Assembly: GCA_012729535.1 (NCBI GenBank)
Contig: JAAYCY010000050.1
Span: 1-56,512 of the forward strand
DNA length: 56,512 nt
Reading direction: 5' to 3'
From: Methanomicrobiales archaeon
GTDB lineage: Archaea; Halobacteriota; Methanomicrobia; Methanomicrobiales; Methanospirillaceae
The translations under genes and the position numbers were made by a program. The notes below the pieces were generated by a model that saw nothing but the letters and a program-made list of their open reading frames with translations, was not told the DNA's origin and did not search any database. Shown here one piece after another: positions 1-56,512 of the stretch (within the stretch, counting starts at the first letter, position 1; each line of letters begins with the position of its first letter).

Positions 1-124
1 AAATAAAAGTTTGGCAACACAAACGAAATACTAATCAAAAATCAGTGAATTGGCAATTCAAAACTGATGATGCAAGGATAAAATTACATCATCTTTATCC
101 ACAATTTTAAGTGACGAGGGGCAC
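1..124. other. Left edge without a recognisable gene
   Basis: I see no coding potential here. The similarity to the SBP gene at 20656-21702 stops near base 125, so the remaining two thirds of this gene copy is deleted or was replaced by the unrelated A+T-rich sequence at the window edge. Confidence 0.5.
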
Positions 125-427
125 TAGATTCACATTAGTTTTACAACCTGCAGATGGCAGGGATCCCAACCTGACCTGGGTTTTATTGATAAGTTCCCTG
201 TTGGCAGGGCCGATACAGGTTGCAACCAAGCGATCATCAGCCCCAATTACGTAAATAAACTGGCTGGAGAAGGGATTAACGGTAACCACCCTGGTAACAT
301 CTGCAGGTATAATAACCTCCTGACCGGTAATATCGGTAATCGTGATTTCTTGAGCGCCTGCACATCCGATTAGCTAAAAAATTCCTGCCCAAAGGATTAA
401 ACATAGATGAATAAGGGACAATCTCAT
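125..427 (-). pseudogene. Remnant of substrate-binding protein (copy A of SBP1)
   Basis: Only the first ~100 codons of an iron/cobalamin-type periplasmic binding protein remain. The ATG at 427 opens a signal peptide that matches the intact gene at 20656-21702, but an amber codon at 374-376 interrupts it after 17 residues. Beyond the stop the frame stays open and still reads VVTVNPFSSQFIYVIGADDR, nearly identical to the intact copy, until similarity ends at about 125. The inter-lobe helix and C-terminal lobe are gone, so no functional receptor can be made. The seen facts are the stop, the truncation and the matching paralog. Decay after a segmental duplication is the inference. Confidence 0.9.
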
Positions 428-521
428 ACAAACATCATTAACAGATTGAGTGATCTGAATATGTTATGTTGATTTAACCTTAATAAATCACCAAAATTTT
501 ATCGATAAGTTCAAAAAAATA

Positions 522-534
522 TTAACTCAGTTAA
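522..534. promoter_or_regulatory. 13-base palindrome, possible operator
   Basis: TTAACTCAGTTAA is a 6+1+6 perfect inverted repeat upstream of the SBP1 remnant and just beyond the end of the 138-residue gene. The equivalent position of the other block copy (21798-21810) has TTAACTTAGTTAA, so the arms are conserved. A regulator site is inferred, and no regulator gene is identified. Confidence 0.35.
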
Positions 535-951
535 TTAATCTATAAAAAGATCCCCAATTTCATTGAATTCCTGCTTGGATTTCATATTCCTGCGTAATTT
601 AATTTTCAAATAATTTTTTATGTCTCTATAAAAGGTTATAATAATGGAATTTGAAGGTTGATTTTCCGGAATAAGCATGAGAAGAGCGGATAGATAATCC
701 TCGACATAGTGTGCATTTTTTTCCGGATATGTAACCCAGATTACATCGCTATCAAGAATGCCACTTATCTGAATATCATCGGGTTTTTCGATAAGGTACA
801 CTGGTGTCATGTATTGGTATCCAGTAATAATATGGGTACCCTGTGAAAGGATGTTTAAATTTTCCAGTGTTATTTTCCCTGATAACTGGTAATCGGTTCG
901 AAAATATTCTATCCTGATTAACTGGGTCCGGAGGGTTTTATGGATTATCAC
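535..951 (-). CDS. Hypothetical protein, 138 residues
   Basis: An intact reading frame with no signal peptide or membrane segment and a mixed alpha/beta look. It starts with GTG at 951 and has no strong ribosome binding site. I do not recognise the family. Its best support is comparison with 21820-22225, a clearly related sequence in the second block copy that is broken by an amber codon at codon 10 and at least two single-base deletions. So the frame is open in one copy and ruined in the other. It lies between the SBP1 remnant and the repeat-protein remnant, the same order as in copy B. It could itself be non-functional. Function unknown. Confidence 0.5.
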   Translation of the reverse strand: MIIHKTLRTQLIRIEYFRTDYQLSGKITLENLNILSQGTHIITGYQYMTPVYLIEKPDDIQISGILDSDVIWVTYPEKNAHYVEDYLSALLMLIPENQPSNSIIITFYRDIKNYLKIKLRRNMKSKQEFNEIGDLFID

Positions 952-1075
952 ATGAGATCATAGATACGTTGTTCCCGTGGGTAAAGAATTTATTTCTTCA
1001 TACTTCAGATAGCGTTGTTTCAAACAGACGGGAAAAAAAGATCCTGAATAATCAGGAATTATGGGTAATTACTAA

Positions 1076-1267
1076 TTAACAGGTTTTTGATGCCTCTATT
1101 GCAGCCTTGAGAGCATCCTCAGGCACACTAAGTGTTACTGCAGCCTATGCATAATCAGTGCAGTCCTGAGGTGGCTGACCCTGTGGAGCCGGATCTGCTG
1201 CATAAACTCCACTGACGAGGAGAGCAAACAGACTAATGATTCCCAATATTCTGATGATTGATTTCAT
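1076..1267 (-). pseudogene. Collapsed and interrupted copy of the secreted repeat protein
   Basis: The ATG at 1267 and the signal peptide match the intact gene at 22342-22947. Only one repeat unit is left of the six in the intact copy: the sequence jumps from the first repeat into the last, as expected from recombination between near-identical repeats. In addition, a Lys codon became TAG, so the frame reads CTDYA-stop and then continues open to the shared ending KTC. The promoter-like CTATTTAAA near 1325 is still conserved with copy B. Confidence 0.9.
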
Positions 1268-1374
1268 GTATCAATTCCCTAATGATAGTGTTCTTCAGAG
1301 AACAACTGATGTTGAGCGAAAGGCTATTTAAAAAAAATCCCGATGGTTGGAACAGACAACCATATGGTTCGATA

Positions 1375-3123
1375 CTAACGGGCAGAAGCTTTGATGAACG
1401 AACGTGTGGGATGAATCTCATTAAATGGAACTCGATAAAAGCGCTGATAAAACCGATCTGCTTCAGCTGTGATATCCCATGGGCATTTGTCCGGATGAAA
1501 GGTTTTTGCAAGGAGCATAAGACCCAGTATCCACCTTGGACTGCCAAAATCCCACGATGCAGGCATCTCTAGTACACTATTCTTTTCGATAGCTGGAACA
1601 ATCAGATCATTTTTGACACAATAAGCAACACAAGCCTCTTTTGGAAGAGAAAATAGTCCTGAAATACAGATCCAGTCTGGATTTAGTAGTTTAAATTCTT
1701 CCCGGGTGATATTTATTCCTGGTTTTCCAGTTCGCTTAATCATCCGGTTTACCGGGTTTCCTCCGGCAGTTTCCACAAGATGGTTTTCAAATCTTCCTCC
1801 GTTCAGGGAAAATACCGGGTATCCCATGGTATACAGGACACGAGGCTTTTCTGCTCCGGAAACAGCAGTGGTAACCCGGTCAGTCATCTCTTTGAGAACT
1901 AAGATTAACTCTTCACCTTTCTCTCTTCGATCAACCAGGCCGGCAACCTCAGTAATTATGTCATAATATGAAGATATTTTCTGGATACGCTCATGTATTG
2001 AGTTGATTCCTCCTTCAGCTAGAAAAGAACGCCAAAGTCCTGGAGCACAGGTTGGATCATCCACACCCAGACAGGATACGACTCCCTGGATAAATTCAAG
2101 AGCACGGGTAGGTCTGTATCCACCATCCATGCCCTCTTCTTCATACCGCTCGTGAGATATCTGTCCGGTTAATGGAAGCTGGTACCCACATCGACAACTT
2201 CCATTTTCATTGAATGATACCGGTCTGCATCCCATAGGGCCGAACATTTCCCTCCTCGCCAATATTTCCCGACAATCCGGACAGATGGTATCAAGGCAGG
2301 AGGTTCCGGGAGAATTAAACAGGTACACATGAGGTGCAAATTCGCGTATCCTGTTACAAAGCTCTTCGGAATCAGGAATGGGTGGTTCATATTCCTGTCC
2401 AAGATCTCCAAATGCCATACATCGCATTATCTGAATCGGAATGTCATCAGATATTGAGACAATCTCCCGTGCCTCCCGGAGCAGGTCTTCAGCAAGGCCG
2501 GTTGCATGCATGAGGGCAACTTCAACGTGAACACCGCTTGAAAAGAGTTTTTTTATGTTATCAATAACGATATTTCGGTTAATAATTCCACATTGTTTGA
2601 GGTTATCCGGATTAATTCCCTTAAGCCCGATATTTATCATATCAAGAACCGGAAGCAGAAGTTGCAGGGTATAGTCGGAAAAGTACCCGTTTGATGAACA
2701 AGCAACAAACATTCCTCTCTCTTTTGCAAGGGTTGCCACCCTGAGAAAAGATGGAAGAGAGACGGTAGGTTCATTCAGGCAGAAGATAATCCCCTGGCAT
2801 GCATCCTTTTCAGCCTGTTCAATAATTTTTTCTGCACTACAATGGCGAAGACCGGTTCCAATGGTCTCCGGAGTCCGGACAAGGACCTCAGAAACACAAC
2901 CAGGACAGTTCAGGTTGCATCCTACTGTGCTGATCTGAAGGGCTTTTGCCTTTGGCCAGCCATGGACAAATGGGATGGTTTCAATTGAGACTGGGGTTAC
3001 AATAAGCCACTGGTCCGGGAACCTCTCAACAATTTCATGATTGGTTGAGGTATACATGACACATCTGCCGATCCCACCTTCGGGGATCTGGCAATGGTGC
3101 GGACAATATGGACACTGAGTCAT
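1375..3123 (-). CDS. Radical SAM enzyme fused to the C-terminal lobe of a substrate-binding protein (paralog 1)
   Basis: A 582-residue protein in three parts. The N-terminus has a Cys cluster (C4, C7, C11, C21) as in PflA-like enzymes of the AmmeMemoRadiSam type. The radical SAM core follows, with the [4Fe-4S] motif GCNLNCPGC (C69, C73, C76), NEPTVSLPSF and GLKG. Next comes a second Cys pair set (CPDC, then CRCGY). From about residue 390 the sequence stops resembling an enzyme and matches the SBPs of this window: YYDIITEVAGLVDRREKG aligns with the helix joining SBP lobes, then RVLYTMG, NPDWICISG and LLAKTFHPDK match the C-terminal lobe. There is no signal peptide, so it is cytoplasmic. It overlaps the upstream methyltransferase by 4 bases (ATGA). 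Substrate unknown. The domain fusion is seen, the role in handling the SBP ligand is inferred. Confidence 0.85.
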   Translation of the reverse strand: MTQCPYCPHHCQIPEGGIGRCVMYTSTNHEIVERFPDQWLIVTPVSIETIPFVHGWPKAKALQISTVGCNLNCPGCVSEVLVRTPETIGTGLRHCSAEKIIEQAEKDACQGIIFCLNEPTVSLPSFLRVATLAKERGMFVACSSNGYFSDYTLQLLLPVLDMINIGLKGINPDNLKQCGIINRNIVIDNIKKLFSSGVHVEVALMHATGLAEDLLREAREIVSISDDIPIQIMRCMAFGDLGQEYEPPIPDSEELCNRIREFAPHVYLFNSPGTSCLDTICPDCREILARREMFGPMGCRPVSFNENGSCRCGYQLPLTGQISHERYEEEGMDGGYRPTRALEFIQGVVSCLGVDDPTCAPGLWRSFLAEGGINSIHERIQKISSYYDIITEVAGLVDRREKGEELILVLKEMTDRVTTAVSGAEKPRVLYTMGYPVFSLNGGRFENHLVETAGGNPVNRMIKRTGKPGINITREEFKLLNPDWICISGLFSLPKEACVAYCVKNDLIVPAIEKNSVLEMPASWDFGSPRWILGLMLLAKTFHPDKCPWDITAEADRFYQRFYRVPFNEIHPTRSFIKASAR

Positions 3124-3764
3124 GTACGCTCCATCATAAGCCAGAACCCTGATTCATCATTGATAATCGAATATTTTTGAATACCCGCCTCCTTAAGGGC
3201 TGAGGAAACCACTTCAGGAGAACGGGATTTTATCCGGTCTTTCATAGCGTTTTCAAAATCAGGTTCCTTTTCTTTCATCTTTGAGACGATCTGTTTTTTG
3301 AGGGCACTATTCCCAAACCCTCCCCCGATGTATGTAGTTCCACCAGGCTTTAACACCCGGTATATCTCTTTTAAGCTACATGGCAGGTCTTCCCAGAAGA
3401 ACCAGGAACCCCTGCTGATAACCAGGTCAAAAGTTTCATCATCAAATGGGATGTCACAAACATCTCCCTGTGTGGGTATGACCCTTCCTGAAAGTCCTTT
3501 TTCTTTGATCTTTTCAATACATGTCTGAATCATATCCTGTGAAATGTCTAGTCCATGCACGGTGCATTCGGATTCGGTTGCGAGAGCGATACCAAGATGT
3601 CCCGGACCGCAGCCGACATCAAGGGCTTTTCCTTTACGAATCCCGGTTTTTTTAACAATCTGGTTGGCAATTATCGGGTAAATCGGAGCAAATACTGTAT
3701 CTGCAACCTTCAAAAAACCTTTGGTATCTTTTTTGCCCATTATCTTACAGCTATTGTTTTTCAT
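3120..3764 (-). CDS. SAM-dependent methyltransferase, class I (copy A)
   Basis: A 214-residue Rossmann-fold methyltransferase. Motif I is LDVGCGPGHLG near residue 50, followed by an acidic end of beta-2 (GLDIS), a GDVCDIPF segment and LKPGG, the usual signature of small-molecule methyltransferases. ATG at 3764 has GAAGGA a few bases upstream. The stop overlaps the start of the radical SAM gene, so the two are translationally coupled. It lies directly after the SBP2 remnant. Its near twin at 23539-24183 is also intact, making this the only gene of the duplicated block that survived in both copies. That argues for a required function. The acceptor substrate is unknown. Confidence 0.9.
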   Translation of the reverse strand: MKNNSCKIMGKKDTKGFLKVADTVFAPIYPIIANQIVKKTGIRKGKALDVGCGPGHLGIALATESECTVHGLDISQDMIQTCIEKIKEKGLSGRVIPTQGDVCDIPFDDETFDLVISRGSWFFWEDLPCSLKEIYRVLKPGGTTYIGGGFGNSALKKQIVSKMKEKEPDFENAMKDRIKSRSPEVVSSALKEAGIQKYSIINDESGFWLMMERT

Positions 3765-3770
3765 TTTCCT

Positions 3771-4159
3771 TCAATCACTCTGTTTAATTATTCTCCGGAA
3801 TCTTTTAATAAGTCCATCAAGTTGTGCCTGTGTCAGGGAACTTTCATAAAACGAAGTGTAAAAATTCGATACTTTCTCCTTTAATTGTTCGGTTGTGTAT
3901 TTTTCAGGATACAGGGTGTGCAGCATCCAGTACAGGCCGGGGATCTGGTTAGTTCCCGGTAACCGGTCAAACCATGAGAACGGTGTAAGGGGAACTGTAT
4001 ACACGTTTCCGGATTGTACTGCAGGAACATGGTGAGTTCTCTTCCAAGAGCATCAGTTATGGTCCGCTCTGCCGATGTTGTTTCTGCAGAAACCAGGGAA
4101 CTGCAAAAGATACCGATAAGCAATCCTATAAATGTCAACGATAATCTTTTTTTGATCAT
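3771..4159 (-). pseudogene. Remnant of substrate-binding protein (copy A of SBP2)
   Basis: The signal peptide and first mature residues (ATG at 4159, through DALGRELT) are joined to the last ~75 codons (MYTVPLTPFSWFDRLPGTNQ onward), and about 700 bases in between are missing compared with 24198-25280. The join lies near 4030, where the sequences flanking the deletion share only a couple of bases, and the two halves are in different frames. Seen directly by comparison with the intact copy. The remnant still sits immediately before the methyltransferase, preserving the ancestral order SBP-methyltransferase-radical SAM. Confidence 0.92.
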
Positions 4160-4314
4160 GCGATCTCCTTATCTCATGGAAATAAAATTTGATTAACCTA
4201 ATAAATTAGTATAGTCTATTAAATAAAAATAGTGATTTTACTCTGATGTTAGGTTATCTCCATGGATGTATGAAAAAAAAGAGTTCAGTGAGTACTTTAT
4301 AATCCCTGATATAT

Positions 4315-4909
4315 TTGGATATCATGATGGTAATGGTATCGGTAATTTGTCCGGGGAGGGTATCTTTTTTTAAGGGAATGATTTCATCTCCGGTCGCGAT
4401 AAGTCCAATCTTTCATTTTTACCTATACAATTCGGATTCCAAAATGCGAAAGTATTGCAATGTCATGGGGGATGATATACTGATCTTTTTGGATAACCAT
4501 CTGGCCTTTCATCGCATCAGACCCTTTTTGTGACATTATAGTGGGGAAATACAAAAGATCTGATAATCCAGTGATCCGGACCTTTTTCTTGGATTTCTTC
4601 ATCAGAGACTACCGCGTCGTATCCTTCCGGCATGGGAAGCCCTACACTGACTCTTATGCCTTCAATCAGACGAGGGTGTATTTATGAGGCACCTTTGGTA
4701 TTTTTACTCTGGATTGCAATGCCATCTATTCCGGCAAGTGGCAGAGGGGGTATGGGGCGTTGAGAGAATACCGGTTCGGCCAGGATATATCCTTTGGCAT
4801 CTTTTACTGGAATATTTTTCGTTTGCAAAGTGTGCTGGAAAGAAGACAATATGATTTTTTGAGCCTTTTTCATAGGAATAAGCGTGTCAGGATGGAAAGT
4901 TTTTGGCAT
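4315..4909 (-). pseudogene. Remnant of moeA (molybdenum insertion into molybdopterin)
   Basis: Pieces in several frames match the intact moeA at 27732-28913: the start region (MPKTFHPDTLIPMKKAQKII), then GLPMPEGYDAVVSDEEI, then IGLIATGDEIIPLKK. The conserved C-terminal molybdopterin-binding half with GGSSAG is missing. The order of the pieces is colinear with the intact gene, so this is a decayed duplicate and not a chance match. It lies upstream of, and divergent from, mop at 5133. Confidence 0.85.
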
Positions 4910-5070
4910 GATAATTTACAAAATATGATTTAATTAGTTCACAAAAATAAAAAGGTATCTTCTTCATTCATTGATGAATCATAAGAGAGGGTTATATGTT
5001 GAATCAATATGTTTATATCAGGTACCTATTATGAGATCATTAAAATGAAACATTCTAACAGCCAGAAAAA

Positions 5071-5080
5071 TAATTATATA
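5071..5080 (+). promoter_or_regulatory. TATA-like box of mop1
   Basis: TAATTATATA starts 62 bases before the mop start codon. The second mop gene has a similar A+T box (14963-14975) starting exactly 62 bases before its ATG, which supports both as archaeal promoters. Confidence 0.45.
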
Positions 5081-5132
5081 GGTAATCTCCCCTTCCGGAT
5101 TGGCTTGTGTACATAAACGGAGAAATTCAATC

Positions 5133-5342
5133 ATGAAAATTAGTGCAAGAAATGCTCTCAAAGGAACAGTTAAATCTATAACAACCGGCCCTATTAATGC
5201 TGAAATTCTCATCGATATCGGTGGTGGAAATCTCATCACTTCAATAATCACTCATAAGTCCGTTGATAGTCTGGGCCTTACAGAAGGAAAATCGGTTTAT
5301 GCAATAGTTAAAGCAAGTGAAGTTTTGGTTGCCGTTGATTAA
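5133..5342 (+). CDS. mop: Molbindin (single TOBE/Mop domain)
   Basis: A 69-residue protein starting MKISARN and containing the Mop core LKGTVKSITTGP, EILIDIGGG and LGLTEGKSVYAIVKASEV. Molbindins assemble into oligomers that bind molybdate or tungstate oxyanions in the cytoplasm and buffer or sense them. The ATG at 5133 is chosen because GGAG lies 11 bases before it; an upstream in-frame TTG at 5100 has no such site. It precedes modBC on the same strand, separated by 183 bases without a gene. A close paralog is at 15025. Assignment is firm from length and motifs. Mo versus W preference cannot be told. Confidence 0.93.
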   Translation: MKISARNALKGTVKSITTGPINAEILIDIGGGNLITSIITHKSVDSLGLTEGKSVYAIVKASEVLVAVD

Positions 5343-5525
5343 TCACTAAAAAAAGTAACCTCTTTTTTCTAAATCGGTGAAAAATAAATAGCAGTTCGTG
5401 TTTTTTAGTTTTTCTCGCTCAAATTTGGTGGAATAAAAATAGTAGATTATCATAATCAATAAACTCAAATATGTGTATTCATGAATGGTACTTCAGAAAA
5501 ATCTTAAACTCCGGGTAGTCTGACA

Positions 5526-6347
5526 ATGAGTTTTACACAAAAAGGAACAAGGAATTCAAAAAAGTTGAAAACAACCATTGCTATTATTATTTTTGCCCTC
5601 ATTATTATCATTACCATTCTTTTTTTTACTCTCCCACTATTCTCCCTCCTTCTTCGGATTTCACCTGAAGATTTTATTGCTGCAATCCTTGATCCGGATG
5701 TCAATAACGCCATAATGCTCTCACTTATTACGGCAGCGATGGCAACAACGATTATCGTACTCCTTGGGACACCAATAGCCTATCTGAATGCAAGATATGA
5801 ATATCGTGGAAGAAATTTTGTTGAAACGCTGCTTGACCTGCCAATTGTTCTTCCTCCGTCCGTTGCCGGTCTTGCACTACTGGTTCTTTTTGGCAGGCGT
5901 GGGCTGATTGGAGGATTTCTCAATGATATCGGGATTACCATTATATTTACCACATTTGCAGTAGTGCTGGCCCAGGTATTTGTTGCAGGACCACTCTATA
6001 TCAGGCAGGCAAAAACTGCATTTGCAATGGTAGACCGGGTGTATGAAAATGCAGCCCGGACTCTTGGTGCCGGCCCGTTTGTAACGTTCGTTAAAGTTAC
6101 GATTCCCCTTGCGTGGACCGGACTTGTTTCCGGAGTAATTTTAGGATTTGCCCGGGGAATAGGGGAGTTTGGAGCAACTATCATGGTTGCCGGAAATCTG
6201 CCAGGAAAGACACAGACCATGCCACTTGCAATTTACGGGATGATGCAAAGTGATCTTACGGCGTCTATTGCCCTTTCAATAGTTCTTATTGCGATGTCGT
6301 GTATTATCCTCATCATCATCAGAATCCTTTCGGGGAGGTCGTCCTGA
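5526..6347 (+). CDS. modB: Molybdate/tungstate ABC transporter permease
   Basis: A 273-residue inner-membrane permease with a long first hydrophobic segment (residues ~17-45) and further segments spaced as in the ModB/WtpB/CysT family. The EAA-like cytoplasmic loop that contacts the ATPase is visible as AARTLGAGPFVTFVKVTIPLA, followed by GFARGIGEFGATIMVAG, the classic ModB stretch. The stop codon overlaps the ATG of modC (TGATG), so the two are translated together. The matching receptor gene, modA, is not adjacent but 8-9 kb downstream on the same strand. Tungstate rather than molybdate as substrate is possible. Confidence 0.93.
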   Translation: MSFTQKGTRNSKKLKTTIAIIIFALIIIITILFFTLPLFSLLLRISPEDFIAAILDPDVNNAIMLSLITAAMATTIIVLLGTPIAYLNARYEYRGRNFVETLLDLPIVLPPSVAGLALLVLFGRRGLIGGFLNDIGITIIFTTFAVVLAQVFVAGPLYIRQAKTAFAMVDRVYENAARTLGAGPFVTFVKVTIPLAWTGLVSGVILGFARGIGEFGATIMVAGNLPGKTQTMPLAIYGMMQSDLTASIALSIVLIAMSCIILIIIRILSGRSS

Positions 6348-7099
6348 TGCTTAACGCAACTCTGATAAAGAAATTACGGGATTTTGAACTGGATATTGAT
6401 TTATCGGTTAATGACGGAGAGGTCATGGTTCTTCTTGGAGAGAACGGGTCAGGAAAGTCAACGGTATTAAATCTCCTTTCCGGGCTGTTGGTTCCGGATG
6501 AAGGGAATATCATTCTGAATAATATTGAATTATTTTCCAGCGAAAAAGGGATCTTCGTTCCGCCTGAAGAGCGTAATATCGGGTATGTTTTTCAAAACTA
6601 TGCCCTGTTTCCCCACATGACCGTTTTTGATAATATCTCGTTCGGACTTCGGATGCGAAGGATTCCTAAAAATCAGTTTAACGAGGAAGTGGATCGTTTT
6701 CTCGAGGATTTAGGGATTGCGCATGTGAAATGCGAACGGGTTACCAATCTTTCCGGAGGACAACGACAACGAGTGGCTCTTGCACGTGCGTTAATTATCC
6801 GGCCACATCTTCTTTTGCTTGATGAACCTCTTACAGCATTAGATCAGTCGGCAAGAGAAAAGATAAGGCTTGAACTCCGGACACAATTAGTAAACAGTAA
6901 TCAGCCTTCGATTCTGGTTACTCATTCACTTAAGGATGCAAGAATTATTGGGGATAAAGTCATGATGCTGGAAAAAGGAAAGGTTATCTGGAGTGGAAAA
7001 GCCAGTGATTTGAAGTCATTATCAACGATACCTGACGATTCAGCAGTTAATTTCGTATCAGAAGAATATATCAGTTTTTCAGGAATTGCAATTGATTAG
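6347..7099 (+). CDS. modC: Molybdate/tungstate ABC transporter ATP-binding protein
   Basis: A 250-residue ABC ATPase. Walker A is GENGSGKST, the signature is LSGGQRQRVALARAL, Walker B is LLLLDEPLTALD, and the H-loop is VTHS. The start at 6347 (MLNATLIKK) is preferred over an in-frame codon at 6299 because GGGGAGG lies 8 bases upstream and the ATG overlaps the modB stop. No C-terminal TOBE domain is present, unlike long ModC proteins; two separate mop genes in the window may supply that oxyanion-binding module. It energises import through ModB. Confidence 0.93.
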   Translation: MLNATLIKKLRDFELDIDLSVNDGEVMVLLGENGSGKSTVLNLLSGLLVPDEGNIILNNIELFSSEKGIFVPPEERNIGYVFQNYALFPHMTVFDNISFGLRMRRIPKNQFNEEVDRFLEDLGIAHVKCERVTNLSGGQRQRVALARALIIRPHLLLLDEPLTALDQSAREKIRLELRTQLVNSNQPSILVTHSLKDARIIGDKVMMLEKGKVIWSGKASDLKSLSTIPDDSAVNFVSEEYISFSGIAID

Positions 7100-7259
7100 A
7101 GAATATAAACACAGATATGGTCTAAAAGAAGATCTGAAATCTACTGAATTATCAGTGTTTACGTTTTTTTGAATGAGAAACACATTGTTGATTTACTTGT
7201 AAATTAATAAGTACTAATTACTATCCCCATATCCGGGAAAGGATTTCTTTTGGGGAAAA

Positions 7260-8972
7260 ATGGAAGAACAATATATGAAATGCTCTTTTTGTGAACGTAT
7301 GTGCGATATTCCTGAAGATATGAATGGCTATTGCAGGATGTACAGCAACAAACTCGGAGTGATAACAGAAAATTACCCTGATTCATACCTCAATGTATAC
7401 CCGGTCTCAAGTGAATCCATTCCACTTCTCCATTTTTACCCTAATGGAGCTTTCCTGCTAATCAGTACTATCGGATGTAATTTTGCATGTGAAGGATGTT
7501 ATTCAGAATTTCAGACAACACGCCCCGGAACATTACAGAAAGTGCTCACACCCTATAGTCCTGATGATATTCTTGGCCTTGCACGGGAGAGTAATTGTAT
7601 CGGAATCACGTTTTGTCTTAATGAACCAACGGTTTCCCTGCCCTCGTTTCTCCGGGTAGCAAAGGCGGCTAAAAAGGAGGGGTTGCTTGTTGGCTGTTCC
7701 AGTAATGGATACATGACCAAGGAAACACTGGAAAGAATAATCCCCTTCCTGGATTTTGTCAATATTGGTTTGAAAGGTTCAACAGATGATCGGTACCGGG
7801 AATGTGGTGTTCTTTGTGCCGATCCGGTCTATCGAAATGCCAGGATCCTGCATGAAGCCGGGGTGTGGATTGAAATCTCAACCATGTACCTGAACAATAG
7901 AGAAGACGAAGTTATCGGGGCTGCAAACCGTATTCGGGAAATATCTCCGACTATCCCTTTTCAGGTTATGCGGTTTATGTCACCGAATGAGGATCTCAAG
8001 GAACTTTCACCTGATCGGATACAGGGAGAAAACCTCTGTCTACGATTGCGTCAAATCCTTGATCATGTGTACCTCTTTAATACTCCGGCAACAACAGAAC
8101 TGGATTCCAGGTGCCCGATATGTAATGAAATAATTATTCACCGGGTATTTTTTGGTCCGATGGGTGCAAGAGTCCTTTCATGCATGCCAGACGGAGTCTG
8201 TTCATGTGGATATACATATCCCTGTAGGGGAGAAATACTGCCAATTCAGAATGAAGATTCTAAAATTCTCGGAGGATACAGATCAATTCTGGGAGTGAAG
8301 TATATAGCCAGGTATTTCAGGTTACTGGGAGTTACTGAAGATTCAGAGATAGACCAATTCTGCAATATAGTCATTTCTAACGGATATCTCCGGGCAATCC
8401 AGGAAGAAAAAGACAATGTAGACACCTTCATTTCAATGATCCGGTATCTGGCCTCTCTTGCCGGACAGGAAAATCAGGGTGAGCGAATCATATCATTTGT
8501 GACTTCCATTATTCAGGATGTGGAAAACAGGGTCCGGGGTCTTGATAGGCCACGGGTACTGATGGTTTTTTGTCATCCGCTTTCTCCCACATATGCAAGG
8601 AAGTTTGGAAGTATACAGGTTGAAATGGCCGGAGGATTCAGCCTGAATATACAGGAAGACTTTAAGGAGAGTGAGAATGCCGAGTATACGGTTTCTGAAT
8701 TAAACCGACTCAATCCGGATGTCATCCTGGTTTCAGGGCCATTTGCTCCTTCAATTGATACGTTTATTGCTACCTGCAACGAACTTGGCATATCCTGCCG
8801 GGCAATGAATGAAAACAGGGTATATCTCATGGACAGTGATAACATTACGGGGGATTTCGGCTGGCTTATCGGAATTTTGGATATAGCAAACCTTCTCCAT
8901 CCGGAGGTGTGTAATTATTCCCTGGAAGAGGAAAAGAAAAGGCTCGATATGAATACAGAATTATCTGGATAA
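7260..8972 (+). CDS. Radical SAM enzyme fused to the C-terminal lobe of a substrate-binding protein (paralog 2)
   Basis: A 570-residue paralog of the gene at 1375-3123 with the same layout. An N-terminal Cys set (C8, C11, C15, C25) is followed by the [4Fe-4S] SAM motif GCNFACEGC (C73, C77, C80), NEPTVSLPSF, NIGLKGS, and a knuckle CPIC...CSCGY near residues 300-325. The last ~190 residues resemble an SBP helix plus C-lobe (RPRVLMVFCHPL, VEMAGGFS, LNPDVILVSG, NLLHPEV). ATG at 7260 is used; an alternative ATG lies at 7275. A methyltransferase gene starts 14 bases downstream, so radical SAM and methyltransferase again form a pair. Cytoplasmic, substrate unknown. Confidence 0.85.
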   Translation: MEEQYMKCSFCERMCDIPEDMNGYCRMYSNKLGVITENYPDSYLNVYPVSSESIPLLHFYPNGAFLLISTIGCNFACEGCYSEFQTTRPGTLQKVLTPYSPDDILGLARESNCIGITFCLNEPTVSLPSFLRVAKAAKKEGLLVGCSSNGYMTKETLERIIPFLDFVNIGLKGSTDDRYRECGVLCADPVYRNARILHEAGVWIEISTMYLNNREDEVIGAANRIREISPTIPFQVMRFMSPNEDLKELSPDRIQGENLCLRLRQILDHVYLFNTPATTELDSRCPICNEIIIHRVFFGPMGARVLSCMPDGVCSCGYTYPCRGEILPIQNEDSKILGGYRSILGVKYIARYFRLLGVTEDSEIDQFCNIVISNGYLRAIQEEKDNVDTFISMIRYLASLAGQENQGERIISFVTSIIQDVENRVRGLDRPRVLMVFCHPLSPTYARKFGSIQVEMAGGFSLNIQEDFKESENAEYTVSELNRLNPDVILVSGPFAPSIDTFIATCNELGISCRAMNENRVYLMDSDNITGDFGWLIGILDIANLLHPEVCNYSLEEEKKRLDMNTELSG

Positions 8973-8986
8973 ATTACCCTGAAAAA

Positions 8987-9766
8987 ATGACAAAATTAAC
9001 CGAATCGAATCCTTCTTTTGTTGACACTGAATTTGATTTTACGTCGGTTTTTAATGCCGAAGATTATCTGTATTTTTATGAACAGCATCTGAAACCGGAG
9101 TATACAAAAGAAGAGATCCAGTTTCTCATCCGTGAACTGCTTCTTGAAAAACCTGAAAAAATTCTTGACCTTGCCTGCGGGTATGGACGACATGCAAATT
9201 ATCTTGCCCGCTTTGGACATATTGTCACCGGGGTTGATAATAACCAGGATTTTCTAGATATTGCAGGAAAAGGAGCGAAAGATTCAGGGGTGGATGTCAG
9301 ATATATCTGTGAGGATTCCAGGAAATTCTCGTCTCCGGGTGAATATGATTGTATTATTCATCTCTTTAGTTCCTTTGGTTATTTTCCGGATGAAGAAAAT
9401 GAACTGGTAATACGAAATATCGCCGTTTCTCTCAATCCCGGTGGAAGGTTCTGTCTTGATATTCTAAACCGGGATGCATTTGTAAATGATTTTCCACAAT
9501 ATTCGGTTCTTGAAAAGAATGGAGATTTTATGATTGATCAGAACCGGTTCGAACCGCTCTCCGGAAGGTTGTATAATTCCCGTATCATCATCCGGGATGG
9601 AAAGAGAAAAGATACTCCTTTCTTCCTTCGACTCTATAATCCAACTGAAATTATTTCCCTTCTGAAACAGGAGGGACTGGTCCTGAAAAAGGTCTATGGC
9701 AATTGGGATAGCAAACCCTTTGATAGTACTTCAAAGAGAATGATCCTGATCGCTGAAAAACAATAA
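8987..9766 (+). CDS. SAM-dependent methyltransferase, class I
   Basis: A 259-residue methyltransferase with motif I LDLACGYGRH near residue 60, then GVDNN at the end of strand 2, HLFSSFGYF around motif IV, and LNPGGRFCLDI. Beyond the core it has a C-terminal extension rich in beta-strand (SGRLYNSRIIIRDGKRK) typical of the family with a small inserted sheet. It follows the radical SAM gene with 14 bases between, most likely one transcription unit, and converges on the methyltransferase at 9796. It is not closely similar to the copy A/B methyltransferases. Substrate unknown. Confidence 0.85.
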   Translation: MTKLTESNPSFVDTEFDFTSVFNAEDYLYFYEQHLKPEYTKEEIQFLIRELLLEKPEKILDLACGYGRHANYLARFGHIVTGVDNNQDFLDIAGKGAKDSGVDVRYICEDSRKFSSPGEYDCIIHLFSSFGYFPDEENELVIRNIAVSLNPGGRFCLDILNRDAFVNDFPQYSVLEKNGDFMIDQNRFEPLSGRLYNSRIIIRDGKRKDTPFFLRLYNPTEIISLLKQEGLVLKKVYGNWDSKPFDSTSKRMILIAEKQ

Positions 9767-9795
9767 TACTACCCTGAATAAAAGAGAAATGGGTG

Positions 9796-10671
9796 CTATT
9801 TTCCGATTTTTTTCCGGTTGTCAAGGGCCCAGGCCATCATTCCCTTGTATGTTTCTGAATGCGTGGTATAGATCCCATTTTCAGAGCAGTTTTTGTAGTA
9901 TTCCATGATTTTATTCCGGTTTTCATCAGATATTTCATGTTTCATTTCCAGATAACCAATTGTACTGTTCGCTGCTTCCTCCCAACTCTGGTTCTGGTCT
10001 TCAGTTTTATGATTGATTTTTACTATCGGCTGAAATCCTAAGGTATAAAGGTACATAAAGGGATAAAAAAAACCGGCGGCAAAGAATTCCTGTTCCGGAA
10101 CTTTTTGTAAAATCCTGATGTATATATCGGGTGGAATTTTCACTGGATCCCTCCGTATAAAGTTGCTGTAATAACAATATTTCTTAGAACAGGATATCAT
10201 CCGGTCAAAGGTTTCAACATCCCGTATGCCCGGAGTAAATGATGCAATGACCAAATCAAATTTATTACGAAATTTCATGGTATCAATATCGGCGGTCCAC
10301 CATGAGCACTCGATAGGGCTGATAGAAAGGTCTTCGTTTTCTGCTGTTTCTTTTAGTCTCTCAAGCATTTTGGAGGATATATCCAGTGATGTTACCTTTG
10401 CCCCGGCCCTGGCAAGAGGTAATGTAAGAGATCCGGGACCACAACCGATATCAAGAACGGTGGCACCTTCCGGATTGAAACCCACTTCATCCAGTAGTTT
10501 AAAAAAATCAGCATCTTTTTGCTTTTTTCTTTTTTCTTCCAGATTCTTTCCAAAGCTGTCGGCACGTTTGTTCCATCGTTCTGCCTGTATGTCATCTGAA
10601 AGAAAATTAATTGTGTCTGCAGTGGAATTCCAGCAATTAATCCAGCATTGTACGTTCTCATCCTGTATCAT
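9796..10671 (-). CDS. SAM-dependent methyltransferase, class I
   Basis: A 291-residue protein with LDIGCGPGSLTLPLARAG (motif I) near residue 75 and SLDIS at the end of strand 2, preceded by a helical N-terminal cap of ~65 residues. Its closest relative in the window is the gene at 26755-27573, with which it shares the long N-terminal cap, the C/HSxW segment after strand 3 and a C-terminal region around LYTLGFQP. Together they form a subfamily distinct from the copy A/B methyltransferases. Convergent with 8987-9766, 29 bases apart. Upstream lies a relic of an SBP C-terminus, so an SBP gene once stood here as well. Substrate unknown. Confidence 0.85.
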   Translation of the reverse strand: MIQDENVQCWINCWNSTADTINFLSDDIQAERWNKRADSFGKNLEEKRKKQKDADFFKLLDEVGFNPEGATVLDIGCGPGSLTLPLARAGAKVTSLDISSKMLERLKETAENEDLSISPIECSWWTADIDTMKFRNKFDLVIASFTPGIRDVETFDRMISCSKKYCYYSNFIRRDPVKIPPDIYIRILQKVPEQEFFAAGFFYPFMYLYTLGFQPIVKINHKTEDQNQSWEEAANSTIGYLEMKHEISDENRNKIMEYYKNCSENGIYTTHSETYKGMMAWALDNRKKIGK

Positions 10672-10842
10672 TATTATCTAAAGGTTGCCGTTATTGAGGT
10701 ATAAATTAATTGAAATGATTATTCCTTCAGTTTATTAACCATCATCATTAAACATTTAAGTCCGTTAGGATCACTTGAATATTTTTTTAAAAAAAGGAAT
10801 TGAGATAATCCGGAGAATTGAAGGATTATATTCAGTTTTTAC

Positions 10843-10940
10843 TTAAGACTAGAACCAGTAATAATAGTATTGATCTCATCATCAGTCAGGTCATAATGTA
10901 AGAATTTGGGAGAAAATCCGGTTTGAAAAATATGAGTCCG
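10843..10940 (-). pseudogene. Relic of an SBP C-terminus
   Basis: The minus strand reads FQTGFSPKFLHYDLTDDEIN and then TIITGSSLK before a TAA at 10843-10845. This matches the invariable ending of the SBPs in this window (for example FYGVELSDDEINIIL at 26520-26570). No start or N-terminal part is found. About 30 codons survive. Recognition rests on the short but diagnostic LTDDEIN ending, so confidence is moderate. Confidence 0.6.
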
Positions 10941-10967
10941 TTTTTTTACATAAAAAACAATACCTCA

Positions 10968-11615
10968 TCATATGATTTTTTTTAGTTCCTCTGGATTATG
11001 CAGTATTTTTTCAGGGAATGCTTCACATAGTTCTTCTTTACTTCCATATCCCCAGAGAACACCTATTGATTTGAGACCGTTTTCATGAGCTGCCTGGATA
11101 TCAACTGCACGGTCACCAATCATTATGGCAGTTTTATCAATAATCTCATTTTCAAGGAGGAGCCGGAGTTGATTCGTTTTTTGTATCCCGTCATCCCCTC
11201 CGCTGATAAAAGAAAAGAATGTCAGTAATTGAAAGAGTTTAAGAATTTTCTCTGCGAAATCAACTCTTTTTGAGGTACAGATTCCCATAGGAATATTATT
11301 TGCTATGAGATATTGCAGAGTTCCATATATCTCCGGATAGAGGGTATTTTCAGCATATCCTATCCGGTTGTAATAATCCCGATAATGGCCGATAATATTT
11401 GAAATAAGCTCACTAGAATCAGAATTGATGATTTTTCTCATGATAATGTCAAGAGGTGGTCCAATATATTGAGCAACAGTACTCTTATCCATTTCCGGAT
11501 ATCCAAATGCCCCAATAGCGCAATTCAATGAATGGGTAATGCCGGTTAAAGGATCACTAATAGTTCCATCAAGGTCAAAGACGAGGAAATGATTGATACC
11601 TTTGAAATAATTCAT
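10968..11615 (-). CDS. HAD-superfamily phosphatase (phosphoglycolate phosphatase-like)
   Basis: A cytoplasmic hydrolase of ~215 residues. Motif I is VFDLDGTISDP, with the nucleophilic Asp at about residue 13. Motif II is the Thr of GICTSKR, and motif IV is GDRAVDIQAA with the metal-binding Asp. The helical cap between motifs I and II identifies subfamily I (Gph/PpaX-like). I start it at ATG 11615 (MNYFKGINH) because AAGGGA lies just upstream. A longer frame to 11672 adds 19 residues without a ribosome binding site. Substrate unknown; members hydrolyse phosphoglycolate, nucleotides or sugar phosphates. No strong tie to neighbours. Confidence 0.85.
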   Translation of the reverse strand: MNYFKGINHFLVFDLDGTISDPLTGITHSLNCAIGAFGYPEMDKSTVAQYIGPPLDIIMRKIINSDSSELISNIIGHYRDYYNRIGYAENTLYPEIYGTLQYLIANNIPMGICTSKRVDFAEKILKLFQLLTFFSFISGGDDGIQKTNQLRLLLENEIIDKTAIMIGDRAVDIQAAHENGLKSIGVLWGYGSKEELCEAFPEKILHNPEELKKII

Positions 11616-11717
11616 TTCCCTTAGCAAAATCACTCCCGGAAGGAATGGGACTGTAACTCTATCAATGTTCATAAGAGGTATTCTGTATATCGTTTATTCA
11701 GATACGTAATGGTTCTT

Positions 11718-11940
11718 TTATGAGTATGCCAAGTCAATTTTTTTTCTTATGATGATGACAGGAAGTTCTATATCATCATCCGACTTCGAAAACCCATCCA
11801 GGATAGGTTCTGTCTGAAAAACAGGATGGAAAATTTCCTGCAGTGAACGGTGATAGTAATACGGTTATACCGGTTTAGACCTGATTGCTTCTCCTTCATA
11901 GATGTAGTCAGGTAATACTTATCCGGTCTCGAAAACACGG
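11718..11940 (-). pseudogene. Relic of a methyltransferase C-terminus
   Basis: In one minus-strand frame the sequence reads LPDYIYEGEAIRSKPV, an ochre stop, then PYYYHRSLQEIFHPVFQ and further IELPVIIIRKKI before a TAA at 11718. A YYHRSL...IF segment followed by IP-x-IIIRxR is the usual end of a class I methyltransferase. No motif I is found upstream before the NTPase gene, so only the last third remains, already carrying a stop. Not strongly similar to any methyltransferase in this window. Confidence 0.55.
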
Positions 11941-11978
11941 TTGAAATGTAGAAAAATCAAAATCTCCCCATTACCGGC

Positions 11979-12578
11979 CTATTTACATTTTATTGGCAAA
12001 ATTGATCTGAATTCCCTGATCTCATTTAGAATTTCCGGGATTACTTCAGACTGGGGGACAGAATCAATATCCACGATAACACTCTTTGGATAAGGCCATC
12101 TCTTTAACACATCATCCACGAAACAACTCCGGACAGTCCATATCATTGGAGGATGGTTCATTTCATACAGGAGATCAATACATCCGGCCCACATTACTCC
12201 GTTAAGTTCAAACCTTCCAACTTCATCAATTACCACAAGATCTGGTGTTCCTTCTTTTATTGGGTTGAGAATGGCATTACATCCAAAAGAAATGCCTGAA
12301 TTCCTGAAATAATACCTCCCATGTAATTCAGAATCATGAGTTGGTACTACTGAGCACAGTTCTTCTGACATTCCAGTATAAATATCAATCAGGTCAAATC
12401 CTGAACGAAGACTACCCTGGAAATATCCGGGAGCTACAATGCCACTTATCCGGATATCCTCATTTGAGAGTTTATCAAGAATCTGTTTAAGATAGGTAGT
12501 TTTTCCTTCTCCCTGTTCTCCGGTAATGATAAATAATGGCGAACGTTGGCCGGAAATCGCAGATATATCCTTATTCAT
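11979..12578 (-). CDS. P-loop NTPase, THEP1/DUF2478-like
   Basis: A 199-residue P-loop protein. Walker A is ITGEQGEGKTTYL, at about residues 17-28, and Walker B is PDLVVIDEVGRFEL, the acidic pair followed by GxxEL seen in THEP1-type nucleoside triphosphatases and related DUF2478 proteins, several of which occur in molybdenum-related clusters. GIVAPG after strand 2 is also characteristic. It follows the radical SAM gene at 12604 by 25 bases on the same strand and is likely co-transcribed. It could drive a metal- or cofactor-loading step, but the partner is unknown. Confidence 0.8.
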   Translation of the reverse strand: MNKDISAISGQRSPLFIITGEQGEGKTTYLKQILDKLSNEDIRISGIVAPGYFQGSLRSGFDLIDIYTGMSEELCSVVPTHDSELHGRYYFRNSGISFGCNAILNPIKEGTPDLVVIDEVGRFELNGVMWAGCIDLLYEMNHPPMIWTVRSCFVDDVLKRWPYPKSVIVDIDSVPQSEVIPEILNEIREFRSILPIKCK

Positions 12579-12603
12579 TTTTACTCATACTGATTTTATG
12601 AAA

Positions 12604-14397
12604 TTAATAAGCGGAATCTGCCAGTTGATCTGGAAGAACAATACCATTGTCTCCAGGCAAGTCAGACTCCAGAAGGAAACTCTCAAATAGATTATTTAGT
12701 CGTTCTTCCTCGTCATGAAGAGAATACTGAAAAAGGTCCGGATGCTGAATATTTGCAATTTCCATAAGGCCGATGATCCAGTGTGGAGTGGTGGGCATAT
12801 ACTTTTTATTCAGGGCATATATCCGGTTTTTCTGGATTGCATCAGCGTTAATCCCAATCTTTCTGCAGGTATTGATAAAATCCTGAACCTGGGTTGAGAA
12901 ATGACCAGATATCAGGATTATCTCCGGATTAATGGTATTGAATTCAGATACTGTGTACTCTGCATGTTCCTTCTCATTGTAGTTGATTTCTTTGTTAAGA
13001 CTAATTCCTCCGGCAATTTCCACGAGATTGTTATCAAATTTTTCCGCATACAGGGGGAATAACGGATGGCTCAGGACAATCATGACACGAGGTTTTCGAG
13101 CGATGGAAACCTTTCGGGAGATATCAGAAATGATCAATCGGATATAATTCACAAAAGCAGTTCCCTGGATTTCCCGACCGGATAAATGAGCAAGATAGTT
13201 TACCATCTCGCAGTATGTGTCCGGATTACTTTTTTGTTCCTGTTTGGAGTGAAGATATCCGTTCGCAATTATCGTATTGCAATACGTATCAATCTGGTTT
13301 TTTTCAGTAACTCCCAGTATTTTAAGTATCTCTGCAATAAACCTGACACCCATAATTGAACGGTATCCCCCGAGGACTTCAGGTTCATCCTTTTTAACCG
13401 GGGTGATTTCTCCTATATACGGGAACTTATACCCGCAGGAACATACTCCGTCCTGTTCGCAGGATAGAACCCTGGCTGCCATCGGACCAAAGAAAACCCG
13501 ATGAATAATTACCTTACCGCAGACAGGACAGAGTGAATCAAGCATGGTTGTTGCAACGGTGTTAAACAGGTAAACATGATGAAGATACCGTTGTAACTCG
13601 CGACATAGTTTTTCTCCATCTTCTGTTGATGGCTCCAAAAATCCGAGTTTTTCCCGGTCAGGTGCCATAAAACGCATGACCTGAAGAGGTATATCAGAGG
13701 AGATCCCTTTTATCTGTTCTACTGCCTGGATAACTTCCCTTTCCCGCCCCTTCAGGTACATTATAGAGAGTTCAACCGCTATTCCGGCATCATGAAACAG
13801 CCGGACATTGCGATATACCGGGGAGGCTGAAATAGCACCACATTCCTGATATCTTTCATCAGAATATCCCTTCAGCCCGATGTTGATATAATCAAGATAT
13901 GGAATGAGAGTATTAACCGTATCCTCTGTCATATATCCATTACTTGAACATCCGACAAGAAATCCGGCCTCTTTGGCTGCTTTTGCAACCCGGATAAATG
14001 TAGGCAGGGAAACAGTTGGTTCATTCAGACAAAAGGCAATTCCCCGGCAGTTACCTTTTCGTGCGATATTCAGTATTTCCTCAGGAGTATATTTTATCAA
14101 TGTATCTGATAGCGTTTTATTGCCATATGACTGAAATTCAGAGATACACCCTTCACATGCAAAGTTACAACCGATTGTACTGATAAGAAGGAATCTGTTA
14201 TTCGGATAAAAATGAAGGAGAGGAATGGATTCAGTAGTAACGGGATAAATATTGAGATAACAATCCGGGTATATTTCTGATATTTGCCCGTTTTCATGCC
14301 TGTACATTGAGCATTTTCCGGTCTTGTGTTCCGGGATCTGACACCTGCATTCACAATAGTTACATTGTATTGATATATCTGTCTCTGATTTTTTCAT
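12604..14397 (-). CDS. Radical SAM enzyme fused to the C-terminal lobe of a substrate-binding protein (paralog 3)
   Basis: A 597-residue third paralog, closest to the one at 7260. The N-terminal Cys set is CNYCECRC plus C29, the SAM cluster motif is GCNFACEGC (C77, C81, C84), and the knuckle is CPVC...CSCGY. The C-terminal SBP-like part has RKPRVMIVLSHPL, LVEIAGGISLN, INPEIILISGHFS and MEIANIQHPDLF. The start at ATG 14397 (MKKSETDIS) is preferred because AGGAATT precedes it; a TTG at 14472 would add 25 residues that the paralogs lack. No signal peptide. Unlike paralogs 1 and 2, its neighbour is an NTPase, not a methyltransferase. Confidence 0.85.
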   Translation of the reverse strand: MKKSETDISIQCNYCECRCQIPEHKTGKCSMYRHENGQISEIYPDCYLNIYPVTTESIPLLHFYPNNRFLLISTIGCNFACEGCISEFQSYGNKTLSDTLIKYTPEEILNIARKGNCRGIAFCLNEPTVSLPTFIRVAKAAKEAGFLVGCSSNGYMTEDTVNTLIPYLDYINIGLKGYSDERYQECGAISASPVYRNVRLFHDAGIAVELSIMYLKGREREVIQAVEQIKGISSDIPLQVMRFMAPDREKLGFLEPSTEDGEKLCRELQRYLHHVYLFNTVATTMLDSLCPVCGKVIIHRVFFGPMAARVLSCEQDGVCSCGYKFPYIGEITPVKKDEPEVLGGYRSIMGVRFIAEILKILGVTEKNQIDTYCNTIIANGYLHSKQEQKSNPDTYCEMVNYLAHLSGREIQGTAFVNYIRLIISDISRKVSIARKPRVMIVLSHPLFPLYAEKFDNNLVEIAGGISLNKEINYNEKEHAEYTVSEFNTINPEIILISGHFSTQVQDFINTCRKIGINADAIQKNRIYALNKKYMPTTPHWIIGLMEIANIQHPDLFQYSLHDEEERLNNLFESFLLESDLPGDNGIVLPDQLADSAY

Positions 14398-15024
14398 GTC
14401 AATAATTCCTGCATTTACACAAATATCAAAAATTTTATGATGATTTTGGAAAATACCATAATGAATAGGCAATGATTACTTGATTACAAAAGGATGTAAT
14501 ACCTGATAGTTCAGTAAATTTTTATCTAGCATTGATTCCTGGAAAATTCGTTCGTTATTGATATTGTTGGTCACACAGGTAAATAATAATTTTTGTTTAA
14601 TTCTGGCTCATAATTAATATACTTTTTAGAGATGATTTGTCATATGGATGTTTATTAAAGGGGATTATTAAGAAGAGAGAGAAAGAGAAAAACTGGTGAA
14701 TGGTGTGTGGTTAGTCCTATTTTATCATTACAGGCTGATATCCATTTTGTGCGAGATATGACAATGTGAGATCTGGAACTTGAAAGACATGAGAATTTCT
14801 CTGTTTCATGAGAACCGGGTGTCGATCATGAGACTTTTCACATCAATGAAAAATGAAATGAATGTCTTTTTAAAATCTAAAAAAATGTAAATTTTTTTTG
14901 TTTTTTAATAAATTAATAGACAAATTTTTTATTTTTGTTAATTTAAAGAGATTAAAAGAAGGTTTAATATATAATATTGTATACAAGGATTTGCCATTGT
15001 TATGGTAATAGAGGAAGAAAGATT
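14398..15024. other. 627-base intergenic region
   Basis: No coding region or recognisable relic. The right end is very A+T rich and holds TTTAATATATAAT (14963-14975), a good archaeal TATA box for mop2. The stretch 14780-14835 carries three copies of CATGAGA, one possible regulatory oddity without further support. Confidence 0.4.
14963..14975 (+). promoter_or_regulatory. TATA-like box of mop2
   Basis: TTTAATATATAAT begins 62 bases before the ATG of mop2, the same spacing as the box before mop1 at 5071. Conserved spacing between two paralogous promoters is the evidence. Confidence 0.5.
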
Positions 15025-15234
15025 ATGAAAATCAGTGCAAGAAACTGTCTCAAAGGCACAATTAAATCAATTACCAAGGGACCGGTTATGGCAGAGATTG
15101 TCATGGATATTGGTAATGGTGCCACAGTCACTTCAGTAATCACCGCCCACGCTGCAGAAAACCTGGGGCTTACAGAAGGGAAAACTGCATACGCAGTTAT
15201 GAAATCCAGTGAAGTAATGGTTGCTATCGATTAA
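15025..15234 (+). CDS. mop: Molbindin (single TOBE/Mop domain), second copy
   Basis: A 69-residue paralog of the protein at 5133, starting MKISARNCLKGTIKSITKGP and ending in the Mop core LGLTEGKTAYAVMKSSEVMV. The same length and no gaps indicate a duplication. ATG 15025 is chosen because GAGG lies nine bases before it; an upstream in-frame start at 14977 adds unrelated residues. It precedes modA by 171 bases on the same strand, so each mop gene stands before one part of the Mod transporter. It probably binds and buffers molybdate or tungstate in the cytoplasm. Confidence 0.93.
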   Translation: MKISARNCLKGTIKSITKGPVMAEIVMDIGNGATVTSVITAHAAENLGLTEGKTAYAVMKSSEVMVAID

Positions 15235-15405
15235 TTATCCTGTTTTTTGTCCGCAATATGATCCTGAATCTTTTTTCAGTATTAAAATTTACATTTCTGT
15301 TGCATATTGCCAATTCTCCTTTAATTATTATGGTTAACTTGCGGGATAAATGATCGGATTTATACAACATTAAATCCCATGATACTTGGGTTTAGGAGTG
15401 TACCT

Positions 15406-16209
15406 ATGAAAACGATTTCATACCTCATGATAGGTCTGGCTTTTCTCCTGCTCTTTATGCAGGCAGGCTGTGTTTTTGCTGAGGAAACCGAGCAGAAAGA
15501 ACTAATGATCTTTGCAGCGGCATCACTGACCGGTGTTGTCGGAGACATTGAAACCATCTTTGAAGAGTCTCATCCGGGAGTGAGTGTTACAACCAACTGT
15601 GACAGTTCAGCGACCCTGGAAACCCAGATAAAAGAGGGTGCATATGCAGATGTATATCTACCGGCAAGTGTTAAGAACATGGACAACCTTGTGAAAGAGG
15701 AGATGATTGATACTGAGTCGGTGACTCTATATGGAACCAATAAGCTTGCAATCATCGTTCCAATTGACAACCCGGCAGAAATTACCGGTCTTGCTGACCT
15801 TGCTAAACCAGGTGTTAAGATAGTCAGTGAGACCTCTGAAGTTCCGGTTAGAAAATATACCGAGCAGGTTCTCAACAAAACCCTGAACAGTACTGAATAT
15901 GGACAGGCATTTGTTGATGCTTTCAGAGCAAATGTTTTTTCAGAAGAGACAAATGTTGCAGGTGCCACAACCAAGGTAGCACTTGGAGAAGCAGATGCAG
16001 GAATCACGTATTATTCAGATGTTACCAAAGATCTTGCAGACAAGATTATAATCATTGATATCCCTGAAGATCTTAATGTAGTTGCCACATATAAGGCAGG
16101 TATTCTTTCAGAGTCAGTGAATGAGGAACTTGCTGATGAATACATCGGCCTGCTCACATCAGAGGAAGGAAAATCAGTATTGAAAGATTATAATTTCAAT
16201 CCTGCTTAA
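15406..16209 (+). CDS. modA: Molybdate/tungstate-binding protein of the ABC transporter
   Basis: A 267-residue extracytoplasmic receptor. The signal peptide (MKTISYLMIGLAFLLLFMQA) has a Cys in GCVF that could be a lipobox. The mature part has LMIFAAASLTGVV with the oxyanion-binding Ser, FEESHPGVSV, DSSATLETQIKEGAYADVYL, and the ModA-type ending VALGEADAGITYYSDV. ATG 15406 follows GGAG by 8 bases; an upstream start at 15379 has no support. It serves the ModBC pair at 5526-7099, from which it is separated by five intact genes and two relics. Specificity for Mo or W is not readable. Confidence 0.92.
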   Translation: MKTISYLMIGLAFLLLFMQAGCVFAEETEQKELMIFAAASLTGVVGDIETIFEESHPGVSVTTNCDSSATLETQIKEGAYADVYLPASVKNMDNLVKEEMIDTESVTLYGTNKLAIIVPIDNPAEITGLADLAKPGVKIVSETSEVPVRKYTEQVLNKTLNSTEYGQAFVDAFRANVFSEETNVAGATTKVALGEADAGITYYSDVTKDLADKIIIIDIPEDLNVVATYKAGILSESVNEELADEYIGLLTSEEGKSVLKDYNFNPA

Positions 16210-16544
16210 TTTTTCATAAAACCAGTTAAAATTTTTTCTTTGGTGAATTAAAAGGAAAATCGGTTAATCAACCAGAGACTTCCAAATTCGTTTTCTGCAA
16301 TTTTATCATCCATAATTGGATTAATTTTCTAAATGCCAACATATAAGGCTTATTTAGTTAAAACGAATTATTCTCTTATTATTCCCTCATCCTTGATGAC
16401 AACTTATTATCTCAAGGAAAAAAATTTCCAGAATACCTTTAATGCGTTGAATGCTGATTATTACCTTGAATTCATAACGGTTCTGGAAATCATTAGTGAA
16501 GCATGCTCGAAAAACACTAATTCCCATTTTTGAATGAATAAATC
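16210..16544. other. 335-base intergenic region
   Basis: A+T-rich, no convincing gene. A 66-codon open frame at 16333-16533 lacks a ribosome binding site and resembles nothing I know. Confidence 0.4.
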
Positions 16545-17351
16545 ATGAATGTAAGAAAATATGGAGAACATCCATACCGGATAGCGGTCATACATGGAGG
16601 TCCGGGGGCAGCGGGTGAAATGGCCATCGTCGCTCGATATTTAAGCCATCATTATGGAATTGTCGAGCCAATGCAGACAGCGGTTACCGTTCAGGGTCAA
16701 ATCGAAGAACTTGCAGAAATCCTGGTAAAAGAAACGGATAAACCCGCTATTTTAATAGGATATTCATGGGGTGCCTGGCTTTCAATACCGGTTGCTGCTC
16801 GTTACATTGATCTGATACATTCATTGATTCTTGTATCCGCAGGACCTTTTGAGGAAAAGTATGCCTCGGTTTTCAAAAACCGAATGAAAAGACTGACATC
16901 TAAAGAACAACAGGAGGTTTTTGACATAATTAAGATTATGAATGATCCAGACAGGAGTGAAAAAGACCTGGCGTTTAAAAAATTTGGAGAGTTCATGGGT
17001 AAAACCGATATATATAATCCGGGTCCGGATTTAAGAAGAGACGATGACATGCTTTTCTGTAACCCTGATATATTTACCCGGATTTGGAACGAAGCAGCTA
17101 AATTAAGAGAAAGCGGAGAGTTAATTAAGATCTGTAGTCAGATCCGATGTCTGGTTATTGCCATACATGGAGATTATGATCCTCATCCTGCCAAAGGAGT
17201 AAATATTCCTCTTTCAACAATAATTCCTGAATTCTGGTTCATTCTTTTAGAGCATTGTGGTCATTGTCCCTGGATGGAAGCAGAAGCAAAAGAGCGGTTT
17301 TTTTCGATACTCGTTGATGAGCTCTCAGGTATGGTATCTTCATCTCTTTGA
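16545..17351 (+). CDS. Alpha/beta hydrolase
   Basis: A 268-residue alpha/beta-hydrolase fold enzyme. HGGPGA at residues 17-22 forms the oxyanion region as in proline iminopeptidase-like and bromoperoxidase-like members. The nucleophile elbow is GYSWG with Ser74, the acid is plausibly the Asp of HGDYDPHP, and the base is the His of EHCGHCPW near residue 243. No signal peptide. The 3' end overlaps by 91 bases with the convergent HD-domain gene. The substrate is unknown; ester or thioester cleavage of an imported ligand would fit the setting but is only a guess. Confidence 0.88.
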   Translation: MNVRKYGEHPYRIAVIHGGPGAAGEMAIVARYLSHHYGIVEPMQTAVTVQGQIEELAEILVKETDKPAILIGYSWGAWLSIPVAARYIDLIHSLILVSAGPFEEKYASVFKNRMKRLTSKEQQEVFDIIKIMNDPDRSEKDLAFKKFGEFMGKTDIYNPGPDLRRDDDMLFCNPDIFTRIWNEAAKLRESGELIKICSQIRCLVIAIHGDYDPHPAKGVNIPLSTIIPEFWFILLEHCGHCPWMEAEAKERFFSILVDELSGMVSSSL

Positions 17352-18100
17352 TAGACAATCCGAAATGGAGATATGCCATACTTCCTGCAAATAATCCCTG
17401 ATGATTTACAGTCATCTTCCAGGTGAGGAACAATTCTTCTCCGGAAAAATGGATTCTCCGGATCATACATCGTGATAACAATCTCCGGGTAAGCAATACT
17501 GCATCCTTTGACATTCTGATGAGCCTTCCAGTGTCTTCTGCTATGCTCATCAAGACCATCTTCAATAAGACAGAAAACTTCAGGAGGACACCTGTCTTTT
17601 CCGATATCTATTGCATCAGTCAGACGGAATAATCCTGCAAGAAGGGGGATTTTAAGCCTAGAAGTAGTTCTGATTTTTAACAGGTCAGAGTGAGTATCAT
17701 GAAACCGGACAATAACTCCAAGATTTTCCCGCTCCTCAGGAGAGAGTAATTCCGATAGAAAAGGATCTCTCATTATCATATCTTCAGATAGTTCCGGATG
17801 TCTTCCCCTGTCATGGATGGAAAGAGGATGGAGAAACCCGATATCATGGAACCATGCTGCAAGGTAGAGGAGAAATATCTCCTGCTGTTGGAGTGGAAGT
17901 GGAAAAGAGATTAATAATTCATTTATATACGTAGTAATTGCTTGTGAATGACCGATTCCATGTGATTGAAACACCGGCAGTCCGCGTGGAATGAACGGAA
18001 GTAAATGACTGGCATACTCTTCAGCGGAACATATCCTACGGAAATAATCCGGGTGGGAAGTGAGCAGGTGGTAGCTTTTTTCTGCATTGGTATGTGTCAT
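17261..18100 (-). CDS. HD-domain phosphohydrolase
   Basis: A 279-residue protein with the HD metal-binding set: HGIGHSQ near residue 47, WFHDIGFLHP with the HD pair at 85-86, and RFHDTHSD near 150. HD proteins hydrolyse phosphate esters, often nucleotides. It is the last gene of a minus-strand group FmdE-DUF364-HD with an 18-base gap to DUF364, probably one operon. The last ~30 codons overlap the opposite-strand hydrolase gene; both frames look real because the overlap covers a conserved His region only on the other strand. Substrate unknown. Confidence 0.82.
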   Translation of the reverse strand: MTHTNAEKSYHLLTSHPDYFRRICSAEEYASHLLPFIPRGLPVFQSHGIGHSQAITTYINELLISFPLPLQQQEIFLLYLAAWFHDIGFLHPLSIHDRGRHPELSEDMIMRDPFLSELLSPEERENLGVIVRFHDTHSDLLKIRTTSRLKIPLLAGLFRLTDAIDIGKDRCPPEVFCLIEDGLDEHSRRHWKAHQNVKGCSIAYPEIVITMYDPENPFFRRRIVPHLEDDCKSSGIICRKYGISPFRIVYQRDEDTIPESSSTSIEKNRSFASASIQGQ

Positions 18101-18118
18101 TTTTCATTCAGGAACTAT

Positions 18119-18976
18119 TCATTCTCTGCTTTTTCTTATCAGAATCTTTTTCGCCGATACTCCAAAGAAATGGTATCCTGATCCTCCCTGCATTATTGCA
18201 GATATGAGGTTATCAGGATCGGTGACTGTTACTCCACCGATGGCAGTAACACCTCGTGCAAATAACCGGTCAGGAATGATACTTATCGTAGGGCCTCCGA
18301 TAATTACCGGCACTCCGGAGGGTATTTTTGAAAGTAGCCCTTCAAGAGTACTAGTTACCATAGTAGCACCAGTCATTACTACTGATCCAGCCTCTGCCAG
18401 AGCTTTGTCCTGTTTTTCAGGTGGTACATAAAATGGGAGTTCATCGTCTCGTAATGCTGCTTTATTCAACTCAAAGATTCGATACGGAATATTTTTTTCT
18501 TTTAGCCGGTGAATAACAGGCCAGAGAGCACCAACTACTATCACCGGTTTTGTGGGATCTTTAGAATCAACGAGATCAAATGCATCTTTGTCATATTCAA
18601 TATTATACCTTTCTTTTTGGCTGATATCGATGTACCATGCAGATAACGCATTAACAATACTGATTATCACTCCTCTTACAAGAGGGGCAGGAGAATCTAT
18701 GTAAGAGAGAATGTCTTTGATCAGAACACCTTCCATTTTTCCGCAATATGGCATTGAACTTGCTGAAGTTGTGCAACATACCGTTTCGGGTATAAGATCA
18801 ATTGGAGTGTAACATATACCTCCGTATCCATTTGATAACTTTACTCCGGTGAAAAAAACTCCAACGGCTACTTTTTCAATGGTAATATCAGAAAAAGGTG
18901 TAGGAAGGTTTTGTGCGAATAATTCAAGGGTTTCTTTCAGGATAAGGTCTTGTTCCGGTTTTTTAATTTCTGTCAT
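18119..18976 (-). CDS. DUF364 protein (putative heavy-metal chelation), copy 1
   Basis: A 285-residue cytoplasmic protein. The N-terminal half (DUF4213-like) has GVFFTGVKLSNGYGGICYTP and IPETVCCTTSASSMPYCGKM; the C-terminal half has VVVGALWPVIHRLKEKNIPY, then VMTGATMVTSTLEGLL, GGPTISIIPDRLFARG and GGSGYHFFGVSAKKILI. The fold of this family combines an enolase-like and a Rossmann-like part, and a heavy-metal chelation role has been proposed from structure. It lies 46 bases downstream of FmdE. A second copy is at 34903-35814 in an operon with SBP7. The Cys-Cys pair in the N-terminal part is shared by both copies and may bind metal. Confidence 0.85.
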   Translation of the reverse strand: MTEIKKPEQDLILKETLELFAQNLPTPFSDITIEKVAVGVFFTGVKLSNGYGGICYTPIDLIPETVCCTTSASSMPYCGKMEGVLIKDILSYIDSPAPLVRGVIISIVNALSAWYIDISQKERYNIEYDKDAFDLVDSKDPTKPVIVVGALWPVIHRLKEKNIPYRIFELNKAALRDDELPFYVPPEKQDKALAEAGSVVMTGATMVTSTLEGLLSKIPSGVPVIIGGPTISIIPDRLFARGVTAIGGVTVTDPDNLISAIMQGGSGYHFFGVSAKKILIRKSRE

Positions 18977-19022
18977 TATTTACTCATTATATTGAGAGAA
19001 ATTTCATTTTCAAAAATTTTGA

Positions 19023-19574
19023 TCATACGGAGGAGTAATATGATTCTCCGGAACAACTTTTACAGAGTATAAGATCCCCTTTTTGTATATCTCTGCCATC
19101 CATAATTTGTTCTTTGCATTTGGAGCATGTTACAGACCTTGAAGGAAATCCGGGCATATCTTCCGGAGGAATCTTGATAGAAACCTCCTGAATCCGGATT
19201 ATTTGTTCTTCTGGTGCATTCAGGATCATATCACGAAGTTCATTCATATCAGTAGGCTGATCCGTTTTTTTAGGAAGTTGTGAAACGCGGATGGCTTTCC
19301 CATTCCGTGTATCAACAAAAGTAGCAGCAAATTTTCCATAATTTAGAACCTTTAATGTCCGGTGGCCAAGTGAACACCCGGTAATTGCCTGGATTGCATC
19401 TGTTGCACACCTATCTATCTCAACGTAAACGATAAGATCATGGTTTTTTTCTAAAGGGTCCATATCAAGTTCTCTCATTGCGGCTATGGTCATCCTGGTT
19501 CCGGTAGCAATCCCCGGACAGATATCGCCATGGAACTGTCTTGCCTTCTCTAAAAGAATGGTAATTGCATTCAT
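19023..19574 (-). CDS. fmdE: FmdE family protein (formylmethanofuran dehydrogenase-associated)
   Basis: A 183-residue protein of the FmdE family. The N-terminus FHGDICPGIATGTRM carries the conserved His and Cys, followed by VEIDRCATDAIQAITGCSLGHR with two more conserved Cys. The C-terminus is a zinc ribbon, CSKC...CKSC. FmdE is encoded in the molybdenum formylmethanofuran dehydrogenase operon of some methanogens, but its function is not settled; metal or cofactor handling is suspected. Here it leads a group with DUF364 and an HD protein and lies ~20 kb from the fmd operon. TATATTTAATAAAG about 30-40 bases upstream looks like its promoter. Confidence 0.88.
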   Translation of the reverse strand: MNAITILLEKARQFHGDICPGIATGTRMTIAAMRELDMDPLEKNHDLIVYVEIDRCATDAIQAITGCSLGHRTLKVLNYGKFAATFVDTRNGKAIRVSQLPKKTDQPTDMNELRDMILNAPEEQIIRIQEVSIKIPPEDMPGFPSRSVTCSKCKEQIMDGRDIQKGDLILCKSCSGESYYSSV

Positions 19575-19977
19575 CTTCAGTGTACCTATTTACTTTATTA
19601 AATATATTTTTTTTACTTTTAATTTTCATTAAAATTCAACACGAGTCAAACAGTTTTAATAATATCAAAGTATAAATTAATATGTGGTGTTTAGTACTTC
19701 CTGCAAAGTTATGATATGACCAGAGAAATATCATGTGGTAATCCCAAACCGGGAAAAAGAATACAATCCGATCATGCCTTTTGTTTACCCGGTTGCTTCT
19801 CATTCATCAGGAACAAACGGACTAACCACCACTTTCTATTCAAATCTTAAGTTATTGCCTTTTTTCTGGATCAGAATTGAAGTTTATTCAGATTCAGTGA
19901 GTAATCCCTCTATTCAAAACAGAATAGATAAATGGGATGGTGTTCCATGTTAATGTATAACCGTTAGGAGTTGACTG
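19575..19977. other. 403-base divergent intergenic region
   Basis: Contains the promoter of fmdE on the minus strand (TATA-like tract around 19600). A 72-codon frame at 19735-19953 shows no ribosome binding site or family resemblance and is not called. Confidence 0.4.
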
Positions 19978-20223
19978 ATGGTAAAAGTAAATGACATCTA
20001 CGAGATATCTTTGTATCCGGCTGAGTGGAATTCAGTTGTAAAACAGTTCCAGGTTAATCAGGATAATGGAAAAGGAACCCTGCTTGAACGAAATATTGCT
20101 GGAACACAGGTTAAATGTGAGATGACCGGATATTCATGGAACGGAGCAAAAAAGCCAGCATCTCCTTTAAAACAGAGAATCAAAGTCCAAGTCACTGAAA
20201 TTGTGAAAGTTTTACAAAATTAA
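19978..20223 (+). CDS. Small hypothetical protein, 81 residues
   Basis: A short, basic, soluble protein without signal peptide, membrane segment or Cys motif beyond one Cys. The pattern of strands (EISLYPAEW, KCEMTGYSW, RIKVQVTEIVKVL) suggests a small beta-barrel. Support is mainly a good ribosome binding site, TAGGAG, eight bases before the ATG, and an open frame of believable composition. I do not recognise it. Divergent from fmdE and about 430 bases from SBP1. Confidence 0.55.
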   Translation: MVKVNDIYEISLYPAEWNSVVKQFQVNQDNGKGTLLERNIAGTQVKCEMTGYSWNGAKKPASPLKQRIKVQVTEIVKVLQN

Positions 20224-20655
20224 TTTTTTTTTATCTGAATGGATATTCTACATCCAGCAAATATCAGATAACCGGACTGGTATGACAACAGACTGGTATT
20301 ACCTAATCGAATTTTGATTCCTAAAAAATATCCGATTTTAACGAGTTTAAATTATTTTTACTTGTTATTCTTGCTTTTTTTATTTGTATCGCCCTCTATG
20401 AATGCATGGCAAGTAATTATTGTATACTATTACAACCGGCTAATTGTTCGATAAGTTCGTTTCTGGAATTGGCTTTTTTCCTCAAATGGATTTGTTGAAA
20501 TGAGGAAGATGTTATGGTTGGACCGAATAATAAGATTGGAATGGGGCTATTACGTGATTAATCCGATTTCAGGGATTATACGCAGGATTAAGATAGAATA
20601 TCAGGAAAACCGAATATTATTGAAAAATTCAAAAAAAATTGATTTCATCAGGAAA
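20224..20655. other. 432-base intergenic region
   Basis: No gene or relic recognised on either strand. T-rich runs after 20223 may end transcription of the small gene. Confidence 0.35.
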
Positions 20656-21702
20656 TTATGATGATGAAGGTTTATTCAGTACAACCTTACTCTTATCCTG
20701 AAGAAGGGTCTTAACATCCTCGTCTGAAAGTTCAATCCGATAGAATTTCTTGTAAAATTCCTGGATTTCTTGTGTAAGATCAAAGGTAACTGCATCCGGG
20801 TAAACCATGCTCTGCAGCCACATGGTTCCAAGGATTGATTCCGGAACCGGAAGTTCCCAGCTCATGAGATACTTTGGCATCTGGTAAACCTGTTTCTCCT
20901 GAACAGCCGGAAGTGATTCCCAGGCAGGGTCAGCTAAAATATCTTCAACAGTAGCTGAATTATACGGGAGGAGTATTACAACCGATGGATCCCAGTTGTA
21001 AACCTGATCGATGGAAACGGTGTTATCTCCACCGGATAGCCCCTGTGCTGCATTTGCTGAACCGATGATACGTGCAATTTCCGCCTCATAATAGTTATCA
21101 CCCAGTGTCTGGAGAGGGGACCGCTGACCAAAGTAAATGGTCTTCTTATCTGCGTCCGTGATTGAATCTCCGGTTTCCTGAATGGATTTCATCTTCTGAT
21201 TGTAATAATCAATGAATTCCTGTGCTTCTTCTTCTTTACCAAATACTTTTCCGATGATATCGTAACTTTTTGCAAGATTATCGGCCTGTTCAAGATCAAT
21301 TTTTACAATTGGAATACCTACTCTTTCAATATCATCGTTGATCTTGGTATAGTCAACTGAAGAAATCACAACTTCCGGCTCAAGTTTCATTAATTCTTCA
21401 AGATTTACATTGGTTTTACAACCGGCTGAGGGTAATGAACCAAGTCTTTTTTGTGTTTTATTAACCAACTCGCGATTTGCGGGTCCGATACATGTTGCAA
21501 CCAGACGGTCATCTGCCCCGATGACATAAATAAACTGGCTGGAGAAAGGATCAACAGTAACAACCCTGCTCGCATCAGCAGGTATCTGGACTTCTGTTCC
21601 GGTAATGTCAGTAATCGTAATTTCTTCGGCTACTGCACATCCTGTCAGCAATACAATTCCTGTAAGAAGGATACAACAAATATGAATCAGGGATAATTTC
21701 AT
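20656..21702 (-). CDS. Substrate-binding protein of a chelate-type ABC importer (SBP1)
   Basis: A 348-residue lipoprotein-like receptor of the iron-complex/cobalamin family (type III fold, two lobes joined by a long helix). The signal peptide ends in LLTGC, a good lipobox. Then come the family opening TDITGTEVQIPADASRVVTV, the N-lobe ending LMKLEPEVVISS, the linker helix SYDIIGKVFGKEEEAQEFI, and the C-lobe with WDPSVVILLP, PAVQEKQVYQMP and the LSDEDVKTLL ending. ATG 21702 (MKLSLIH) is preferred over 21726 because it starts the hydrophobic leader. The truncated twin is at 125-427. No transporter gene is adjacent; the pair at 35832-37646 probably serves it. Confidence 0.92.
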   Translation of the reverse strand: MKLSLIHICCILLTGIVLLTGCAVAEEITITDITGTEVQIPADASRVVTVDPFSSQFIYVIGADDRLVATCIGPANRELVNKTQKRLGSLPSAGCKTNVNLEELMKLEPEVVISSVDYTKINDDIERVGIPIVKIDLEQADNLAKSYDIIGKVFGKEEEAQEFIDYYNQKMKSIQETGDSITDADKKTIYFGQRSPLQTLGDNYYEAEIARIIGSANAAQGLSGGDNTVSIDQVYNWDPSVVILLPYNSATVEDILADPAWESLPAVQEKQVYQMPKYLMSWELPVPESILGTMWLQSMVYPDAVTFDLTQEIQEFYKKFYRIELSDEDVKTLLQDKSKVVLNKPSSS

Positions 21703-21797
21703 ACACACACCATTTAGTGATCTCATGATCTCAGAATGTTATGTTAACTTTAACTTATGAAATTACCTAATTTGATCCATAAAAAAATGGAACAACA

Positions 21798-21810
21798 TTA
21801 ACTTAGTTAA
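21798..21810. promoter_or_regulatory. 13-base palindrome upstream of SBP1, possible operator
   Basis: TTAACTTAGTTAA, perfect 6+1+6 palindrome about 95 bases before the SBP1 start. Conserved with 522-534 in the other block copy. A similar TAAACTTAGTTAT stands upstream of SBP2 at 25313-25325, and a half-site AGTTAACTTA before SBP5 at 30271-30280. A shared regulator of the SBP genes is inferred. Confidence 0.4.
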
Positions 21811-21819
21811 CTAATCTAT

Positions 21820-22225
21820 AATAAACCCCATAATTTTGTTGAATTCCGGATTCTGGGATCTATTTTTGCGGAATTTCAGATTAAAATAATTTTTTATGTC
21901 TCTATAATATGTTATGATAAATGATCCAGAGGATTGACTTTCCGGAATGAGTTCAAGAAGAGTGGATAGAAATCCTCGACATAGTGTGCATTTTTTTCCG
22001 GATATGTAACCCGGATTACATCGCTATTAAGAATACTACTTATGTGAATATCATCAGGTTTTTCAATGAGGTAAACAGGCGTCAGGTACTGGTATCTGGT
22101 AATAATAAGGGTCCCTTGTGAAAGGGTGTTTAAATTTTCAGCGTTATTTTCCCTGATAATTGGTAATCGGTTCGAAAAATACCGATCCTGATTAACTAGA
22201 TTCGGAGGGTTTTATGAATAATCAC
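21820..22225 (-). pseudogene. Broken copy of the 138-residue hypothetical gene
   Basis: Colinear with 535-951 and clearly similar along its length. The frame is destroyed by an amber codon at codon 10 (CTC CGA ATC TAG) and by single-base deletions, for example at GATAGAAATCC near 21970 where copy A has GATAGATAATCC. The order relative to SBP1 and the repeat protein is the same as in copy A. Confidence 0.85.
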
Positions 22226-22341
22226 ACAAGATCATAGATGCGTTGTTTTTACGGGTGATGTAATTATTCTCATGATACGAGAGAGTCAGGACAAGAAACA
22301 AAAAAAGATCCTGATAATTCAGGGTTGTAAGGAATAACTCA

Positions 22342-22947
22342 TTAACAGGTTTTTGATGCCTCTATTGCAGCCTTGAGAGCATCTTCAGACACACCAAGTT
22401 TCTTTGCTGCATCTGTAAAGTGTCCACCGTCACCAGGTGTTCCCATTACTTCATGTAATGCTTCTTCAGAAACGCCAAGTTTTGCTGCAATTGCTGCATT
22501 GTCTGGTCTTTCACCGGGTTGACCATTTTTTGGTTCACCCATAGCTGCTTTGAGTGCATCCTCGGTACACCCAAGTTTAGTTGCCATTGTAGCAAAATCT
22601 CTTTCTGGCTGTTCTTTCATACCCATTGCTACTTTAAGGGCATCTTCAGACACACCAAGTGTCTTTGCAGCAGATGCAAAATCCATTCCCTTCTCGCCAT
22701 TGCCCATTGCCGCTTTGAGTGCGTCTTCAGTTACACCAAGAGTTTTTGCAGCAGATACAAAGTCCGGTCCCGGATGAATTGCTGACTTCAGAGCATCTTC
22801 AGTAACACCAAGTGTTGCTGCAGCCTTTGCATAATCAGTACAGTCCTGTGGGGGCTGACCCTGTGGAGCCGGATCTGCTGCGTAAACTCCGCTGATGAGG
22901 AGAGCAAACAGACAAATGATTCCAAATATTCTGATGATTGATTTCAT
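22342..22947 (-). CDS. Secreted protein of six tandem helical repeats
   Basis: A 201-residue exported protein. After a signal peptide (MKSIIRIFGIICLFALLISG) and a short Pro/Gln linker come six units of about 25-35 residues, each built on LGVTEDALKAAM: variants LGVTEDALKSAI, LGVSEDALKVAM, LGCTEDALKAAM, LGVSEEALHEVM and LGVSEDALKAAI. Linkers between units are rich in Gly, Pro and Lys. Cys residues stand just before the first repeat and at the very C-terminus, so a disulfide or tether is possible. ATG 22947 is chosen for the AAGGGA site upstream; an in-frame start at 22986 would precede the leader. Function unknown; it sits amid the chelate receptors and may bind a ligand or the cell surface. 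Confidence 0.82.
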   Translation of the reverse strand: MKSIIRIFGIICLFALLISGVYAADPAPQGQPPQDCTDYAKAAATLGVTEDALKSAIHPGPDFVSAAKTLGVTEDALKAAMGNGEKGMDFASAAKTLGVSEDALKVAMGMKEQPERDFATMATKLGCTEDALKAAMGEPKNGQPGERPDNAAIAAKLGVSEEALHEVMGTPGDGGHFTDAAKKLGVSEDALKAAIEASKTC

Positions 22948-23002
22948 GGTATCAATTCCCTTACAATTGTGATCTTCAGAGAACAACAGATGTTGAGCGA
23001 AA

Positions 23003-23013
23003 CGCTATTTAAA
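23003..23013 (-). promoter_or_regulatory. TATA-like box of the repeat-protein gene
   Basis: CTATTTAAA (plus strand) lies about 57 bases before the ATG at 22947, and the same sequence and spacing persist in front of the decayed copy at 1267. Conservation across copies supports it as the promoter. Confidence 0.5.
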
Positions 23014-23059
23014 AAATGATAGTCCGTTTGGTTGGTATAAACAACCAAGTGGTTTGATA

Positions 23060-23542
23060 TTAACTGGCAGACTCTTTGATGAACGAGCGTGTAGGATGGA
23101 TTTTTTCAAATGGGACTCCATAAAAACGCTGGTAAATACTGTCTGCTTCAGATGTGACATCCCATGAGCATCTTTCCGGATGAAAGGATTTAGCAAGGAG
23201 CATAAGAAAATTCCCAGGCATTCTTCTTCTTTTGCAGGTTTTATAAGTTCTTCTGCACTTTTATGGCGAAGTCCTGTCCCGATTGCTTCAGGAGTACTGG
23301 CAAGAATTTCTGAAACACATCCCGGACAGGAAAGATTACAACCTACCGTACTAATCTGAAGGGATTTTGCCTTTGGCCATCCATGAACAAAAGGAATGGT
23401 CTACACAGACCGGTGTTACAACAAGCCAATGGTCCGGATATCTCTCTATTATCTCATTATTGGATGAAGTATACATGGCACATCTGCCTGTACTTCCTTC
23501 TGAAATGTCACAATGATGCGGACAATAGAGACACTTTGTCAT
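23060..23542 (-). pseudogene. Remnant of the radical SAM-SBP fusion gene (copy B)
   Basis: The first ~110 codons and the last ~50 codons of the gene at 1375-3123 are joined, with about 1.26 kb missing between AAG triplets near 23210. There is also a one-base deletion near 23400, after VVTPV, that shifts the N-terminal part out of frame. The SAM cluster Cys codons are still readable in the shifted frame. It overlaps the methyltransferase stop by 4 bases, exactly as in copy A, so the operon layout predates the duplication. Confidence 0.92.
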
Positions 23543-24183
23543 GTTCGCTCCATCATAAGCCAGAATCCTGAATCATCATCAACAATTGAATATTTTTTAA
23601 CTCCTGCCTTCTGTAATGCCGATGAGATCACTTCAGGAGAACGTGAGATAAATCGTTCTTTTATTGAATTTTCAAACTCCGGATCCCGCTCTTTCATCTT
23701 TTCTACTATGTCTCTTTTAAGAGAAGCATTTCCAAATCCTCCCCCTACATAAGAGACCCCTCCGGGTTTTAATACCCGGTATATCTCTTTAAGACCCTTT
23801 GATAAGTCCTCCCAGAAGAACCATGATCCCCTGCTGAAAACTACATCAAAGGTTTCATCATCAAAAGGAATCTCACAAACATCCCCTAACGTGGGGATTA
23901 CTTTTTTTGAGAGTCCTTTTTCAGTTATCCGCTCGGTACATGTCTGGATCATATCCGGGGATACATCAAGGGCATATACGGTTAATTCTGAAACCGCAGC
24001 AAGGGATGTGCCCAGATGTCCTGGACCACATCCGATTTCCAGGGCTTTTCCAGAAGATATTCCAGTATTTTTAATGATCTGTTCTGCAATAACCGGATAA
24101 ATGGGAGCAAAGATTGTATCTGCAATTGATAAAAAATGTTTACTATCTTTTTTCCCCATTTTCATAGCTGATTTTTCTACCAT
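23539..24183 (-). CDS. SAM-dependent methyltransferase, class I (copy B)
   Basis: A 214-residue enzyme close to the one at 3120-3764 along its whole length: LEIGCGPGHLG (motif I), ALDVSPDM, GDVCEIPFDDETFDVVFSRG and VLKPGGVSYVGGGFGNA. I start it at ATG 24183 (MVEKSAMKMG); an in-frame TTG at 24192 is possible. It follows SBP2 by 14 bases and precedes the ruined radical SAM gene. Retention in both copies, while every other block gene survives in only one, implies it works with partners outside this operon. The acceptor is unknown. Confidence 0.9.
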   Translation of the reverse strand: MVEKSAMKMGKKDSKHFLSIADTIFAPIYPVIAEQIIKNTGISSGKALEIGCGPGHLGTSLAAVSELTVYALDVSPDMIQTCTERITEKGLSKKVIPTLGDVCEIPFDDETFDVVFSRGSWFFWEDLSKGLKEIYRVLKPGGVSYVGGGFGNASLKRDIVEKMKERDPEFENSIKERFISRSPEVISSALQKAGVKKYSIVDDDSGFWLMMERT

Positions 24184-24197
24184 GCTCTTCAATTATC

Positions 24198-25280
24198 TCA
24201 CAAATATTCAGGAACTCTTTTTAACAGGCCATCAAGCTCTGAAGATGTCAGGGTAACACCGTAAAAAGATTCATAAAACTCTGATACTTTTTCCCGAAGC
24301 TGGTCGGTTGTGTATTTTTCAGGATACAGGGTGTGCAGCATCCAGTACAGTCCCGGAATCTGGTTGGTTCCCGGTGGCCGGTCAAACCATGAGAATGGTG
24401 CAGCAGGTACTGCATATACTCTTTCAGACTTTACTGCAGGAACATCCTGCCAAAGGGGATCGTCAAGGACTGATGATGCAAAGGATGCATCACTGGCGAT
24501 AATAACATCCGGTTTCCAGGTCATAACCTGTTCAAGAGAAACCGGGGTCATACCATATCCGGGAGTAATGGTCGTTTCTGCAACATTTTTGCCACCACAA
24601 AAGTCTATGAGTAGTGAGTGTTGTGATCCGCTCGGGTCGGTTGCAAGGCCATCTGGTCCTTCAGCATAAAATACTCTCACTTTATCTGTTTCCGGGATGG
24701 TTGATACAGTATCTTCTACTGTTTTTAGAGCCTCTTTATAATATGCATTCAGCGCATTTGCCCTCTCTTCTTTTCCAAGGACAGAACCAATAAAGGTAAT
24801 TGGGCCGGAATATTTGGATACGTTAGCGGTATCCTGAACAGTTACAAGCGGAATTTCACCAAACCGTACCTGTCGCTCTTCCACCTCGTCTATGTTCTTT
24901 GGATCTCCGGTAATAGTTCGTCCTTCAAAAATAATGTCTGGATTCATTGCAATGAAGGTTTCATAGTTGCCATCTGTTTTTCCAAACCATCCGCCTACTA
25001 CCGGAAGGTTATGGAATTGTTCAGGCATGTATTGTTTTGTCAGAGCAGTGGGCTCTGAGTTCCATGCTGTGAGTAGTTCAGGAGCTACCAGGTACAAAGT
25101 CATGGTAGTTGGTGGGGCAGTACTGACGATACTTGTAATTTCTGCCGGTATGGTGAGTTCTCTTCCAAGAGCATCGGATATCACCTGGTCAGAAGAGACA
25201 GTGTCTGCATACAATGGTGATATACACAGAATACTTGCGATTATTGCAATGAATGCAATTATTAATCCTTTTTTGATCAT
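24198..25280 (-). CDS. Substrate-binding protein of a chelate-type ABC importer (SBP2)
   Basis: A 360-residue receptor with a cleavable signal peptide (MIKKGLIIAFIAIIASILCI, ending before ADTV). The family opening ISDALGRELTIPAEITSIV is followed by an N-lobe with FEGRTITGD, the linker helix GSVLGKEERANALNAYY, and a C-lobe with VRVFYAEGPDG, SLLIDFCGGKNVAE, WKPDVIIASDASF, RVYAVPAAPFSWFDRPPG, and an ending LTSSELDGLL. GAGGAAAAGG precedes the ATG. This is the SBP most similar in layout to the SBP-like tail of the radical SAM proteins. It heads the operon SBP2-methyltransferase-(radical SAM). Copy A is a deletion remnant at 3771-4159. Confidence 0.93.
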   Translation of the reverse strand: MIKKGLIIAFIAIIASILCISPLYADTVSSDQVISDALGRELTIPAEITSIVSTAPPTTMTLYLVAPELLTAWNSEPTALTKQYMPEQFHNLPVVGGWFGKTDGNYETFIAMNPDIIFEGRTITGDPKNIDEVEERQVRFGEIPLVTVQDTANVSKYSGPITFIGSVLGKEERANALNAYYKEALKTVEDTVSTIPETDKVRVFYAEGPDGLATDPSGSQHSLLIDFCGGKNVAETTITPGYGMTPVSLEQVMTWKPDVIIASDASFASSVLDDPLWQDVPAVKSERVYAVPAAPFSWFDRPPGTNQIPGLYWMLHTLYPEKYTTDQLREKVSEFYESFYGVTLTSSELDGLLKRVPEYL

Positions 25281-25538
25281 ACCTTTTCCTCATCTTAAGT
25301 TACTAATTTTAGTAAACTTAGTTATGAGGTATAGCCTATTAATTAAAAAAGAATACTATTTTGATCCGGTTAGTTACTTCTCATTTCTCTCACGTTTCTG
25401 TAGAAATTCAGGATAATTTCAAAGAGAAAAATTAATGTTCAATAATTATGATTAACCATATTCGATGATAAATTACTTTATAGGTAAACACCGATAATCA
25501 ACAGGGATGATAGGTACTATCTTCCTGAAGTGAATCAC

Positions 25539-26585
25539 ATGCAAAAGAATTTTTGTTCTCTTATTCTGGTTATATTCCTCATTTTGGGGTGTATGAGTTT
25601 CTGCCCGGTAAGTGGGGAGACGGGGAAAACAAAGATCATCACTGATATGGGTGGTAATGATGTTACGATCCCTGCAGATATACAGCGTATCATCATTACC
25701 TGTTATGGTGGAGCTACACAGGAAGTTGCAGTAATGGATGGTGAAAGTAAGATCATCGCTCAACCTCCCCAGAGTTTCCCAGCATTTCTGAAGATCTATC
25801 CGGATCTCACAAGCGTTCCAGATGTAGGAAAATTTGACGAACTCAATATTGAATCCATCATGGAACTCAATCCTGATGTGGTAATTAATAGTGTAACTGG
25901 ATCTAAAGGAAATGCAAAACTTAAGGAAAACTCGATTCCGGTAATTCAGGTTTATACACGGAAGGCAAATTTAAACAATATTTATAATGAATTCAGAATG
26001 GTGGGAGATCTTCTGAATGAACCGGTCAGGGCCGAACAGCTCATTTCGTATTGGGATGAGAAGAAGGGATTATTACATGAAAGAATCAGTAAAATCCCAA
26101 AAGATAAGAGAAAAACGGTCTATTACATGCTCGGAAGTCCTTTGCATACAAATGGTGAGAAATGGTGGGGAGATTCCTTTGTTACCATTGCCGGAGGCAT
26201 AAATGTTGCTGCAGATATTGGTGATGTCAGAGATATCAATGCAGAACAACTTGCACAGTGGGATCCGGACCTAATTGTGGTAAGTGCCAATGAGGGTTCA
26301 TACGTATCTGATGAGACTATCAATAGTGATCCACAACTTGCAGGTTTAAAAGCGATTAAAAACGGAGAAGTGTATCATATTCCGATTGGTGGATTCTGGT
26401 GGGACCGGCCTTCTCCGGAAAGTCCGCTCGGATTCTTATGGCTTGCAAAAACCCTTTATCCGGAAACGTTTAGCGATATCGATATGGTAAAAGAAACGAA
26501 AGACTTTTTCAGTGATTTTTATGGTGTAGAATTATCTGATGATGAGATTAATATAATCCTTGCAGCAAAAGATCCAAGTGAATAA
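25539..26585 (+). CDS. Substrate-binding protein of a chelate-type ABC importer (SBP3)
   Basis: A 348-residue receptor with a signal peptide that includes LILGC, a possible lipobox. It belongs to a subgroup with SBP6 and SBP7, marked by GGATQEVAVMDG in the N-lobe, NPDVVINSVTGSKGNAKL, and the C-lobe block GGFWWDRPSPESPLGFLWLA. The linker helix is VGDLLNEPVRAEQLISYWD and the ending LSDDEINIIL. I prefer ATG 25539 over GTG 25530. Divergent from SBP2 and followed by a methyltransferase 169 bases downstream. These two plus-strand genes have no counterpart in copy A of the block, so they were inserted here or lost there. Confidence 0.92.
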   Translation: MQKNFCSLILVIFLILGCMSFCPVSGETGKTKIITDMGGNDVTIPADIQRIIITCYGGATQEVAVMDGESKIIAQPPQSFPAFLKIYPDLTSVPDVGKFDELNIESIMELNPDVVINSVTGSKGNAKLKENSIPVIQVYTRKANLNNIYNEFRMVGDLLNEPVRAEQLISYWDEKKGLLHERISKIPKDKRKTVYYMLGSPLHTNGEKWWGDSFVTIAGGINVAADIGDVRDINAEQLAQWDPDLIVVSANEGSYVSDETINSDPQLAGLKAIKNGEVYHIPIGGFWWDRPSPESPLGFLWLAKTLYPETFSDIDMVKETKDFFSDFYGVELSDDEINIILAAKDPSE

Positions 26586-26754
26586 ATCCCTTTTTACCTA
26601 ATTTTTTTCTCTGTTCTTCAAATTTAATATTTTAAACCGAAAAGATCCAGGTGATAAATAAAAAATAATTAAATATCCCCAACAGTATACATATTTAGCA
26701 AAACTTGTCGTTTTCTCTAAAAAGGCTTTGTGAATTTTCAAAACGGGTAATTAT

Positions 26755-27573
26755 ATGATATTGGAAACTATCGACTGGAATGATATCTGGAAAAAAGATC
26801 GAAAAAATACCCTATTGCCATTATCTGATATTGATGAAAAGAATCATTGGGATACCATTGCACCTCTGTTCAAACAATGGATGGAAGTGGATGATTATCC
26901 AGAAAAACTTATATCACGAACACAGTTACATTCAGACTGGTCGGTTCTTGATATCGGATGTGGTACCGGAACCATCACAATAGAAGCTGCGAAGAGATCA
27001 AAATCTGTCACTGCCCTTGATATTTCTAATCAAATGCTTGATATTTTAAAATCAGATGCAAAAAATAGAAATATCAGTAACATTACCTGTGTACATTCTC
27101 CCTGGCAGGATATCAGGATTGGCACTGACATAATGCCACACGATATCGTGATAACCTCAAGATCTCTTGCCAGAATTGGAGACTTAAGGGAATCACTGAC
27201 AAAAATTAACCAGGCTGCAATAAAATATGCTTATGTTACAGCATGGGGAGGAAGTGAAAGAATCCTTAATCGTGGTCTAATGGAGGCACTGGGATATACA
27301 TATCACAATATCGCTGATTATGTTTACGTCTTTAATATCCTTCATAGTATGGGAATAAGACCAAATGTTGAGCAGATTAATTGTAATAGCAGGACAACAT
27401 ACCCAACACTGGAAGATGCAGTTCAAAATTATGCCTCTCTTTTACATCTTTCATCTAAAGATCTTGAAATTACACGATTATATCTTGAAAAAACCCTTAT
27501 TAAACAGGATAATGGCATGTATCTTGTTCCGGATAGTAAACCGGTCTGGTCTTTAATATGGTGGAAAAAGTAA
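26755..27573 (+). CDS. SAM-dependent methyltransferase, class I
   Basis: A 272-residue enzyme with LDIGCGTGTITIEAAKRS (motif I) near residue 65, ALDIS and an N-terminal helical cap containing WDTIAPLFKQWME. It is related to the protein at 9796-10671, sharing the cap, the HSPW/CSWW segment, and NILHSMGIRPNV versus LYTLGFQPIV. It ends before a strong hairpin terminator. Position after SBP3 repeats the SBP-methyltransferase association found four times in this window. Substrate unknown. Confidence 0.85.
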   Translation: MILETIDWNDIWKKDRKNTLLPLSDIDEKNHWDTIAPLFKQWMEVDDYPEKLISRTQLHSDWSVLDIGCGTGTITIEAAKRSKSVTALDISNQMLDILKSDAKNRNISNITCVHSPWQDIRIGTDIMPHDIVITSRSLARIGDLRESLTKINQAAIKYAYVTAWGGSERILNRGLMEALGYTYHNIADYVYVFNILHSMGIRPNVEQINCNSRTTYPTLEDAVQNYASLLHLSSKDLEITRLYLEKTLIKQDNGMYLVPDSKPVWSLIWWKK

Positions 27574-27656
27574 TTAATATTTTTTGTGGGCACTATGCAT
27601 TATATTTTTTCTGTGTGACTATTTCACGCATTTAGTCCGATATTATTATTATTTTT

Positions 27657-27692
27657 GTAAGTGTTCAGTGCTTCAGATCACTGAACACTTAC
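27657..27692. terminator. Bidirectional hairpin terminator
   Basis: A perfect 14-base stem (GTAAGTGTTCAGTG pairing with CACTGAACACTTAC) closes an 8-base loop and is followed by a run of T on the plus strand. It lies between the convergent methyltransferase (ends 27573) and moeA (ends 27732). Confidence 0.75.
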
Positions 27693-27731
27693 GGTTTTTT
27701 TATGAAAGAGGAATAAAAAGGAGAGAAAAAA

Positions 27732-28913
27732 TTATTGTCTGATCATTCTGACAACAACTTCGGATCCTTTCTTTATTGGTCCTGATCCATCTATGTGATG
27801 ATAGATAGCATTAGCTCTGACGCCCATCATTTGTCCAAAAACTCTGGGTACAGGTTTTATCATAGTTTTACTATTTGTGTTTAATACCTGCATCATCAGA
27901 AAGAGATCAAAGCCGGGAAACGGCTCAATTGTCTCTGCGAGTTCTCCCTCTTTGTATGTTTCCAGAGGTGTTGGTAATCCCCATGATTTGAGCAGGGGAT
28001 AAATTAATTCATAGAGGACAATGAGCGATCCAATTGAAGGTCCGGGCATTCCGAAAACCGGTTTTCCATTTATTATTCCAAGAGATACTGGTTTGCCCGG
28101 TGCCATACCGACTCCATGATAAATTAACTTCCCACCATTTTCAATAGCATCTACCGTGAAATCTTTTGACCCTGCTGATGATCCCCCAAAGACAAGCACC
28201 ATATCACATGAATTGGTCATTGTCTCCAGTTCTTCGCTTATTGACACAAGATCATCAGGAACAACCTGACCAAATACCGGAGTGACTCCAACCTCTCTCA
28301 GATAAGATGCAATCATATGTGAGTTTGTATCAACGATCTGGCCGGGAAGAGGTTTTTTCTGCAATGGAATTACTTCATCACCAGTTGCAATCAGACCTAC
28401 ATTTACCTTTTGGACCTTCACATTATGTATTCCATAACTAAGTAATGCACCGACATCAAACGGATTCATGAGATGTCCGGTCTCCATTACCAGGGCATCT
28501 TTTTTGATGTCATCTCCAACAGATACAGTATTCTGGAATGCTGTAACAGGAGTTTGTATCCGGTACCGTTCATTACCAATCTCTGTTACATCTTCTATTC
28601 TGATTACTGCATCAAATCCCTCTGGCATTGGCATACCGGTATTTACTCTGACAGCATCAATTTCAATAGGATTATCAGGGCCTGCATTCATCGTTTCATT
28701 ACTTTTTACAGCAATTCCGTCGGGCATACTCAGAAAAACCGGAGGATTATTAATTTTTGAATGTACCGGTTGAGTTAGGACAAATCCTGACGCATCAATT
28801 ACAGGTACTTGAATAGAATTTTCTGGTCTGGTAAAGGTATTTAGAAGAATTTTTTTCGCTTCTTTCAAAGGAACTAGATTTGTATGAAGAGTAATTCGTG
28901 GAATTTTAATCAC
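27732..28913 (-). CDS. moeA: Molybdopterin molybdenumtransferase (MoeA family)
   Basis: A 393-residue MoeA protein, which inserts molybdenum or tungsten into adenylylated molybdopterin in the cytoplasm. Domain I opens with LVPLKEAKKILLNTF; the middle has MPDGIAVKS and VRVNTGMPMPEGFDAVIRIED; the MPT-binding domain has IATGDEVIP, VFGGSSAGSKDFT and GVGMAPGKPVSLG; a C-terminal beta domain ends at VVVRMIRQ. GTG is the start codon. A decayed duplicate is at 4315-4909. It supplies the cofactor for formylmethanofuran dehydrogenase encoded ~9 kb away. One intact moeA in the window; W versus Mo preference not readable. Confidence 0.93.
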   Translation of the reverse strand: MIKIPRITLHTNLVPLKEAKKILLNTFTRPENSIQVPVIDASGFVLTQPVHSKINNPPVFLSMPDGIAVKSNETMNAGPDNPIEIDAVRVNTGMPMPEGFDAVIRIEDVTEIGNERYRIQTPVTAFQNTVSVGDDIKKDALVMETGHLMNPFDVGALLSYGIHNVKVQKVNVGLIATGDEVIPLQKKPLPGQIVDTNSHMIASYLREVGVTPVFGQVVPDDLVSISEELETMTNSCDMVLVFGGSSAGSKDFTVDAIENGGKLIYHGVGMAPGKPVSLGIINGKPVFGMPGPSIGSLIVLYELIYPLLKSWGLPTPLETYKEGELAETIEPFPGFDLFLMMQVLNTNSKTMIKPVPRVFGQMMGVRANAIYHHIDGSGPIKKGSEVVVRMIRQ

Positions 28914-29109
28914 CTGTTTAATGTATTGAGAAATAGTCTGATATCCTAACTAAATAAATATTTTTAATTTACCCTGATTATTTGTAAAATAGATTTAGAG
29001 AAGACTTTATCATAGAATTCAAGGGAGAATGCCAATAAATAATATTAGATTAACTATAAGAAAATAAAATCAAAGATGTTAAATTCTTTAAGATTATCAC
29101 TCTACTGGT

Positions 29110-30195
29110 ATGAATGATATGAGAGTTGTTTCGTTCCGGAAAATTATTTTTATTCTCTTAGTTTTTGGAACACTTGTGGGTACCATTAGTCTTTTTCAAG
29201 TTTCAGCAGACAAAACAAGTAAAACTATTTCCGATCTTGCAGGACGGACCGTTGATATTCCAACTGATGTCGATAGGGTTGCAGCACTTGTTGGTCCATC
29301 ATATGAAAAAATCTTCCTTCTGGGAGCTCTTGATAAAATTTGTCTGACACATCCTTTACCAAAACAAATGCCATGGGCCAAGAGGGTTATTCCTAATTTA
29401 TCGAATATTCCCTCAGTTACTTCTGCACAAGACCCTAATATGGAAGAACTTGTAAACCAGAATGTAGATCTGGTATTTTTTTGGGATTTTCCAAAACCTG
29501 TTGATAAGATGAACGATATTGGTATACCGGTAGTAGTGACTCAGACAACCACAACTGATCAACAAGCACAATCAATTGAACAATTTAGAGAACTCATAAA
29601 AGGCGAAGTAACTCTTTTTGGTGAAGTATTGGGTCAGGATGCCCAGAAAAAGGTTGAAGACTATAACAATTTTTTTGATGAAAAAGTAGATCGGATCCTG
29701 AAGGTAACTTCGTTAATCCCTGAAAGTGAACGTCCAAAGGTATATTATGTTCGAGGTCCGGATCCTCTTACTACTCATGGAAAAAACATGTATACTCAGT
29801 GGTGGGTGGAAATGGCTGGAGGAAAACTGGTTTCAGCAGATATCTCTGAAGGGGTTCCAAAAGTATCAATAGAACAAGTAATATCCTGGAATCCGGATAT
29901 TATTGTAATGGGAAGAGTTAATTCAACCTCACCCATTCTGGATGATCCAACCTGGAGTGATATTAGTGCTGTAAAAACAGGAAAAGTGTATACAAATCCT
30001 GAAGGAGTAATGTATTGGGATTACTCAAGTGAAGGAGTATTATTGTTAGAATATCTGGCAAAATTATTTCATCCGGAAAAATTTGAAAACATCAATATGA
30101 ATGATGAGATAAAGGAATACTATGCAAAATTTTATGGTTATTCTTTAACTTATGATGAAGCAGAAAGGATATTGCATCACCTGCCTCCGGCCTGA
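29110..30195 (+). CDS. Substrate-binding protein of a chelate-type ABC importer (SBP4)
   Basis: A 361-residue receptor with signal peptide (hydrophobic segment after FRKI, cleavage likely after VSADK). Opening ISDLAGRTVDIPTDVDRVAAL, N-lobe ending LVNQNVDLVFFWD, linker helix LFGEVLGQDAQKKVEDYNN, C-lobe with RPKVYYVRGPDPL, WWVEMAGGKLVSA, WNPDIIVMG, and the ending LTYDEAERIL. It is the first of four SBP genes in a row on the plus strand, separated from each other by 150-230 bases, each with its own A+T-rich promoter region. It diverges from moeA. Ligand unknown; family members bind iron chelates, haem, corrinoids or other metal complexes. Confidence 0.92.
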   Translation: MNDMRVVSFRKIIFILLVFGTLVGTISLFQVSADKTSKTISDLAGRTVDIPTDVDRVAALVGPSYEKIFLLGALDKICLTHPLPKQMPWAKRVIPNLSNIPSVTSAQDPNMEELVNQNVDLVFFWDFPKPVDKMNDIGIPVVVTQTTTTDQQAQSIEQFRELIKGEVTLFGEVLGQDAQKKVEDYNNFFDEKVDRILKVTSLIPESERPKVYYVRGPDPLTTHGKNMYTQWWVEMAGGKLVSADISEGVPKVSIEQVISWNPDIIVMGRVNSTSPILDDPTWSDISAVKTGKVYTNPEGVMYWDYSSEGVLLLEYLAKLFHPEKFENINMNDEIKEYYAKFYGYSLTYDEAERILHHLPPA

Positions 30196-30344
30196 TCATT
30201 TTTTCCCAATATTTCACCCTTTTTTTTAATTTATTTAAAATTTTCAGGATCTGATGTAATAAAGATAGAGAGTTAACTTAAAATTATAAATTTCAAAAAA
30301 ATTAAACCATAAAAATTAAATCTCCATAAATTCACAATAGTGAT

Positions 30345-31403
30345 ATGAAGGAAAGAATGAATCTCCTGATTAGGAGATTATCACTTCTTGTTGTTGCAAT
30401 ATCAATTCTTGCAACTTCTGGTTTTTTACCTGTTTCAGCAGAAAAAACAATGAAAACTGTGACAGACATGGATGGGCGGATTGTTGAAATTCCTGTTCCC
30501 CTTGAACATGTCATCACTCTGGGATCTGTGCCTGTTCAGAATAGTTTCATTTTTACCATAGGAGAAGGGGACACAATTATGAATGACCTCCCTGAATCGT
30601 TTAAAAAACAAGGGAGATGGAAATACCAGTACATTTTTGCTCCTCAACTCTCCGAGGGACAATCTGTTCAGGTATCGACAAATGAGCCAAATGTAGAACA
30701 GATAATCGCAATGGGTCCTGAAGTTTGTTTTACCATGGATAAACCAACAGTCGAACTACTCGAAAGCAGAGGTATTCCGGTGATATATCTTTCATGGGTC
30801 GATGATGATGACGTATATGGTCTTATGAATCTTCTCGGAGAGGTATATGACAAAGAGGAACTTGCATCAGAATACCTGGATTATTTTAATGATACGATAA
30901 AACGGGTTGATGCAGTTGTAAGCACAATTCCGGAGAATGAACGTAAAAAAGTATTATCACTATCATATGATTCCATGTCTGTTCCTCATAAAATATCAGA
31001 ATGGTGGATCACAAGAGCAGGAGGGGTAAGTGTTACCAACATGCCAACGAATACGGTATCTTTTGAAACAGAACCTGAACAGATTAACCAGTGGAACCCT
31101 GATGTGATAATTGTCTCTAAAGAGAGTGATATCACAGGAATACTCGATGATGTACGATTATCTGACATCACTGCAGTGAAAAACAACGCTCTTTATAACG
31201 CTCCCTTTGGTGCACACAAGTGGGCTAATCGCGGAATAGAATTACCATTAATGGTAATTTGGACCGCAAAAACCATTTATCCAGAAAAATTCAAGGATTT
31301 CGATATTGAAAAAGAGACCGCAGATTTTTACGAAAAATTCTTTGGTGTTCGAACTAATATGGAGCAAACAAAGGAAATTTTAAGCGGAAATGCTAAAATA
31401 TAA
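30345..31403 (+). CDS. Substrate-binding protein of a chelate-type ABC importer (SBP5)
   Basis: A 352-residue receptor with signal peptide (LSLLVVAISILATSGFLPVSA). Opening VTDMDGRIVEIPVPLEHVITL, a somewhat divergent N-lobe with an inserted charged stretch (FKKQGRWKYQYIF), linker helix LLGEVYDKEELASEYL, and C-lobe WWITRAGGVSVTN, WNPDVIIVS, LPLMVIWTAKTIYPEKF. ATG 30357 is an alternative start with a better ribosome binding site (GAAGGA). Upstream, 30271-30280, stands AGTTAACTTA, part of the palindrome seen before SBP1. It is the most divergent of the seven and may bind a different complex. Confidence 0.9.
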   Translation: MKERMNLLIRRLSLLVVAISILATSGFLPVSAEKTMKTVTDMDGRIVEIPVPLEHVITLGSVPVQNSFIFTIGEGDTIMNDLPESFKKQGRWKYQYIFAPQLSEGQSVQVSTNEPNVEQIIAMGPEVCFTMDKPTVELLESRGIPVIYLSWVDDDDVYGLMNLLGEVYDKEELASEYLDYFNDTIKRVDAVVSTIPENERKKVLSLSYDSMSVPHKISEWWITRAGGVSVTNMPTNTVSFETEPEQINQWNPDVIIVSKESDITGILDDVRLSDITAVKNNALYNAPFGAHKWANRGIELPLMVIWTAKTIYPEKFKDFDIEKETADFYEKFFGVRTNMEQTKEILSGNAKI

Positions 31404-31547
31404 CCATATTTTATGTGTAATTTTCTATTTCCTTTTTTAATTATTCAACATTAACTTTTGAAGTTTATTAAATCAATATATTAATTAGATGTAACACTGA
31501 ATTTATATGAACAGGGAAGTGTAGTAACGAAATCCTGATGTGATATT

Positions 31548-32600
31548 ATGAAATCTGAACGAATACTAACAGTTTTTACGTTATTTTGTATGGGTGTGAT
31601 AATCTTAATCGCACCGGTGATGTCCGATGTAAGTACCCATACTATCACTGATATGAGCGGTAGTGAAATAACTGTTCCAACTAATATTGAGCGAATTGTA
31701 GTTGCATGCCAGGGTGGAGTAGCCCAGGAGATTGCAATATTGGGCAATCCGGATTCGGTCGTTGCTATGGATTCAACATATCTGTTTCCAATATTCGCAA
31801 AAATGTTTCCTCATTTTAAAGAAGTCCCAAATCCAGGTGGTTTTGATGACCTGAATATGGAAACCATTCTCAAATTAAAACCAGATGTTGTTATTAACAG
31901 TATTACATCATCGAAAGGGAATGCCAAACTTACTGAAAATGATATCCCGGTCTTCCAGGCATTTACAGGAAAAGCTACATCAGACAACATCTATAATGAG
32001 TTCCGGGCTTTTGGAGAACTTCTGAATAATACTGAAAAATCAGAAGAACTTGTAACCTATTGGTATGAAAAGAAACAATTCATCAGCGAACGGATGAATA
32101 AAATTCCGGAAAGTGAGAGGAAAACGGTATTTTATGACTCGAATTTTGCCTCAAATAAAAAACTTGTAACGGGTATTCCATGGGGTATATCTTTTGTTGA
32201 ATTATCTGGTGGGATCAATGTTGCCAGGGATTTGGATGATGCTACATTCAATCCCGAAATAAATCCAGAACAATTAGCAGAATGGGATCCGGATGTTATC
32301 ATCCTTCGAAGATGTACTGATGGTACCTATCCTGATCAGGAGATAAAAACCAATCCTCAGTTGTCCGGTCTATCTGCAATCAAGAATGGCGAGGTATATA
32401 ACGTTCCTTTTGGAGGATTTTGGTGGGATTGTCCTTCCCCTGAGTGGCCACTTGGATATTTATGGTTGTCAAAGACTCTCTATCCGGATATATTCGAGGA
32501 TGTCGATATGGTACATGAGATGAAGTACTTCTTTAAAGAATTTTACCGGTACGATATCTCTGATGAAGAAGCCAACGAAATTCTATCGGTGAACAATTAA
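31548..32600 (+). CDS. Substrate-binding protein of a chelate-type ABC importer (SBP6)
   Basis: A 350-residue receptor, very similar to SBP7 and clearly related to SBP3. Signal peptide through PVMSD. Subgroup marks are CQGGVAQEIAILGN, LKPDVVINSITSSKGNAKL, FGELLNNTEKSEELVTYW, WDPDVIILR and FGGFWWDCPSPEWPLGYLWL; note the C and W replacing R and S of the SBP3/SBP7 block GGFWWDRPSPES, so one ligand contact may differ. Tandem duplication with SBP7, 226 bases downstream, is likely. Ligand unknown. Confidence 0.92.
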   Translation: MKSERILTVFTLFCMGVIILIAPVMSDVSTHTITDMSGSEITVPTNIERIVVACQGGVAQEIAILGNPDSVVAMDSTYLFPIFAKMFPHFKEVPNPGGFDDLNMETILKLKPDVVINSITSSKGNAKLTENDIPVFQAFTGKATSDNIYNEFRAFGELLNNTEKSEELVTYWYEKKQFISERMNKIPESERKTVFYDSNFASNKKLVTGIPWGISFVELSGGINVARDLDDATFNPEINPEQLAEWDPDVIILRRCTDGTYPDQEIKTNPQLSGLSAIKNGEVYNVPFGGFWWDCPSPEWPLGYLWLSKTLYPDIFEDVDMVHEMKYFFKEFYRYDISDEEANEILSVNN

Positions 32601-32826
32601 TGTTATTATCGAGAATTTCTCCTTTTTTGCACATCGAAAATAGTATCGAATCTTTGTAAAATCAAAAAAATTTTGTTTATTCAGGAATTTACTTTTATAT
32701 ACTTTACAATTGAGTATTATTAATAGAAACATATTTTAATAATTTACAAAATCAGCAAGTTAATAAGTTTTTATGCAGATCTTGTATTATCAGGATAAAT
32801 CAGGATCTTATTCTGAAGTGGTATTT

Positions 32827-33855
32827 ATGAACATGAATTTTAAATCTATGATAGTATTGGTCCTTTTTATCGTTGGATCAATTTTTATTTCTCCCGTTCT
32901 TGGTGATACAACGACCCGGACACTCACCGACATGAGTGGCAATGAAATAACCATTCCAACTGATATTGAGCGAATCGTAGTTGCCTGCCAGGGCGGAGTA
33001 GCCCAGGAAATTGTCATTATGGGGAATGCGGATATGCCCGTTGCAATGTCATCAATGAACCTGTTTCCTATGTTTGTAAAAATGTACCCGAATTTTAAGG
33101 AATTACCAAATGCAGGAAGTTTTGATGACCTCAATATGGAAACAATTCTCAAATTAAAACCTGATGTTGTTATTAACAGTGTTACGGCATCAAAAGGAAA
33201 TGCAAAAATTACTGAGAATGATATTCCGGTTTTCCAGGCCTATACCGGAAGGGCAGCAGCAGATACTATCTACAATGAGTTCAGGGCTTTTGGAGAATTA
33301 CTGAATAATCCGGAAAAAGCTGAAGAACTCATCTCCTACTGGGACGAAAAGAAAGAATTCATTAATAACCGGATGAAATCCATTCCGGAAGATGAGAGAA
33401 AGACCGTCTTTTATACCTCAAATAAGGATTTGGGAACTGATACCAATTGGGGTGTCTCGTATGTTGCATCATCCGGAGGCATTAATGTTGCCAAAAACCT
33501 GGGAGATGCGAAAGTCAATCCGGAAAAACTGGCTGAATGGGATCCGGATGTAATCATTGTCCGGGGTAACACTGATGGAAGTTATCCAGACCAGGAAATT
33601 TTAAACAATCCGCAATTAGCGGGTCTTTCTGCAATTAAAAATGGTGATGTCTATAATGTACCTATTGGTGGGTTCTGGTGGGATAGGCCATCACCGGAAA
33701 GTGCACTTGGATTTTTATGGCTTGCAAAGACTCTCTATCCGGACACATTCAATGACGTTGACATGGTGAGTGAGATGAAATCGTTCTTTAAGAATTACTA
33801 CCGGTATTCCCTCTCTGATGATGAGGCAAATTCAATACTTTCGGTGAACAATTGA
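32827..33855 (+). CDS. Substrate-binding protein of a chelate-type ABC importer (SBP7)
   Basis: A 342-residue receptor close to SBP6. I start it at ATG 32827 (MNMNFKS) because the hydrophobic leader begins there; an in-frame ATG at 32773 would put 18 polar residues in front of the signal peptide. Marks: TDMSGNEITIPTDIERIVV, CQGGVAQEIVIMGN, the linker helix FGELLNNPEKAEELISYWD and GGFWWDRPSPESALGFLWLA. It is followed without a gap by a methyltransferase gene (TGA at 33853-33855, next ATG at 33866) and then a DUF364 gene, making one operon. The importer genes for it are probably those at 35832-37646. Confidence 0.93.
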   Translation: MNMNFKSMIVLVLFIVGSIFISPVLGDTTTRTLTDMSGNEITIPTDIERIVVACQGGVAQEIVIMGNADMPVAMSSMNLFPMFVKMYPNFKELPNAGSFDDLNMETILKLKPDVVINSVTASKGNAKITENDIPVFQAYTGRAAADTIYNEFRAFGELLNNPEKAEELISYWDEKKEFINNRMKSIPEDERKTVFYTSNKDLGTDTNWGVSYVASSGGINVAKNLGDAKVNPEKLAEWDPDVIIVRGNTDGSYPDQEILNNPQLAGLSAIKNGDVYNVPIGGFWWDRPSPESALGFLWLAKTLYPDTFNDVDMVSEMKSFFKNYYRYSLSDDEANSILSVNN

Positions 33856-33865
33856 GGTGCATGAA

Positions 33866-34906
33866 ATGGATAATTCCCAAAATACTATCATTTCTTCACT
33901 AAATTTTCCGGATGGTTTTCAGGAGATTGAAACAAATATTTCCGGATATAAACGGCATATGATCCTTGCCAGTGCCCTGAAAATGGGACTTTTTGATCAT
34001 CTTGAGGAAAAAGGTGTTTTAACCAGGGAGGAGATTGTTACATCTCTTCCGATGTGTGGAATGCTGAGCAGAAGTTATCTGAATGCACTCGTCTCAATGA
34101 ACCTCCTCATAGAAGGGGGAGATAAATATCAGAACTCCCGGATATCACAGAATTTTTTAACGAAGAAAAGTCCGTATTACCAGGGCGATCTGATTCTTGG
34201 CAACTCAAAATCCGGCTCACGGTGGGATCTTCTCTCTGAAGCAATGCAGAGCAGTGATGGTATGGCCAAAACCCCCGGACCTGGACCATCTTTAGATCAT
34301 CTTAATACTCTTGCCCAGCGGGTAATCCAGGGCGAAGCCCAGGCACTCACTACGTGGATATCAGACCTTCCGGGTTTTTCCGGGATGAGAAAAATGTTGG
34401 ATATCGGAGGAGGACATGGCCTGTATACCATCGGCATCTGCCAGATAAACCCTGATATGAAAGGAGTTATCTTAGACCAGCCCCATGTTACCGATCTCAC
34501 AAAACAGTATATTCAAAAATATGAGATGGAAAATAGAATTTTGTCAAAACCCGGAGATATCAGGACTGAAGCCTATAAACCGGAGTATGACATTATTCTG
34601 ATATCACATCTTCTCTACAAATTTCGAAATGACCTTGATGAGATTTTCAGGCTGGTAAGTGGAGGCCTTACAGAAAACGGCATTCTTGTTTCCAATCACT
34701 GGTTCTGCTCACCAGGATGCCTTCCTTCACAGGACCCGGTGAATGAACTTGAACGTTCGCTCCAGAGTGCCGGTCATCCTCTCTGTCATCCTGAACATTT
34801 TGCCGAATTGTTTGAAAAATATGGACTTAGTTGTATTCGGACAGGGACCATTGAAACAGCCAATGGAACATCCATGCTTCATGCAGCACAAAAGGGTAAA
34901 TTATGA
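33866..34906 (+). CDS. O-methyltransferase-like enzyme with N-terminal dimerisation domain
   Basis: A 346-residue protein with an N-terminal winged-helix dimerisation part (YKRHMILASALKMGLFDHL, then SRSYLNALVSMNLL) and a C-terminal Rossmann methyltransferase (MLDIGGGHGLYTIGICQ as motif I, then GVILDQPHV). The layout is that of plant-type and bacterial small-molecule O-methyltransferases such as acetylserotonin O-methyltransferase. ATG 33866 follows GAGGTG by 6 bases; a GTG at 33857 lies inside that site. It sits between SBP7 and DUF364 in one operon and has a paralog at 39989-41017 inside the fmd operon, which ties the receptor island to formylmethanofuran dehydrogenase. Substrate unknown. 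Confidence 0.88.
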   Translation: MDNSQNTIISSLNFPDGFQEIETNISGYKRHMILASALKMGLFDHLEEKGVLTREEIVTSLPMCGMLSRSYLNALVSMNLLIEGGDKYQNSRISQNFLTKKSPYYQGDLILGNSKSGSRWDLLSEAMQSSDGMAKTPGPGPSLDHLNTLAQRVIQGEAQALTTWISDLPGFSGMRKMLDIGGGHGLYTIGICQINPDMKGVILDQPHVTDLTKQYIQKYEMENRILSKPGDIRTEAYKPEYDIILISHLLYKFRNDLDEIFRLVSGGLTENGILVSNHWFCSPGCLPSQDPVNELERSLQSAGHPLCHPEHFAELFEKYGLSCIRTGTIETANGTSMLHAAQKGKL

Positions 34907-35814
34907 GTAGCGAATTCCAGGCCCGTAATCAGGTAGAAAAGTCATTTGATCTTTATTCTGCCGAAAAAGACCGGTACCAGGGAGGCTCTATTCTCCAGGA
35001 GACAAAAGACCGGTTAATCGATAGATATGGAGAAAAATTAGATAACCTTACCCTTGACCGGGTGGTAATTGGAATTTTCTACACCGGTGTCCTGTTGTCT
35101 GACGGCTCATCAGGTATCTGTTTTACTCCTATCAAGGCGATTCCGGAATCAGTTTGCTGTCCTTCATCTGCACGTGCAATGCCACGGGCTGGCAGGCTGA
35201 AAGGGATGAAGGTAACTGATATTTTTCAGTATCTGACACAGCCCGCTCCCATTAAACGTGCTATTGCTATTGCAACACTGAATGCCCTTTCAGACGGGAT
35301 TTGGCGGAACAATCCGGAAGAAGGTGCCGGAAAGTACCGGATAGAAGAAGGAGATGATATCTTTTCTATAGTTGACCTGGATTCGATTAAAAAAGCGGTA
35401 ATCGTCGGGGCCTTAATTCCGGTGATTAAATCGTTTAAAGAAAAAGAGATCCCGTACCGGATTGCTGAACTGGATATCCGGACATTAAAAGAAGAAGAAT
35501 TACCGTTCTTTGTAAGCCAGGAGGATCTCCCCGGAGAACTTTCAACTGCTGACATGGTCATTATCTCCGGAACAACCCTGCTCAATGATACCCTGGAGAG
35601 TATTCTTTTTTCATGCAATCCGGCAGCGAATATTATGCTCATCGGTCCGACTGCAACCATGCTTCCGGAGAGTTTTTTCTCAAGAAAAGTAACTGTCCTT
35701 GCAGGAAACCGGGTAGTTATACCGGAAAAAATACTAGATGTCCTTATAGAAGGCGGATCCGGTTATCATTTCTATGGCGATTCTTCCAGAAAAGTAATGA
35801 TAATAAAAGAGTAA
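34903..35814 (+). CDS. DUF364 protein (putative heavy-metal chelation), copy 2
   Basis: A 303-residue paralog of the protein at 18119-18976. The start overlaps the methyltransferase stop (ATGA). N-terminal marks GIFYTGVLLSDGSSGICFTP and IPESVCCPSSARAMPRAGRL with the shared Cys-Cys pair; C-terminal marks AVIVGALIPVIKSFKEKEIP, MVIISGTTLLNDTLESIL, GPTATMLPESFFSRKV and GGSGYHFYGDSSRKVMII. It has a longer N-terminal extension (about 25 charged residues) than copy 1. Being co-transcribed with an SBP and a methyltransferase argues for a role in handling the imported metal complex, an inference consistent with the proposed chelation function of the family. Confidence 0.86.
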   Translation: MSSEFQARNQVEKSFDLYSAEKDRYQGGSILQETKDRLIDRYGEKLDNLTLDRVVIGIFYTGVLLSDGSSGICFTPIKAIPESVCCPSSARAMPRAGRLKGMKVTDIFQYLTQPAPIKRAIAIATLNALSDGIWRNNPEEGAGKYRIEEGDDIFSIVDLDSIKKAVIVGALIPVIKSFKEKEIPYRIAELDIRTLKEEELPFFVSQEDLPGELSTADMVIISGTTLLNDTLESILFSCNPAANIMLIGPTATMLPESFFSRKVTVLAGNRVVIPEKILDVLIEGGSGYHFYGDSSRKVMIIKE

Positions 35815-35837
35815 CCCTAAATTTCCCCTTTTTAGGG
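35815..35837. terminator. Bidirectional terminator between convergent genes
   Basis: CCCTAAA (35815-35821) and TTTAGGG (35831-35837) form a perfect 7-base stem with a 9-base pyrimidine-rich loop. It begins right after the DUF364 stop and includes the stop codon of the convergent ATPase gene. Confidence 0.55.
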
Positions 35838-36608
35838 ATAAGAGGGTACACATACATTTCTATTAGCCTGCTTGATGAAATGAACTCCGATAGATATCTG
35901 GTAAGTATCTTCAAGAGATTTTTCAGTAACCACTTTTTCTGCCTGTCCGACCAGTGATACAACACCGTTTTGCATGATTCCGACCTGACAGGAGAGGAGA
36001 AACGTATGGTCCGGATAATGGGTTGACATGATAATGGTAATTTTTTGGGTTTTTGCTAGTTTATCCAGTATATGAAGGATTTTAACCTGGTTTCCAAAGT
36101 CAAGATGGTTTGTTGGTTCATCCAGGATAAGAATGGATGGCTCCTGGGCCAGAGCTCTTGCAATCATGGCAAGCTGACATTCACCGCCACTGATCCTATT
36201 GACCGGAGCATCCTTCAGGTGCTCAATTCCCACAATTTCCATAGATTTCATGGCAATCTCAATATCTCTTTTTCCGGGTCGTGAATATGCAGGAATATGA
36301 GGGGTCCGGCCGAGAAGGACCAGTTGCAAAACGGAAAATGGAAAGACCATTTTATGGGCCTGCGGAACATATCCTACTTTTTGAGCAAGTCTTTGTCGTG
36401 ATAATTCCGTAATGCCTTTTCCTTCAATGAACACTTCTCCGGTATGCATCGGCATAACCCTCCCGCAACATTTGAGAAGGGTAGATTTTCCAATACCATT
36501 CGGACCTAATATACACAGGATCTCTCCCTTTTTAAGAGAGAACGTCACATTCTTAAAAATCTCCTTTTCTGGATTATATGAGAATCCACCATTTTTAATC
36601 GAAAACAT
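35832..36608 (-). CDS. ABC transporter ATP-binding protein (iron/cobalamin/chelate type)
   Basis: A 258-residue ATPase of the FecE/BtuD type. Walker A is LGPNGIGKSTLL, Q-loop VPQAH, signature ISGGECQLAMIARAL (Cys after the usual SGGE), Walker B ILILDEPTNHLD and H-loop STHYPDH. Its ATG directly follows the TAA of the permease gene. It powers the importer formed with the permease at 36609-37646. It is the only such ATPase in the window, against seven receptors of the matching family, so it probably serves several or all of them. Confidence 0.93.
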   Translation of the reverse strand: MFSIKNGGFSYNPEKEIFKNVTFSLKKGEILCILGPNGIGKSTLLKCCGRVMPMHTGEVFIEGKGITELSRQRLAQKVGYVPQAHKMVFPFSVLQLVLLGRTPHIPAYSRPGKRDIEIAMKSMEIVGIEHLKDAPVNRISGGECQLAMIARALAQEPSILILDEPTNHLDFGNQVKILHILDKLAKTQKITIIMSTHYPDHTFLLSCQVGIMQNGVVSLVGQAEKVVTEKSLEDTYQISIGVHFIKQANRNVCVPSYP

Positions 36609-37646
36609 TTATGTCCACCCGACATCACGTCTTGCCATAATATACGCAAAAAATGGAACACCAACGATTGCCGTAAGAATTCCAAGTGGAATTTCTGCAG
36701 TAGTTGCATTCCTTGCGATATTATCGATAAGAATCAGATATGCTGCCCCCAAAAAGAAAGAAACCGGAATTAAACGGGCATTATCAGGCCCGACCATCAT
36801 CCGGCCGAGATGGGGGATCACGAGTCCTATCCATCCGATAATTCCACATATGCAGACTGAATACGCAGTAATCATCGTGGAGATAAGGATGAGTATGTAC
36901 TTCATCCTCCTGGTATCTACGCCAAGAGCTCCGGCTTCCTCATCCCCCAGTGAAAAAGCGTTAAGACGCCAGCCAATTATCATGCAATAGAGAGATCCGG
37001 GGACGATAAAAATGAATGCAAATAAGATGTCCGGCATTGAGACTGCACTCAGAGATCCCATAAGCCAGTACGTGATGGCAGGAAGTTTTGACGTAGGGTC
37101 AGCAACGAATTTTACCAGTGAAATAAGTGAAGTGAAAAAGGATCCCATGATGATCCCTGATAGGACCAGGACCAGTATCGACTCACCTTTGTATATCTGT
37201 GAAAGCAGTATCGCAAATCCGACGGACAATAATCCAAAAAAAAAGGCAGAACCTTCAATCAGGAGAAGCGGGAGAGAGAATAGTATTGCTACTGCTGCAC
37301 CAAATCCGGCTCCGGAAGATACCCCGAGGATGTCCGGAGAAACCATGGGGTTTCGAAAGAGGCTTTGATAAACAGCTCCAGCAACAGAAAGGCCACCTCC
37401 AATTAACAATGCTCCAAGAATCCGGGGAATTCGAATGTTGAAGATAACATTTGACTGAGCCTCTGTCCATGTTGGATCTGAATGAATCACCGGAGAAAAG
37501 AGAATTGTAAGTACCGTTATCGGATCGAGGGAGTATTGACCAATGAAGAGCGAAATAACTGCAAGAATGAAAGGGGAAAGAATAATGCATACTATCCCGA
37601 GGGATACCATGTTTTTTTCTACCCATCGGACCTGAACAGATACCAT
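36609..37646 (-). CDS. ABC transporter permease (FecCD/BtuC family)
   Basis: A 345-residue membrane protein with about nine to ten hydrophobic segments. Family marks are RIPRILGALLIGGGLSVAGA, FRNPMVSPDILGVSSGAGFG and ICGIIGWIGLVIPHLGRMM, plus GWRLNAFSLGDEEAGALGVD at the cytoplasmic coupling region. These are diagnostic of importers for iron chelates, haem and cobalamin. The stop abuts the ATPase start (TAAATG), so they are one operon, transcribed away from the fmd genes. No receptor gene is in the same operon; the receptors are upstream on the other strand and around 20,650-33,850. The substrate is not predictable from sequence. Confidence 0.94.
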   Translation of the reverse strand: MVSVQVRWVEKNMVSLGIVCIILSPFILAVISLFIGQYSLDPITVLTILFSPVIHSDPTWTEAQSNVIFNIRIPRILGALLIGGGLSVAGAVYQSLFRNPMVSPDILGVSSGAGFGAAVAILFSLPLLLIEGSAFFFGLLSVGFAILLSQIYKGESILVLVLSGIIMGSFFTSLISLVKFVADPTSKLPAITYWLMGSLSAVSMPDILFAFIFIVPGSLYCMIIGWRLNAFSLGDEEAGALGVDTRRMKYILILISTMITAYSVCICGIIGWIGLVIPHLGRMMVGPDNARLIPVSFFLGAAYLILIDNIARNATTAEIPLGILTAIVGVPFFAYIMARRDVGWT

Positions 37647-37850
37647 TCCATGTATCAGTTAGAAGTATTGTTTAATATAATGGATCAAATGATCAATAAG
37701 TTCATTACATTAATTTAACTACGAATTTTAATGAGATTCTGCGTTTATAATTGCATTATACAAGTAATTTATCCTCATTTATCATCAGAATGAGAAATGT
37801 AATGATGTTTACCTTATTGATCCGAGCGGTAAAAGTATAAAAAAAGAAAT

Positions 37851-39224
37851 TCAGTTACAATGAACCGTAACTTCATCATTACATTTATTTATCCCGGAAA
37901 TTTGTTCCTGAAGTAATACTTCAATGCGGTCTGCAATACCTGATAGCACCTCTTCATCTGATAGCATACCTTCAGGCATATCAACAACTTTCCTATACTG
38001 GATTGGAACATTATCCATCCGGTACACAATCCCTGGAACTTCTACTCCGGATATTCCGACCGGGATATGAAGATCTGCAACCTCTGCTGCCATGCTCATG
38101 TTCGGATCGATAGTTATCCAGGTGTGTTTTTTCAGGTGCCGGACAGCATCAATCGGGAAATGTGCTGCTGCATCGGTTCCGATATTTATGAACAGATCAA
38201 TTTCATCACGGTTTGCAAGGTCTATCGTGCTGGTCTCTCCCGGATTCATATGGGCATGGTCACCTTTGGTTAAATCAAGACAGTAGGGGAATCCGTATGA
38301 CCAGCACCAGACACGATTTGCCCCGGCTACATTAAAATGACCCCGCATGGCCATAATAGACCATTTTGATATCTGGTTCAAATCCCGGGTAAGCGAGATT
38401 GCGATGTCAATATTGTGATTCCTGCCATCGGTATGCGTCAGGCCCATCCCAAAAAAGAAGACTCCGAATTTTGCTTGTTTTAAAATGCCTGCAACTTCAA
38501 GGATTGTTTGTTTTGGAATTTCTGCAACATTTTCCGGGATGTCCTTTTCATGACCATACATGACCATTCGGAATGCATTGAAGAGTTCATAATCATGTCC
38601 GGGCTTAACCTGGAGGTGGTAATCTGCAATTCCAGCGGTATCTGTTTTACGTGGGTCAACAACAATAACCGTACGTTCAACAAATCCATTCCCTTTGAAA
38701 AATCCCAGAGGATATATTGCATACCGTGACATGTGCCTTGGATGGGCATGGATGGGATTTGCACCCCAGTACAGGATTACATCAGCTCGGTTCTTCACCT
38801 CTCCAAGGGTGCAGCTTGGATACCCGTTATCAAAATGAGCGATCAAGGATGGGCCATGACAAATGGATGCACAATTATCAAGAATGCCACACCCAATTTC
38901 CATGAGTCGTGCAGCTTCCCGTTGTGCTTCACAGGTTGTGGATCCAAACCCGTACATGAGTGGTTTTTTTGCTGCAATTATTGCCTTTGCTGCATAATCA
39001 AAAGCTTCTTCGTAAGAGATCTCCTTCCATGATCCATCTGGCTGGCGAAGTCTTGGCCTTGTTATCCGGTCGGAACTGGTAGCCTGCAAAAAAATTTCAG
39101 TCCCTATTGCACAGGCATTTTCTACTTCAAGGATCTTTTTTCCGTCATCAGATACTACAACCCTCACATCGTCACATGAACAGCCACAATACGGACAACC
39201 AATATCTTCAAGAATTTTTGGCAT
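37851..39224 (-). CDS. fmdB: Formylmethanofuran dehydrogenase subunit B, second copy
   Basis: A 457-residue catalytic subunit of the enzyme that reduces CO2 to formylmethanofuran, the first step of methanogenesis. The N-terminal [4Fe-4S] set is CPYCGCSC with C38 (residues 10-38), and NCASICHG holds C122-H123, equivalent to the conserved Cys-His pair near the W/Mo in FwdB. It has Cys, not selenocysteine, at this site. It binds the bis-pterin cofactor together with subunit D. The start overlaps subunit D by 17 bases. It is the last gene of the fmd operon and a divergent paralog of the B subunit at 43661-44992, so the cell may make two isoenzymes. Confidence 0.95.
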   Translation of the reverse strand: MPKILEDIGCPYCGCSCDDVRVVVSDDGKKILEVENACAIGTEIFLQATSSDRITRPRLRQPDGSWKEISYEEAFDYAAKAIIAAKKPLMYGFGSTTCEAQREAARLMEIGCGILDNCASICHGPSLIAHFDNGYPSCTLGEVKNRADVILYWGANPIHAHPRHMSRYAIYPLGFFKGNGFVERTVIVVDPRKTDTAGIADYHLQVKPGHDYELFNAFRMVMYGHEKDIPENVAEIPKQTILEVAGILKQAKFGVFFFGMGLTHTDGRNHNIDIAISLTRDLNQISKWSIMAMRGHFNVAGANRVWCWSYGFPYCLDLTKGDHAHMNPGETSTIDLANRDEIDLFINIGTDAAAHFPIDAVRHLKKHTWITIDPNMSMAAEVADLHIPVGISGVEVPGIVYRMDNVPIQYRKVVDMPEGMLSDEEVLSGIADRIEVLLQEQISGINKCNDEVTVHCN

Positions 39225-39633
39225 CTGAAATCCATCCCATGCCTACTGCTTGAAAAATCAGTTCCTTTGCGCTGAGAACCTTTTCATGTGGTGCAGGAAA
39301 AACGCAAACCGGAAACCCGCTATACTGGGGAACACCGGTTGACTGGGTTTTACACGGGACAACCTGGTTAGCCCAGACACCCTGCCTGATATGGCAGATT
39401 CCCGGATTTAATGTCTGAATCCCACATATCGCTTTGACAACAACCTCGCCACACTCGCTTCTAACCCTGACCGGTGTGTTTTCCTCTATGCCCATCCTGG
39501 ACATATCAAGTTCATTCATCTCGATAACGCTGCAGGCATCGAAATATTCCCTGGAATTTTTGCCTTTTTCCATGGCAATACCCTCTTCAATTGACCGCTG
39601 GGTTATCATGGTCAGGGTTCGTTTTTGTGTCAT
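39208..39633 (-). CDS. fmdD: Formylmethanofuran dehydrogenase subunit D, second copy
   Basis: A 141-residue molybdopterin dinucleotide-binding subunit, in most other molybdoenzymes the C-terminal domain of the catalytic chain. It has LTMITQRSIEEGIAMEKGK, VRVRSECGEVVVKAI, GICHIRQGVWANQVV and STGVPQYSGFPV, all shared with the copy at 44995. ATG 39633. It forms the second D-B pair of the operon with subunit B and is preceded by a 92-residue gene. Confidence 0.94.
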   Translation of the reverse strand: MTQKRTLTMITQRSIEEGIAMEKGKNSREYFDACSVIEMNELDMSRMGIEENTPVRVRSECGEVVVKAICGIQTLNPGICHIRQGVWANQVVPCKTQSTGVPQYSGFPVCVFPAPHEKVLSAKELIFQAVGMGWISDAKNS

Positions 39634-39663
39634 GCTTTTTGCGTTCCTGTGGGGTGAAAGTGG

Positions 39664-39942
39664 TTACGGTAACGTTCCTATCAGTTCTATTGCTAATTCA
39701 TAGGGATTTTTCGGGCGTTCACTTCCGGTTTTATTCGTAAAAAAGGTGTGTGGATGAATGGTGTTTAACTGCTCAACACTGAGCTTATTAACTATACCCC
39801 TGGCAATTTCTTCTGCTTCCTTAGATTTGCCCGGATATTTAAGGATATATCCCATCCTGATATGCATAACCATTGCTTCTCGTAATTCCTCTTCGCTCAG
39901 CTTGTCAAAGGGTGTGTACTTTTCTACTTCGGGTTTGCTCAT
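39664..39942 (-). CDS. Small hypothetical protein within the fmd operon
   Basis: A 92-residue soluble, mostly helical protein with no Cys. The sequence includes FDKLSEEELREAMVMHIRMG and an ending PYELAIELIGTLP. It lies 30 bases before subunit D2 and 46 bases after the methyltransferase gene on the same strand, so it belongs to the operon. I do not recognise the family. A chaperone or regulator of the second D-B pair is possible from position only. Confidence 0.7.
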   Translation of the reverse strand: MSKPEVEKYTPFDKLSEEELREAMVMHIRMGYILKYPGKSKEAEEIARGIVNKLSVEQLNTIHPHTFFTNKTGSERPKNPYELAIELIGTLP

Positions 39943-39988
39943 TGATACCTCTGTAATGGGTATGTTCTCTCATCAGTGAAGAAAATAA

Positions 39989-41017
39989 TTACGCTCTTTT
40001 CTTTTCAGCCATGTGAATGGTTGCTTCTCCATATGGTGATCGAATCACACCGGTTTTTTGTATCATCAGAGCGTTTTTCTCACAAATGTCTTCGAATTTC
40101 TTTTTGTCTGCAAGCTGGTGGTACCGGGTATGGAGAGCTAGTTCAAGTTCATAAAGGCCTTGCATTCCGGTTCCGACAGGAGGTGCAGTAAACCAGTGGT
40201 TTGAAAGGAAGAGACCACCAGGCGATAGAGAGGATGCAACATTCTTCATTAGTTCATCCATGTTATCTTCCTGGGAATAGAGTGAGTGAGCGATGAGAAT
40301 AATATCGGATTGTGGACCAGAATATGTCATCATATCTCCGGATACTGCAGTAATCCGGTTATCCATTTTAAACCGGGAAATATATTCCCTTGCTATCGCG
40401 GTATCTATCGTTCCACATAGAACCGTTGCAGTCATTTCAGGATTATTCTGGCAGGCAGCGATTGCATACAAGCCGTGACCACCATTTATTTCCAGGAATG
40501 TCCGGGCATCAGAAAATCCTTCCCAGGTTTTCAGGATATTGGTAACATTCTGAATTGTTCCCCGGAGAGCATAGTTAGCCTGGGCTCTGGCCGATCCCAT
40601 GGATATATTATCAAATGCCTTTTTTTCTTCAGGTTTTGTCAGATAAACATCAATATCCTTCCAGGGTGAATCATCATTCGGGAGATTGATGATATAATCA
40701 CCCTGGTAAAAAGGACTTGTTTTGACAAAATTCATCTGGGCAGCAGGTGATATCGAAAATTCATCTCCTGCCTTTCTAACCATATCAAGGTAATAGAGCA
40801 TTCCAAGAAGACTTGTCATATATTCAGGTTTAACCCCGGTTCCTGCTGCAATTTTCTCCGGAGAGGCTGGTCCATTCTCCGCAAGCCACGAAAAGAGGTC
40901 AAGTTTTAGTGCAGCGCAAACCACCATGTATTCCTTGTAGACCTGGACGAGGTCATCTATGATCTCAATAATCGGCAGTTCCGGAATTTTCAGGATCTCA
41001 TTCATCTCAATACTCAT
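39989..41017 (-). CDS. O-methyltransferase-like enzyme within the fmd operon
   Basis: A 342-residue paralog of the protein at 33866-34906. N-terminal winged-helix dimerisation part (YKEYMVVCAALKLDLFSWL, YMTSLLGMLYYLDMV), then FVKTSPFYQGDYI, shared with KKSPYYQGDLI of the paralog, and a Rossmann domain with FLEINGGHGLYAIAACQ. ATG 41017 is preferred; ATG 41005 is an alternative and a frame reaching 41056 lacks support. Motif I reads EINGGHG where the paralog has DIGGGHG, a mild departure. An enzyme of this sort in a formylmethanofuran dehydrogenase operon is unexpected. Substrate unknown. Confidence 0.86.
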   Translation of the reverse strand: MSIEMNEILKIPELPIIEIIDDLVQVYKEYMVVCAALKLDLFSWLAENGPASPEKIAAGTGVKPEYMTSLLGMLYYLDMVRKAGDEFSISPAAQMNFVKTSPFYQGDYIINLPNDDSPWKDIDVYLTKPEEKKAFDNISMGSARAQANYALRGTIQNVTNILKTWEGFSDARTFLEINGGHGLYAIAACQNNPEMTATVLCGTIDTAIAREYISRFKMDNRITAVSGDMMTYSGPQSDIILIAHSLYSQEDNMDELMKNVASSLSPGGLFLSNHWFTAPPVGTGMQGLYELELALHTRYHQLADKKKFEDICEKNALMIQKTGVIRSPYGEATIHMAEKKRA

Positions 41018-41134
41018 GGCAATCACTGATACGCAACTTTGTGAAAAGTCAAACAAACATGTATGCTAACTATCTGCCTGAACATGTACCTTCCTGGGAA
41101 AATACAGCAGACACATTGAAAGAAAGAAAAAAGG

Positions 41135-41935
41135 TTATTTTTTCAGGTAAATATTACCGTAAATAATCTCGCCTTTCTTCTTTGTTTTCCGTTCTCCAAG
41201 GTCACCGATGAACTGGTCAAAGGTGTAGGTTGCTCCGTCAACTTCTTTCTCAACGGTTGCAATCTTTTTAAAGCCCGGTAGCGGATAGAGAATGTTTCCA
41301 AAGATGTATGCATCTCCTTTTACCATCTGTCCACCGACACGTCCTTCTACGTCTCCCTTAATGATGACGGTTCCACCTTCTGCGTGGGTCAGGACATGAA
41401 TAAATGCATCGCCTTCAATGATGATGGTTCCTCCGGTCATAGCGGTTCCGATATCATTTCCAGCCTTTCCTTTTACCCGGATAAGACCACCAGACATACC
41501 ACGCCAGTCTCCACGATATGCACTGCCGACATGGTTCTGGGCATCTCCCTCAATCAGGATCTCTCCACCTTCCATGGCAATGCCAAGGAAACTATCTGCA
41601 TTACCTTTTACGGTGATCTTTCCGCCGGTCATCCAGCCACCGATATACATATCGGTATCATTATTGATGACAATCTCACCAGCAGACATCTTCTGACCAA
41701 ACCGCTTCATCCGACGGACATCGCCGTTTACAACGATTTTCGTATCTGCTGCAGTCTCACCGGCCTTTCCATCGAACTTGAAGAAATCTCCAAGTTTCCA
41801 TTGGATTTTTCCTTCGTGTGCTGGAAGGGCTGCAATTTCTGCCAGGCTCTTTCCTGCAAACTGGTCAGGTGTTACATTGTAGCATTCAAGGAAGAGTTCA
41901 GGCTGGCTGGTCAAGGTCATTGTTACGGTTTCCAT
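41135..41935 (-). CDS. fmdC: Formylmethanofuran dehydrogenase subunit C
   Basis: A 266-residue subunit with the beta-helix fold of the glutamate synthase C-terminal domain. Repeats of the type GGxxxVxGxAxxxxG run through residues ~85-220, for example GGKITVKGNADSFLGIAMEG, GGEILIEGDAQNHVGSAYRG, and GGLIRVKGKAGNDIGTAMTG. It is the structural partner of subunit A. GGGGGA stands before the ATG. The only copy in the window, so both D-B pairs presumably share it. Confidence 0.95.
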   Translation of the reverse strand: METVTMTLTSQPELFLECYNVTPDQFAGKSLAEIAALPAHEGKIQWKLGDFFKFDGKAGETAADTKIVVNGDVRRMKRFGQKMSAGEIVINNDTDMYIGGWMTGGKITVKGNADSFLGIAMEGGEILIEGDAQNHVGSAYRGDWRGMSGGLIRVKGKAGNDIGTAMTGGTIIIEGDAFIHVLTHAEGGTVIIKGDVEGRVGGQMVKGDAYIFGNILYPLPGFKKIATVEKEVDGATYTFDQFIGDLGERKTKKKGEIIYGNIYLKK

Positions 41936-41948
41936 TCTTGTTTCCCCC

Positions 41949-43661
41949 TTATGCTACATCCAGTTCAATTGCCCGTGCATTGTGTACGTGTTCATCAAAT
42001 ACTGCATAGTTCTCAAGGTTAACGGTGTAATTCCTGGAGAACTTCTCCTTGATATCGTGCATAACCTGAGCATTCTCCGGCATGTTCACTTTTGTCCAGA
42101 GAGTGTACTTGGGTGGCTCTGCAACAATCTGACCATCCTTGACAACAACCACACCTTCTTTTAAGGTATACGCGGTGTTCTGGAATGCAGCTTCGATCAA
42201 TTCCGGATCAGACGGAAGCTTGTTTGCATCAAGGTTGTAAATGGCAATGTTGGCATCTGCTCCCTTTGTAAGGCTGTATATGCTTGATAAACCAAGAGCC
42301 TTTGCCGGACCTGCACGGGTCATCATAGCAATGTCATACAGACCAAGTTCACGATCCATTGAAGCGATGTTACTTGCAGCGATGACTTTGTCCTTCCACT
42401 TCATGGTGTCAAGGGTTGCTTCACGTGCTTTCTGGGACATGAGCCACTTAATGACACGGGGGTACCGGGTAAATGGTCCTGCATTCGGATGATCGGTGGT
42501 GATATGGACTCTCATCAGGTCTTTAGCATAGAGACCAATTTCAAGGCCGATTGCCCATTGAATGCCACAGACTTTGATATTCTTGTCATAGATGTACGGC
42601 ACGATACCTGATCCGGTCTCAAGTTCGACATCAACATTTGCCCACTTGATGTGGTTTAACTGGTTGAGGTGATACTCGAATGGACCATCTGCGGTCATCG
42701 TGGTCGTTTCATCAAGAGTAACCTGTCCTATGTCTACGGTAATATTTTTGTTACTGTTTACATAGTCCATGACTTCCTTTGCACCAGACTCAAAGTCTGC
42801 CCAGGAAGTACCCTTGTAGCTGTGGAACTGAAGGTGAGTGTTATGAAGAACCTGTTCTCTGCCAAACTTATTCTTGGCTTTTGTCCCCTCAGCAAGTTTC
42901 AGGGTATCGATGGTATCCTTATAGTTACCTGGATTTCCCAGATTGTTTCCGTGGATATGCACAGAGTGAGGAAGACCAAGGTACTCGTTGGCTTCGATAA
43001 GGCCTTTTACGATCTCTGCAGGAGTAATATCAAAGTACGGAACCGGGTCGTTAATGGTAGTACAATTCTCTCCCCATGCCCATGCTTCAGTTCCACCTGG
43101 GTTTACGACCTTGATACCAATACCCTTGGTTGCATTAAGCAGCCATGCAATGTATGCAGCATTGTTCTCAAGTTCCTTATTCTTAATATATTCAAAGCAG
43201 AACCAGTTGTTTCCAAAAACCGGCATTGCTGCCTGGTCAAGAATTGGTGTGTCACGGAACTCTTCATGCACGTGGGGTGCAAGGAGTGGTGGCATTGCTG
43301 CTTCGTTGGTAAAGGTATACCCCATGCGGGCGTATGCATAACCGGTTTTCCAGGTGGACGGAATGGAAAATCCCATCTCCATACGCTTACCCTGCTTGAG
43401 GATGCCTCCCCGGTATTCACCCCGGAAGAATTTGTCTTCCGGACGCATCTCACGACCAAGGTTTACCTTTGGTCCGGCAACGTGGCAATGTATATCAACA
43501 CCACCGGCCATTACAGTCTTGCCTGCTGCATCGATGACCTCTGCCTTGTTTGAGACTTTATCTACGATCTTACCGTCTTTTACTGAGATATCTGCCTTGT
43601 CTCCCTTTAATCCTGAAATTGGATCAAACACATACCCGTTCTTGATAATAAGTTCTGACAT
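41949..43661 (-). CDS. fmdA: Formylmethanofuran dehydrogenase subunit A
   Basis: A 570-residue amidohydrolase-type subunit that condenses formate, made by the B subunit, with methanofuran. The binuclear metal site begins with GGVDIHCH (H58, H60), with further His in VHIHGNNLG and THLQFHSY, and the Asp of TTDHPNAG. The ATG shares one base with the stop of subunit B (TGATG), so the two are coupled. One copy only in the window. Confidence 0.96.
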   Translation of the reverse strand: MSELIIKNGYVFDPISGLKGDKADISVKDGKIVDKVSNKAEVIDAAGKTVMAGGVDIHCHVAGPKVNLGREMRPEDKFFRGEYRGGILKQGKRMEMGFSIPSTWKTGYAYARMGYTFTNEAAMPPLLAPHVHEEFRDTPILDQAAMPVFGNNWFCFEYIKNKELENNAAYIAWLLNATKGIGIKVVNPGGTEAWAWGENCTTINDPVPYFDITPAEIVKGLIEANEYLGLPHSVHIHGNNLGNPGNYKDTIDTLKLAEGTKAKNKFGREQVLHNTHLQFHSYKGTSWADFESGAKEVMDYVNSNKNITVDIGQVTLDETTTMTADGPFEYHLNQLNHIKWANVDVELETGSGIVPYIYDKNIKVCGIQWAIGLEIGLYAKDLMRVHITTDHPNAGPFTRYPRVIKWLMSQKAREATLDTMKWKDKVIAASNIASMDRELGLYDIAMMTRAGPAKALGLSSIYSLTKGADANIAIYNLDANKLPSDPELIEAAFQNTAYTLKEGVVVVKDGQIVAEPPKYTLWTKVNMPENAQVMHDIKEKFSRNYTVNLENYAVFDEHVHNARAIELDVA

Positions 43662-44992
43662 CAGGCCTCACCCTTTGCTTTCAGTTCTTCCATACGGTCA
43701 GCGATCTTGTTCAGGAGTGTTTCATCATCCATGACACCTTCCGGTGGTTCAATGACTTTTCTGAACTGGATTGGCACATTGTCCATACGATAGACGATAC
43801 CACCAACATCAACACCACAGATACAGACTGGGATATGGAGGTCTGATATCTCTGATGCCATGTTAATGCTTGGATCGATGGTGACCCAGGGGTGCTTTTT
43901 CAGGTGTTTTACTGCCGGGATTGGGAAATGTGCTCCTGCATCGGTTCCAATGTTAATGAACATGTCCACTTCGTCACGCATTGCCATGTCAACCGAACTG
44001 GTTTCACCCGGGTTCATGTGTGCATGGTTCTGCTTGGTAAGATCAAGACAGTACGGGAACCCAAACGTCCATGACCAGACAACTCCGGGGCCGGTGATAT
44101 TGTAGTGACCCCGCATTGCCATTATGGTCCACTTTGAGACTTTGTTCAGGTCACGGGTAAGGGAGATTGCAATGTCGATGTTATGGTTTCTTCCGTCAGA
44201 GTGGGTCAGTCCCATACCAAAGAATACCGTTCCAAACCGGGCATTCTTCATGATCTCTGCAACTTCAAGGATCTGCTCCTTTTTAACTCCGGCAACTTCA
44301 TCGGGAAGGTCATTTCCATGGCCTTGGATGACCATCCGGAATGCATTGAAGAGTTCATAGTCGTGACCCTGTTTTATCTGCAGGTGGTAGTCTGCCACGT
44401 TTGCAGTGTCAGTAAAACGCGGATCGATAACAATGACAGTCCTCTTTTTCTGCCCTTTTCCAGTGAAGAATCCACGGGGGAAGATAGAGTACCGGGACAT
44501 GTGACGCGGGTGTGCATGTGCCGGGTTGGATCCCCAGTACACGATGACGTCTGCACGGTTCTTGACTTCTCCAAGGGTACAGGTCGGATATCCATTATCG
44601 AATATGGCAAGAAATGACGGTCCATGACAGATGGTTGCGCAGTTATCAAGCATGCCACCTGCAATTTCCATGACACGTGCTGCTGCAGCCTGTCCTTCAC
44701 AATTGGTTGAACCAAACCCGTACATGAGTGGTTTCTTCGCTTTGAGCAGGTGACGGGCGGTCCAGTCGATTGCTTCCTCGTATGAGATATCCTTCATTGA
44801 ACCGTCCGGCTGTCTCATCCGTGGAAGTTTAATTCTGTCTTTCGAGCAGCCGTGTTTGAATATTTCTGTGCCAATTGCACATACGTTCTCTACTTCAAGG
44901 ATATCCTTTCCGTCATCTGATACCGTTACACGGACATCATCACAGGAACATCCACAGTATGGACATCCAACATTCTCTATTACTTTCGGCAT
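43661..44992 (-). CDS. fmdB: Formylmethanofuran dehydrogenase subunit B, first copy
   Basis: A 443-residue catalytic subunit, highly similar to 37851-39224. CPYCGCSC at residues 10-17 and C38 bind the [4Fe-4S] cluster, and C122-H123 lie in NCATICHGPS. The C-terminal end is shorter and lacks the Asn/Cys-rich tail of the second copy. It starts two bases after the subunit D stop. With A and C it makes the complete core enzyme. Reduced ferredoxin is the likely electron donor; subunits F, G and H (polyferredoxin and iron-sulfur) are not in the window. Confidence 0.95.
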   Translation of the reverse strand: MPKVIENVGCPYCGCSCDDVRVTVSDDGKDILEVENVCAIGTEIFKHGCSKDRIKLPRMRQPDGSMKDISYEEAIDWTARHLLKAKKPLMYGFGSTNCEGQAAAARVMEIAGGMLDNCATICHGPSFLAIFDNGYPTCTLGEVKNRADVIVYWGSNPAHAHPRHMSRYSIFPRGFFTGKGQKKRTVIVIDPRFTDTANVADYHLQIKQGHDYELFNAFRMVIQGHGNDLPDEVAGVKKEQILEVAEIMKNARFGTVFFGMGLTHSDGRNHNIDIAISLTRDLNKVSKWTIMAMRGHYNITGPGVVWSWTFGFPYCLDLTKQNHAHMNPGETSSVDMAMRDEVDMFINIGTDAGAHFPIPAVKHLKKHPWVTIDPSINMASEISDLHIPVCICGVDVGGIVYRMDNVPIQFRKVIEPPEGVMDDETLLNKIADRMEELKAKGEA

Positions 44993-44994
44993 AA

Positions 44995-45405
44995 TTAATC
45001 ACCCTTCCATAATCCGACAGCACCCTGAACAAGCTCTAATGCTGTTTTTAATTTATCATTAGGAGCCGGTTCTACCGTTACCGGAAATCCACTGTACTGT
45101 GGTGCTCCGGTTGACTGGGTCCGTGGTGGAACAACCTGGTTTGCCCATACTCCCTGCCTGATATGGCAAAGGCCCGGGTAACAGGCCTGGCGACCAACTG
45201 TTGCTTTTACAACTACCTCACCGGATTCACTTTTTACACGGACATTGGTATTTCTCATGATACCAAGTTCTTTCATGTCCTGTTCGTTCATCTCGATGAT
45301 ACTGCAGGCATCAAAGTACTGCTTGGAAGTCTTTCCGATTTCCATGGCAATACCTTCTTCTACTGCCCGTTGGGTTATCATGTTTAACGTTTTGTTTGCT
45401 GTCAT
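44995..45405 (-). CDS. fmdD: Formylmethanofuran dehydrogenase subunit D, first copy
   Basis: A 136-residue molybdopterin dinucleotide-binding subunit and first gene of the fmd operon. ATG 45405 (MTANKTLNM) is chosen because GGGAGATCCT precedes it; the frame extends to a TTG at 45432 without a site. Shared marks with the second copy: ITQRAVEEGIAMEIGK, VRVKSESGEVVVKA, GLCHIRQGVWANQVV. Confidence 0.95.
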   Translation of the reverse strand: MTANKTLNMITQRAVEEGIAMEIGKTSKQYFDACSIIEMNEQDMKELGIMRNTNVRVKSESGEVVVKATVGRQACYPGLCHIRQGVWANQVVPPRTQSTGAPQYSGFPVTVEPAPNDKLKTALELVQGAVGLWKGD

Positions 45406-45429
45406 AGGATCTCCCGAAATCCTACCTGT

Positions 45430-45449
45430 CAAAGCGCCAGAACGCTTTG
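45430..45449 (-). promoter_or_regulatory. Hairpin in the fmd leader
   Basis: CAAAGCG and CGCTTTG form a perfect 7-base stem with a 6-base loop, 25 bases before the fmdD start codon and just upstream of its ribosome binding site. Either a leader RNA element or a DNA operator; no function is shown. Confidence 0.4.
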
Positions 45450-45492
45450 GATAATATCAATTCAGGATCAGGAAAAAGCAGTTTTTCCATAT

Positions 45493-45582
45493 GAATTAGG
45501 CATAAAATACAGTTGTCCTGATCGTGGAAAGTAATCTTTGAATCTCTCTATATGAATATATTCAATTTTTAGAATTAGGCAT
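45493..45582. repeat. Direct repeat upstream of the fmd operon
   Basis: GAATTAGGCAT occurs at 45493-45503 and again at 45572-45582, 79 bases apart, in the otherwise A+T-rich intergenic region (45433-45857) between the fmd operon and the transposase-like gene. Spacing near seven to eight helical turns would suit a pair of operator sites. A small inverted repeat, AGGTT-AA-AACCT, stands near 45636-45647. No gene is visible in this 425-base region. Confidence 0.4.
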
Positions 45583-45857
45583 GATTTTACCTTAAAAGAG
45601 AAATTTTTTGGATTTGTTTGCCTATTAACTCTCATAGGTTAAAACCTGCCTGATATTCAAAAAAGAGGTATGATTTTAGAGTAATTGGAGCATAAAAATC
45701 CTGTAAGATCAATACGACAACAATTTGTGGGTAACTTTATCTCTTAAATTTTTTAATCAGCTAAGATTAATAAATTACCTGGGATAACCATTCAACAGGT
45801 ATTTTTGATAGCAGATGAATAATATGTTAGGCATCAAATCTTCCAGGTCTGCATAGT

Positions 45858-47381
45858 ATGAAACCTTTTACCCGGATAAAAAAAATTAAAGGAAATGAAT
45901 ACCTGTATGAGATCACTCCCTATTTAGACGAATCAACAGGCAAATGGAAGCAAAAATCCCGGTATTTAGGAAAAAATGTGGCAGGTGAACCTGTCAGAAG
46001 AGCTAGTATACCAAAAACCGGGCAGGTATATGATCTTGGGCAATATATCCCGATATACTGGGTTATTCGTGAGTATAAATTTTTAGAGGCTCTTCTTTGT
46101 AGCTTCAGTCCTGAGGAAGTGGCATTATTACTGATAGTTGCAACCAACCGGATAACTCTTCCATGTTCTCCCCGCCACATGCAGACCTGGTTTTCCGGAA
46201 CCTGGCTTAAAAAATTGATTCCCGGGGCTGAACCCGACCCGGCATCGGTGTTTAATCTTTTAAGTGTTGTTTCAAACCGCTCTGTTATCGGGCTTTTTTC
46301 CCGTATGATATCGATGATCAATGACTTTTCAGAAAACCGGATTATCATGTCCGGACGAATTACCGACTTTTCACAATTTGAGAAGACCCGAGGAAGTGGG
46401 TACCCATTTAAGGATCTACTTGAGGGTGATCTGGGTATCCGGATGTTTTATGATCCTGGTCCTGGTATCCTGACTGGGTGTGAAATCACTGATATCAGGA
46501 GGAATTTTATTGATGAGTCATTAAGTATCATCAGTTCAGGGAGGGTACCCGGATCTTCCCTGCTTCCAAATTGGGATTATTTTTCACCGGTGCTCATCCA
46601 AAACCTGGTAACCATGGGTTACCCTTTTATTATCAGACCGGACAGTAATTACGAACCGGTAAGCAGGGAAATTCTTGAATGGGATGAGAACAAGTCCCCC
46701 GGAATAGAATGTATCTATGATGGGGAACATTGTATTTTAAAAGATTTTATCGCAATGGTAGGGTATACTCCGGTCAGGGGGTATATCCTTCATCACCCGA
46801 AAAAGGAATTGGCAATCAGGCACGTTTTTGAAAAAAATTTACAAAATATTCACGATATGATTCTCCAGGCAGAAAATGATCCAGATACTCTGGATGATCT
46901 AATCCGCGAAGTTGCTGGTGTTCAAAATGAATTTTTCATCAGAAAACCCCAGAAATCTGGTGTAATCCGAAACAAGGAGATGATAACTAGAGAGATACGA
47001 AGGTTATCCCGTTCGTGTGTGCTTTACCTTGGTGATTTTTCTTATCAGGATTGTTTCTCTCTTACTGATACGAGATGGAAGATTGAACGGGATCTTTTTT
47101 CATTGTATAAAGAATTCAAACGAGATCTTTCAGGTCACCAGATCGAACGGATTAAAATTGGAATATTATTCATCTGTTTCCTTTCTGTTATGATCAAGGG
47201 TCTCATCATGAAACGGATTGAACAGGCAAAATTTGATGATATAACATCGATTGATGCTCTCATGGCAGAACTGATACATATCCGTGTGGTTAAATCATAC
47301 CAACCGGTCATTGTTCCAGCAAAGCTGACCCGGAGACAAAAAACGATATTATCATATTTCGGAGGTTTACCATCTGTGTGA
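45858..47381 (+). CDS. IS1634-like (IS4 superfamily) transposase homolog
   Basis: A 507-residue protein whose start, KGNEYLYEITPYLDESTGKW then KSRYLGKN, is typical of IS1634-type transposases. Candidate catalytic residues are D170 (GRITDFSQ), D240 (LPNWDYFSP) and the Glu of TRWKIERDLF near residue 420, and the C-terminus IKIGILFICFLSVMIKGLIM has the usual YREN-like helix region. I find no terminal inverted repeats: the stop is 64 bases from the next start, which leaves little room. It may be a solitary or retired transposase. Its effect on neighbours is not visible. Confidence 0.78.
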   Translation: MKPFTRIKKIKGNEYLYEITPYLDESTGKWKQKSRYLGKNVAGEPVRRASIPKTGQVYDLGQYIPIYWVIREYKFLEALLCSFSPEEVALLLIVATNRITLPCSPRHMQTWFSGTWLKKLIPGAEPDPASVFNLLSVVSNRSVIGLFSRMISMINDFSENRIIMSGRITDFSQFEKTRGSGYPFKDLLEGDLGIRMFYDPGPGILTGCEITDIRRNFIDESLSIISSGRVPGSSLLPNWDYFSPVLIQNLVTMGYPFIIRPDSNYEPVSREILEWDENKSPGIECIYDGEHCILKDFIAMVGYTPVRGYILHHPKKELAIRHVFEKNLQNIHDMILQAENDPDTLDDLIREVAGVQNEFFIRKPQKSGVIRNKEMITREIRRLSRSCVLYLGDFSYQDCFSLTDTRWKIERDLFSLYKEFKRDLSGHQIERIKIGILFICFLSVMIKGLIMKRIEQAKFDDITSIDALMAELIHIRVVKSYQPVIVPAKLTRRQKTILSYFGGLPSV

Positions 47382-47445
47382 TCCTTCTTTTTTACTTCTA
47401 TTCTTATTTCGGATTGTATTTCAATAGGTATTGAGGAATATTATT

Positions 47446-48732
47446 ATGGATCCTCTCCCTGCTTTTTTTATTGTAATTATCTGTGTCACTATTGTCAGTA
47501 CCTGGTTTCGCATCTCTCCGTTTTTTATTCTGATTGGTGGTGCACTATTTTTTGGGCTTATTACCGGTATGACCTGGGATATGGTCATGGAGGGGATAGT
47601 AGATGGTGTTGGAAAGGTATTTTCTGCATTTGGTATCATTATCCTGTGTGGAGCAGTTATAACTAAACTTCTGCAGGAACAAAACCAGATACAGGATATC
47701 ATATCAGATATCAGAAAAGTTAGTAAAAATCCTCGAATTATAGCCGGATTCTCTGGATACCTGCTTTCTGTTCCGATTACCTGTTGTATCACAGCATATA
47801 TCATGCTCCATCCGATACTAAAAACTCTAGAAAAAGATCGGAACAAATGTAATATTCTTCTTTACCTTGCAGCAGCTGGTAGTATCATCTCGTATGCCCT
47901 GATTTATCCGACTCCCGTGGTAATTCCTCTATTTACTGCATTTTCAGCCGGAATGAGTCCGATGTTTTTTAACGGGGTGACCATTCCTTTATCATTGTTC
48001 CTCCTTGGAGGGACACTCCTGTTCTTCAGGTTCATGTATCCTGATAAAAAGTTCGTGAATATTATTCGGAATAGTACAGAAATCCCGCAGTGTAGTGCAA
48101 GTAAATGCACATGCAGTGTTCCTGGTATTCACTGGAGGGCCTGGGGACCGTTTATTGCGATTGTGCTTGCAATACCCGTTTCTGTTCTGTTTCTCCGTCT
48201 GTCTCATACCAGTATGATTAATTTTATCATGCTTGCCGGTGCAGCTGTTGCCATTGCACTATCTCCCTCCAGTATCCGGAATTCCGGGATATCACTGGGA
48301 GCCAAACATGCAGGACTTATCATCTTTGACATCTGTGGAGCCGGAGCACTCGGGTATGTTATCGTCAAAAGCGGGTTTGCACAAAGTGCAGTAGGTCACC
48401 TGACTCTTCTCATCCCGGTCATTTTAATTCCCTTCATCCTTGCAGCACTCATCGAAACAGCACAGGGCTCACGGGTGGTAACAGCAGTAATTACCGGTCA
48501 GGTGTTGTCTGGTTCAGCAATTGTACATGATATCTCTCCACTTTCTCTGATTCTTCTTATCAGTGCCGGTTCCTGTATGATTTCATATGTAACCGATCCC
48601 TACTTCTGGCTAGTCCAGCGGACTACTGGTGATGATATGAAAACCGTTGTAATGAATTATACAATCCCTATAGCTCTTGCAGGTGTCGGGATATTACTTG
48701 TGGCACTAGTAGTGGAATATTTATGGAATTAA
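47446..48732 (+). CDS. GntP-family permease
   Basis: A 428-residue membrane protein with about twelve hydrophobic segments. FFILIGGALFFGLITGM, the central SGYLLSVPITCCITAYIML, and late GSAIVHDISPLSLILLISAG with TDPYFWLVQR are typical of the GntP/gluconate:H+ symporter group, which also carries other carboxylates. A hydrophilic loop with CSASKCTCS, rich in Cys, separates the halves (residues ~212-224). ATG 47446 follows GAGG by ten bases; a TTG at 47431 is inside that site. Substrate unknown; a carboxylate is likely. Not linked to its neighbours in an obvious pathway. Confidence 0.85.
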   Translation: MDPLPAFFIVIICVTIVSTWFRISPFFILIGGALFFGLITGMTWDMVMEGIVDGVGKVFSAFGIIILCGAVITKLLQEQNQIQDIISDIRKVSKNPRIIAGFSGYLLSVPITCCITAYIMLHPILKTLEKDRNKCNILLYLAAAGSIISYALIYPTPVVIPLFTAFSAGMSPMFFNGVTIPLSLFLLGGTLLFFRFMYPDKKFVNIIRNSTEIPQCSASKCTCSVPGIHWRAWGPFIAIVLAIPVSVLFLRLSHTSMINFIMLAGAAVAIALSPSSIRNSGISLGAKHAGLIIFDICGAGALGYVIVKSGFAQSAVGHLTLLIPVILIPFILAALIETAQGSRVVTAVITGQVLSGSAIVHDISPLSLILLISAGSCMISYVTDPYFWLVQRTTGDDMKTVVMNYTIPIALAGVGILLVALVVEYLWN

Positions 48733-48817
48733 CAGAGGTATACGACACTTTTTTTAATCCATGGATCTTAAATAACATACCTGGATCCTGATATTTCTCT
48801 CACCTGGTAAATCGAAT

Positions 48818-49513
48818 ATGCTGTCAGATTTTCGAACACTGCTTACTGAGGTAACCCAGGCAATCCTGCCAATCGTACTCCTGATCCTCATCCTTCATGC
48901 ATTTCTGCCAGGAGTATCGGCCCATACGGTTCTTTTGTTTATCGCAGGTAGTATCATGGTCATCCTTGGCATGACCCTCTTTCTCATGGGAGTGAAAATC
49001 GGTCTGCTTCCCATGGGTGAGGCTATTGGATCTGAAATACCCAAAAGTGGATCAATTATTCTTATCATAATTACTGGTTTCCTTTTTGGTTTTTTAGCAA
49101 CAGTCGCAGAACCTGATGTCCGTGTCCTTGCAGATATGATCCAGACCGTATCTGAAGATGGTATCTTAAAAACTCAATTGATCCTTGTTATTGCAGTAGG
49201 AGTTGGGTTTTTTGTTGCAACTTCAGTACTTCGGATCATCTATAATGTTCCAATAGCGTACCTTTTTGCAGCTGGATACCTTGCAATAATAGGCCTTTCT
49301 CTCATCTCGCCTTCTAATTATGTTCCGATTGCTTTTGATGCAGGGGGCGTTACAACCGGGCCGATAACGGTCCCTTTTATCCTGGCTTTGGGTATCGGAG
49401 TCACCTCTATTCTGGGGGGTAGATCTGCCCTTTCAGATGGCTTTGGTTTAATAGGCCTTGCTTCAATCGGTCCGATAATCGGGGTGCTTCTCATGGGGGT
49501 TATTTTTGTATGA
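48818..49513 (+). CDS. DUF1538 membrane protein, first half
   Basis: A 231-residue protein with about six to seven membrane segments. Marks are GMTLFLMGVKIGLLPMGEAI, FGFLATVAEPDVRVLADMIQ and FDAGGVTTGPITVPFILALG, which occur in DUF1538 proteins. It overlaps the next gene by 4 bases (ATGA), and the two are homologous. In many bacteria DUF1538 is one longer chain with both halves, whereas here they are separate. Probably a membrane transporter or channel formed by the pair. Confidence 0.85.
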   Translation: MLSDFRTLLTEVTQAILPIVLLILILHAFLPGVSAHTVLLFIAGSIMVILGMTLFLMGVKIGLLPMGEAIGSEIPKSGSIILIIITGFLFGFLATVAEPDVRVLADMIQTVSEDGILKTQLILVIAVGVGFFVATSVLRIIYNVPIAYLFAAGYLAIIGLSLISPSNYVPIAFDAGGVTTGPITVPFILALGIGVTSILGGRSALSDGFGLIGLASIGPIIGVLLMGVIFV

Positions 49514-50244
49514 TATACATCCCTATCGCTGATGGAATAGACCATGTCATCCTTGACGTTATTCAGGCGTTATTACCCCTTGTTGTTTTTTTCCTCATTG
49601 CCCAGCTGGTATCACTTAAACTACCTGGACAGTATATTCTCAATCTTTTTAAAGGGCTTTTTATCACTCTCATTGGCATGGTGCTCTTTTTTCAGGGAGT
49701 GAAAATTGCCTTTCTCCCAGCCGGCCAGAGTATAGGTGCATATTGTGGAACCCTGGAACATATCTGGATTCTCATTCCTTTTGGTTTCCTGCTCGGGTTT
49801 CTGACCACTTTTGCCGAACCTGCAGTACGGGTGCTCTGTTACCAGGTAGAAACTTCTTCAAATGGATATATTAAGGGTACACTTATTCTGTATGCTCTTT
49901 CTATCGGAGTTGCCACATCAGTCAGCCTTGGAATGGTAAGGATACTCTATGGGTTTCCATTTCTGCCTTTCATTATCGGGGGATATCTACTCGCATTAAT
50001 TCTCATCCAGTTTACTGACCATGATTTTATTGGGATTGCCTTTGATTCCGGGGGAGTTGCCACCGGACCGATGGCAGTCACGTTTCTTATGGCATTTGCA
50101 GTAGGTGTAGCCGATTCTATAGGTGGCAGAGATCCTTTCCTGGACGGTTTTGGTATGATTGCCTTTATTGCACTTACCCCAATTCTCACGATTCTTATTC
50201 TGGGAATAATCTTTAAAATGAAAAAAACTGGAGAACTATCATGA
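49510..50244 (+). CDS. DUF1538 membrane protein, second half
   Basis: A 244-residue paralog of the preceding gene: GMVLFFQGVKIAFLPAGQSI, LGFLTTFAEPAVRVLCYQVE, and FDSGGVATGPMAVTFLMAFA match position by position. A basic tail (KMKKTGELS) ends in the cytoplasm. It overlaps a PII gene by 4 bases, so the three are translated together. Confidence 0.85.
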   Translation: MIYIPIADGIDHVILDVIQALLPLVVFFLIAQLVSLKLPGQYILNLFKGLFITLIGMVLFFQGVKIAFLPAGQSIGAYCGTLEHIWILIPFGFLLGFLTTFAEPAVRVLCYQVETSSNGYIKGTLILYALSIGVATSVSLGMVRILYGFPFLPFIIGGYLLALILIQFTDHDFIGIAFDSGGVATGPMAVTFLMAFAVGVADSIGGRDPFLDGFGMIAFIALTPILTILILGIIFKMKKTGELS

Positions 50245-50591
50245 TATACGAAGGATGTAAAAATCTGATTGTAACCATTGTAAAAAAGGGTTGGTCAGAA
50301 AAAGTAATCCATGCCTCACGAGAAGCTGGAGCATCTGGTGGAACAATTCTGATGGGGCGGGGTACCGGTATTCACGAGACCCAGTCACTGTTCGGGCTTC
50401 CCATCGAACCAGAAAAGGAAGTAATTCTGACGGTAGTGGAAGTGGACCAGACTGATAAAATCCTCTCTGCCATTGAACAGGCAGCTGAGCTAAGCACTCC
50501 CGGTATGGGTATTGCCTTTGTCTTAAACCTTGAAAAAATAGCAGGAAGGGTCCATATGACCTGCAATCTCGATGAGGATAAACCTGCCTGA
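50241..50591 (+). CDS. PII-like signalling protein
   Basis: A 116-residue PII-superfamily protein: KNLIVTIVKKGWSEKVIHAS, GTILMGRGTGI (T-loop region), LFGLPIEPEKEVILTVV and a late GIAFVLNLEKIAG. The T-loop lacks the Tyr uridylylation site of GlnB. It probably responds to a nucleotide or small metabolite and gates the DUF1538 pair with which it is translationally coupled. This is inferred from gene order. Confidence 0.85.
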   Translation: MIYEGCKNLIVTIVKKGWSEKVIHASREAGASGGTILMGRGTGIHETQSLFGLPIEPEKEVILTVVEVDQTDKILSAIEQAAELSTPGMGIAFVLNLEKIAGRVHMTCNLDEDKPA

Positions 50592-50594
50592 TGA

Positions 50595-51470
50595 TTAACC
50601 CTGGCAGCTTTCACTATCCCTTTGCCTGAGGATTAACACTGGTTTCTGGGTGGTCCTGGCAACTGATTCGGCAGTTGTTCCAAGGAGATTCCTGATAAAG
50701 TTTTTTTCTCCGGTTGACTTTATTACAATCATCGAGACATCTTCATGTTCTGAATATGCAAGGATTTCCTGTGCTGGATCACCAATCACAACTTCAGTAT
50801 GGATCTCCTTTGTATGTCTGATCAGTTTATCTTTTATTTTCTCTAGGTTCTCTTTTGCCAGTTTAATGTTTTCTTGCACCTCATCATTGCTATCTCCGGT
50901 TGAGATTACATGGAACAATACAACTGATCTGTTGGTAATCATGTCAGCAACACAAAGTTGTTCAATCTCCGGCCTGGAAAAGTCCGTGCATATCAGAATT
51001 TTGGAAAACGGGTCAGGACAGGGAACAGTTAAGACTCCACGATCGTTTTCGGTTCCCGGGGGATGAATGAGCAGAAGGTTTTTTGTCCCATATTTCAGGA
51101 GCTCCGAAGCAGTGCTGCCGATGAGAAGCGACTCAATAACACTCCTCCCTCTTCTCCCCATCATGACAAGGCTCACATCTTCTCGTATTGATACGTTGTT
51201 TATTATTTCTGCGATTGATCCCCCGCTAATTTCTTCAACCAGTCCTCTGATCTTCGACCTGGGCATATGGATAATCTTTTTTAATTCTTCAAGACGCAGG
51301 CGTGCGTAATCCACGTCCGGGTTTACTGTTTCCGGTTGTCTGACCAGGTACAGGCTTTTTGTAATATTAAGGAGAACAACTTCTCTGATTTGAGGTATTT
51401 TTGACAGGCATCTGACAACATACTGGGAATCATCGGAGAAATCTATTGGTATTATAACTTTTTTAAACAT
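50595..51470 (-). CDS. Universal stress protein with two Usp domains
   Basis: A 291-residue protein with two tandem UspA folds. The first has FKKVIIPIDFSDDSQYVV and the ATP-binding GRRGRSVIESLLIGSTASEL (GxxG-9x-GS/T); the second has ILICTDFSRPEIEQL and STGEKNFIRNLLGTTAESV, where the first Gly of the loop is replaced (STGEKN), so it may not bind ATP. ATG 51470 follows GAGGTCA; a longer frame to 51503 overlaps the antiporter stop. Probably co-transcribed with the antiporter at 51500. Confidence 0.9.
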   Translation of the reverse strand: MFKKVIIPIDFSDDSQYVVRCLSKIPQIREVVLLNITKSLYLVRQPETVNPDVDYARLRLEELKKIIHMPRSKIRGLVEEISGGSIAEIINNVSIREDVSLVMMGRRGRSVIESLLIGSTASELLKYGTKNLLLIHPPGTENDRGVLTVPCPDPFSKILICTDFSRPEIEQLCVADMITNRSVVLFHVISTGDSNDEVQENIKLAKENLEKIKDKLIRHTKEIHTEVVIGDPAQEILAYSEHEDVSMIVIKSTGEKNFIRNLLGTTAESVARTTQKPVLILRQRDSESCQG

Positions 51471-51499
51471 GGTTGACCTCATCTGTTCCTGTTTTATTA

Positions 51500-53248
51500 T
51501 CACTGGTTTTCATCTGCCTTCAAGATAAGTGTTTCATGAACCCTGTCCCGTTCACGGTCAATCTGTTCCGGGGTAGCACCAGACTGCCTTAGTATAAATT
51601 CAGTAACCGACAAAGCAAGTTCACCTTCGTCAGAGAAGACAACATCTGCACCTGCATTTCGTAGACTTGAGATATCTGACACGTAAACAGTCCTGGCAAT
51701 GATCCGGATATCCGGATTTAATCGTCTTGCCTGTTTCACAATTTCATTGCTTCCGGGTATATTTGCAGCACTAATAATGAGTACTTCTGCCTTGTTGACT
51801 CCTGCCTCCCTGAGGGTATCAATCCGGCTGGCATCTCCATAAAATGCCCTGCACCCTTCCTTTAACAGGTATTGTACAGTTTCTACGTTTAATTCGATGA
51901 TTGTTGGATCAATATTGTTTTCTTTGAGAAGCCTGGTCACCGTCTGTCCTACCGGACCATAGCCAATAACAATAGCACGTGTTTTTTCCGATGATTCGGT
52001 TTTTAAGGGGGATGAATCTATCATACTACACCGGTTCTGAATTTTTCTGGATAATCCGGGTGAACAATCATTTACCCAGCACTCCAGTTTTCCAACTCCC
52101 CGATACAGGATGGGATTTATGGTTATTGAAATAATTGCCGCAGAAATAAGAATATTTGATGCGTTTTCCGGTAATATGTTAAGGTCCCGCCCCATGGTTG
52201 CAAGAATAAAGGAAAATTCTCCAATCTGTGACAGAACAATTGCGACAGACAATGCAACCTTGAGTGGGTATCTCATGAAAATCACAACCAGAAAAGCAAT
52301 CAACGGTTTTCCGATGATGATAACAGCCAGGGTAGCAATTACTAGCCCTAAAGACTCCGTAAAACCTGACCAGTCAAACAGCATACCAACCGAAACAAAG
52401 AACAGTACTGCAAAGGCGTCACGGAGTGGGAGTGCTTCTGTTGCTGCCCGTAAACTGAATTCGGATCGACCGACAACCATTCCGGCGAGGAATGCACCAA
52501 GGGCCATGGAGACATCAAATAAAATTGTCGATCCAACTGCAATACACATGGCTGTTGCAAGTATAGAGAGAGTAAAAAGTTCTCTTGATCCGGTTTTTGC
52601 AATATTTGTTAGAATTTTCGGGATTAGCCAACCACCGAAAATAAAGGTAAAACCTACCAGAACAAGGATCTTGACAAATGCCAGACCTGTTGCAGTGGCA
52701 ATACCACTGTAACCGACCATTGAACTTCCAAAGATTACCGGAAGTAACACCAGCACAAACACTGTGAAAAGATCCTCCATAACAAGCCATCCAATGGCGA
52801 TATGCCCTGTTTTGGTATGGAGATCGTTATTATCTGAGAGGACTCTTGTAAGAACCACCGTGCTTGCAACAGATATGGCCAGGCCAAAGACAATACCTGC
52901 TTCGATACTCCACCCAAGCCAATACATTATCAGGGCACCCAGCAGAGTTGCTGAAAGACTCTGGAGTAATGCACCAGGTAATGCGATCTTTCGTACTGCA
53001 AAAAATTCTTTAAAATGAAATTGAAGACCAACACCAAACATCAGGAGGATTACTCCTATCTCTGCCAATTGTTCTGCCATCTCATAATTAGCAACAAATC
53101 CGGGTGTGTTTGGACTGACCATGATTCCTGCTATAAGATACCCTACGATTGGGGATAATCCGATACGGTGGGTTATAAATCCGAAGAAAAGGGCAGCGGC
53201 AAAACCGCCAGTTAACGTGAGAATCAGGTCAATATTATGCACTGGCAA
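51500..53248 (-). CDS. CPA2 cation/proton antiporter with RCK (TrkA-N) domain
   Basis: A 582-residue membrane protein of the KefB/YbaL type. About twelve membrane segments (residues ~10-385) include the transport motifs LMFGVGLQFHFKEF and ASTVVLTRVLSDN. A cytoplasmic RCK domain follows with VIGYGPVGQTVTRLLKENNI (Rossmann NAD site) and YGDASRIDTLREAG. Start codon is TTG at 53248 or GTG at 53242, neither with a good ribosome binding site. It exports K+ or Na+ in exchange for protons and is regulated by nucleotide binding. Followed after 29 bases by the Usp gene. Confidence 0.92.
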   Translation of the reverse strand: MPVHNIDLILTLTGGFAAALFFGFITHRIGLSPIVGYLIAGIMVSPNTPGFVANYEMAEQLAEIGVILLMFGVGLQFHFKEFFAVRKIALPGALLQSLSATLLGALIMYWLGWSIEAGIVFGLAISVASTVVLTRVLSDNNDLHTKTGHIAIGWLVMEDLFTVFVLVLLPVIFGSSMVGYSGIATATGLAFVKILVLVGFTFIFGGWLIPKILTNIAKTGSRELFTLSILATAMCIAVGSTILFDVSMALGAFLAGMVVGRSEFSLRAATEALPLRDAFAVLFFVSVGMLFDWSGFTESLGLVIATLAVIIIGKPLIAFLVVIFMRYPLKVALSVAIVLSQIGEFSFILATMGRDLNILPENASNILISAAIISITINPILYRGVGKLECWVNDCSPGLSRKIQNRCSMIDSSPLKTESSEKTRAIVIGYGPVGQTVTRLLKENNIDPTIIELNVETVQYLLKEGCRAFYGDASRIDTLREAGVNKAEVLIISAANIPGSNEIVKQARRLNPDIRIIARTVYVSDISSLRNAGADVVFSDEGELALSVTEFILRQSGATPEQIDRERDRVHETLILKADENQ

Positions 53249-53453
53249 TAACTTGTACGTTGGAGTTAATATTTTTAATCACTGACCTAATTGGGTTTTC
53301 CGGCATGGAAAGCTGAATTGGAGACTATTCTTCTGCTTTTTATACCAGAGAACTATGATCATAGCTGTATGGGAAATTAAATTGGAAATCTTTAATAGAA
53401 AATCCATCATTTATCAACATGTTACAACGCAAAACTTGTGATGTGTGGTTACC

Positions 53454-53813
53454 ATGAAAAAGAAGATGAAACCCTATAAATGTGAAATTTGCGGATACAT
53501 TTATGACCCTGTTCGTGGGGAACCAAAGAATGGGATCCCACCGGGCACCGCGTTTGAGGATCTCCCTGATACTTATATCTGTCCTGTTTGTGGAAAAGCA
53601 AAAATCACCAAAAAGGAATTCGTTGCAATGGAAGCACCATCAGGCCGGTACCGCTGTATTGCCTGTGGATATTTGTATGATCCGGAGAGGGGTGAGCCCA
53701 AAAATGGGATCAAACCTGGCACGTCTTTTGAAGACCTGCCTGACACGTATATTTGTCCAATATGCGGTGTCTATGCTAAGGTCGGAAAAAATGCATTTGT
53801 AGCAACCGAATAA
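53454..53813 (+). CDS. Double rubredoxin
   Basis: A 119-residue protein with two complete rubredoxin domains: [10 protein letters not shown]...CPVCG and [10 protein letters not shown]...CPICG, each with [10 protein letters not shown] and [11 protein letters not shown]. Each domain should bind one Fe(Cys)4 and carry a single electron. The two halves are nearly identical in the middle, which indicates recent internal duplication. ATG 53454 is used; GTG 53445 is an alternative. In anaerobes rubredoxins feed electrons to oxygen- and superoxide-reducing enzymes, none of which is nearby. Confidence 0.94.
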
Positions 53814-54012
53814 CTTTCTTTTTTTTCTCTCCAATGTTCTTTAATATGGTGAAGATTGCATAATACTTATTCTGAACACAGGGTATAAATCAGGTAATGA
53901 TATCGCATTTTTCTGGTTTTTTATTCGGTACATTCGACTCAGAGCAATTAGGCAATACTGTTCAACCTGTTTGGCGCGTCTTTACTCCGCGTTACTACGT
54001 ATTAAACTGGTT

Positions 54013-54240
54013 TTAGCGCAACATAAGTATTTGTTCTTTAATTTCGGATGCAATCTCTCTGTCTGCAAATATTGTGAGAACTTTCTCTACCCATGCTGCG
54101 ATTTTAATAAGATTTTTACGGGTTATTTCTTGAGGGGAAATGCCCATTCTTTCACATTGTATCCTCACCGTTTCTCCCGCGAGTTCTTCTCCGATTACAG
54201 GGCTTAATATCTCTGTTATCTCATATGCATAGTTAATCAC
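54013..54240 (-). CDS. Small hypothetical protein, 75 residues
   Basis: An all-helical acidic protein starting with GTG, including VRIQCERMGISPQEITRKNL and a C-terminal amphipathic helix. GGGG precedes the start. Composition and helical pattern look like a real cytoplasmic protein; I do not recognise the family. No functional clue from neighbours. Confidence 0.55.
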   Translation of the reverse strand: MINYAYEITEILSPVIGEELAGETVRIQCERMGISPQEITRKNLIKIAAWVEKVLTIFADREIASEIKEQILMLR

Positions 54241-54497
54241 GCGTACCCCCGTTGAACCTTCAGGTGGGCGAATTCAGAAACGATGGGAAAAAAGGTCTTT
54301 TTTACTAAGTTAGCAGAACTTTGAATCCTTGTGTTGGTATTTTGAGGCAGGAAAAGAATCATGAACGGCAATATTTCTGCAAATTTCGTCTGTTTTTTAG
54401 AGAAAAACTTCTGTTTGAATGGAATTAACCCAGGAATAATCTGATTTACCATCCGATTCAGAAAGACTGGTACAATTGAGAAGATGTTAAAGTACAT
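54237..54497 (-). CDS. Doubtful small hydrophobic protein, 86 residues
   Basis: The open frame starts with a hydrophobic stretch (MYFNIFSIVPVFLNRMV) and overlaps the start of the next gene by 4 bases, as coupled genes do. The rest is basic and of uncertain quality. I list it only because of the overlap; it may be non-coding. Confidence 0.25.
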   Translation of the reverse strand: MYFNIFSIVPVFLNRMVNQIIPGLIPFKQKFFSKKQTKFAEILPFMILFLPQNTNTRIQSSANLVKKTFFPIVSEFAHLKVQRGYA

Positions 54498-54670
54498 CAG
54501 ATACCCCGGGTATTATGTATTAATTGACATGATTTCTCATCTCTATATATTTCTTTTTAAATGATATTTTGCCGCAATCAGGGGATGAATAGCTGTTATT
54601 TGGTAATATGGGAAAAAAAGGATTTATTAATCCAGATCGGTCATCTATTCAATAAAATCTTCTTTTATTA

Positions 54671-55951
54671 TTATTGGTTTAAGATTGAAAGTTCGATATT
54701 CTCTGGTTTTTTACTATCATTTCGGATATTGGTATATGCCACCATGTTCCAGTCAGATCCATCGTTTCCTTTTGATAATTCCCAGATATAATAAATCCCG
54801 GTATAACGATCCCCGTTTTCATTTATCTTAAAATCTCCACTTATTCCGGCATGTTGCTCTGCCATTTTTTGTACTGCAAAATCTACTGATGTACTATCGG
54901 TAAACCCATCCATAGCATGAGCCTTAAACACAATCCACGTCGTGTCATATGTTGCAAGAGCATGCCCGTCCGGGTTATTTTTTCCAAATTTGAGGTGTAA
55001 TTCCCTAAATACCCGTTCATTTCGAACCTCGGGTTCAGAGTCAAGAGTAACTGATGTAAGGGTAAGCGAACCGGCAAATTGTGCAGGTTTTGATGTACCA
55101 GTCAGTTCAGGAAGCAGGGCATTTTCATTGCAACCAAACCATCGTACTCGAGCAAGGTTTTCATACTCATCTTTTTCTGCCTCTGTCATGATTGCCTGGA
55201 TTTCTCTTCCGGTAACAGCATATATAGCAATTTCTTCAGAAGGGACTGATGATAATATCTCTCCTAGTTTATGGTCAAGTTCTGATACATATTTACTATA
55301 ATCGGTACTATCTGGTTTGTACCTGATCCCCTCGTCCATTATAATGTTATTTCCAAGACTATGTGATACAGCATTGATTAAACCGCCTCCCCACGAGTCA
55401 TCTCGAATAATTGGTATAATCCGGGTAAGTTTTTTTTCTGAAAACAATTTTGCAATTACGTCCGCCTGTATTAAATCACCTGAATTCATCCTGATGAGAT
55501 TGTCCTCAGGAATTGCAAGCAGGGGAGAATCAGCTCCGGTTGCATAGAGCATAATTCCATGACTCTTGCAATAATCAGCCACTGCATCTGCCTGATAACT
55601 TGAAAGATAGGTAATTATGGCACCTGCTCCGCCATCATCCAGTTTTATTACTTTTTCTATTGCAGATTCAGTTTCTGAACTCATTTTCTCTATATGTGGG
55701 ATCACGGTGATATCAGATCCGATGGAGAGAAGGTATGTATTGATATCAGATATTCCAAGTTCAAATGCCGCAAGAGCAACCTCTCCTTGTGATGTCAGTG
55801 GACCGGATGTCGGAAAAAGCCCATACAGGATGATATTTTTATGGTCATCCATGGTAGTATCATCTGCAAAGACGATACCTGTCAGAATAAGTAGAAAAAA
55901 TATGCCAAAAAGAACTCTGTATTTGTTAGGATTTTTTCCAGTCAGGAACAT
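54671..55951 (-). CDS. Type I periplasmic receptor (LivK-like)
   Basis: A 426-residue exported protein. The signal peptide (RVLFGIFFLLILTGIVFA) is followed by IILYGLFPTSGPLTSQGEVA, the opening of branched-chain amino-acid-type receptors, with AALAAFE-like helix 1, ATGADSPLL in the second strand set, and RIIPIIRDDSWGGGLINAV at the start of lobe 2. No Liv permease or ATPase genes are in view. Next to a chemotaxis receptor it may act as an independent sensory binding protein. Ligand unknown. Confidence 0.86.
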   Translation of the reverse strand: MFLTGKNPNKYRVLFGIFFLLILTGIVFADDTTMDDHKNIILYGLFPTSGPLTSQGEVALAAFELGISDINTYLLSIGSDITVIPHIEKMSSETESAIEKVIKLDDGGAGAIITYLSSYQADAVADYCKSHGIMLYATGADSPLLAIPEDNLIRMNSGDLIQADVIAKLFSEKKLTRIIPIIRDDSWGGGLINAVSHSLGNNIIMDEGIRYKPDSTDYSKYVSELDHKLGEILSSVPSEEIAIYAVTGREIQAIMTEAEKDEYENLARVRWFGCNENALLPELTGTSKPAQFAGSLTLTSVTLDSEPEVRNERVFRELHLKFGKNNPDGHALATYDTTWIVFKAHAMDGFTDSTSVDFAVQKMAEQHAGISGDFKINENGDRYTGIYYIWELSKGNDGSDWNMVAYTNIRNDSKKPENIELSILNQ

Positions 55952-56070
55952 ACTATGAGATTATCATAGAACCTAAAAAATGGATAGGAGATGACATTAC
56001 TACTGGGAATATTATTCCTGAATGGCAGTCCTGTCGAAGTTTCACATTCTGAAAATTAAACCCTGGATTT

Positions 56071-56512
56071 TTATTTTCGGATGGTAAATCTTGTCATGGT
56101 GTTGGATATCGTTGATGAGACCGCGTTTATCTCATTAATGACTTCATGGATCTGACCTACTATTGCGAGTGCCTCTTCACTTGTAGCAGAAGAGTTTAAA
56201 GCCTGTTTGGCTGTTTCTTCAACTAGTTTGCTCATGTCACTCACATTTGCTGTAATTTCTTCAAATGAAGCTGCCTGCTCCTCTGAAGCACTGGCAACAA
56301 CTTCCATCTTTGCTTTTATGGTTTCAACTGAATCAGTTAAAGTTTTAAATGAATCAAGAGTTCCTGAAAGTGCACTATTTCCTTCATTTATTGCATGTGA
56401 TGATAGTTCCATTGCTTCTGACGCCTGGCCAGTCAGTGCCTGTAGACCTGCTATCATCTCACTGATGTCTTCTGCTGATCCCCGTGAATCCTGAGCTAGT
56501 GATTTGACTTCA
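56071..56512 (-). CDS. Methyl-accepting chemotaxis protein, C-terminal part
   Basis: The gene runs off the right edge; the last ~147 codons are present. EVKSLAQDSRGSAEDISEMI is the end of the signalling hairpin, and KMEVVASASEEQAASFEEIT holds the paired Glu/Gln methylation sites of the C-terminal adaptation helix. The rest is coiled-coil ending in TRFTIRK. It relays stimuli to CheA in a polar array. The upstream sensory part is not visible. Confidence 0.92.
   Translation of the reverse strand, partial: EVKSLAQDSRGSAEDISEMIAGLQALTGQASEAMELSSHAINEGNSALSGTLDSFKTLTDSVETIKAKMEVVASASEEQAASFEEITANVSDMSKLVEETAKQALNSSATSEEALAIVGQIHEVINEINAVSSTISNTMTRFTIRK

What the first reader, a model, noticed from the sequence alone, without database searches (positions are those of the whole stretch)
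1375..14397. Radical SAM enzymes carrying half of a substrate-binding protein
Three intact paralogs (1375-3123, 7260-8972, 12604-14397) join a PflA-like radical SAM domain, with an extra N-terminal Cys cluster and a CPxC...CxCGY knuckle, to ~190 residues that match the inter-lobe helix and C-lobe of the SBPs in the same island. In paralog 1, YYDIITEVAGLVDRREKG aligns with SYDIIGKVFGKEEEAQEF of SBP1, and LLAKTFHPDK with the WLAKTLYPE type block. No leader peptide is present, so an extracytoplasmic receptor fold has been moved into a cytoplasmic enzyme. I know of no described family with this layout. The C-lobe may hold the same metal complex that the receptors import, placing it near the radical SAM site.
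Basis: partly seen in the sequence, partly recalled or inferred. Interest (0 to 1): 0.85.

Follow-up and report, generated by a model that had tools for sequence, protein, structure and literature searches.

The report
Import-linked radical enzyme with half-receptor
Methane-making archaea and some sulfate-reducing bacteria carry an undescribed radical enzyme whose tail is half of the receptor that normally catches metal complexes outside the cell, usually encoded within a metal-complex importer operon, so it probably works on whatever that importer brings in.

Summary
Three intact genes (1375-3123 minus, 7260-8972 plus, 12604-14397 minus) encode cytosolic PflA-like radical SAM enzymes. Their C-termini match only the inter-lobe helix and C-lobe of PF01497 substrate-binding proteins (SBPs). 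Support: Pfam over threshold in two copies; profile-profile 99.9%, E 4.5e-31; AlphaFold2/Foldseek superposition on SBP 4hn9, rmsd 2.0-2.2 A over ~195 columns. It is not local: 40 of 150 genomes of its order, other archaea, Desulfobacterota relatives and a Clostridium have it. The fusion arose once (SH-aLRT 97-99), so the lobe is an old domain, not a copy of the island's SBPs. It has invariant residues (N459, C502, W531, H543) that neighbouring SBPs lack, and lacks the operon SBPs' WxDRP loop. The recurring operon is SBP, class I methyltransferase, this enzyme, FecCD, FepC. The genome has no glycyl-radical enzyme, so it is not a glycyl-radical activase. Best explanation (inferred): it modifies or dismantles the ligand of an imported metal complex, holding substrate on the lobe, as HmuW/ChuW do for heme. 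Molybdenum/tungsten is favoured as cargo by neighbourhood only. The N-terminal Cys cluster is not extra; AmmeMemoRadiSam radical SAM proteins share it.

The parts
1375..3123 (-). Copy 1 (P0002, 582 aa): radical SAM enzyme with SBP C-lobe, 'canonical' clade (WDFGSPRW loop)
2512..2931 (-). Radical SAM domain of copy 1 (residues 65-204; CxxxCxxC = C69, C73, C76)
1558..1974 (-). SBP half of copy 1: PF01497 positions 93-233 (residues 384-522); fold similarity runs to about residue 574
7260..8972 (+). Copy 2 (P0001, 570 aa): radical SAM enzyme with SBP C-lobe, second clade
8403..8840 (+). SBP half of copy 2: PF01497 positions 87-234 (residues 382-527)
12604..14397 (-). Copy 3 (P0003, 597 aa): radical SAM enzyme with SBP C-lobe, second clade
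12802..13233 (-). SBP half of copy 3: PF01497 positions 87-234 (residues 389-532), 21.3 bits, below the gathering cut-off
3120..3764 (-). Class I SAM methyltransferase upstream of copy 1, overlapping its start codon by 4 bases; this partner recurs across archaea and bacteria
3801..4159 (-). Remnant of the module's SBP: codons 1-44 and 278-355 of the SBP24198 type, middle deleted
24198..25280 (-). Intact SBP of the second SBP-methyltransferase-rSAM module (the operon SBP type, WFDRPP loop)
23539..24192 (-). Methyltransferase of the second module, 69% identical to 3120-3764
23066..23542 (-). Broken fourth radical SAM/SBP-lobe gene: codons 1-115 (frameshift and stop) and 535-581 remain
36609..37646 (-). 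FecCD/BtuC-type permease, the only one in the window (four strong ones in the genome)
35832..36608 (-). FepC/BtuD-type ATPase of the same importer
5526..7099 (+). ModB and ModC between copies 1 and 2; the only modB of the genome over the NCBIfam cut-off
15379..16209 (+). ModA
18119..19574 (-). DUF364/DUF4213 protein and FmdE protein

Best explanation
It is a cytosolic radical SAM enzyme (expected to be oxygen-sensitive) that belongs to type II (FecCD/BtuCD-like) import systems for metal complexes. Shown: the PflA-like radical SAM domain, a four-Cys knuckle and an SBP inter-lobe helix plus C-lobe form one old, single-origin protein; its recurring operon is SBP, class I methyltransferase, this enzyme, permease, ATPase, with TonB receptors nearby in Gram-negatives. 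Inferred: the N-lobe is missing and a catalytic barrel is in its place, so the lobe acts as a substrate-holding jaw; the imported complex, or its organic ligand, binds between lobe and barrel; the 5'-deoxyadenosyl radical and the methyltransferase then modify or break the ligand so the metal is released. This would be an anaerobic counterpart of oxidative or reductive metal release, analogous to HmuW/ChuW on heme. Cargo: unknown; a Mo/W complex is my leading guess (about 40% given the mechanism), ahead of Fe, Co or Ni chelates.
For: Fold and profile. Operon: in 44 fusion loci the methyltransferase lies within 1.5 kb in 28; SBP, FepC and FecCD lie within 10 kb in 28, 23 and 21. The bare five-gene order SBP-MTase-enzyme-FecCD-FepC appears in several archaeal families of different orders, so two enzymes and one importer look like the whole unit, which suits ligand processing better than complete chelator synthesis. 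In the loci I read no exporter recurs. TonB receptors lie beside it in Gram-negatives, which implies a large ligand. The lobe is under its own constraint (N459, C502, W531 and H543 at 94-100% in 53 lobes, 0-11% in 47 SBPs), so it is working, not vestigial. No glycyl-radical enzyme in the genome. Precedent: HmuW, a radical SAM enzyme in a heme-uptake operon, frees iron anaerobically (PMC10404700). Mo link: ModA/ModB within 10 kb in 6 of 44 fusion and 4 of 10 sister loci (chance about 2% per locus, P 2e-4 for fusion loci alone and 1e-7 for both together, without phylogenetic correction), besides MoeA, Fwd, FmdE and DUF364. The best function-annotated PDB relative of two island SBPs tested is MolA, a molybdate SBP.
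Against: No substrate or reaction is shown. About a quarter of fusion loci have no importer gene within the sequence fetched (13 of 44). The lobe lacks the operon SBPs' WxDRP loop, so it may not bind what they bind. MolA lacks that loop too, so MolA-likeness may only be at superfamily level. Most Methanosarcina-type loci have no Mo genes nearby. Co-occurrence with nitrogenase is weak (11/22 against 29/128, p 0.01, uncorrected for phylogeny), and this genome has no nifD. HmuW/ChuW are class C enzymes, unrelated in detail.
Confidence: 0.4

Rival explanations
1. It builds the chelator: the radical SAM enzyme and methyltransferases make a metallophore (or finish a pterin- or flavin-like chelator with DUF364), and the lobe recognises the product or its metal complex.
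For: O-methyltransferase/DUF364 modules occur beside it in some loci. The DUF364 structure paper proposes synthesis of a flavin- or pterin-like chelator in Mo/W/V/Fe transport contexts (PMC2954201).
Against: The minimal five-gene operon has no synthetase and no exporter; two enzymes are unlikely to make a metallophore from scratch.
Confidence: 0.25
2. The lobe is a sensor or docking part: it binds the imported ligand or metal as a regulatory signal, or docks the enzyme on another protein, and the radical SAM domain acts on something else (a cofactor or a protein of the Mo/W pathway).
For: A complete PF01497 domain already serves as cytosolic ligand sensor in the Bacillus regulator Btr (general knowledge; NCBIfam NF049932). 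The ligand-side loop differs from that of the SBPs. Some loci have no importer nearby.
Against: Lobe and radical SAM domain have stayed fused since one origin in archaea and bacteria, and the lobe has its own invariant Cys, Trp, His and Asn, which looks catalytic or substrate-binding.
Confidence: 0.2
3. Chelatase-like metal insertion or removal: the lobe, which shares the fold class of chelatases and nitrogenase proteins, binds the metal directly (C502, H543), and the radical SAM domain remodels a tetrapyrrole or cluster ligand.
For: Invariant lobe-specific Cys and His. A NifX/NifU/Mrp cluster stands beside the Clostridium copy.
Against: No metal site was tested; fold class membership is from memory.
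Confidence: 0.1
4. Glycyl-radical-enzyme activase or AmmeMemoRadiSam member with an irrelevant tail.
For: Best fold matches of the barrel are PFL-activating enzymes; best NCBIfam is TIGR04337.
Against: No glycyl-radical enzyme in the genome. TIGR04337 scores are 76-121 bits against a cut-off of 220. The tail is strictly conserved.
Confidence: 0.03

Closest known systems
PFL-activating enzyme / COG1180-type radical SAM (3c8f)
   Same: CxxxCxxC radical SAM barrel, TM 0.71 by target
   Different: No glycyl-radical partner in the genome; extra Cys motifs; SBP lobe at the C-terminus
AmmeMemoRadiSam radical SAM (TIGR04337)
   Same: N-terminal CxxC-x3-C...C cluster and barrel
   Different: Scores far below cut-off; no SBP lobe; different gene context
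PF01497 substrate-binding proteins (4hn9, 4pag, MolA 3psa, IsdE, BtuF)
   Same: Inter-lobe helix and C-lobe fold
   Different: No signal peptide, no N-lobe, enzyme domain instead; lobe-specific invariants, no WxDRP loop
HmuW/ChuW/HutW heme-degrading radical SAM enzymes
   Same: Works-like analogy: radical SAM enzyme encoded in an importer operon of anaerobes (PMC10404700)
   Different: Class C HemN-like family, no SBP lobe; substrate here unknown
Btr-type AraC regulators with a PF01497 sensor domain
   Same: PF01497 domain used in the cytosol (from memory; model seen)
   Different: Whole SBP fold and a DNA-binding domain, not half a fold on an enzyme
MolBCA molybdate importer (H. influenzae)
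   Same: Type II importer; its SBP MolA matches two island SBPs at E 2.7e-21 and 1.6e-26
   Different: No radical SAM enzyme known with it (from memory); MolA lacks the WxDRP loop

Membership tests
Radical SAM superfamily (PF04055) | CxxxCxxC cluster motif and Pfam match over cut-off | tested here: met
   53.5, 53.5, 65.0 bits, cut-off 29.5; C69, C73, C76 at 96% of 53 homologues
Radical SAM superfamily (PF04055) | SAM cleavage at a [4Fe-4S] cluster | not testable with these tools
   needs purified protein
PF01497 substrate-binding protein | Homologous inter-lobe helix and C-lobe | tested here: met
PF01497 substrate-binding protein | Two lobes and a signal peptide or lipoprotein anchor | tested here: not met
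   match starts at profile position 87-93; no hydrophobic N-terminus
AmmeMemoRadiSam radical SAM (TIGR04337) | Score over the curated cut-off of 220 bits | tested here: not met
   76-121 bits
Glycyl-radical-enzyme activase | A glycyl-radical enzyme in the genome | tested here: not met
   PF01228 absent from a 96.8% complete genome
HmuW/ChuW anaerobilin synthase | HemN-like class C sequence | tested here: not met
   no HemN-type model among Pfam/NCBIfam matches
HmuW/ChuW anaerobilin synthase | Encoded with an importer for the substrate | tested here: inconclusive
   encoded with an SBP/FecCD/FepC importer in most loci, but whether that importer carries its substrate is unknown

The most novel reading that the evidence does not exclude
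A new class of anaerobic metal-release enzyme: a receptor half captured once by a radical SAM enzyme lets it grip imported Mo/W (or other) metal complexes in the cytosol and cut or methylate the ligand, so that methanogens and sulfate reducers use a TonB- or SBP-fed metallophore route not yet described.
Probability: 0.3. Interest if true: 0.85.

Novelty: new variant of a known kind. Interest (0 to 1): 0.66.

Why it matters
Metal supply limits methanogens and sulfate reducers, and how strict anaerobes free metals from imported chelates is largely open. A conserved five-gene operon with two SAM-using enzymes and a receptor-derived domain, present in Methanosarcina-type genomes for which genetics exist, makes that directly testable. 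It is also a clear case of half a receptor fold reused inside an enzyme.

Tried and rejected
Riboswitches that would name the cargo: none in the window or in 12 of 13 related loci; L019 was not scanned. Glycyl-radical activase: no partner in the genome. Lobe copied from island SBPs: rejected by trees. AlkP-like identity of the ~380-aa partner of the lobe-less sister enzymes: guessed from sequence, no Pfam support. MolA-likeness as a substrate call: weakened, since MolA lacks the operon SBPs' WxDRP loop. Nitrogenase link: weak. In-frame stops reported for several archaeal copies: for L057 the ORF ends two codons before the end of the match, so it is an end effect; not checked for all. Viral fold library search was started but not collected, as irrelevant.
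Full report
OBSERVATION. Three intact ORFs are at the stated places: 1375-3123 on the minus strand (582 aa, P0002), 7260-8972 on the plus strand (570 aa, P0001), 12604-14397 on the minus strand (597 aa, P0003). Each carries PF04055 Radical_SAM and, at its C-terminus, PF01497 Peripla_BP_2 restricted to profile positions about 87-234 of 235, that is the inter-lobe helix and C-lobe; two copies pass the gathering score and the third has E 2e-4. The same two copies appeared in a blind six-frame PF01497 search of the genome.

Independent tests agree. hhalign of 15 C-terminal regions against seven island SBPs: probability 99.9%, E 4.5e-31, 194 columns. hmmsearch of the C-terminal profile against PDB sequences: SBPs fill the significant hits, best 4ovk 1.7e-16, 4hn9 8.8e-16, 4pag 1e-15. 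AlphaFold2 without templates, from an alignment that held no SBP: pLDDT 86.3, pTM 0.87. Foldseek then finds 4hn9 (E 7.6e-11, rmsd 2.2 over 196 columns) and PFL-activating enzyme 3c8f (E 1e-7). The C-terminus modelled alone matches SBPs only among the 50 hits listed.

CORRECTIONS. The N-terminal Cys cluster is not an extra: TIGR04337, the AmmeMemoRadiSam radical SAM family, covers it. The C281xxC284...C310xC312 knuckle (copy 1 numbering) is real and near-invariant in 53 homologues. The quoted helix alignment is about three residues out of register with the profile alignment. The lobe does not descend from the island's SBPs (below).

DISTRIBUTION AND ORIGIN. One genome scan gave 12 loci with full-length relatives and one with a broken one, in Methanospirillum, Methanoculleus, Clostridium thailandense, Desulfobacter, Solidesulfovibrio, Desulfovibrio and others. 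At E <= 1e-150, 40 of 150 genomes of the window's order have it. It is also in other families of the phylum, in 7 of 297 genomes of a Desulfobacter-centred phylum sample and rarely in Clostridia. In a maximum-likelihood tree of the radical SAM domain all 47 fused rows form one clade (SH-aLRT 99), beside a lobe-less sister group. The lobes form one clade against 47 neighbouring SBPs (SH-aLRT 97). So the half-receptor was captured once and then spread or was inherited. These are quick trees with SH-aLRT only; long branches are flagged in the output.

CONSTRAINT. In 53 lobes P436, N459, C502, W531 and H543 are 94-100% conserved. At the same columns the 47 SBPs have 15%, 0%, 0%, 2% and 11%. Shared scaffold residues (G454, P482, A511, P544) are conserved in both. 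The SBPs of the usual operon carry a W-(F/I)-D-R-P loop in 25 of 25, and the solved 4pag has WTDRP; the lobe lacks it and in the main clade has mostly W-D-F-G-(S/N)-P-R-W there. So the lobe is an active, specialised domain, and identity of its ligand with that of the receptors is not supported by these residues.

OPERON. The recurring order is SBP, class I methyltransferase, this enzyme, FecCD, FepC, seen bare in several archaeal families. In 44 fusion loci the methyltransferase is within 1.5 kb in 28; SBP, FepC and FecCD are within 10 kb in 28, 23 and 21. Gram-negative loci add TonB receptors, with ExbB/ExbD or TonB in some (ExbB/ExbD named from reading). In the window there are two SBP-methyltransferase-rSAM modules, each with one broken part: at 1375-4159 the SBP is a remnant, at 23066-25280 the rSAM gene is a remnant. 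Together they make one complete set. The lobe-less sister enzymes also sit mostly in FecCD/FepC/SBP operons, next to a ~380-aa protein without Pfam match.

MECHANISM. Shown: architecture, conservation, operon. Inferred: cytosolic processing of the imported complex, with the lobe as substrate jaw and the radical SAM barrel plus methyltransferase as chemistry. The precedent is HmuW, a radical SAM enzyme in a heme-uptake operon that frees iron without oxygen (PMC10404700). A glycyl-radical activase role is excluded in this genome, which has no detectable PF01228 (the assembly is 96.8% complete). Complete chelator synthesis is less likely because the minimal operon has only two enzymes and no recurring exporter.

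CARGO. Not known. For Mo/W: ModABC, Mop, MoeA, FmdE, DUF364 and Fwd genes in the window (Mop and Fwd named from reading); ModA/ModB within 10 kb in 6 of 44 fusion and 4 of 10 sister loci, against about 2% expected per locus (not corrected for phylogeny); literature placing DUF364 with Mo/W/V/Fe transport (PMC2954201) and FmdE with metal transporters (PMC2954224); MolA as the best function-annotated PDB relative of two island SBPs, MolBCA being a type II molybdate importer (PMC4031551). Against: most Methanosarcina-type loci show no Mo genes; MolA lacks the WxDRP loop; nitrogenase co-occurrence is weak. No riboswitch was found to settle it.

NOVELTY. No NCBIfam model passes its cut-off, and full-text searches of open papers found no description; most subscription papers were not searchable. 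I call it a new variant of a known kind: a radical SAM enzyme with a new, receptor-derived domain, in a metal-import operon.

Noticed in passing
window 1375-4159 and 23066-25280: Two copies of the SBP-methyltransferase-rSAM module have decayed in complementary ways: one lost its SBP, the other its rSAM gene.
   Followed up: partly
L111, L112, L114, L115, L116, L117, L119: A lobe-less sister radical SAM enzyme (~335 aa) sits in most of these beside FecCD/FepC/SBP genes and next to a conserved ~380-aa protein with no Pfam match; in some the SBP is a two-module protein of ~740 aa.
   Followed up: partly
25 operon SBPs, e.g. window 24198-25280, and PDB 4pag: Operon SBPs share a W-(F/I)-D-R-P loop in 25 of 25, across archaea and Desulfobacterota; 4pag (WTDRP) is a solved relative without a stated ligand.
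   Followed up: partly
window 29110-33855: Four PF01497 SBP genes in tandem beside O-methyltransferase and DUF364 genes; many receptors for one permease in the window.
   Followed up: no
window 37851-45432: Duplicated Fwd (formylmethanofuran dehydrogenase) B and D subunits flanking an O-methyltransferase and FwdC/FwdA; names from reading, not tested by family search.
   Followed up: no
L017 4000-9630: NifU-like, NifX-like and Mrp/MinD-like genes lie just upstream of the Clostridium copy, with ModABC downstream (NifX and Mrp named from reading).
   Followed up: partly
window 45858-47381: 507-aa ORF that reads like a transposase at the edge of the island; not tested.
   Followed up: no

Follow-up and report, generated by a model that had tools for sequence, protein, structure and literature searches.

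A candidate import-and-processing module centred on a radical SAM-SBP fusion in a Methanomicrobiales contig, most likely serving molybdenum or tungsten

The window analysed here, one whole contig (C37) of 56,512 nucleotides, may hold an expanded copy of a conserved system of anaerobes that imports, and then processes, a complex of molybdenum or tungsten; we put the probability of this reading at about 0.45, a little short of even. The contig belongs to an 86-contig assembly and makes up 1.8% of a 3.1-Mb genome whose nearest named relatives are Methanospirillum. All the gene classes listed in a preliminary description were found: three radical SAM-SBP fusions (SBP, substrate-binding protein), seven class III SBPs, a FecCD/FecE importer, seven methyltransferases (five class I and two Methyltransf_2-type), two DUF364 proteins, FmdE, MoeA, modABC, two mop genes, an fmd operon, an NTPase and hydrolases. 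The clustering is real and above chance: of all that the genome has, 10 out of 15 Peripla_BP_2 matches and 2 out of 2 DUF364 genes fall within this 1.8% of the assembly. It is the receptor part that is expanded in this genome, with seven SBPs and three fusions for one importer.

Table 1 Features of the window. Positions are those of the whole contig; the coordinates of the two Mop/TOBE ORFs run from stop to stop.
Feature	Position	Strand	Evidence and remarks
RS3 fusion, 582 aa	1375-3123	-	Radical_SAM 4.1e-14; Peripla_BP_2 5.2e-7 (profile 93-233 only)
MT_a, class I SAM methyltransferase	3120-3764	-	Methyltransf_25 1.9e-24; 4-nt overlap with RS3 start
Decayed SBP2 copy, two frames, inner part gone	3771-4168	-	phmmer with SBP2, 2.6e-38 and 1.7e-8
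Mop/TOBE protein 1	5082-5342	+	TOBE 7e-17 for ORF 5100-5342
ModB-type permease	5526-6347	+	BPD_transp_1 3.1e-14
ModC-type ATPase	6299-7099	+	ABC_tran 4.7e-38; comes after ModB
RS1 fusion	7260-8972	+	Radical_SAM and Peripla_BP_2; 55% identical to RS2
MT_b, class I methyltransferase	8987-9766	+	Methyltransf_25 2.2e-17; 14 nt after RS1
MT_c, class I methyltransferase	9796-10671	-	Domain match
HAD-family hydrolase	10968-11672	-	HAD_2 1.4e-30
NTPase_1 family P-loop NTPase	11979-12578	-	8.9e-19
RS2 fusion	12604-14472	-	Radical_SAM 1.3e-17; Peripla_BP_2 2.2e-4 (21.2 bits, under the Pfam cut-off of 27.5)
Mop/TOBE protein 2	14968-15234	+	phmmer with Mop 1, 4.5e-29
ModA	15379-16209	+	SBP_bac_11 1.2e-45; TIGR01256 (modA) 135 bits, cut-off 62.5
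Alpha/beta hydrolase	16545-17351	+	Abhydrolase_6 2.5e-7
HD-CE domain protein	17261-18100	-	1.1e-22
DUF364/DUF4213 protein a	18119-18976	-	1.8e-39 and 2.7e-14
FmdE-family protein	19023-19574	-	4.7e-32
Class III SBP 1	20656-21726	-	Peripla_BP_2 1.8e-29
MT_d, class I methyltransferase	23539-24192	-	5 nt after SBP2
Class III SBP 2, core-module type	24198-25280	-	Peripla_BP_2 1.3e-19
Class III SBP 3	25530-26585	+	Peripla_BP_2 4.2e-32
MT_e, class I methyltransferase	26755-27573	+	Domain match
MoeA	27732-28913	-	MoeA_N 1.4e-30; MoCF_biosynth 3.4e-28
Class III SBP 4	29110-30195	+	Peripla_BP_2 2e-16
Class III SBP 5	30345-31403	+	Peripla_BP_2 9.6e-12
Class III SBP 6	31548-32600	+	Peripla_BP_2 1e-29; 70% identical to SBP7
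Class III SBP 7	32773-33855	+	Peripla_BP_2 4.8e-31
OMT1	33857-34906	+	Dimerisation and Methyltransf_2; 1 nt after SBP7
DUF364/DUF4213 protein b	34903-35814	+	4.5e-34; overlaps OMT1 end
FecE-type ATPase	35832-36608	-	ABC_tran 2.6e-30
FecCD-type permease	36609-37646	-	FecCD 3.2e-83; sole such importer permease in the window
fmd operon	37851-45432	-	fmdD 44995, fmdB 43661, fmdA 41949, fmdC 41135, OMT2 39989-41056, 92-aa ORF 39664, second fmdD 39208, second fmdB 37851

The radical SAM membership of the fusions was indicated by a CX3CX2C motif, with C69, C73 and C76 invariant in 14/14 aligned fusions, and by a PFL-activase-like fold (3cb8, Z 18.4). The AlphaFold2 model of RS3 (pLDDT 86.5, pTM 0.88) combines a PFL-activase/NifB-like barrel with an SBP domain, and the best structural neighbours of the fusion model were 4hn9 (Z 21.8), CeuE (19.4) and MolA (18.7). 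The fusions match the Peripla_BP_2 profile at positions 87-234 only, 216-223 of the approximately 320 residues align, and the model is helical over residues 336-396; of the two lobes that a long helix connects in a class III (cluster A) SBP, one is therefore probably missing. In the tree, RS3 is the window's member of a widespread core clade. RS2, whose real start is probably near 14370-14400, is 84% identical to the M. stamsii copy. The family is old and common to archaea and bacteria. The radical SAM half has its best NCBIfam match in TIGR04337 (AmmeMemoRadiSam), and assignment to these enzymes was rejected at scores of 76.3, 106.4 and 109.3 bits against a cut-off of 220; the added SBP lobe also sets the fusion apart from them.

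Conservation of the surroundings was assessed by comparing 40 non-redundant fusion loci with 40 control regions taken from 15 of the genomes that carry it. A class I methyltransferase was found near the fusion in 33/40 loci, a class III SBP in 27/40, FecCD in 24/40, DUF364 in 7/40 and FmdE in 6/40, each against 0/40 controls, and TonB receptors accompany the bacterial fusions at 9/18 loci against 0/20 controls. By our count, 26 of the 33 archaeal genomes have FecCD no farther than 15 kb from the fusion. Same-strand runs of the type S-MT-FUS-CD-E occur at four loci (L058, L059, L067 and L084), and a longer one, moeA-mt-MT-OMT-DUF364-TonB-SBP-FUS-SBP-CD-E, at L037, where an ExbB-type protein stands with the module. 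Because the same set of fusion, class I methyltransferase, SBP and FecCD/FecE is met again in different phyla, the import-and-processing system proposed from the window alone is borne out as a conserved unit. Partial orders of the window are also kept elsewhere: the RS1-MT_b pair in L031, a relative of MT_c adjoining modBC in L032, and SBP-OMT-DUF364 in L056 and L063, with OMT-DUF364-TonB-SBP in L037.

Within the window the arrangement is looser. Two of the three fusions lie in the interval 5133-45405 to which all three had been assigned, RS3 being outside it. No fusion is in an operon that also contains the importer and an intact SBP, which weighs against the reading given above. The SBP2-methyltransferase-radical SAM operon described earlier exists in parts and is nowhere intact as a single operon: SBP2 and MT_d (23539-25280) have no fusion alongside, and MT_a with RS3 (1375-3764) is located behind the decayed SBP2 copy at approximately 3.8-4.2 kb, which carries a 230-nt repeat 78% identical to 24216-24445. 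MT_d belongs to the methyltransferase family of the core module, and MT_a is 70% identical to it.

The link to the fmd operon did not hold. An O-methyltransferase paralog (OMT2) is indeed present in this operon, but 11 fmd regions examined in other genomes lack such a gene, as do the two other fmd regions of this one. The genes fmdA/B/C were near 1/40 non-redundant fusion loci against 0/40 controls, and 6 of the 7 bacterial carriers searched have no FwdB over the cut-off (the seventh has one); on these counts the supposed supply of metal to the CO2-fixing enzyme is not supported. The tie to methanogenesis fails on the same counts, and the module is found also in bacteria that make no methane. 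We judge the fmd operon to be a neighbour and not a member of the import system. By the refuting condition set in the preliminary description, that similar clusters occur in genomes with no link to a Mo/W enzyme, the formylmethanofuran link fails and a wider link to Mo/W does not.

The imported metal is most likely Mo or W, an assignment that gene context and MolA kinship support short of proof. Putative operons joining modABC or moeA to the module were found in four other lineages; the runs include FUS-MT-modABC in Clostridium thailandense (L035), modABC-MT-FUS in an archaeon (L051) and moeA within those of L037 and L078, and AFOR adjoins the module in L041 and L075. Any Mo/W gene was present at 14/40 fusion loci against 3/40 controls (p=0.0026). 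Two points tell against the assignment: most loci (26/40) have no such gene in 20 kb, and for archaea alone the difference was not significant (6/22 against 2/20, p=0.15). In 7/51 carriers (1.3 expected) ModA is found at most 15 kb from the fusion; with the window left out, the count is 6/50 genomes (1.2 expected, Poisson p=0.002). The bacteria contribute 4/18 genomes with 0.26 expected, and the archaea alone a weak excess (3/33, 1.0 expected, p=0.08).

All seven SBPs scored above the Peripla_BP_2 cut-off, and their closest characterised relative of solved structure is MolA (phmmer 7.3e-27 for SBP7, 2.7e-21 for SBP2). The homology extends along the length of the protein (profile against 3psa 6.1e-59, 36-336 of 352 positions). 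The best matches of the SBP2 family were 4pag, 4ovk and MolA. Set against this, YiuA, a siderophore-type SBP, falls in the same branch, and we know of no ligand for the nearest relatives 4ovk, 4pag and 4hn9. Four other SBPs of this genome did not reach MolA at 1e-6; their top matches were 4m7o (an iron-binding SBP), with BtuF next, in one case, TM0189 in two and Veillonella FepB in one. As to the type of ligand, the TonB receptors favour a large complex and the kinship to MolA a small oxyanion or thio-anion.

An iron (or nickel) complex of siderophore type, imported and then broken or capped at its ligand by the radical SAM protein and the methyltransferase, with the Mo genes nearby through chance or shared regulation, is an unlikely reading. 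The TonB receptors that adjoin the module, one of which best matches a siderophore-receptor model under its cut-off, would suit it, as would the YiuA, CeuE and FepB-type SBPs among the structural neighbours; the enrichment of Mo/W genes near the fusion argues otherwise, as does the fact that the SBPs resemble MolA more closely than they do the iron-siderophore SBPs so far characterised. FeoB within 15 kb in 0/43 genomes points the same way, as weak evidence since only 0.9 was expected. A MolBCA-like system that takes up molybdate, tungstate or thiomolybdate in free form, with the fusion as a cytoplasmic Mo/W carrier or sensor that leaves the ligand unmodified, would agree with the SBP kinship and with runs in which modABC or moeA accompanies the fusion. 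We consider it improbable, because chemistry is to be expected when all 14 aligned fusions keep the complete set of radical SAM cysteines, and a small anion needs no TonB receptor.

Uptake and remodelling of a corrinoid or other tetrapyrrole, the methyltransferases and the radical SAM protein acting on the ring, appears rather improbable too. The FecCD/FecE/SBP architecture is that of BtuCDF, and some methyltransferases resemble the CpaM, BchM and BchU models, all far under cut-off; however, BtuF is a much weaker match of the SBP family than MolA (6.6e-14 against 2.1e-40), and one locus elsewhere in this genome, which has four strong FecCD matches, combines a BtuF-like SBP and a separate FecCD/FecE pair. 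A BtuF-type assignment of the SBPs was rejected, BtuF ranking far under 4pag, 4ovk, MolA, 4hn9, YiuA and TM0189. An Rfam search of seven bacterial loci gave 0 matches, so that none of these loci shows a cobalamin riboswitch scoring above the curated threshold. That the window contains no single system but a hotspot where transporter and methyltransferase genes have been duplicated next to the fmd operon, as its pseudogenes and paralogs and an O-methyltransferase insertion seen only here among the fmd regions compared might suggest, is very improbable and for the core module largely refuted by the single runs in other phyla and the absence of core parts from 40 control regions, though it may still fit OMT2, HAD, HD and the alpha/beta hydrolase.

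Computation establishes the domain make-up, the conserved module, its TonB partner in bacteria, the relation of the SBPs to MolA and the location of the module together with Mo genes. For the Mo/W complex reading, we infer from these the identity of the ligand, the direction of transport, the chemistry and the holding of the imported ligand by the half-SBP of the fusion. A class III SBP would capture the metal complex outside the cell, and the FecCD/FecE (type II) ABC importer would carry it inward. The cytoplasmic radical SAM enzyme, fused to the C-terminal lobe of an SBP of this kind, would take over the ligand and, with its partner class I methyltransferase, might alter or open the complex by radical or methyl processing; DUF364, FmdE, the O-methyltransferase and the NTPase would be accessories in some loci. 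The released Mo or W would enter the ordinary ModABC/Mop/MoeA pool. A more specific and doubtful version is a 'receiver enzyme' whose barrel would replace one SBP lobe, the Mo/W complex being clamped between the other lobe and the SAM/[4Fe-4S] site, opened by radical chemistry, and its freed ligand capped by the methyltransferase. If this were true, anaerobes among both archaea and bacteria could free strongly held metal from a metallophore.

Methanogens and sulfate reducers require Mo and W, which may be scarce or sulfide-bound in their habitats, and our literature search found no metallophore route for these metals in anaerobes. The receptor-importer-radical SAM module would offer such a concrete route, would couple ligand chemistry directly to an ABC importer and places DUF364 and FmdE in a shared setting. 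That DUF364 adjoins ABC transporters of several metals (Fe, W, V and Mo), with a proposed role in metal chelation, is already published in the Dhaf4260 paper, which makes no mention of FmdE, radical SAM or periplasmic proteins (0 occurrences; PMC2954201). MolBC-A of Haemophilus influenzae (HI1470-1472) likewise pairs a FecCD/FecE-type importer, as at 35832-37646, with a class III SBP. In the excerpted account it is a low-affinity importer of free molybdate with a Mo/W ligand, MolA binding a small anion at low affinity; the radical SAM-SBP fusion, methyltransferase and TonB receptor present in the fusion module are not mentioned in that excerpt (PMC4031551). Such low-affinity binding of a small anion does not sit well with the presence of TonB receptors or with chemistry on the ligand. 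The chelate importers of the BtuCDF/FhuBCD type are alike in architecture and in the TonB receptor of the bacterial runs, whereas the module has another SBP branch and a cytoplasmic radical SAM-SBP fusion.

The window encodes three copies (RS1, RS2 and RS3) of a radical SAM protein fused to a substrate-binding protein (SBP), whose closest named relatives are from Methanospirillum. The alignment of 14 fusions showed that the radical SAM triad C69-C73-C76 (RS3 numbering) is conserved, together with the N-terminal C4, C7, C11 and C21 and with cysteines 281, 284, 310 and 312. The AF2 model of RS3 (pLDDT 86.5, pTM 0.88) aligned with pyruvate formate-lyase activase, QueE and NifB over residues ~32-339 and with class III SBPs over residues 338-573. 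Because the fusions matched positions 87-234 alone of the Pfam SBP profile, its second part, and the stretch of the RS3 model preceding the matched part is helical, the fusion seems, as modelled, to comprise one SBP lobe and a linker helix. The SBP half of RS3 is recognisably kin to the SBPs encoded nearby (23% identity with SBP1 over 198 aa, 9e-13). By eye, no signal peptide was obvious at the start of RS1, RS2 or RS3, and a cysteine-rich stretch forms the very start of two of them; on these sequence features, the fusion is probably cytoplasmic.

We compared the surroundings of the fusion in other genomes. L044-L047, which contain no fusion, and L033 and L034, which nearly duplicate L055, were left out at the start; the 51 loci used were reduced to 40 non-redundant ones, with 80% identity of the fusion as the cut. 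The controls, hand-picked blind to content, comprised 20 bacterial regions (5 genomes) and 20 archaeal regions (10 genomes), representing part and not all of the case genomes. Not every case locus reaches 20 kb (L036 spans 6 kb), which biases against the enrichment. A class I methyltransferase was present at 33 of the 40 fusion loci, an SBP at 27, FecCD at 24, DUF364 at 7, FmdE at 6, an NTPase at 4 and an O-methyltransferase at 3, compared to 0/40 controls in each case. In the same way, a TonB receptor was found, among bacteria only, at 9/18 fusion loci and in 0/20 controls. At 36/40 loci, one or more labelled genes lie in the same-strand run of the fusion; a methyltransferase belongs to 30 of these runs, an SBP to 21 and FecCD to 18. 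Locus L037, from a Desulfobacterales MAG, comes near to a compact version of the window, with the order moeA, two methyltransferases, O-methyltransferase, DUF364, TonB receptor, SBP, fusion, SBP, FecCD and FecE; genes for a DUF3450 protein and for an ExbB-type protein come next. These recurrent partners, including the L037 run with its TonB receptor, strongly support an import system, and the presence of an outer-membrane receptor suggests that the ligand is not simply porin-permeable.

The genes listed in the preliminary description were recovered with Pfam, ModA being identified via NCBIfam and the second Mop via phmmer. The window is contig C37 of a 3.09 Mb assembly of 86 contigs, and holds 10 of the 15 Peripla_BP_2 matches of the genome, both of its DUF364 genes and one of its four strong FecCD matches. 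Its SBP copies are 25-70% identical among themselves, and this multiplication suggests that several related ligands enter via one permease. A decayed SBP2 copy beside the class I methyltransferase MT_a and RS3, with SBP2-MT_d located elsewhere, suggests that one SBP-methyltransferase-fusion operon was duplicated and that each half lost different parts. A simple promoter scan, with 62 sites observed for 58.7 expected, was at chance level and was rejected as operon evidence; terminator-like sites were somewhat in excess (23 vs 14.3 by chance, sd 4.0).

Positions of features in the window and, where a locus or contig is named, at compared loci
Feature	Position	Strand	Observation
RS3	1375..3123	-	fusion
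Decayed SBP2 copy	3771-4168		upstream of MT_a-RS3
RS1	7260..8972	+	fusion
RS2	12604..14472	-	fusion
Secreted-looking protein	22342-22986		214 aa, six ~27-aa repeats; no full-domain match to any Pfam model
SBP2-MT_d	23.5-25.3 kb
Terminator-like site	27655-27694		between MT_e and MoeA
fmd operon	37851..45432	-
End of fmd operon	37851-39942		second copies of fmdD (67% identity) and fmdB (72% identity); OMT2 (O-methyltransferase) and a 92-aa ORF without Pfam match lie between the two fmd sets
P-loop proteins, Clostridium thailandense	L035:4000-9630		NUBPL/ParA and CbiA+4Fe-4S proteins between FmdE-FecCD-FecE-SBP and fusion-MT-modABC
Regulator-like protein	L038:7866-8978		HTH and PBP_like domain matching the C-terminal part of a MoeA fusion; adjoins modABC and fusion operon; similar protein in L043
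Second fmd operon (L128)	G000:C38:15001-35000		same assembly
Decayed ORFs (L146)	G000:C69:1-10000		same assembly

As a mechanism, the complex would be caught by an SBP and imported by FecCD/FecE; the SBP lobe of the fusion would receive it in the cytoplasm, the radical SAM domain and the methyltransferase would alter the ligand, and the metal would pass to Mop/MoeA.

We favour Mo/W as the metal, on four lines of evidence. Mo/W genes were present at 14/40 fusion loci compared to 3/40 controls, although 26/40 fusion loci have no Mo/W gene nearby, which counts against this assignment. Same-strand runs join the fusion to modABC at two loci, one from Clostridium thailandense (L035) and one from an archaeon of a different family (L051), and to moeA at two others (L037 and L078). 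In Methanospirillum, one single stretch (L031) contains fusion-methyltransferase and modA-mop-modBC, and another locus (L032) contains the fusion, NTPase, HAD, moeA, SBP, MT_c and modCB-mop. The RS1-to-RS2 block of the window is itself flanked by mop-modBC and mop-modA; elsewhere in this genome, decayed SBP1-like and FmdE-like ORFs adjoin mop and moeA (L146), and an SBP lies 3 kb from modABC (L145) but belongs to another branch. ModA was located within 15 kb of the fusion in 6/50 genomes, window excluded, vs 1.2 expected (p=0.002), the excess being not significant for archaea alone (p=0.08). This count takes in G1064 (13 kb off) and archaeal rows of at least 85 bits (83 in 33 genomes), and leaves out a weak 49-bit row of G056, 11 kb from the fusion; the distances of ModA, FecCD and FeoB were judged by eye and totals alone entered the statistics. 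FeoB, the iron contrast, was within 15 kb in 0/43 genomes vs 0.9 expected, a modest contrast with ModA since the expectation is itself 0.9. The best functionally characterised solved relative of the window SBPs was MolA of Haemophilus influenzae, to which four other full-length SBPs of this genome, outside the window, gave no match at 1e-6 when searched against the PDB (one on contig C6, L143, SBP2-like with 295 bits, was left out). As a ligand clue, no riboswitch was found at curated thresholds in 7 bacterial loci.

The supply of metal to the CO2-fixing enzyme, proposed initially, was not supported: fmdA/B/C was near 1/40 fusion loci (L052), and FwdB was above the cut-off in one of 7 bacterial carriers, the genome of L043 left out. 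Neither the 11 fmd regions compared from other genomes nor the two other fmd regions of this genome showed an O-methyltransferase inside fmd. Since fmd is rare near the fusion, FwdB mostly missing and the O-methyltransferase absent from the other fmd regions compared, the window fmd operon is best interpreted as an adjacent operon with a common need for Mo/W; on fmd co-location, FwdB and the fmd-region comparisons, we reject a methanogenesis link as a general feature. A second fmd operon of this genome (L128) adjoins another modABC and three moeA, without SBP array.

Proteins matching both halves of the fusion were found in 33/294 genomes of the window's own phylum, 8/395 of the phylum of Desulfobacter and 6/398 of that of Clostridium. 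The 41-row tree required three changes between archaea and bacteria; RS3 grouped with the general clade, and RS1 and RS2 formed a side branch, which also holds the Methanospirillum relatives and a single same-family genome.

No prior description of the fusion or its module was recognised among the titles and abstract starts listed by searches of the open PMC library, subscription journals lying outside this scope; the links of DUF364 to metals and of FecCD to molybdate are already in print. For DUF364, PMC2954201 proposed in 2010 both an association with transporters of Fe, W, V and Mo and a function in chelation. MolBC-A is a FecCD-type molybdate importer according to PMC4031551.
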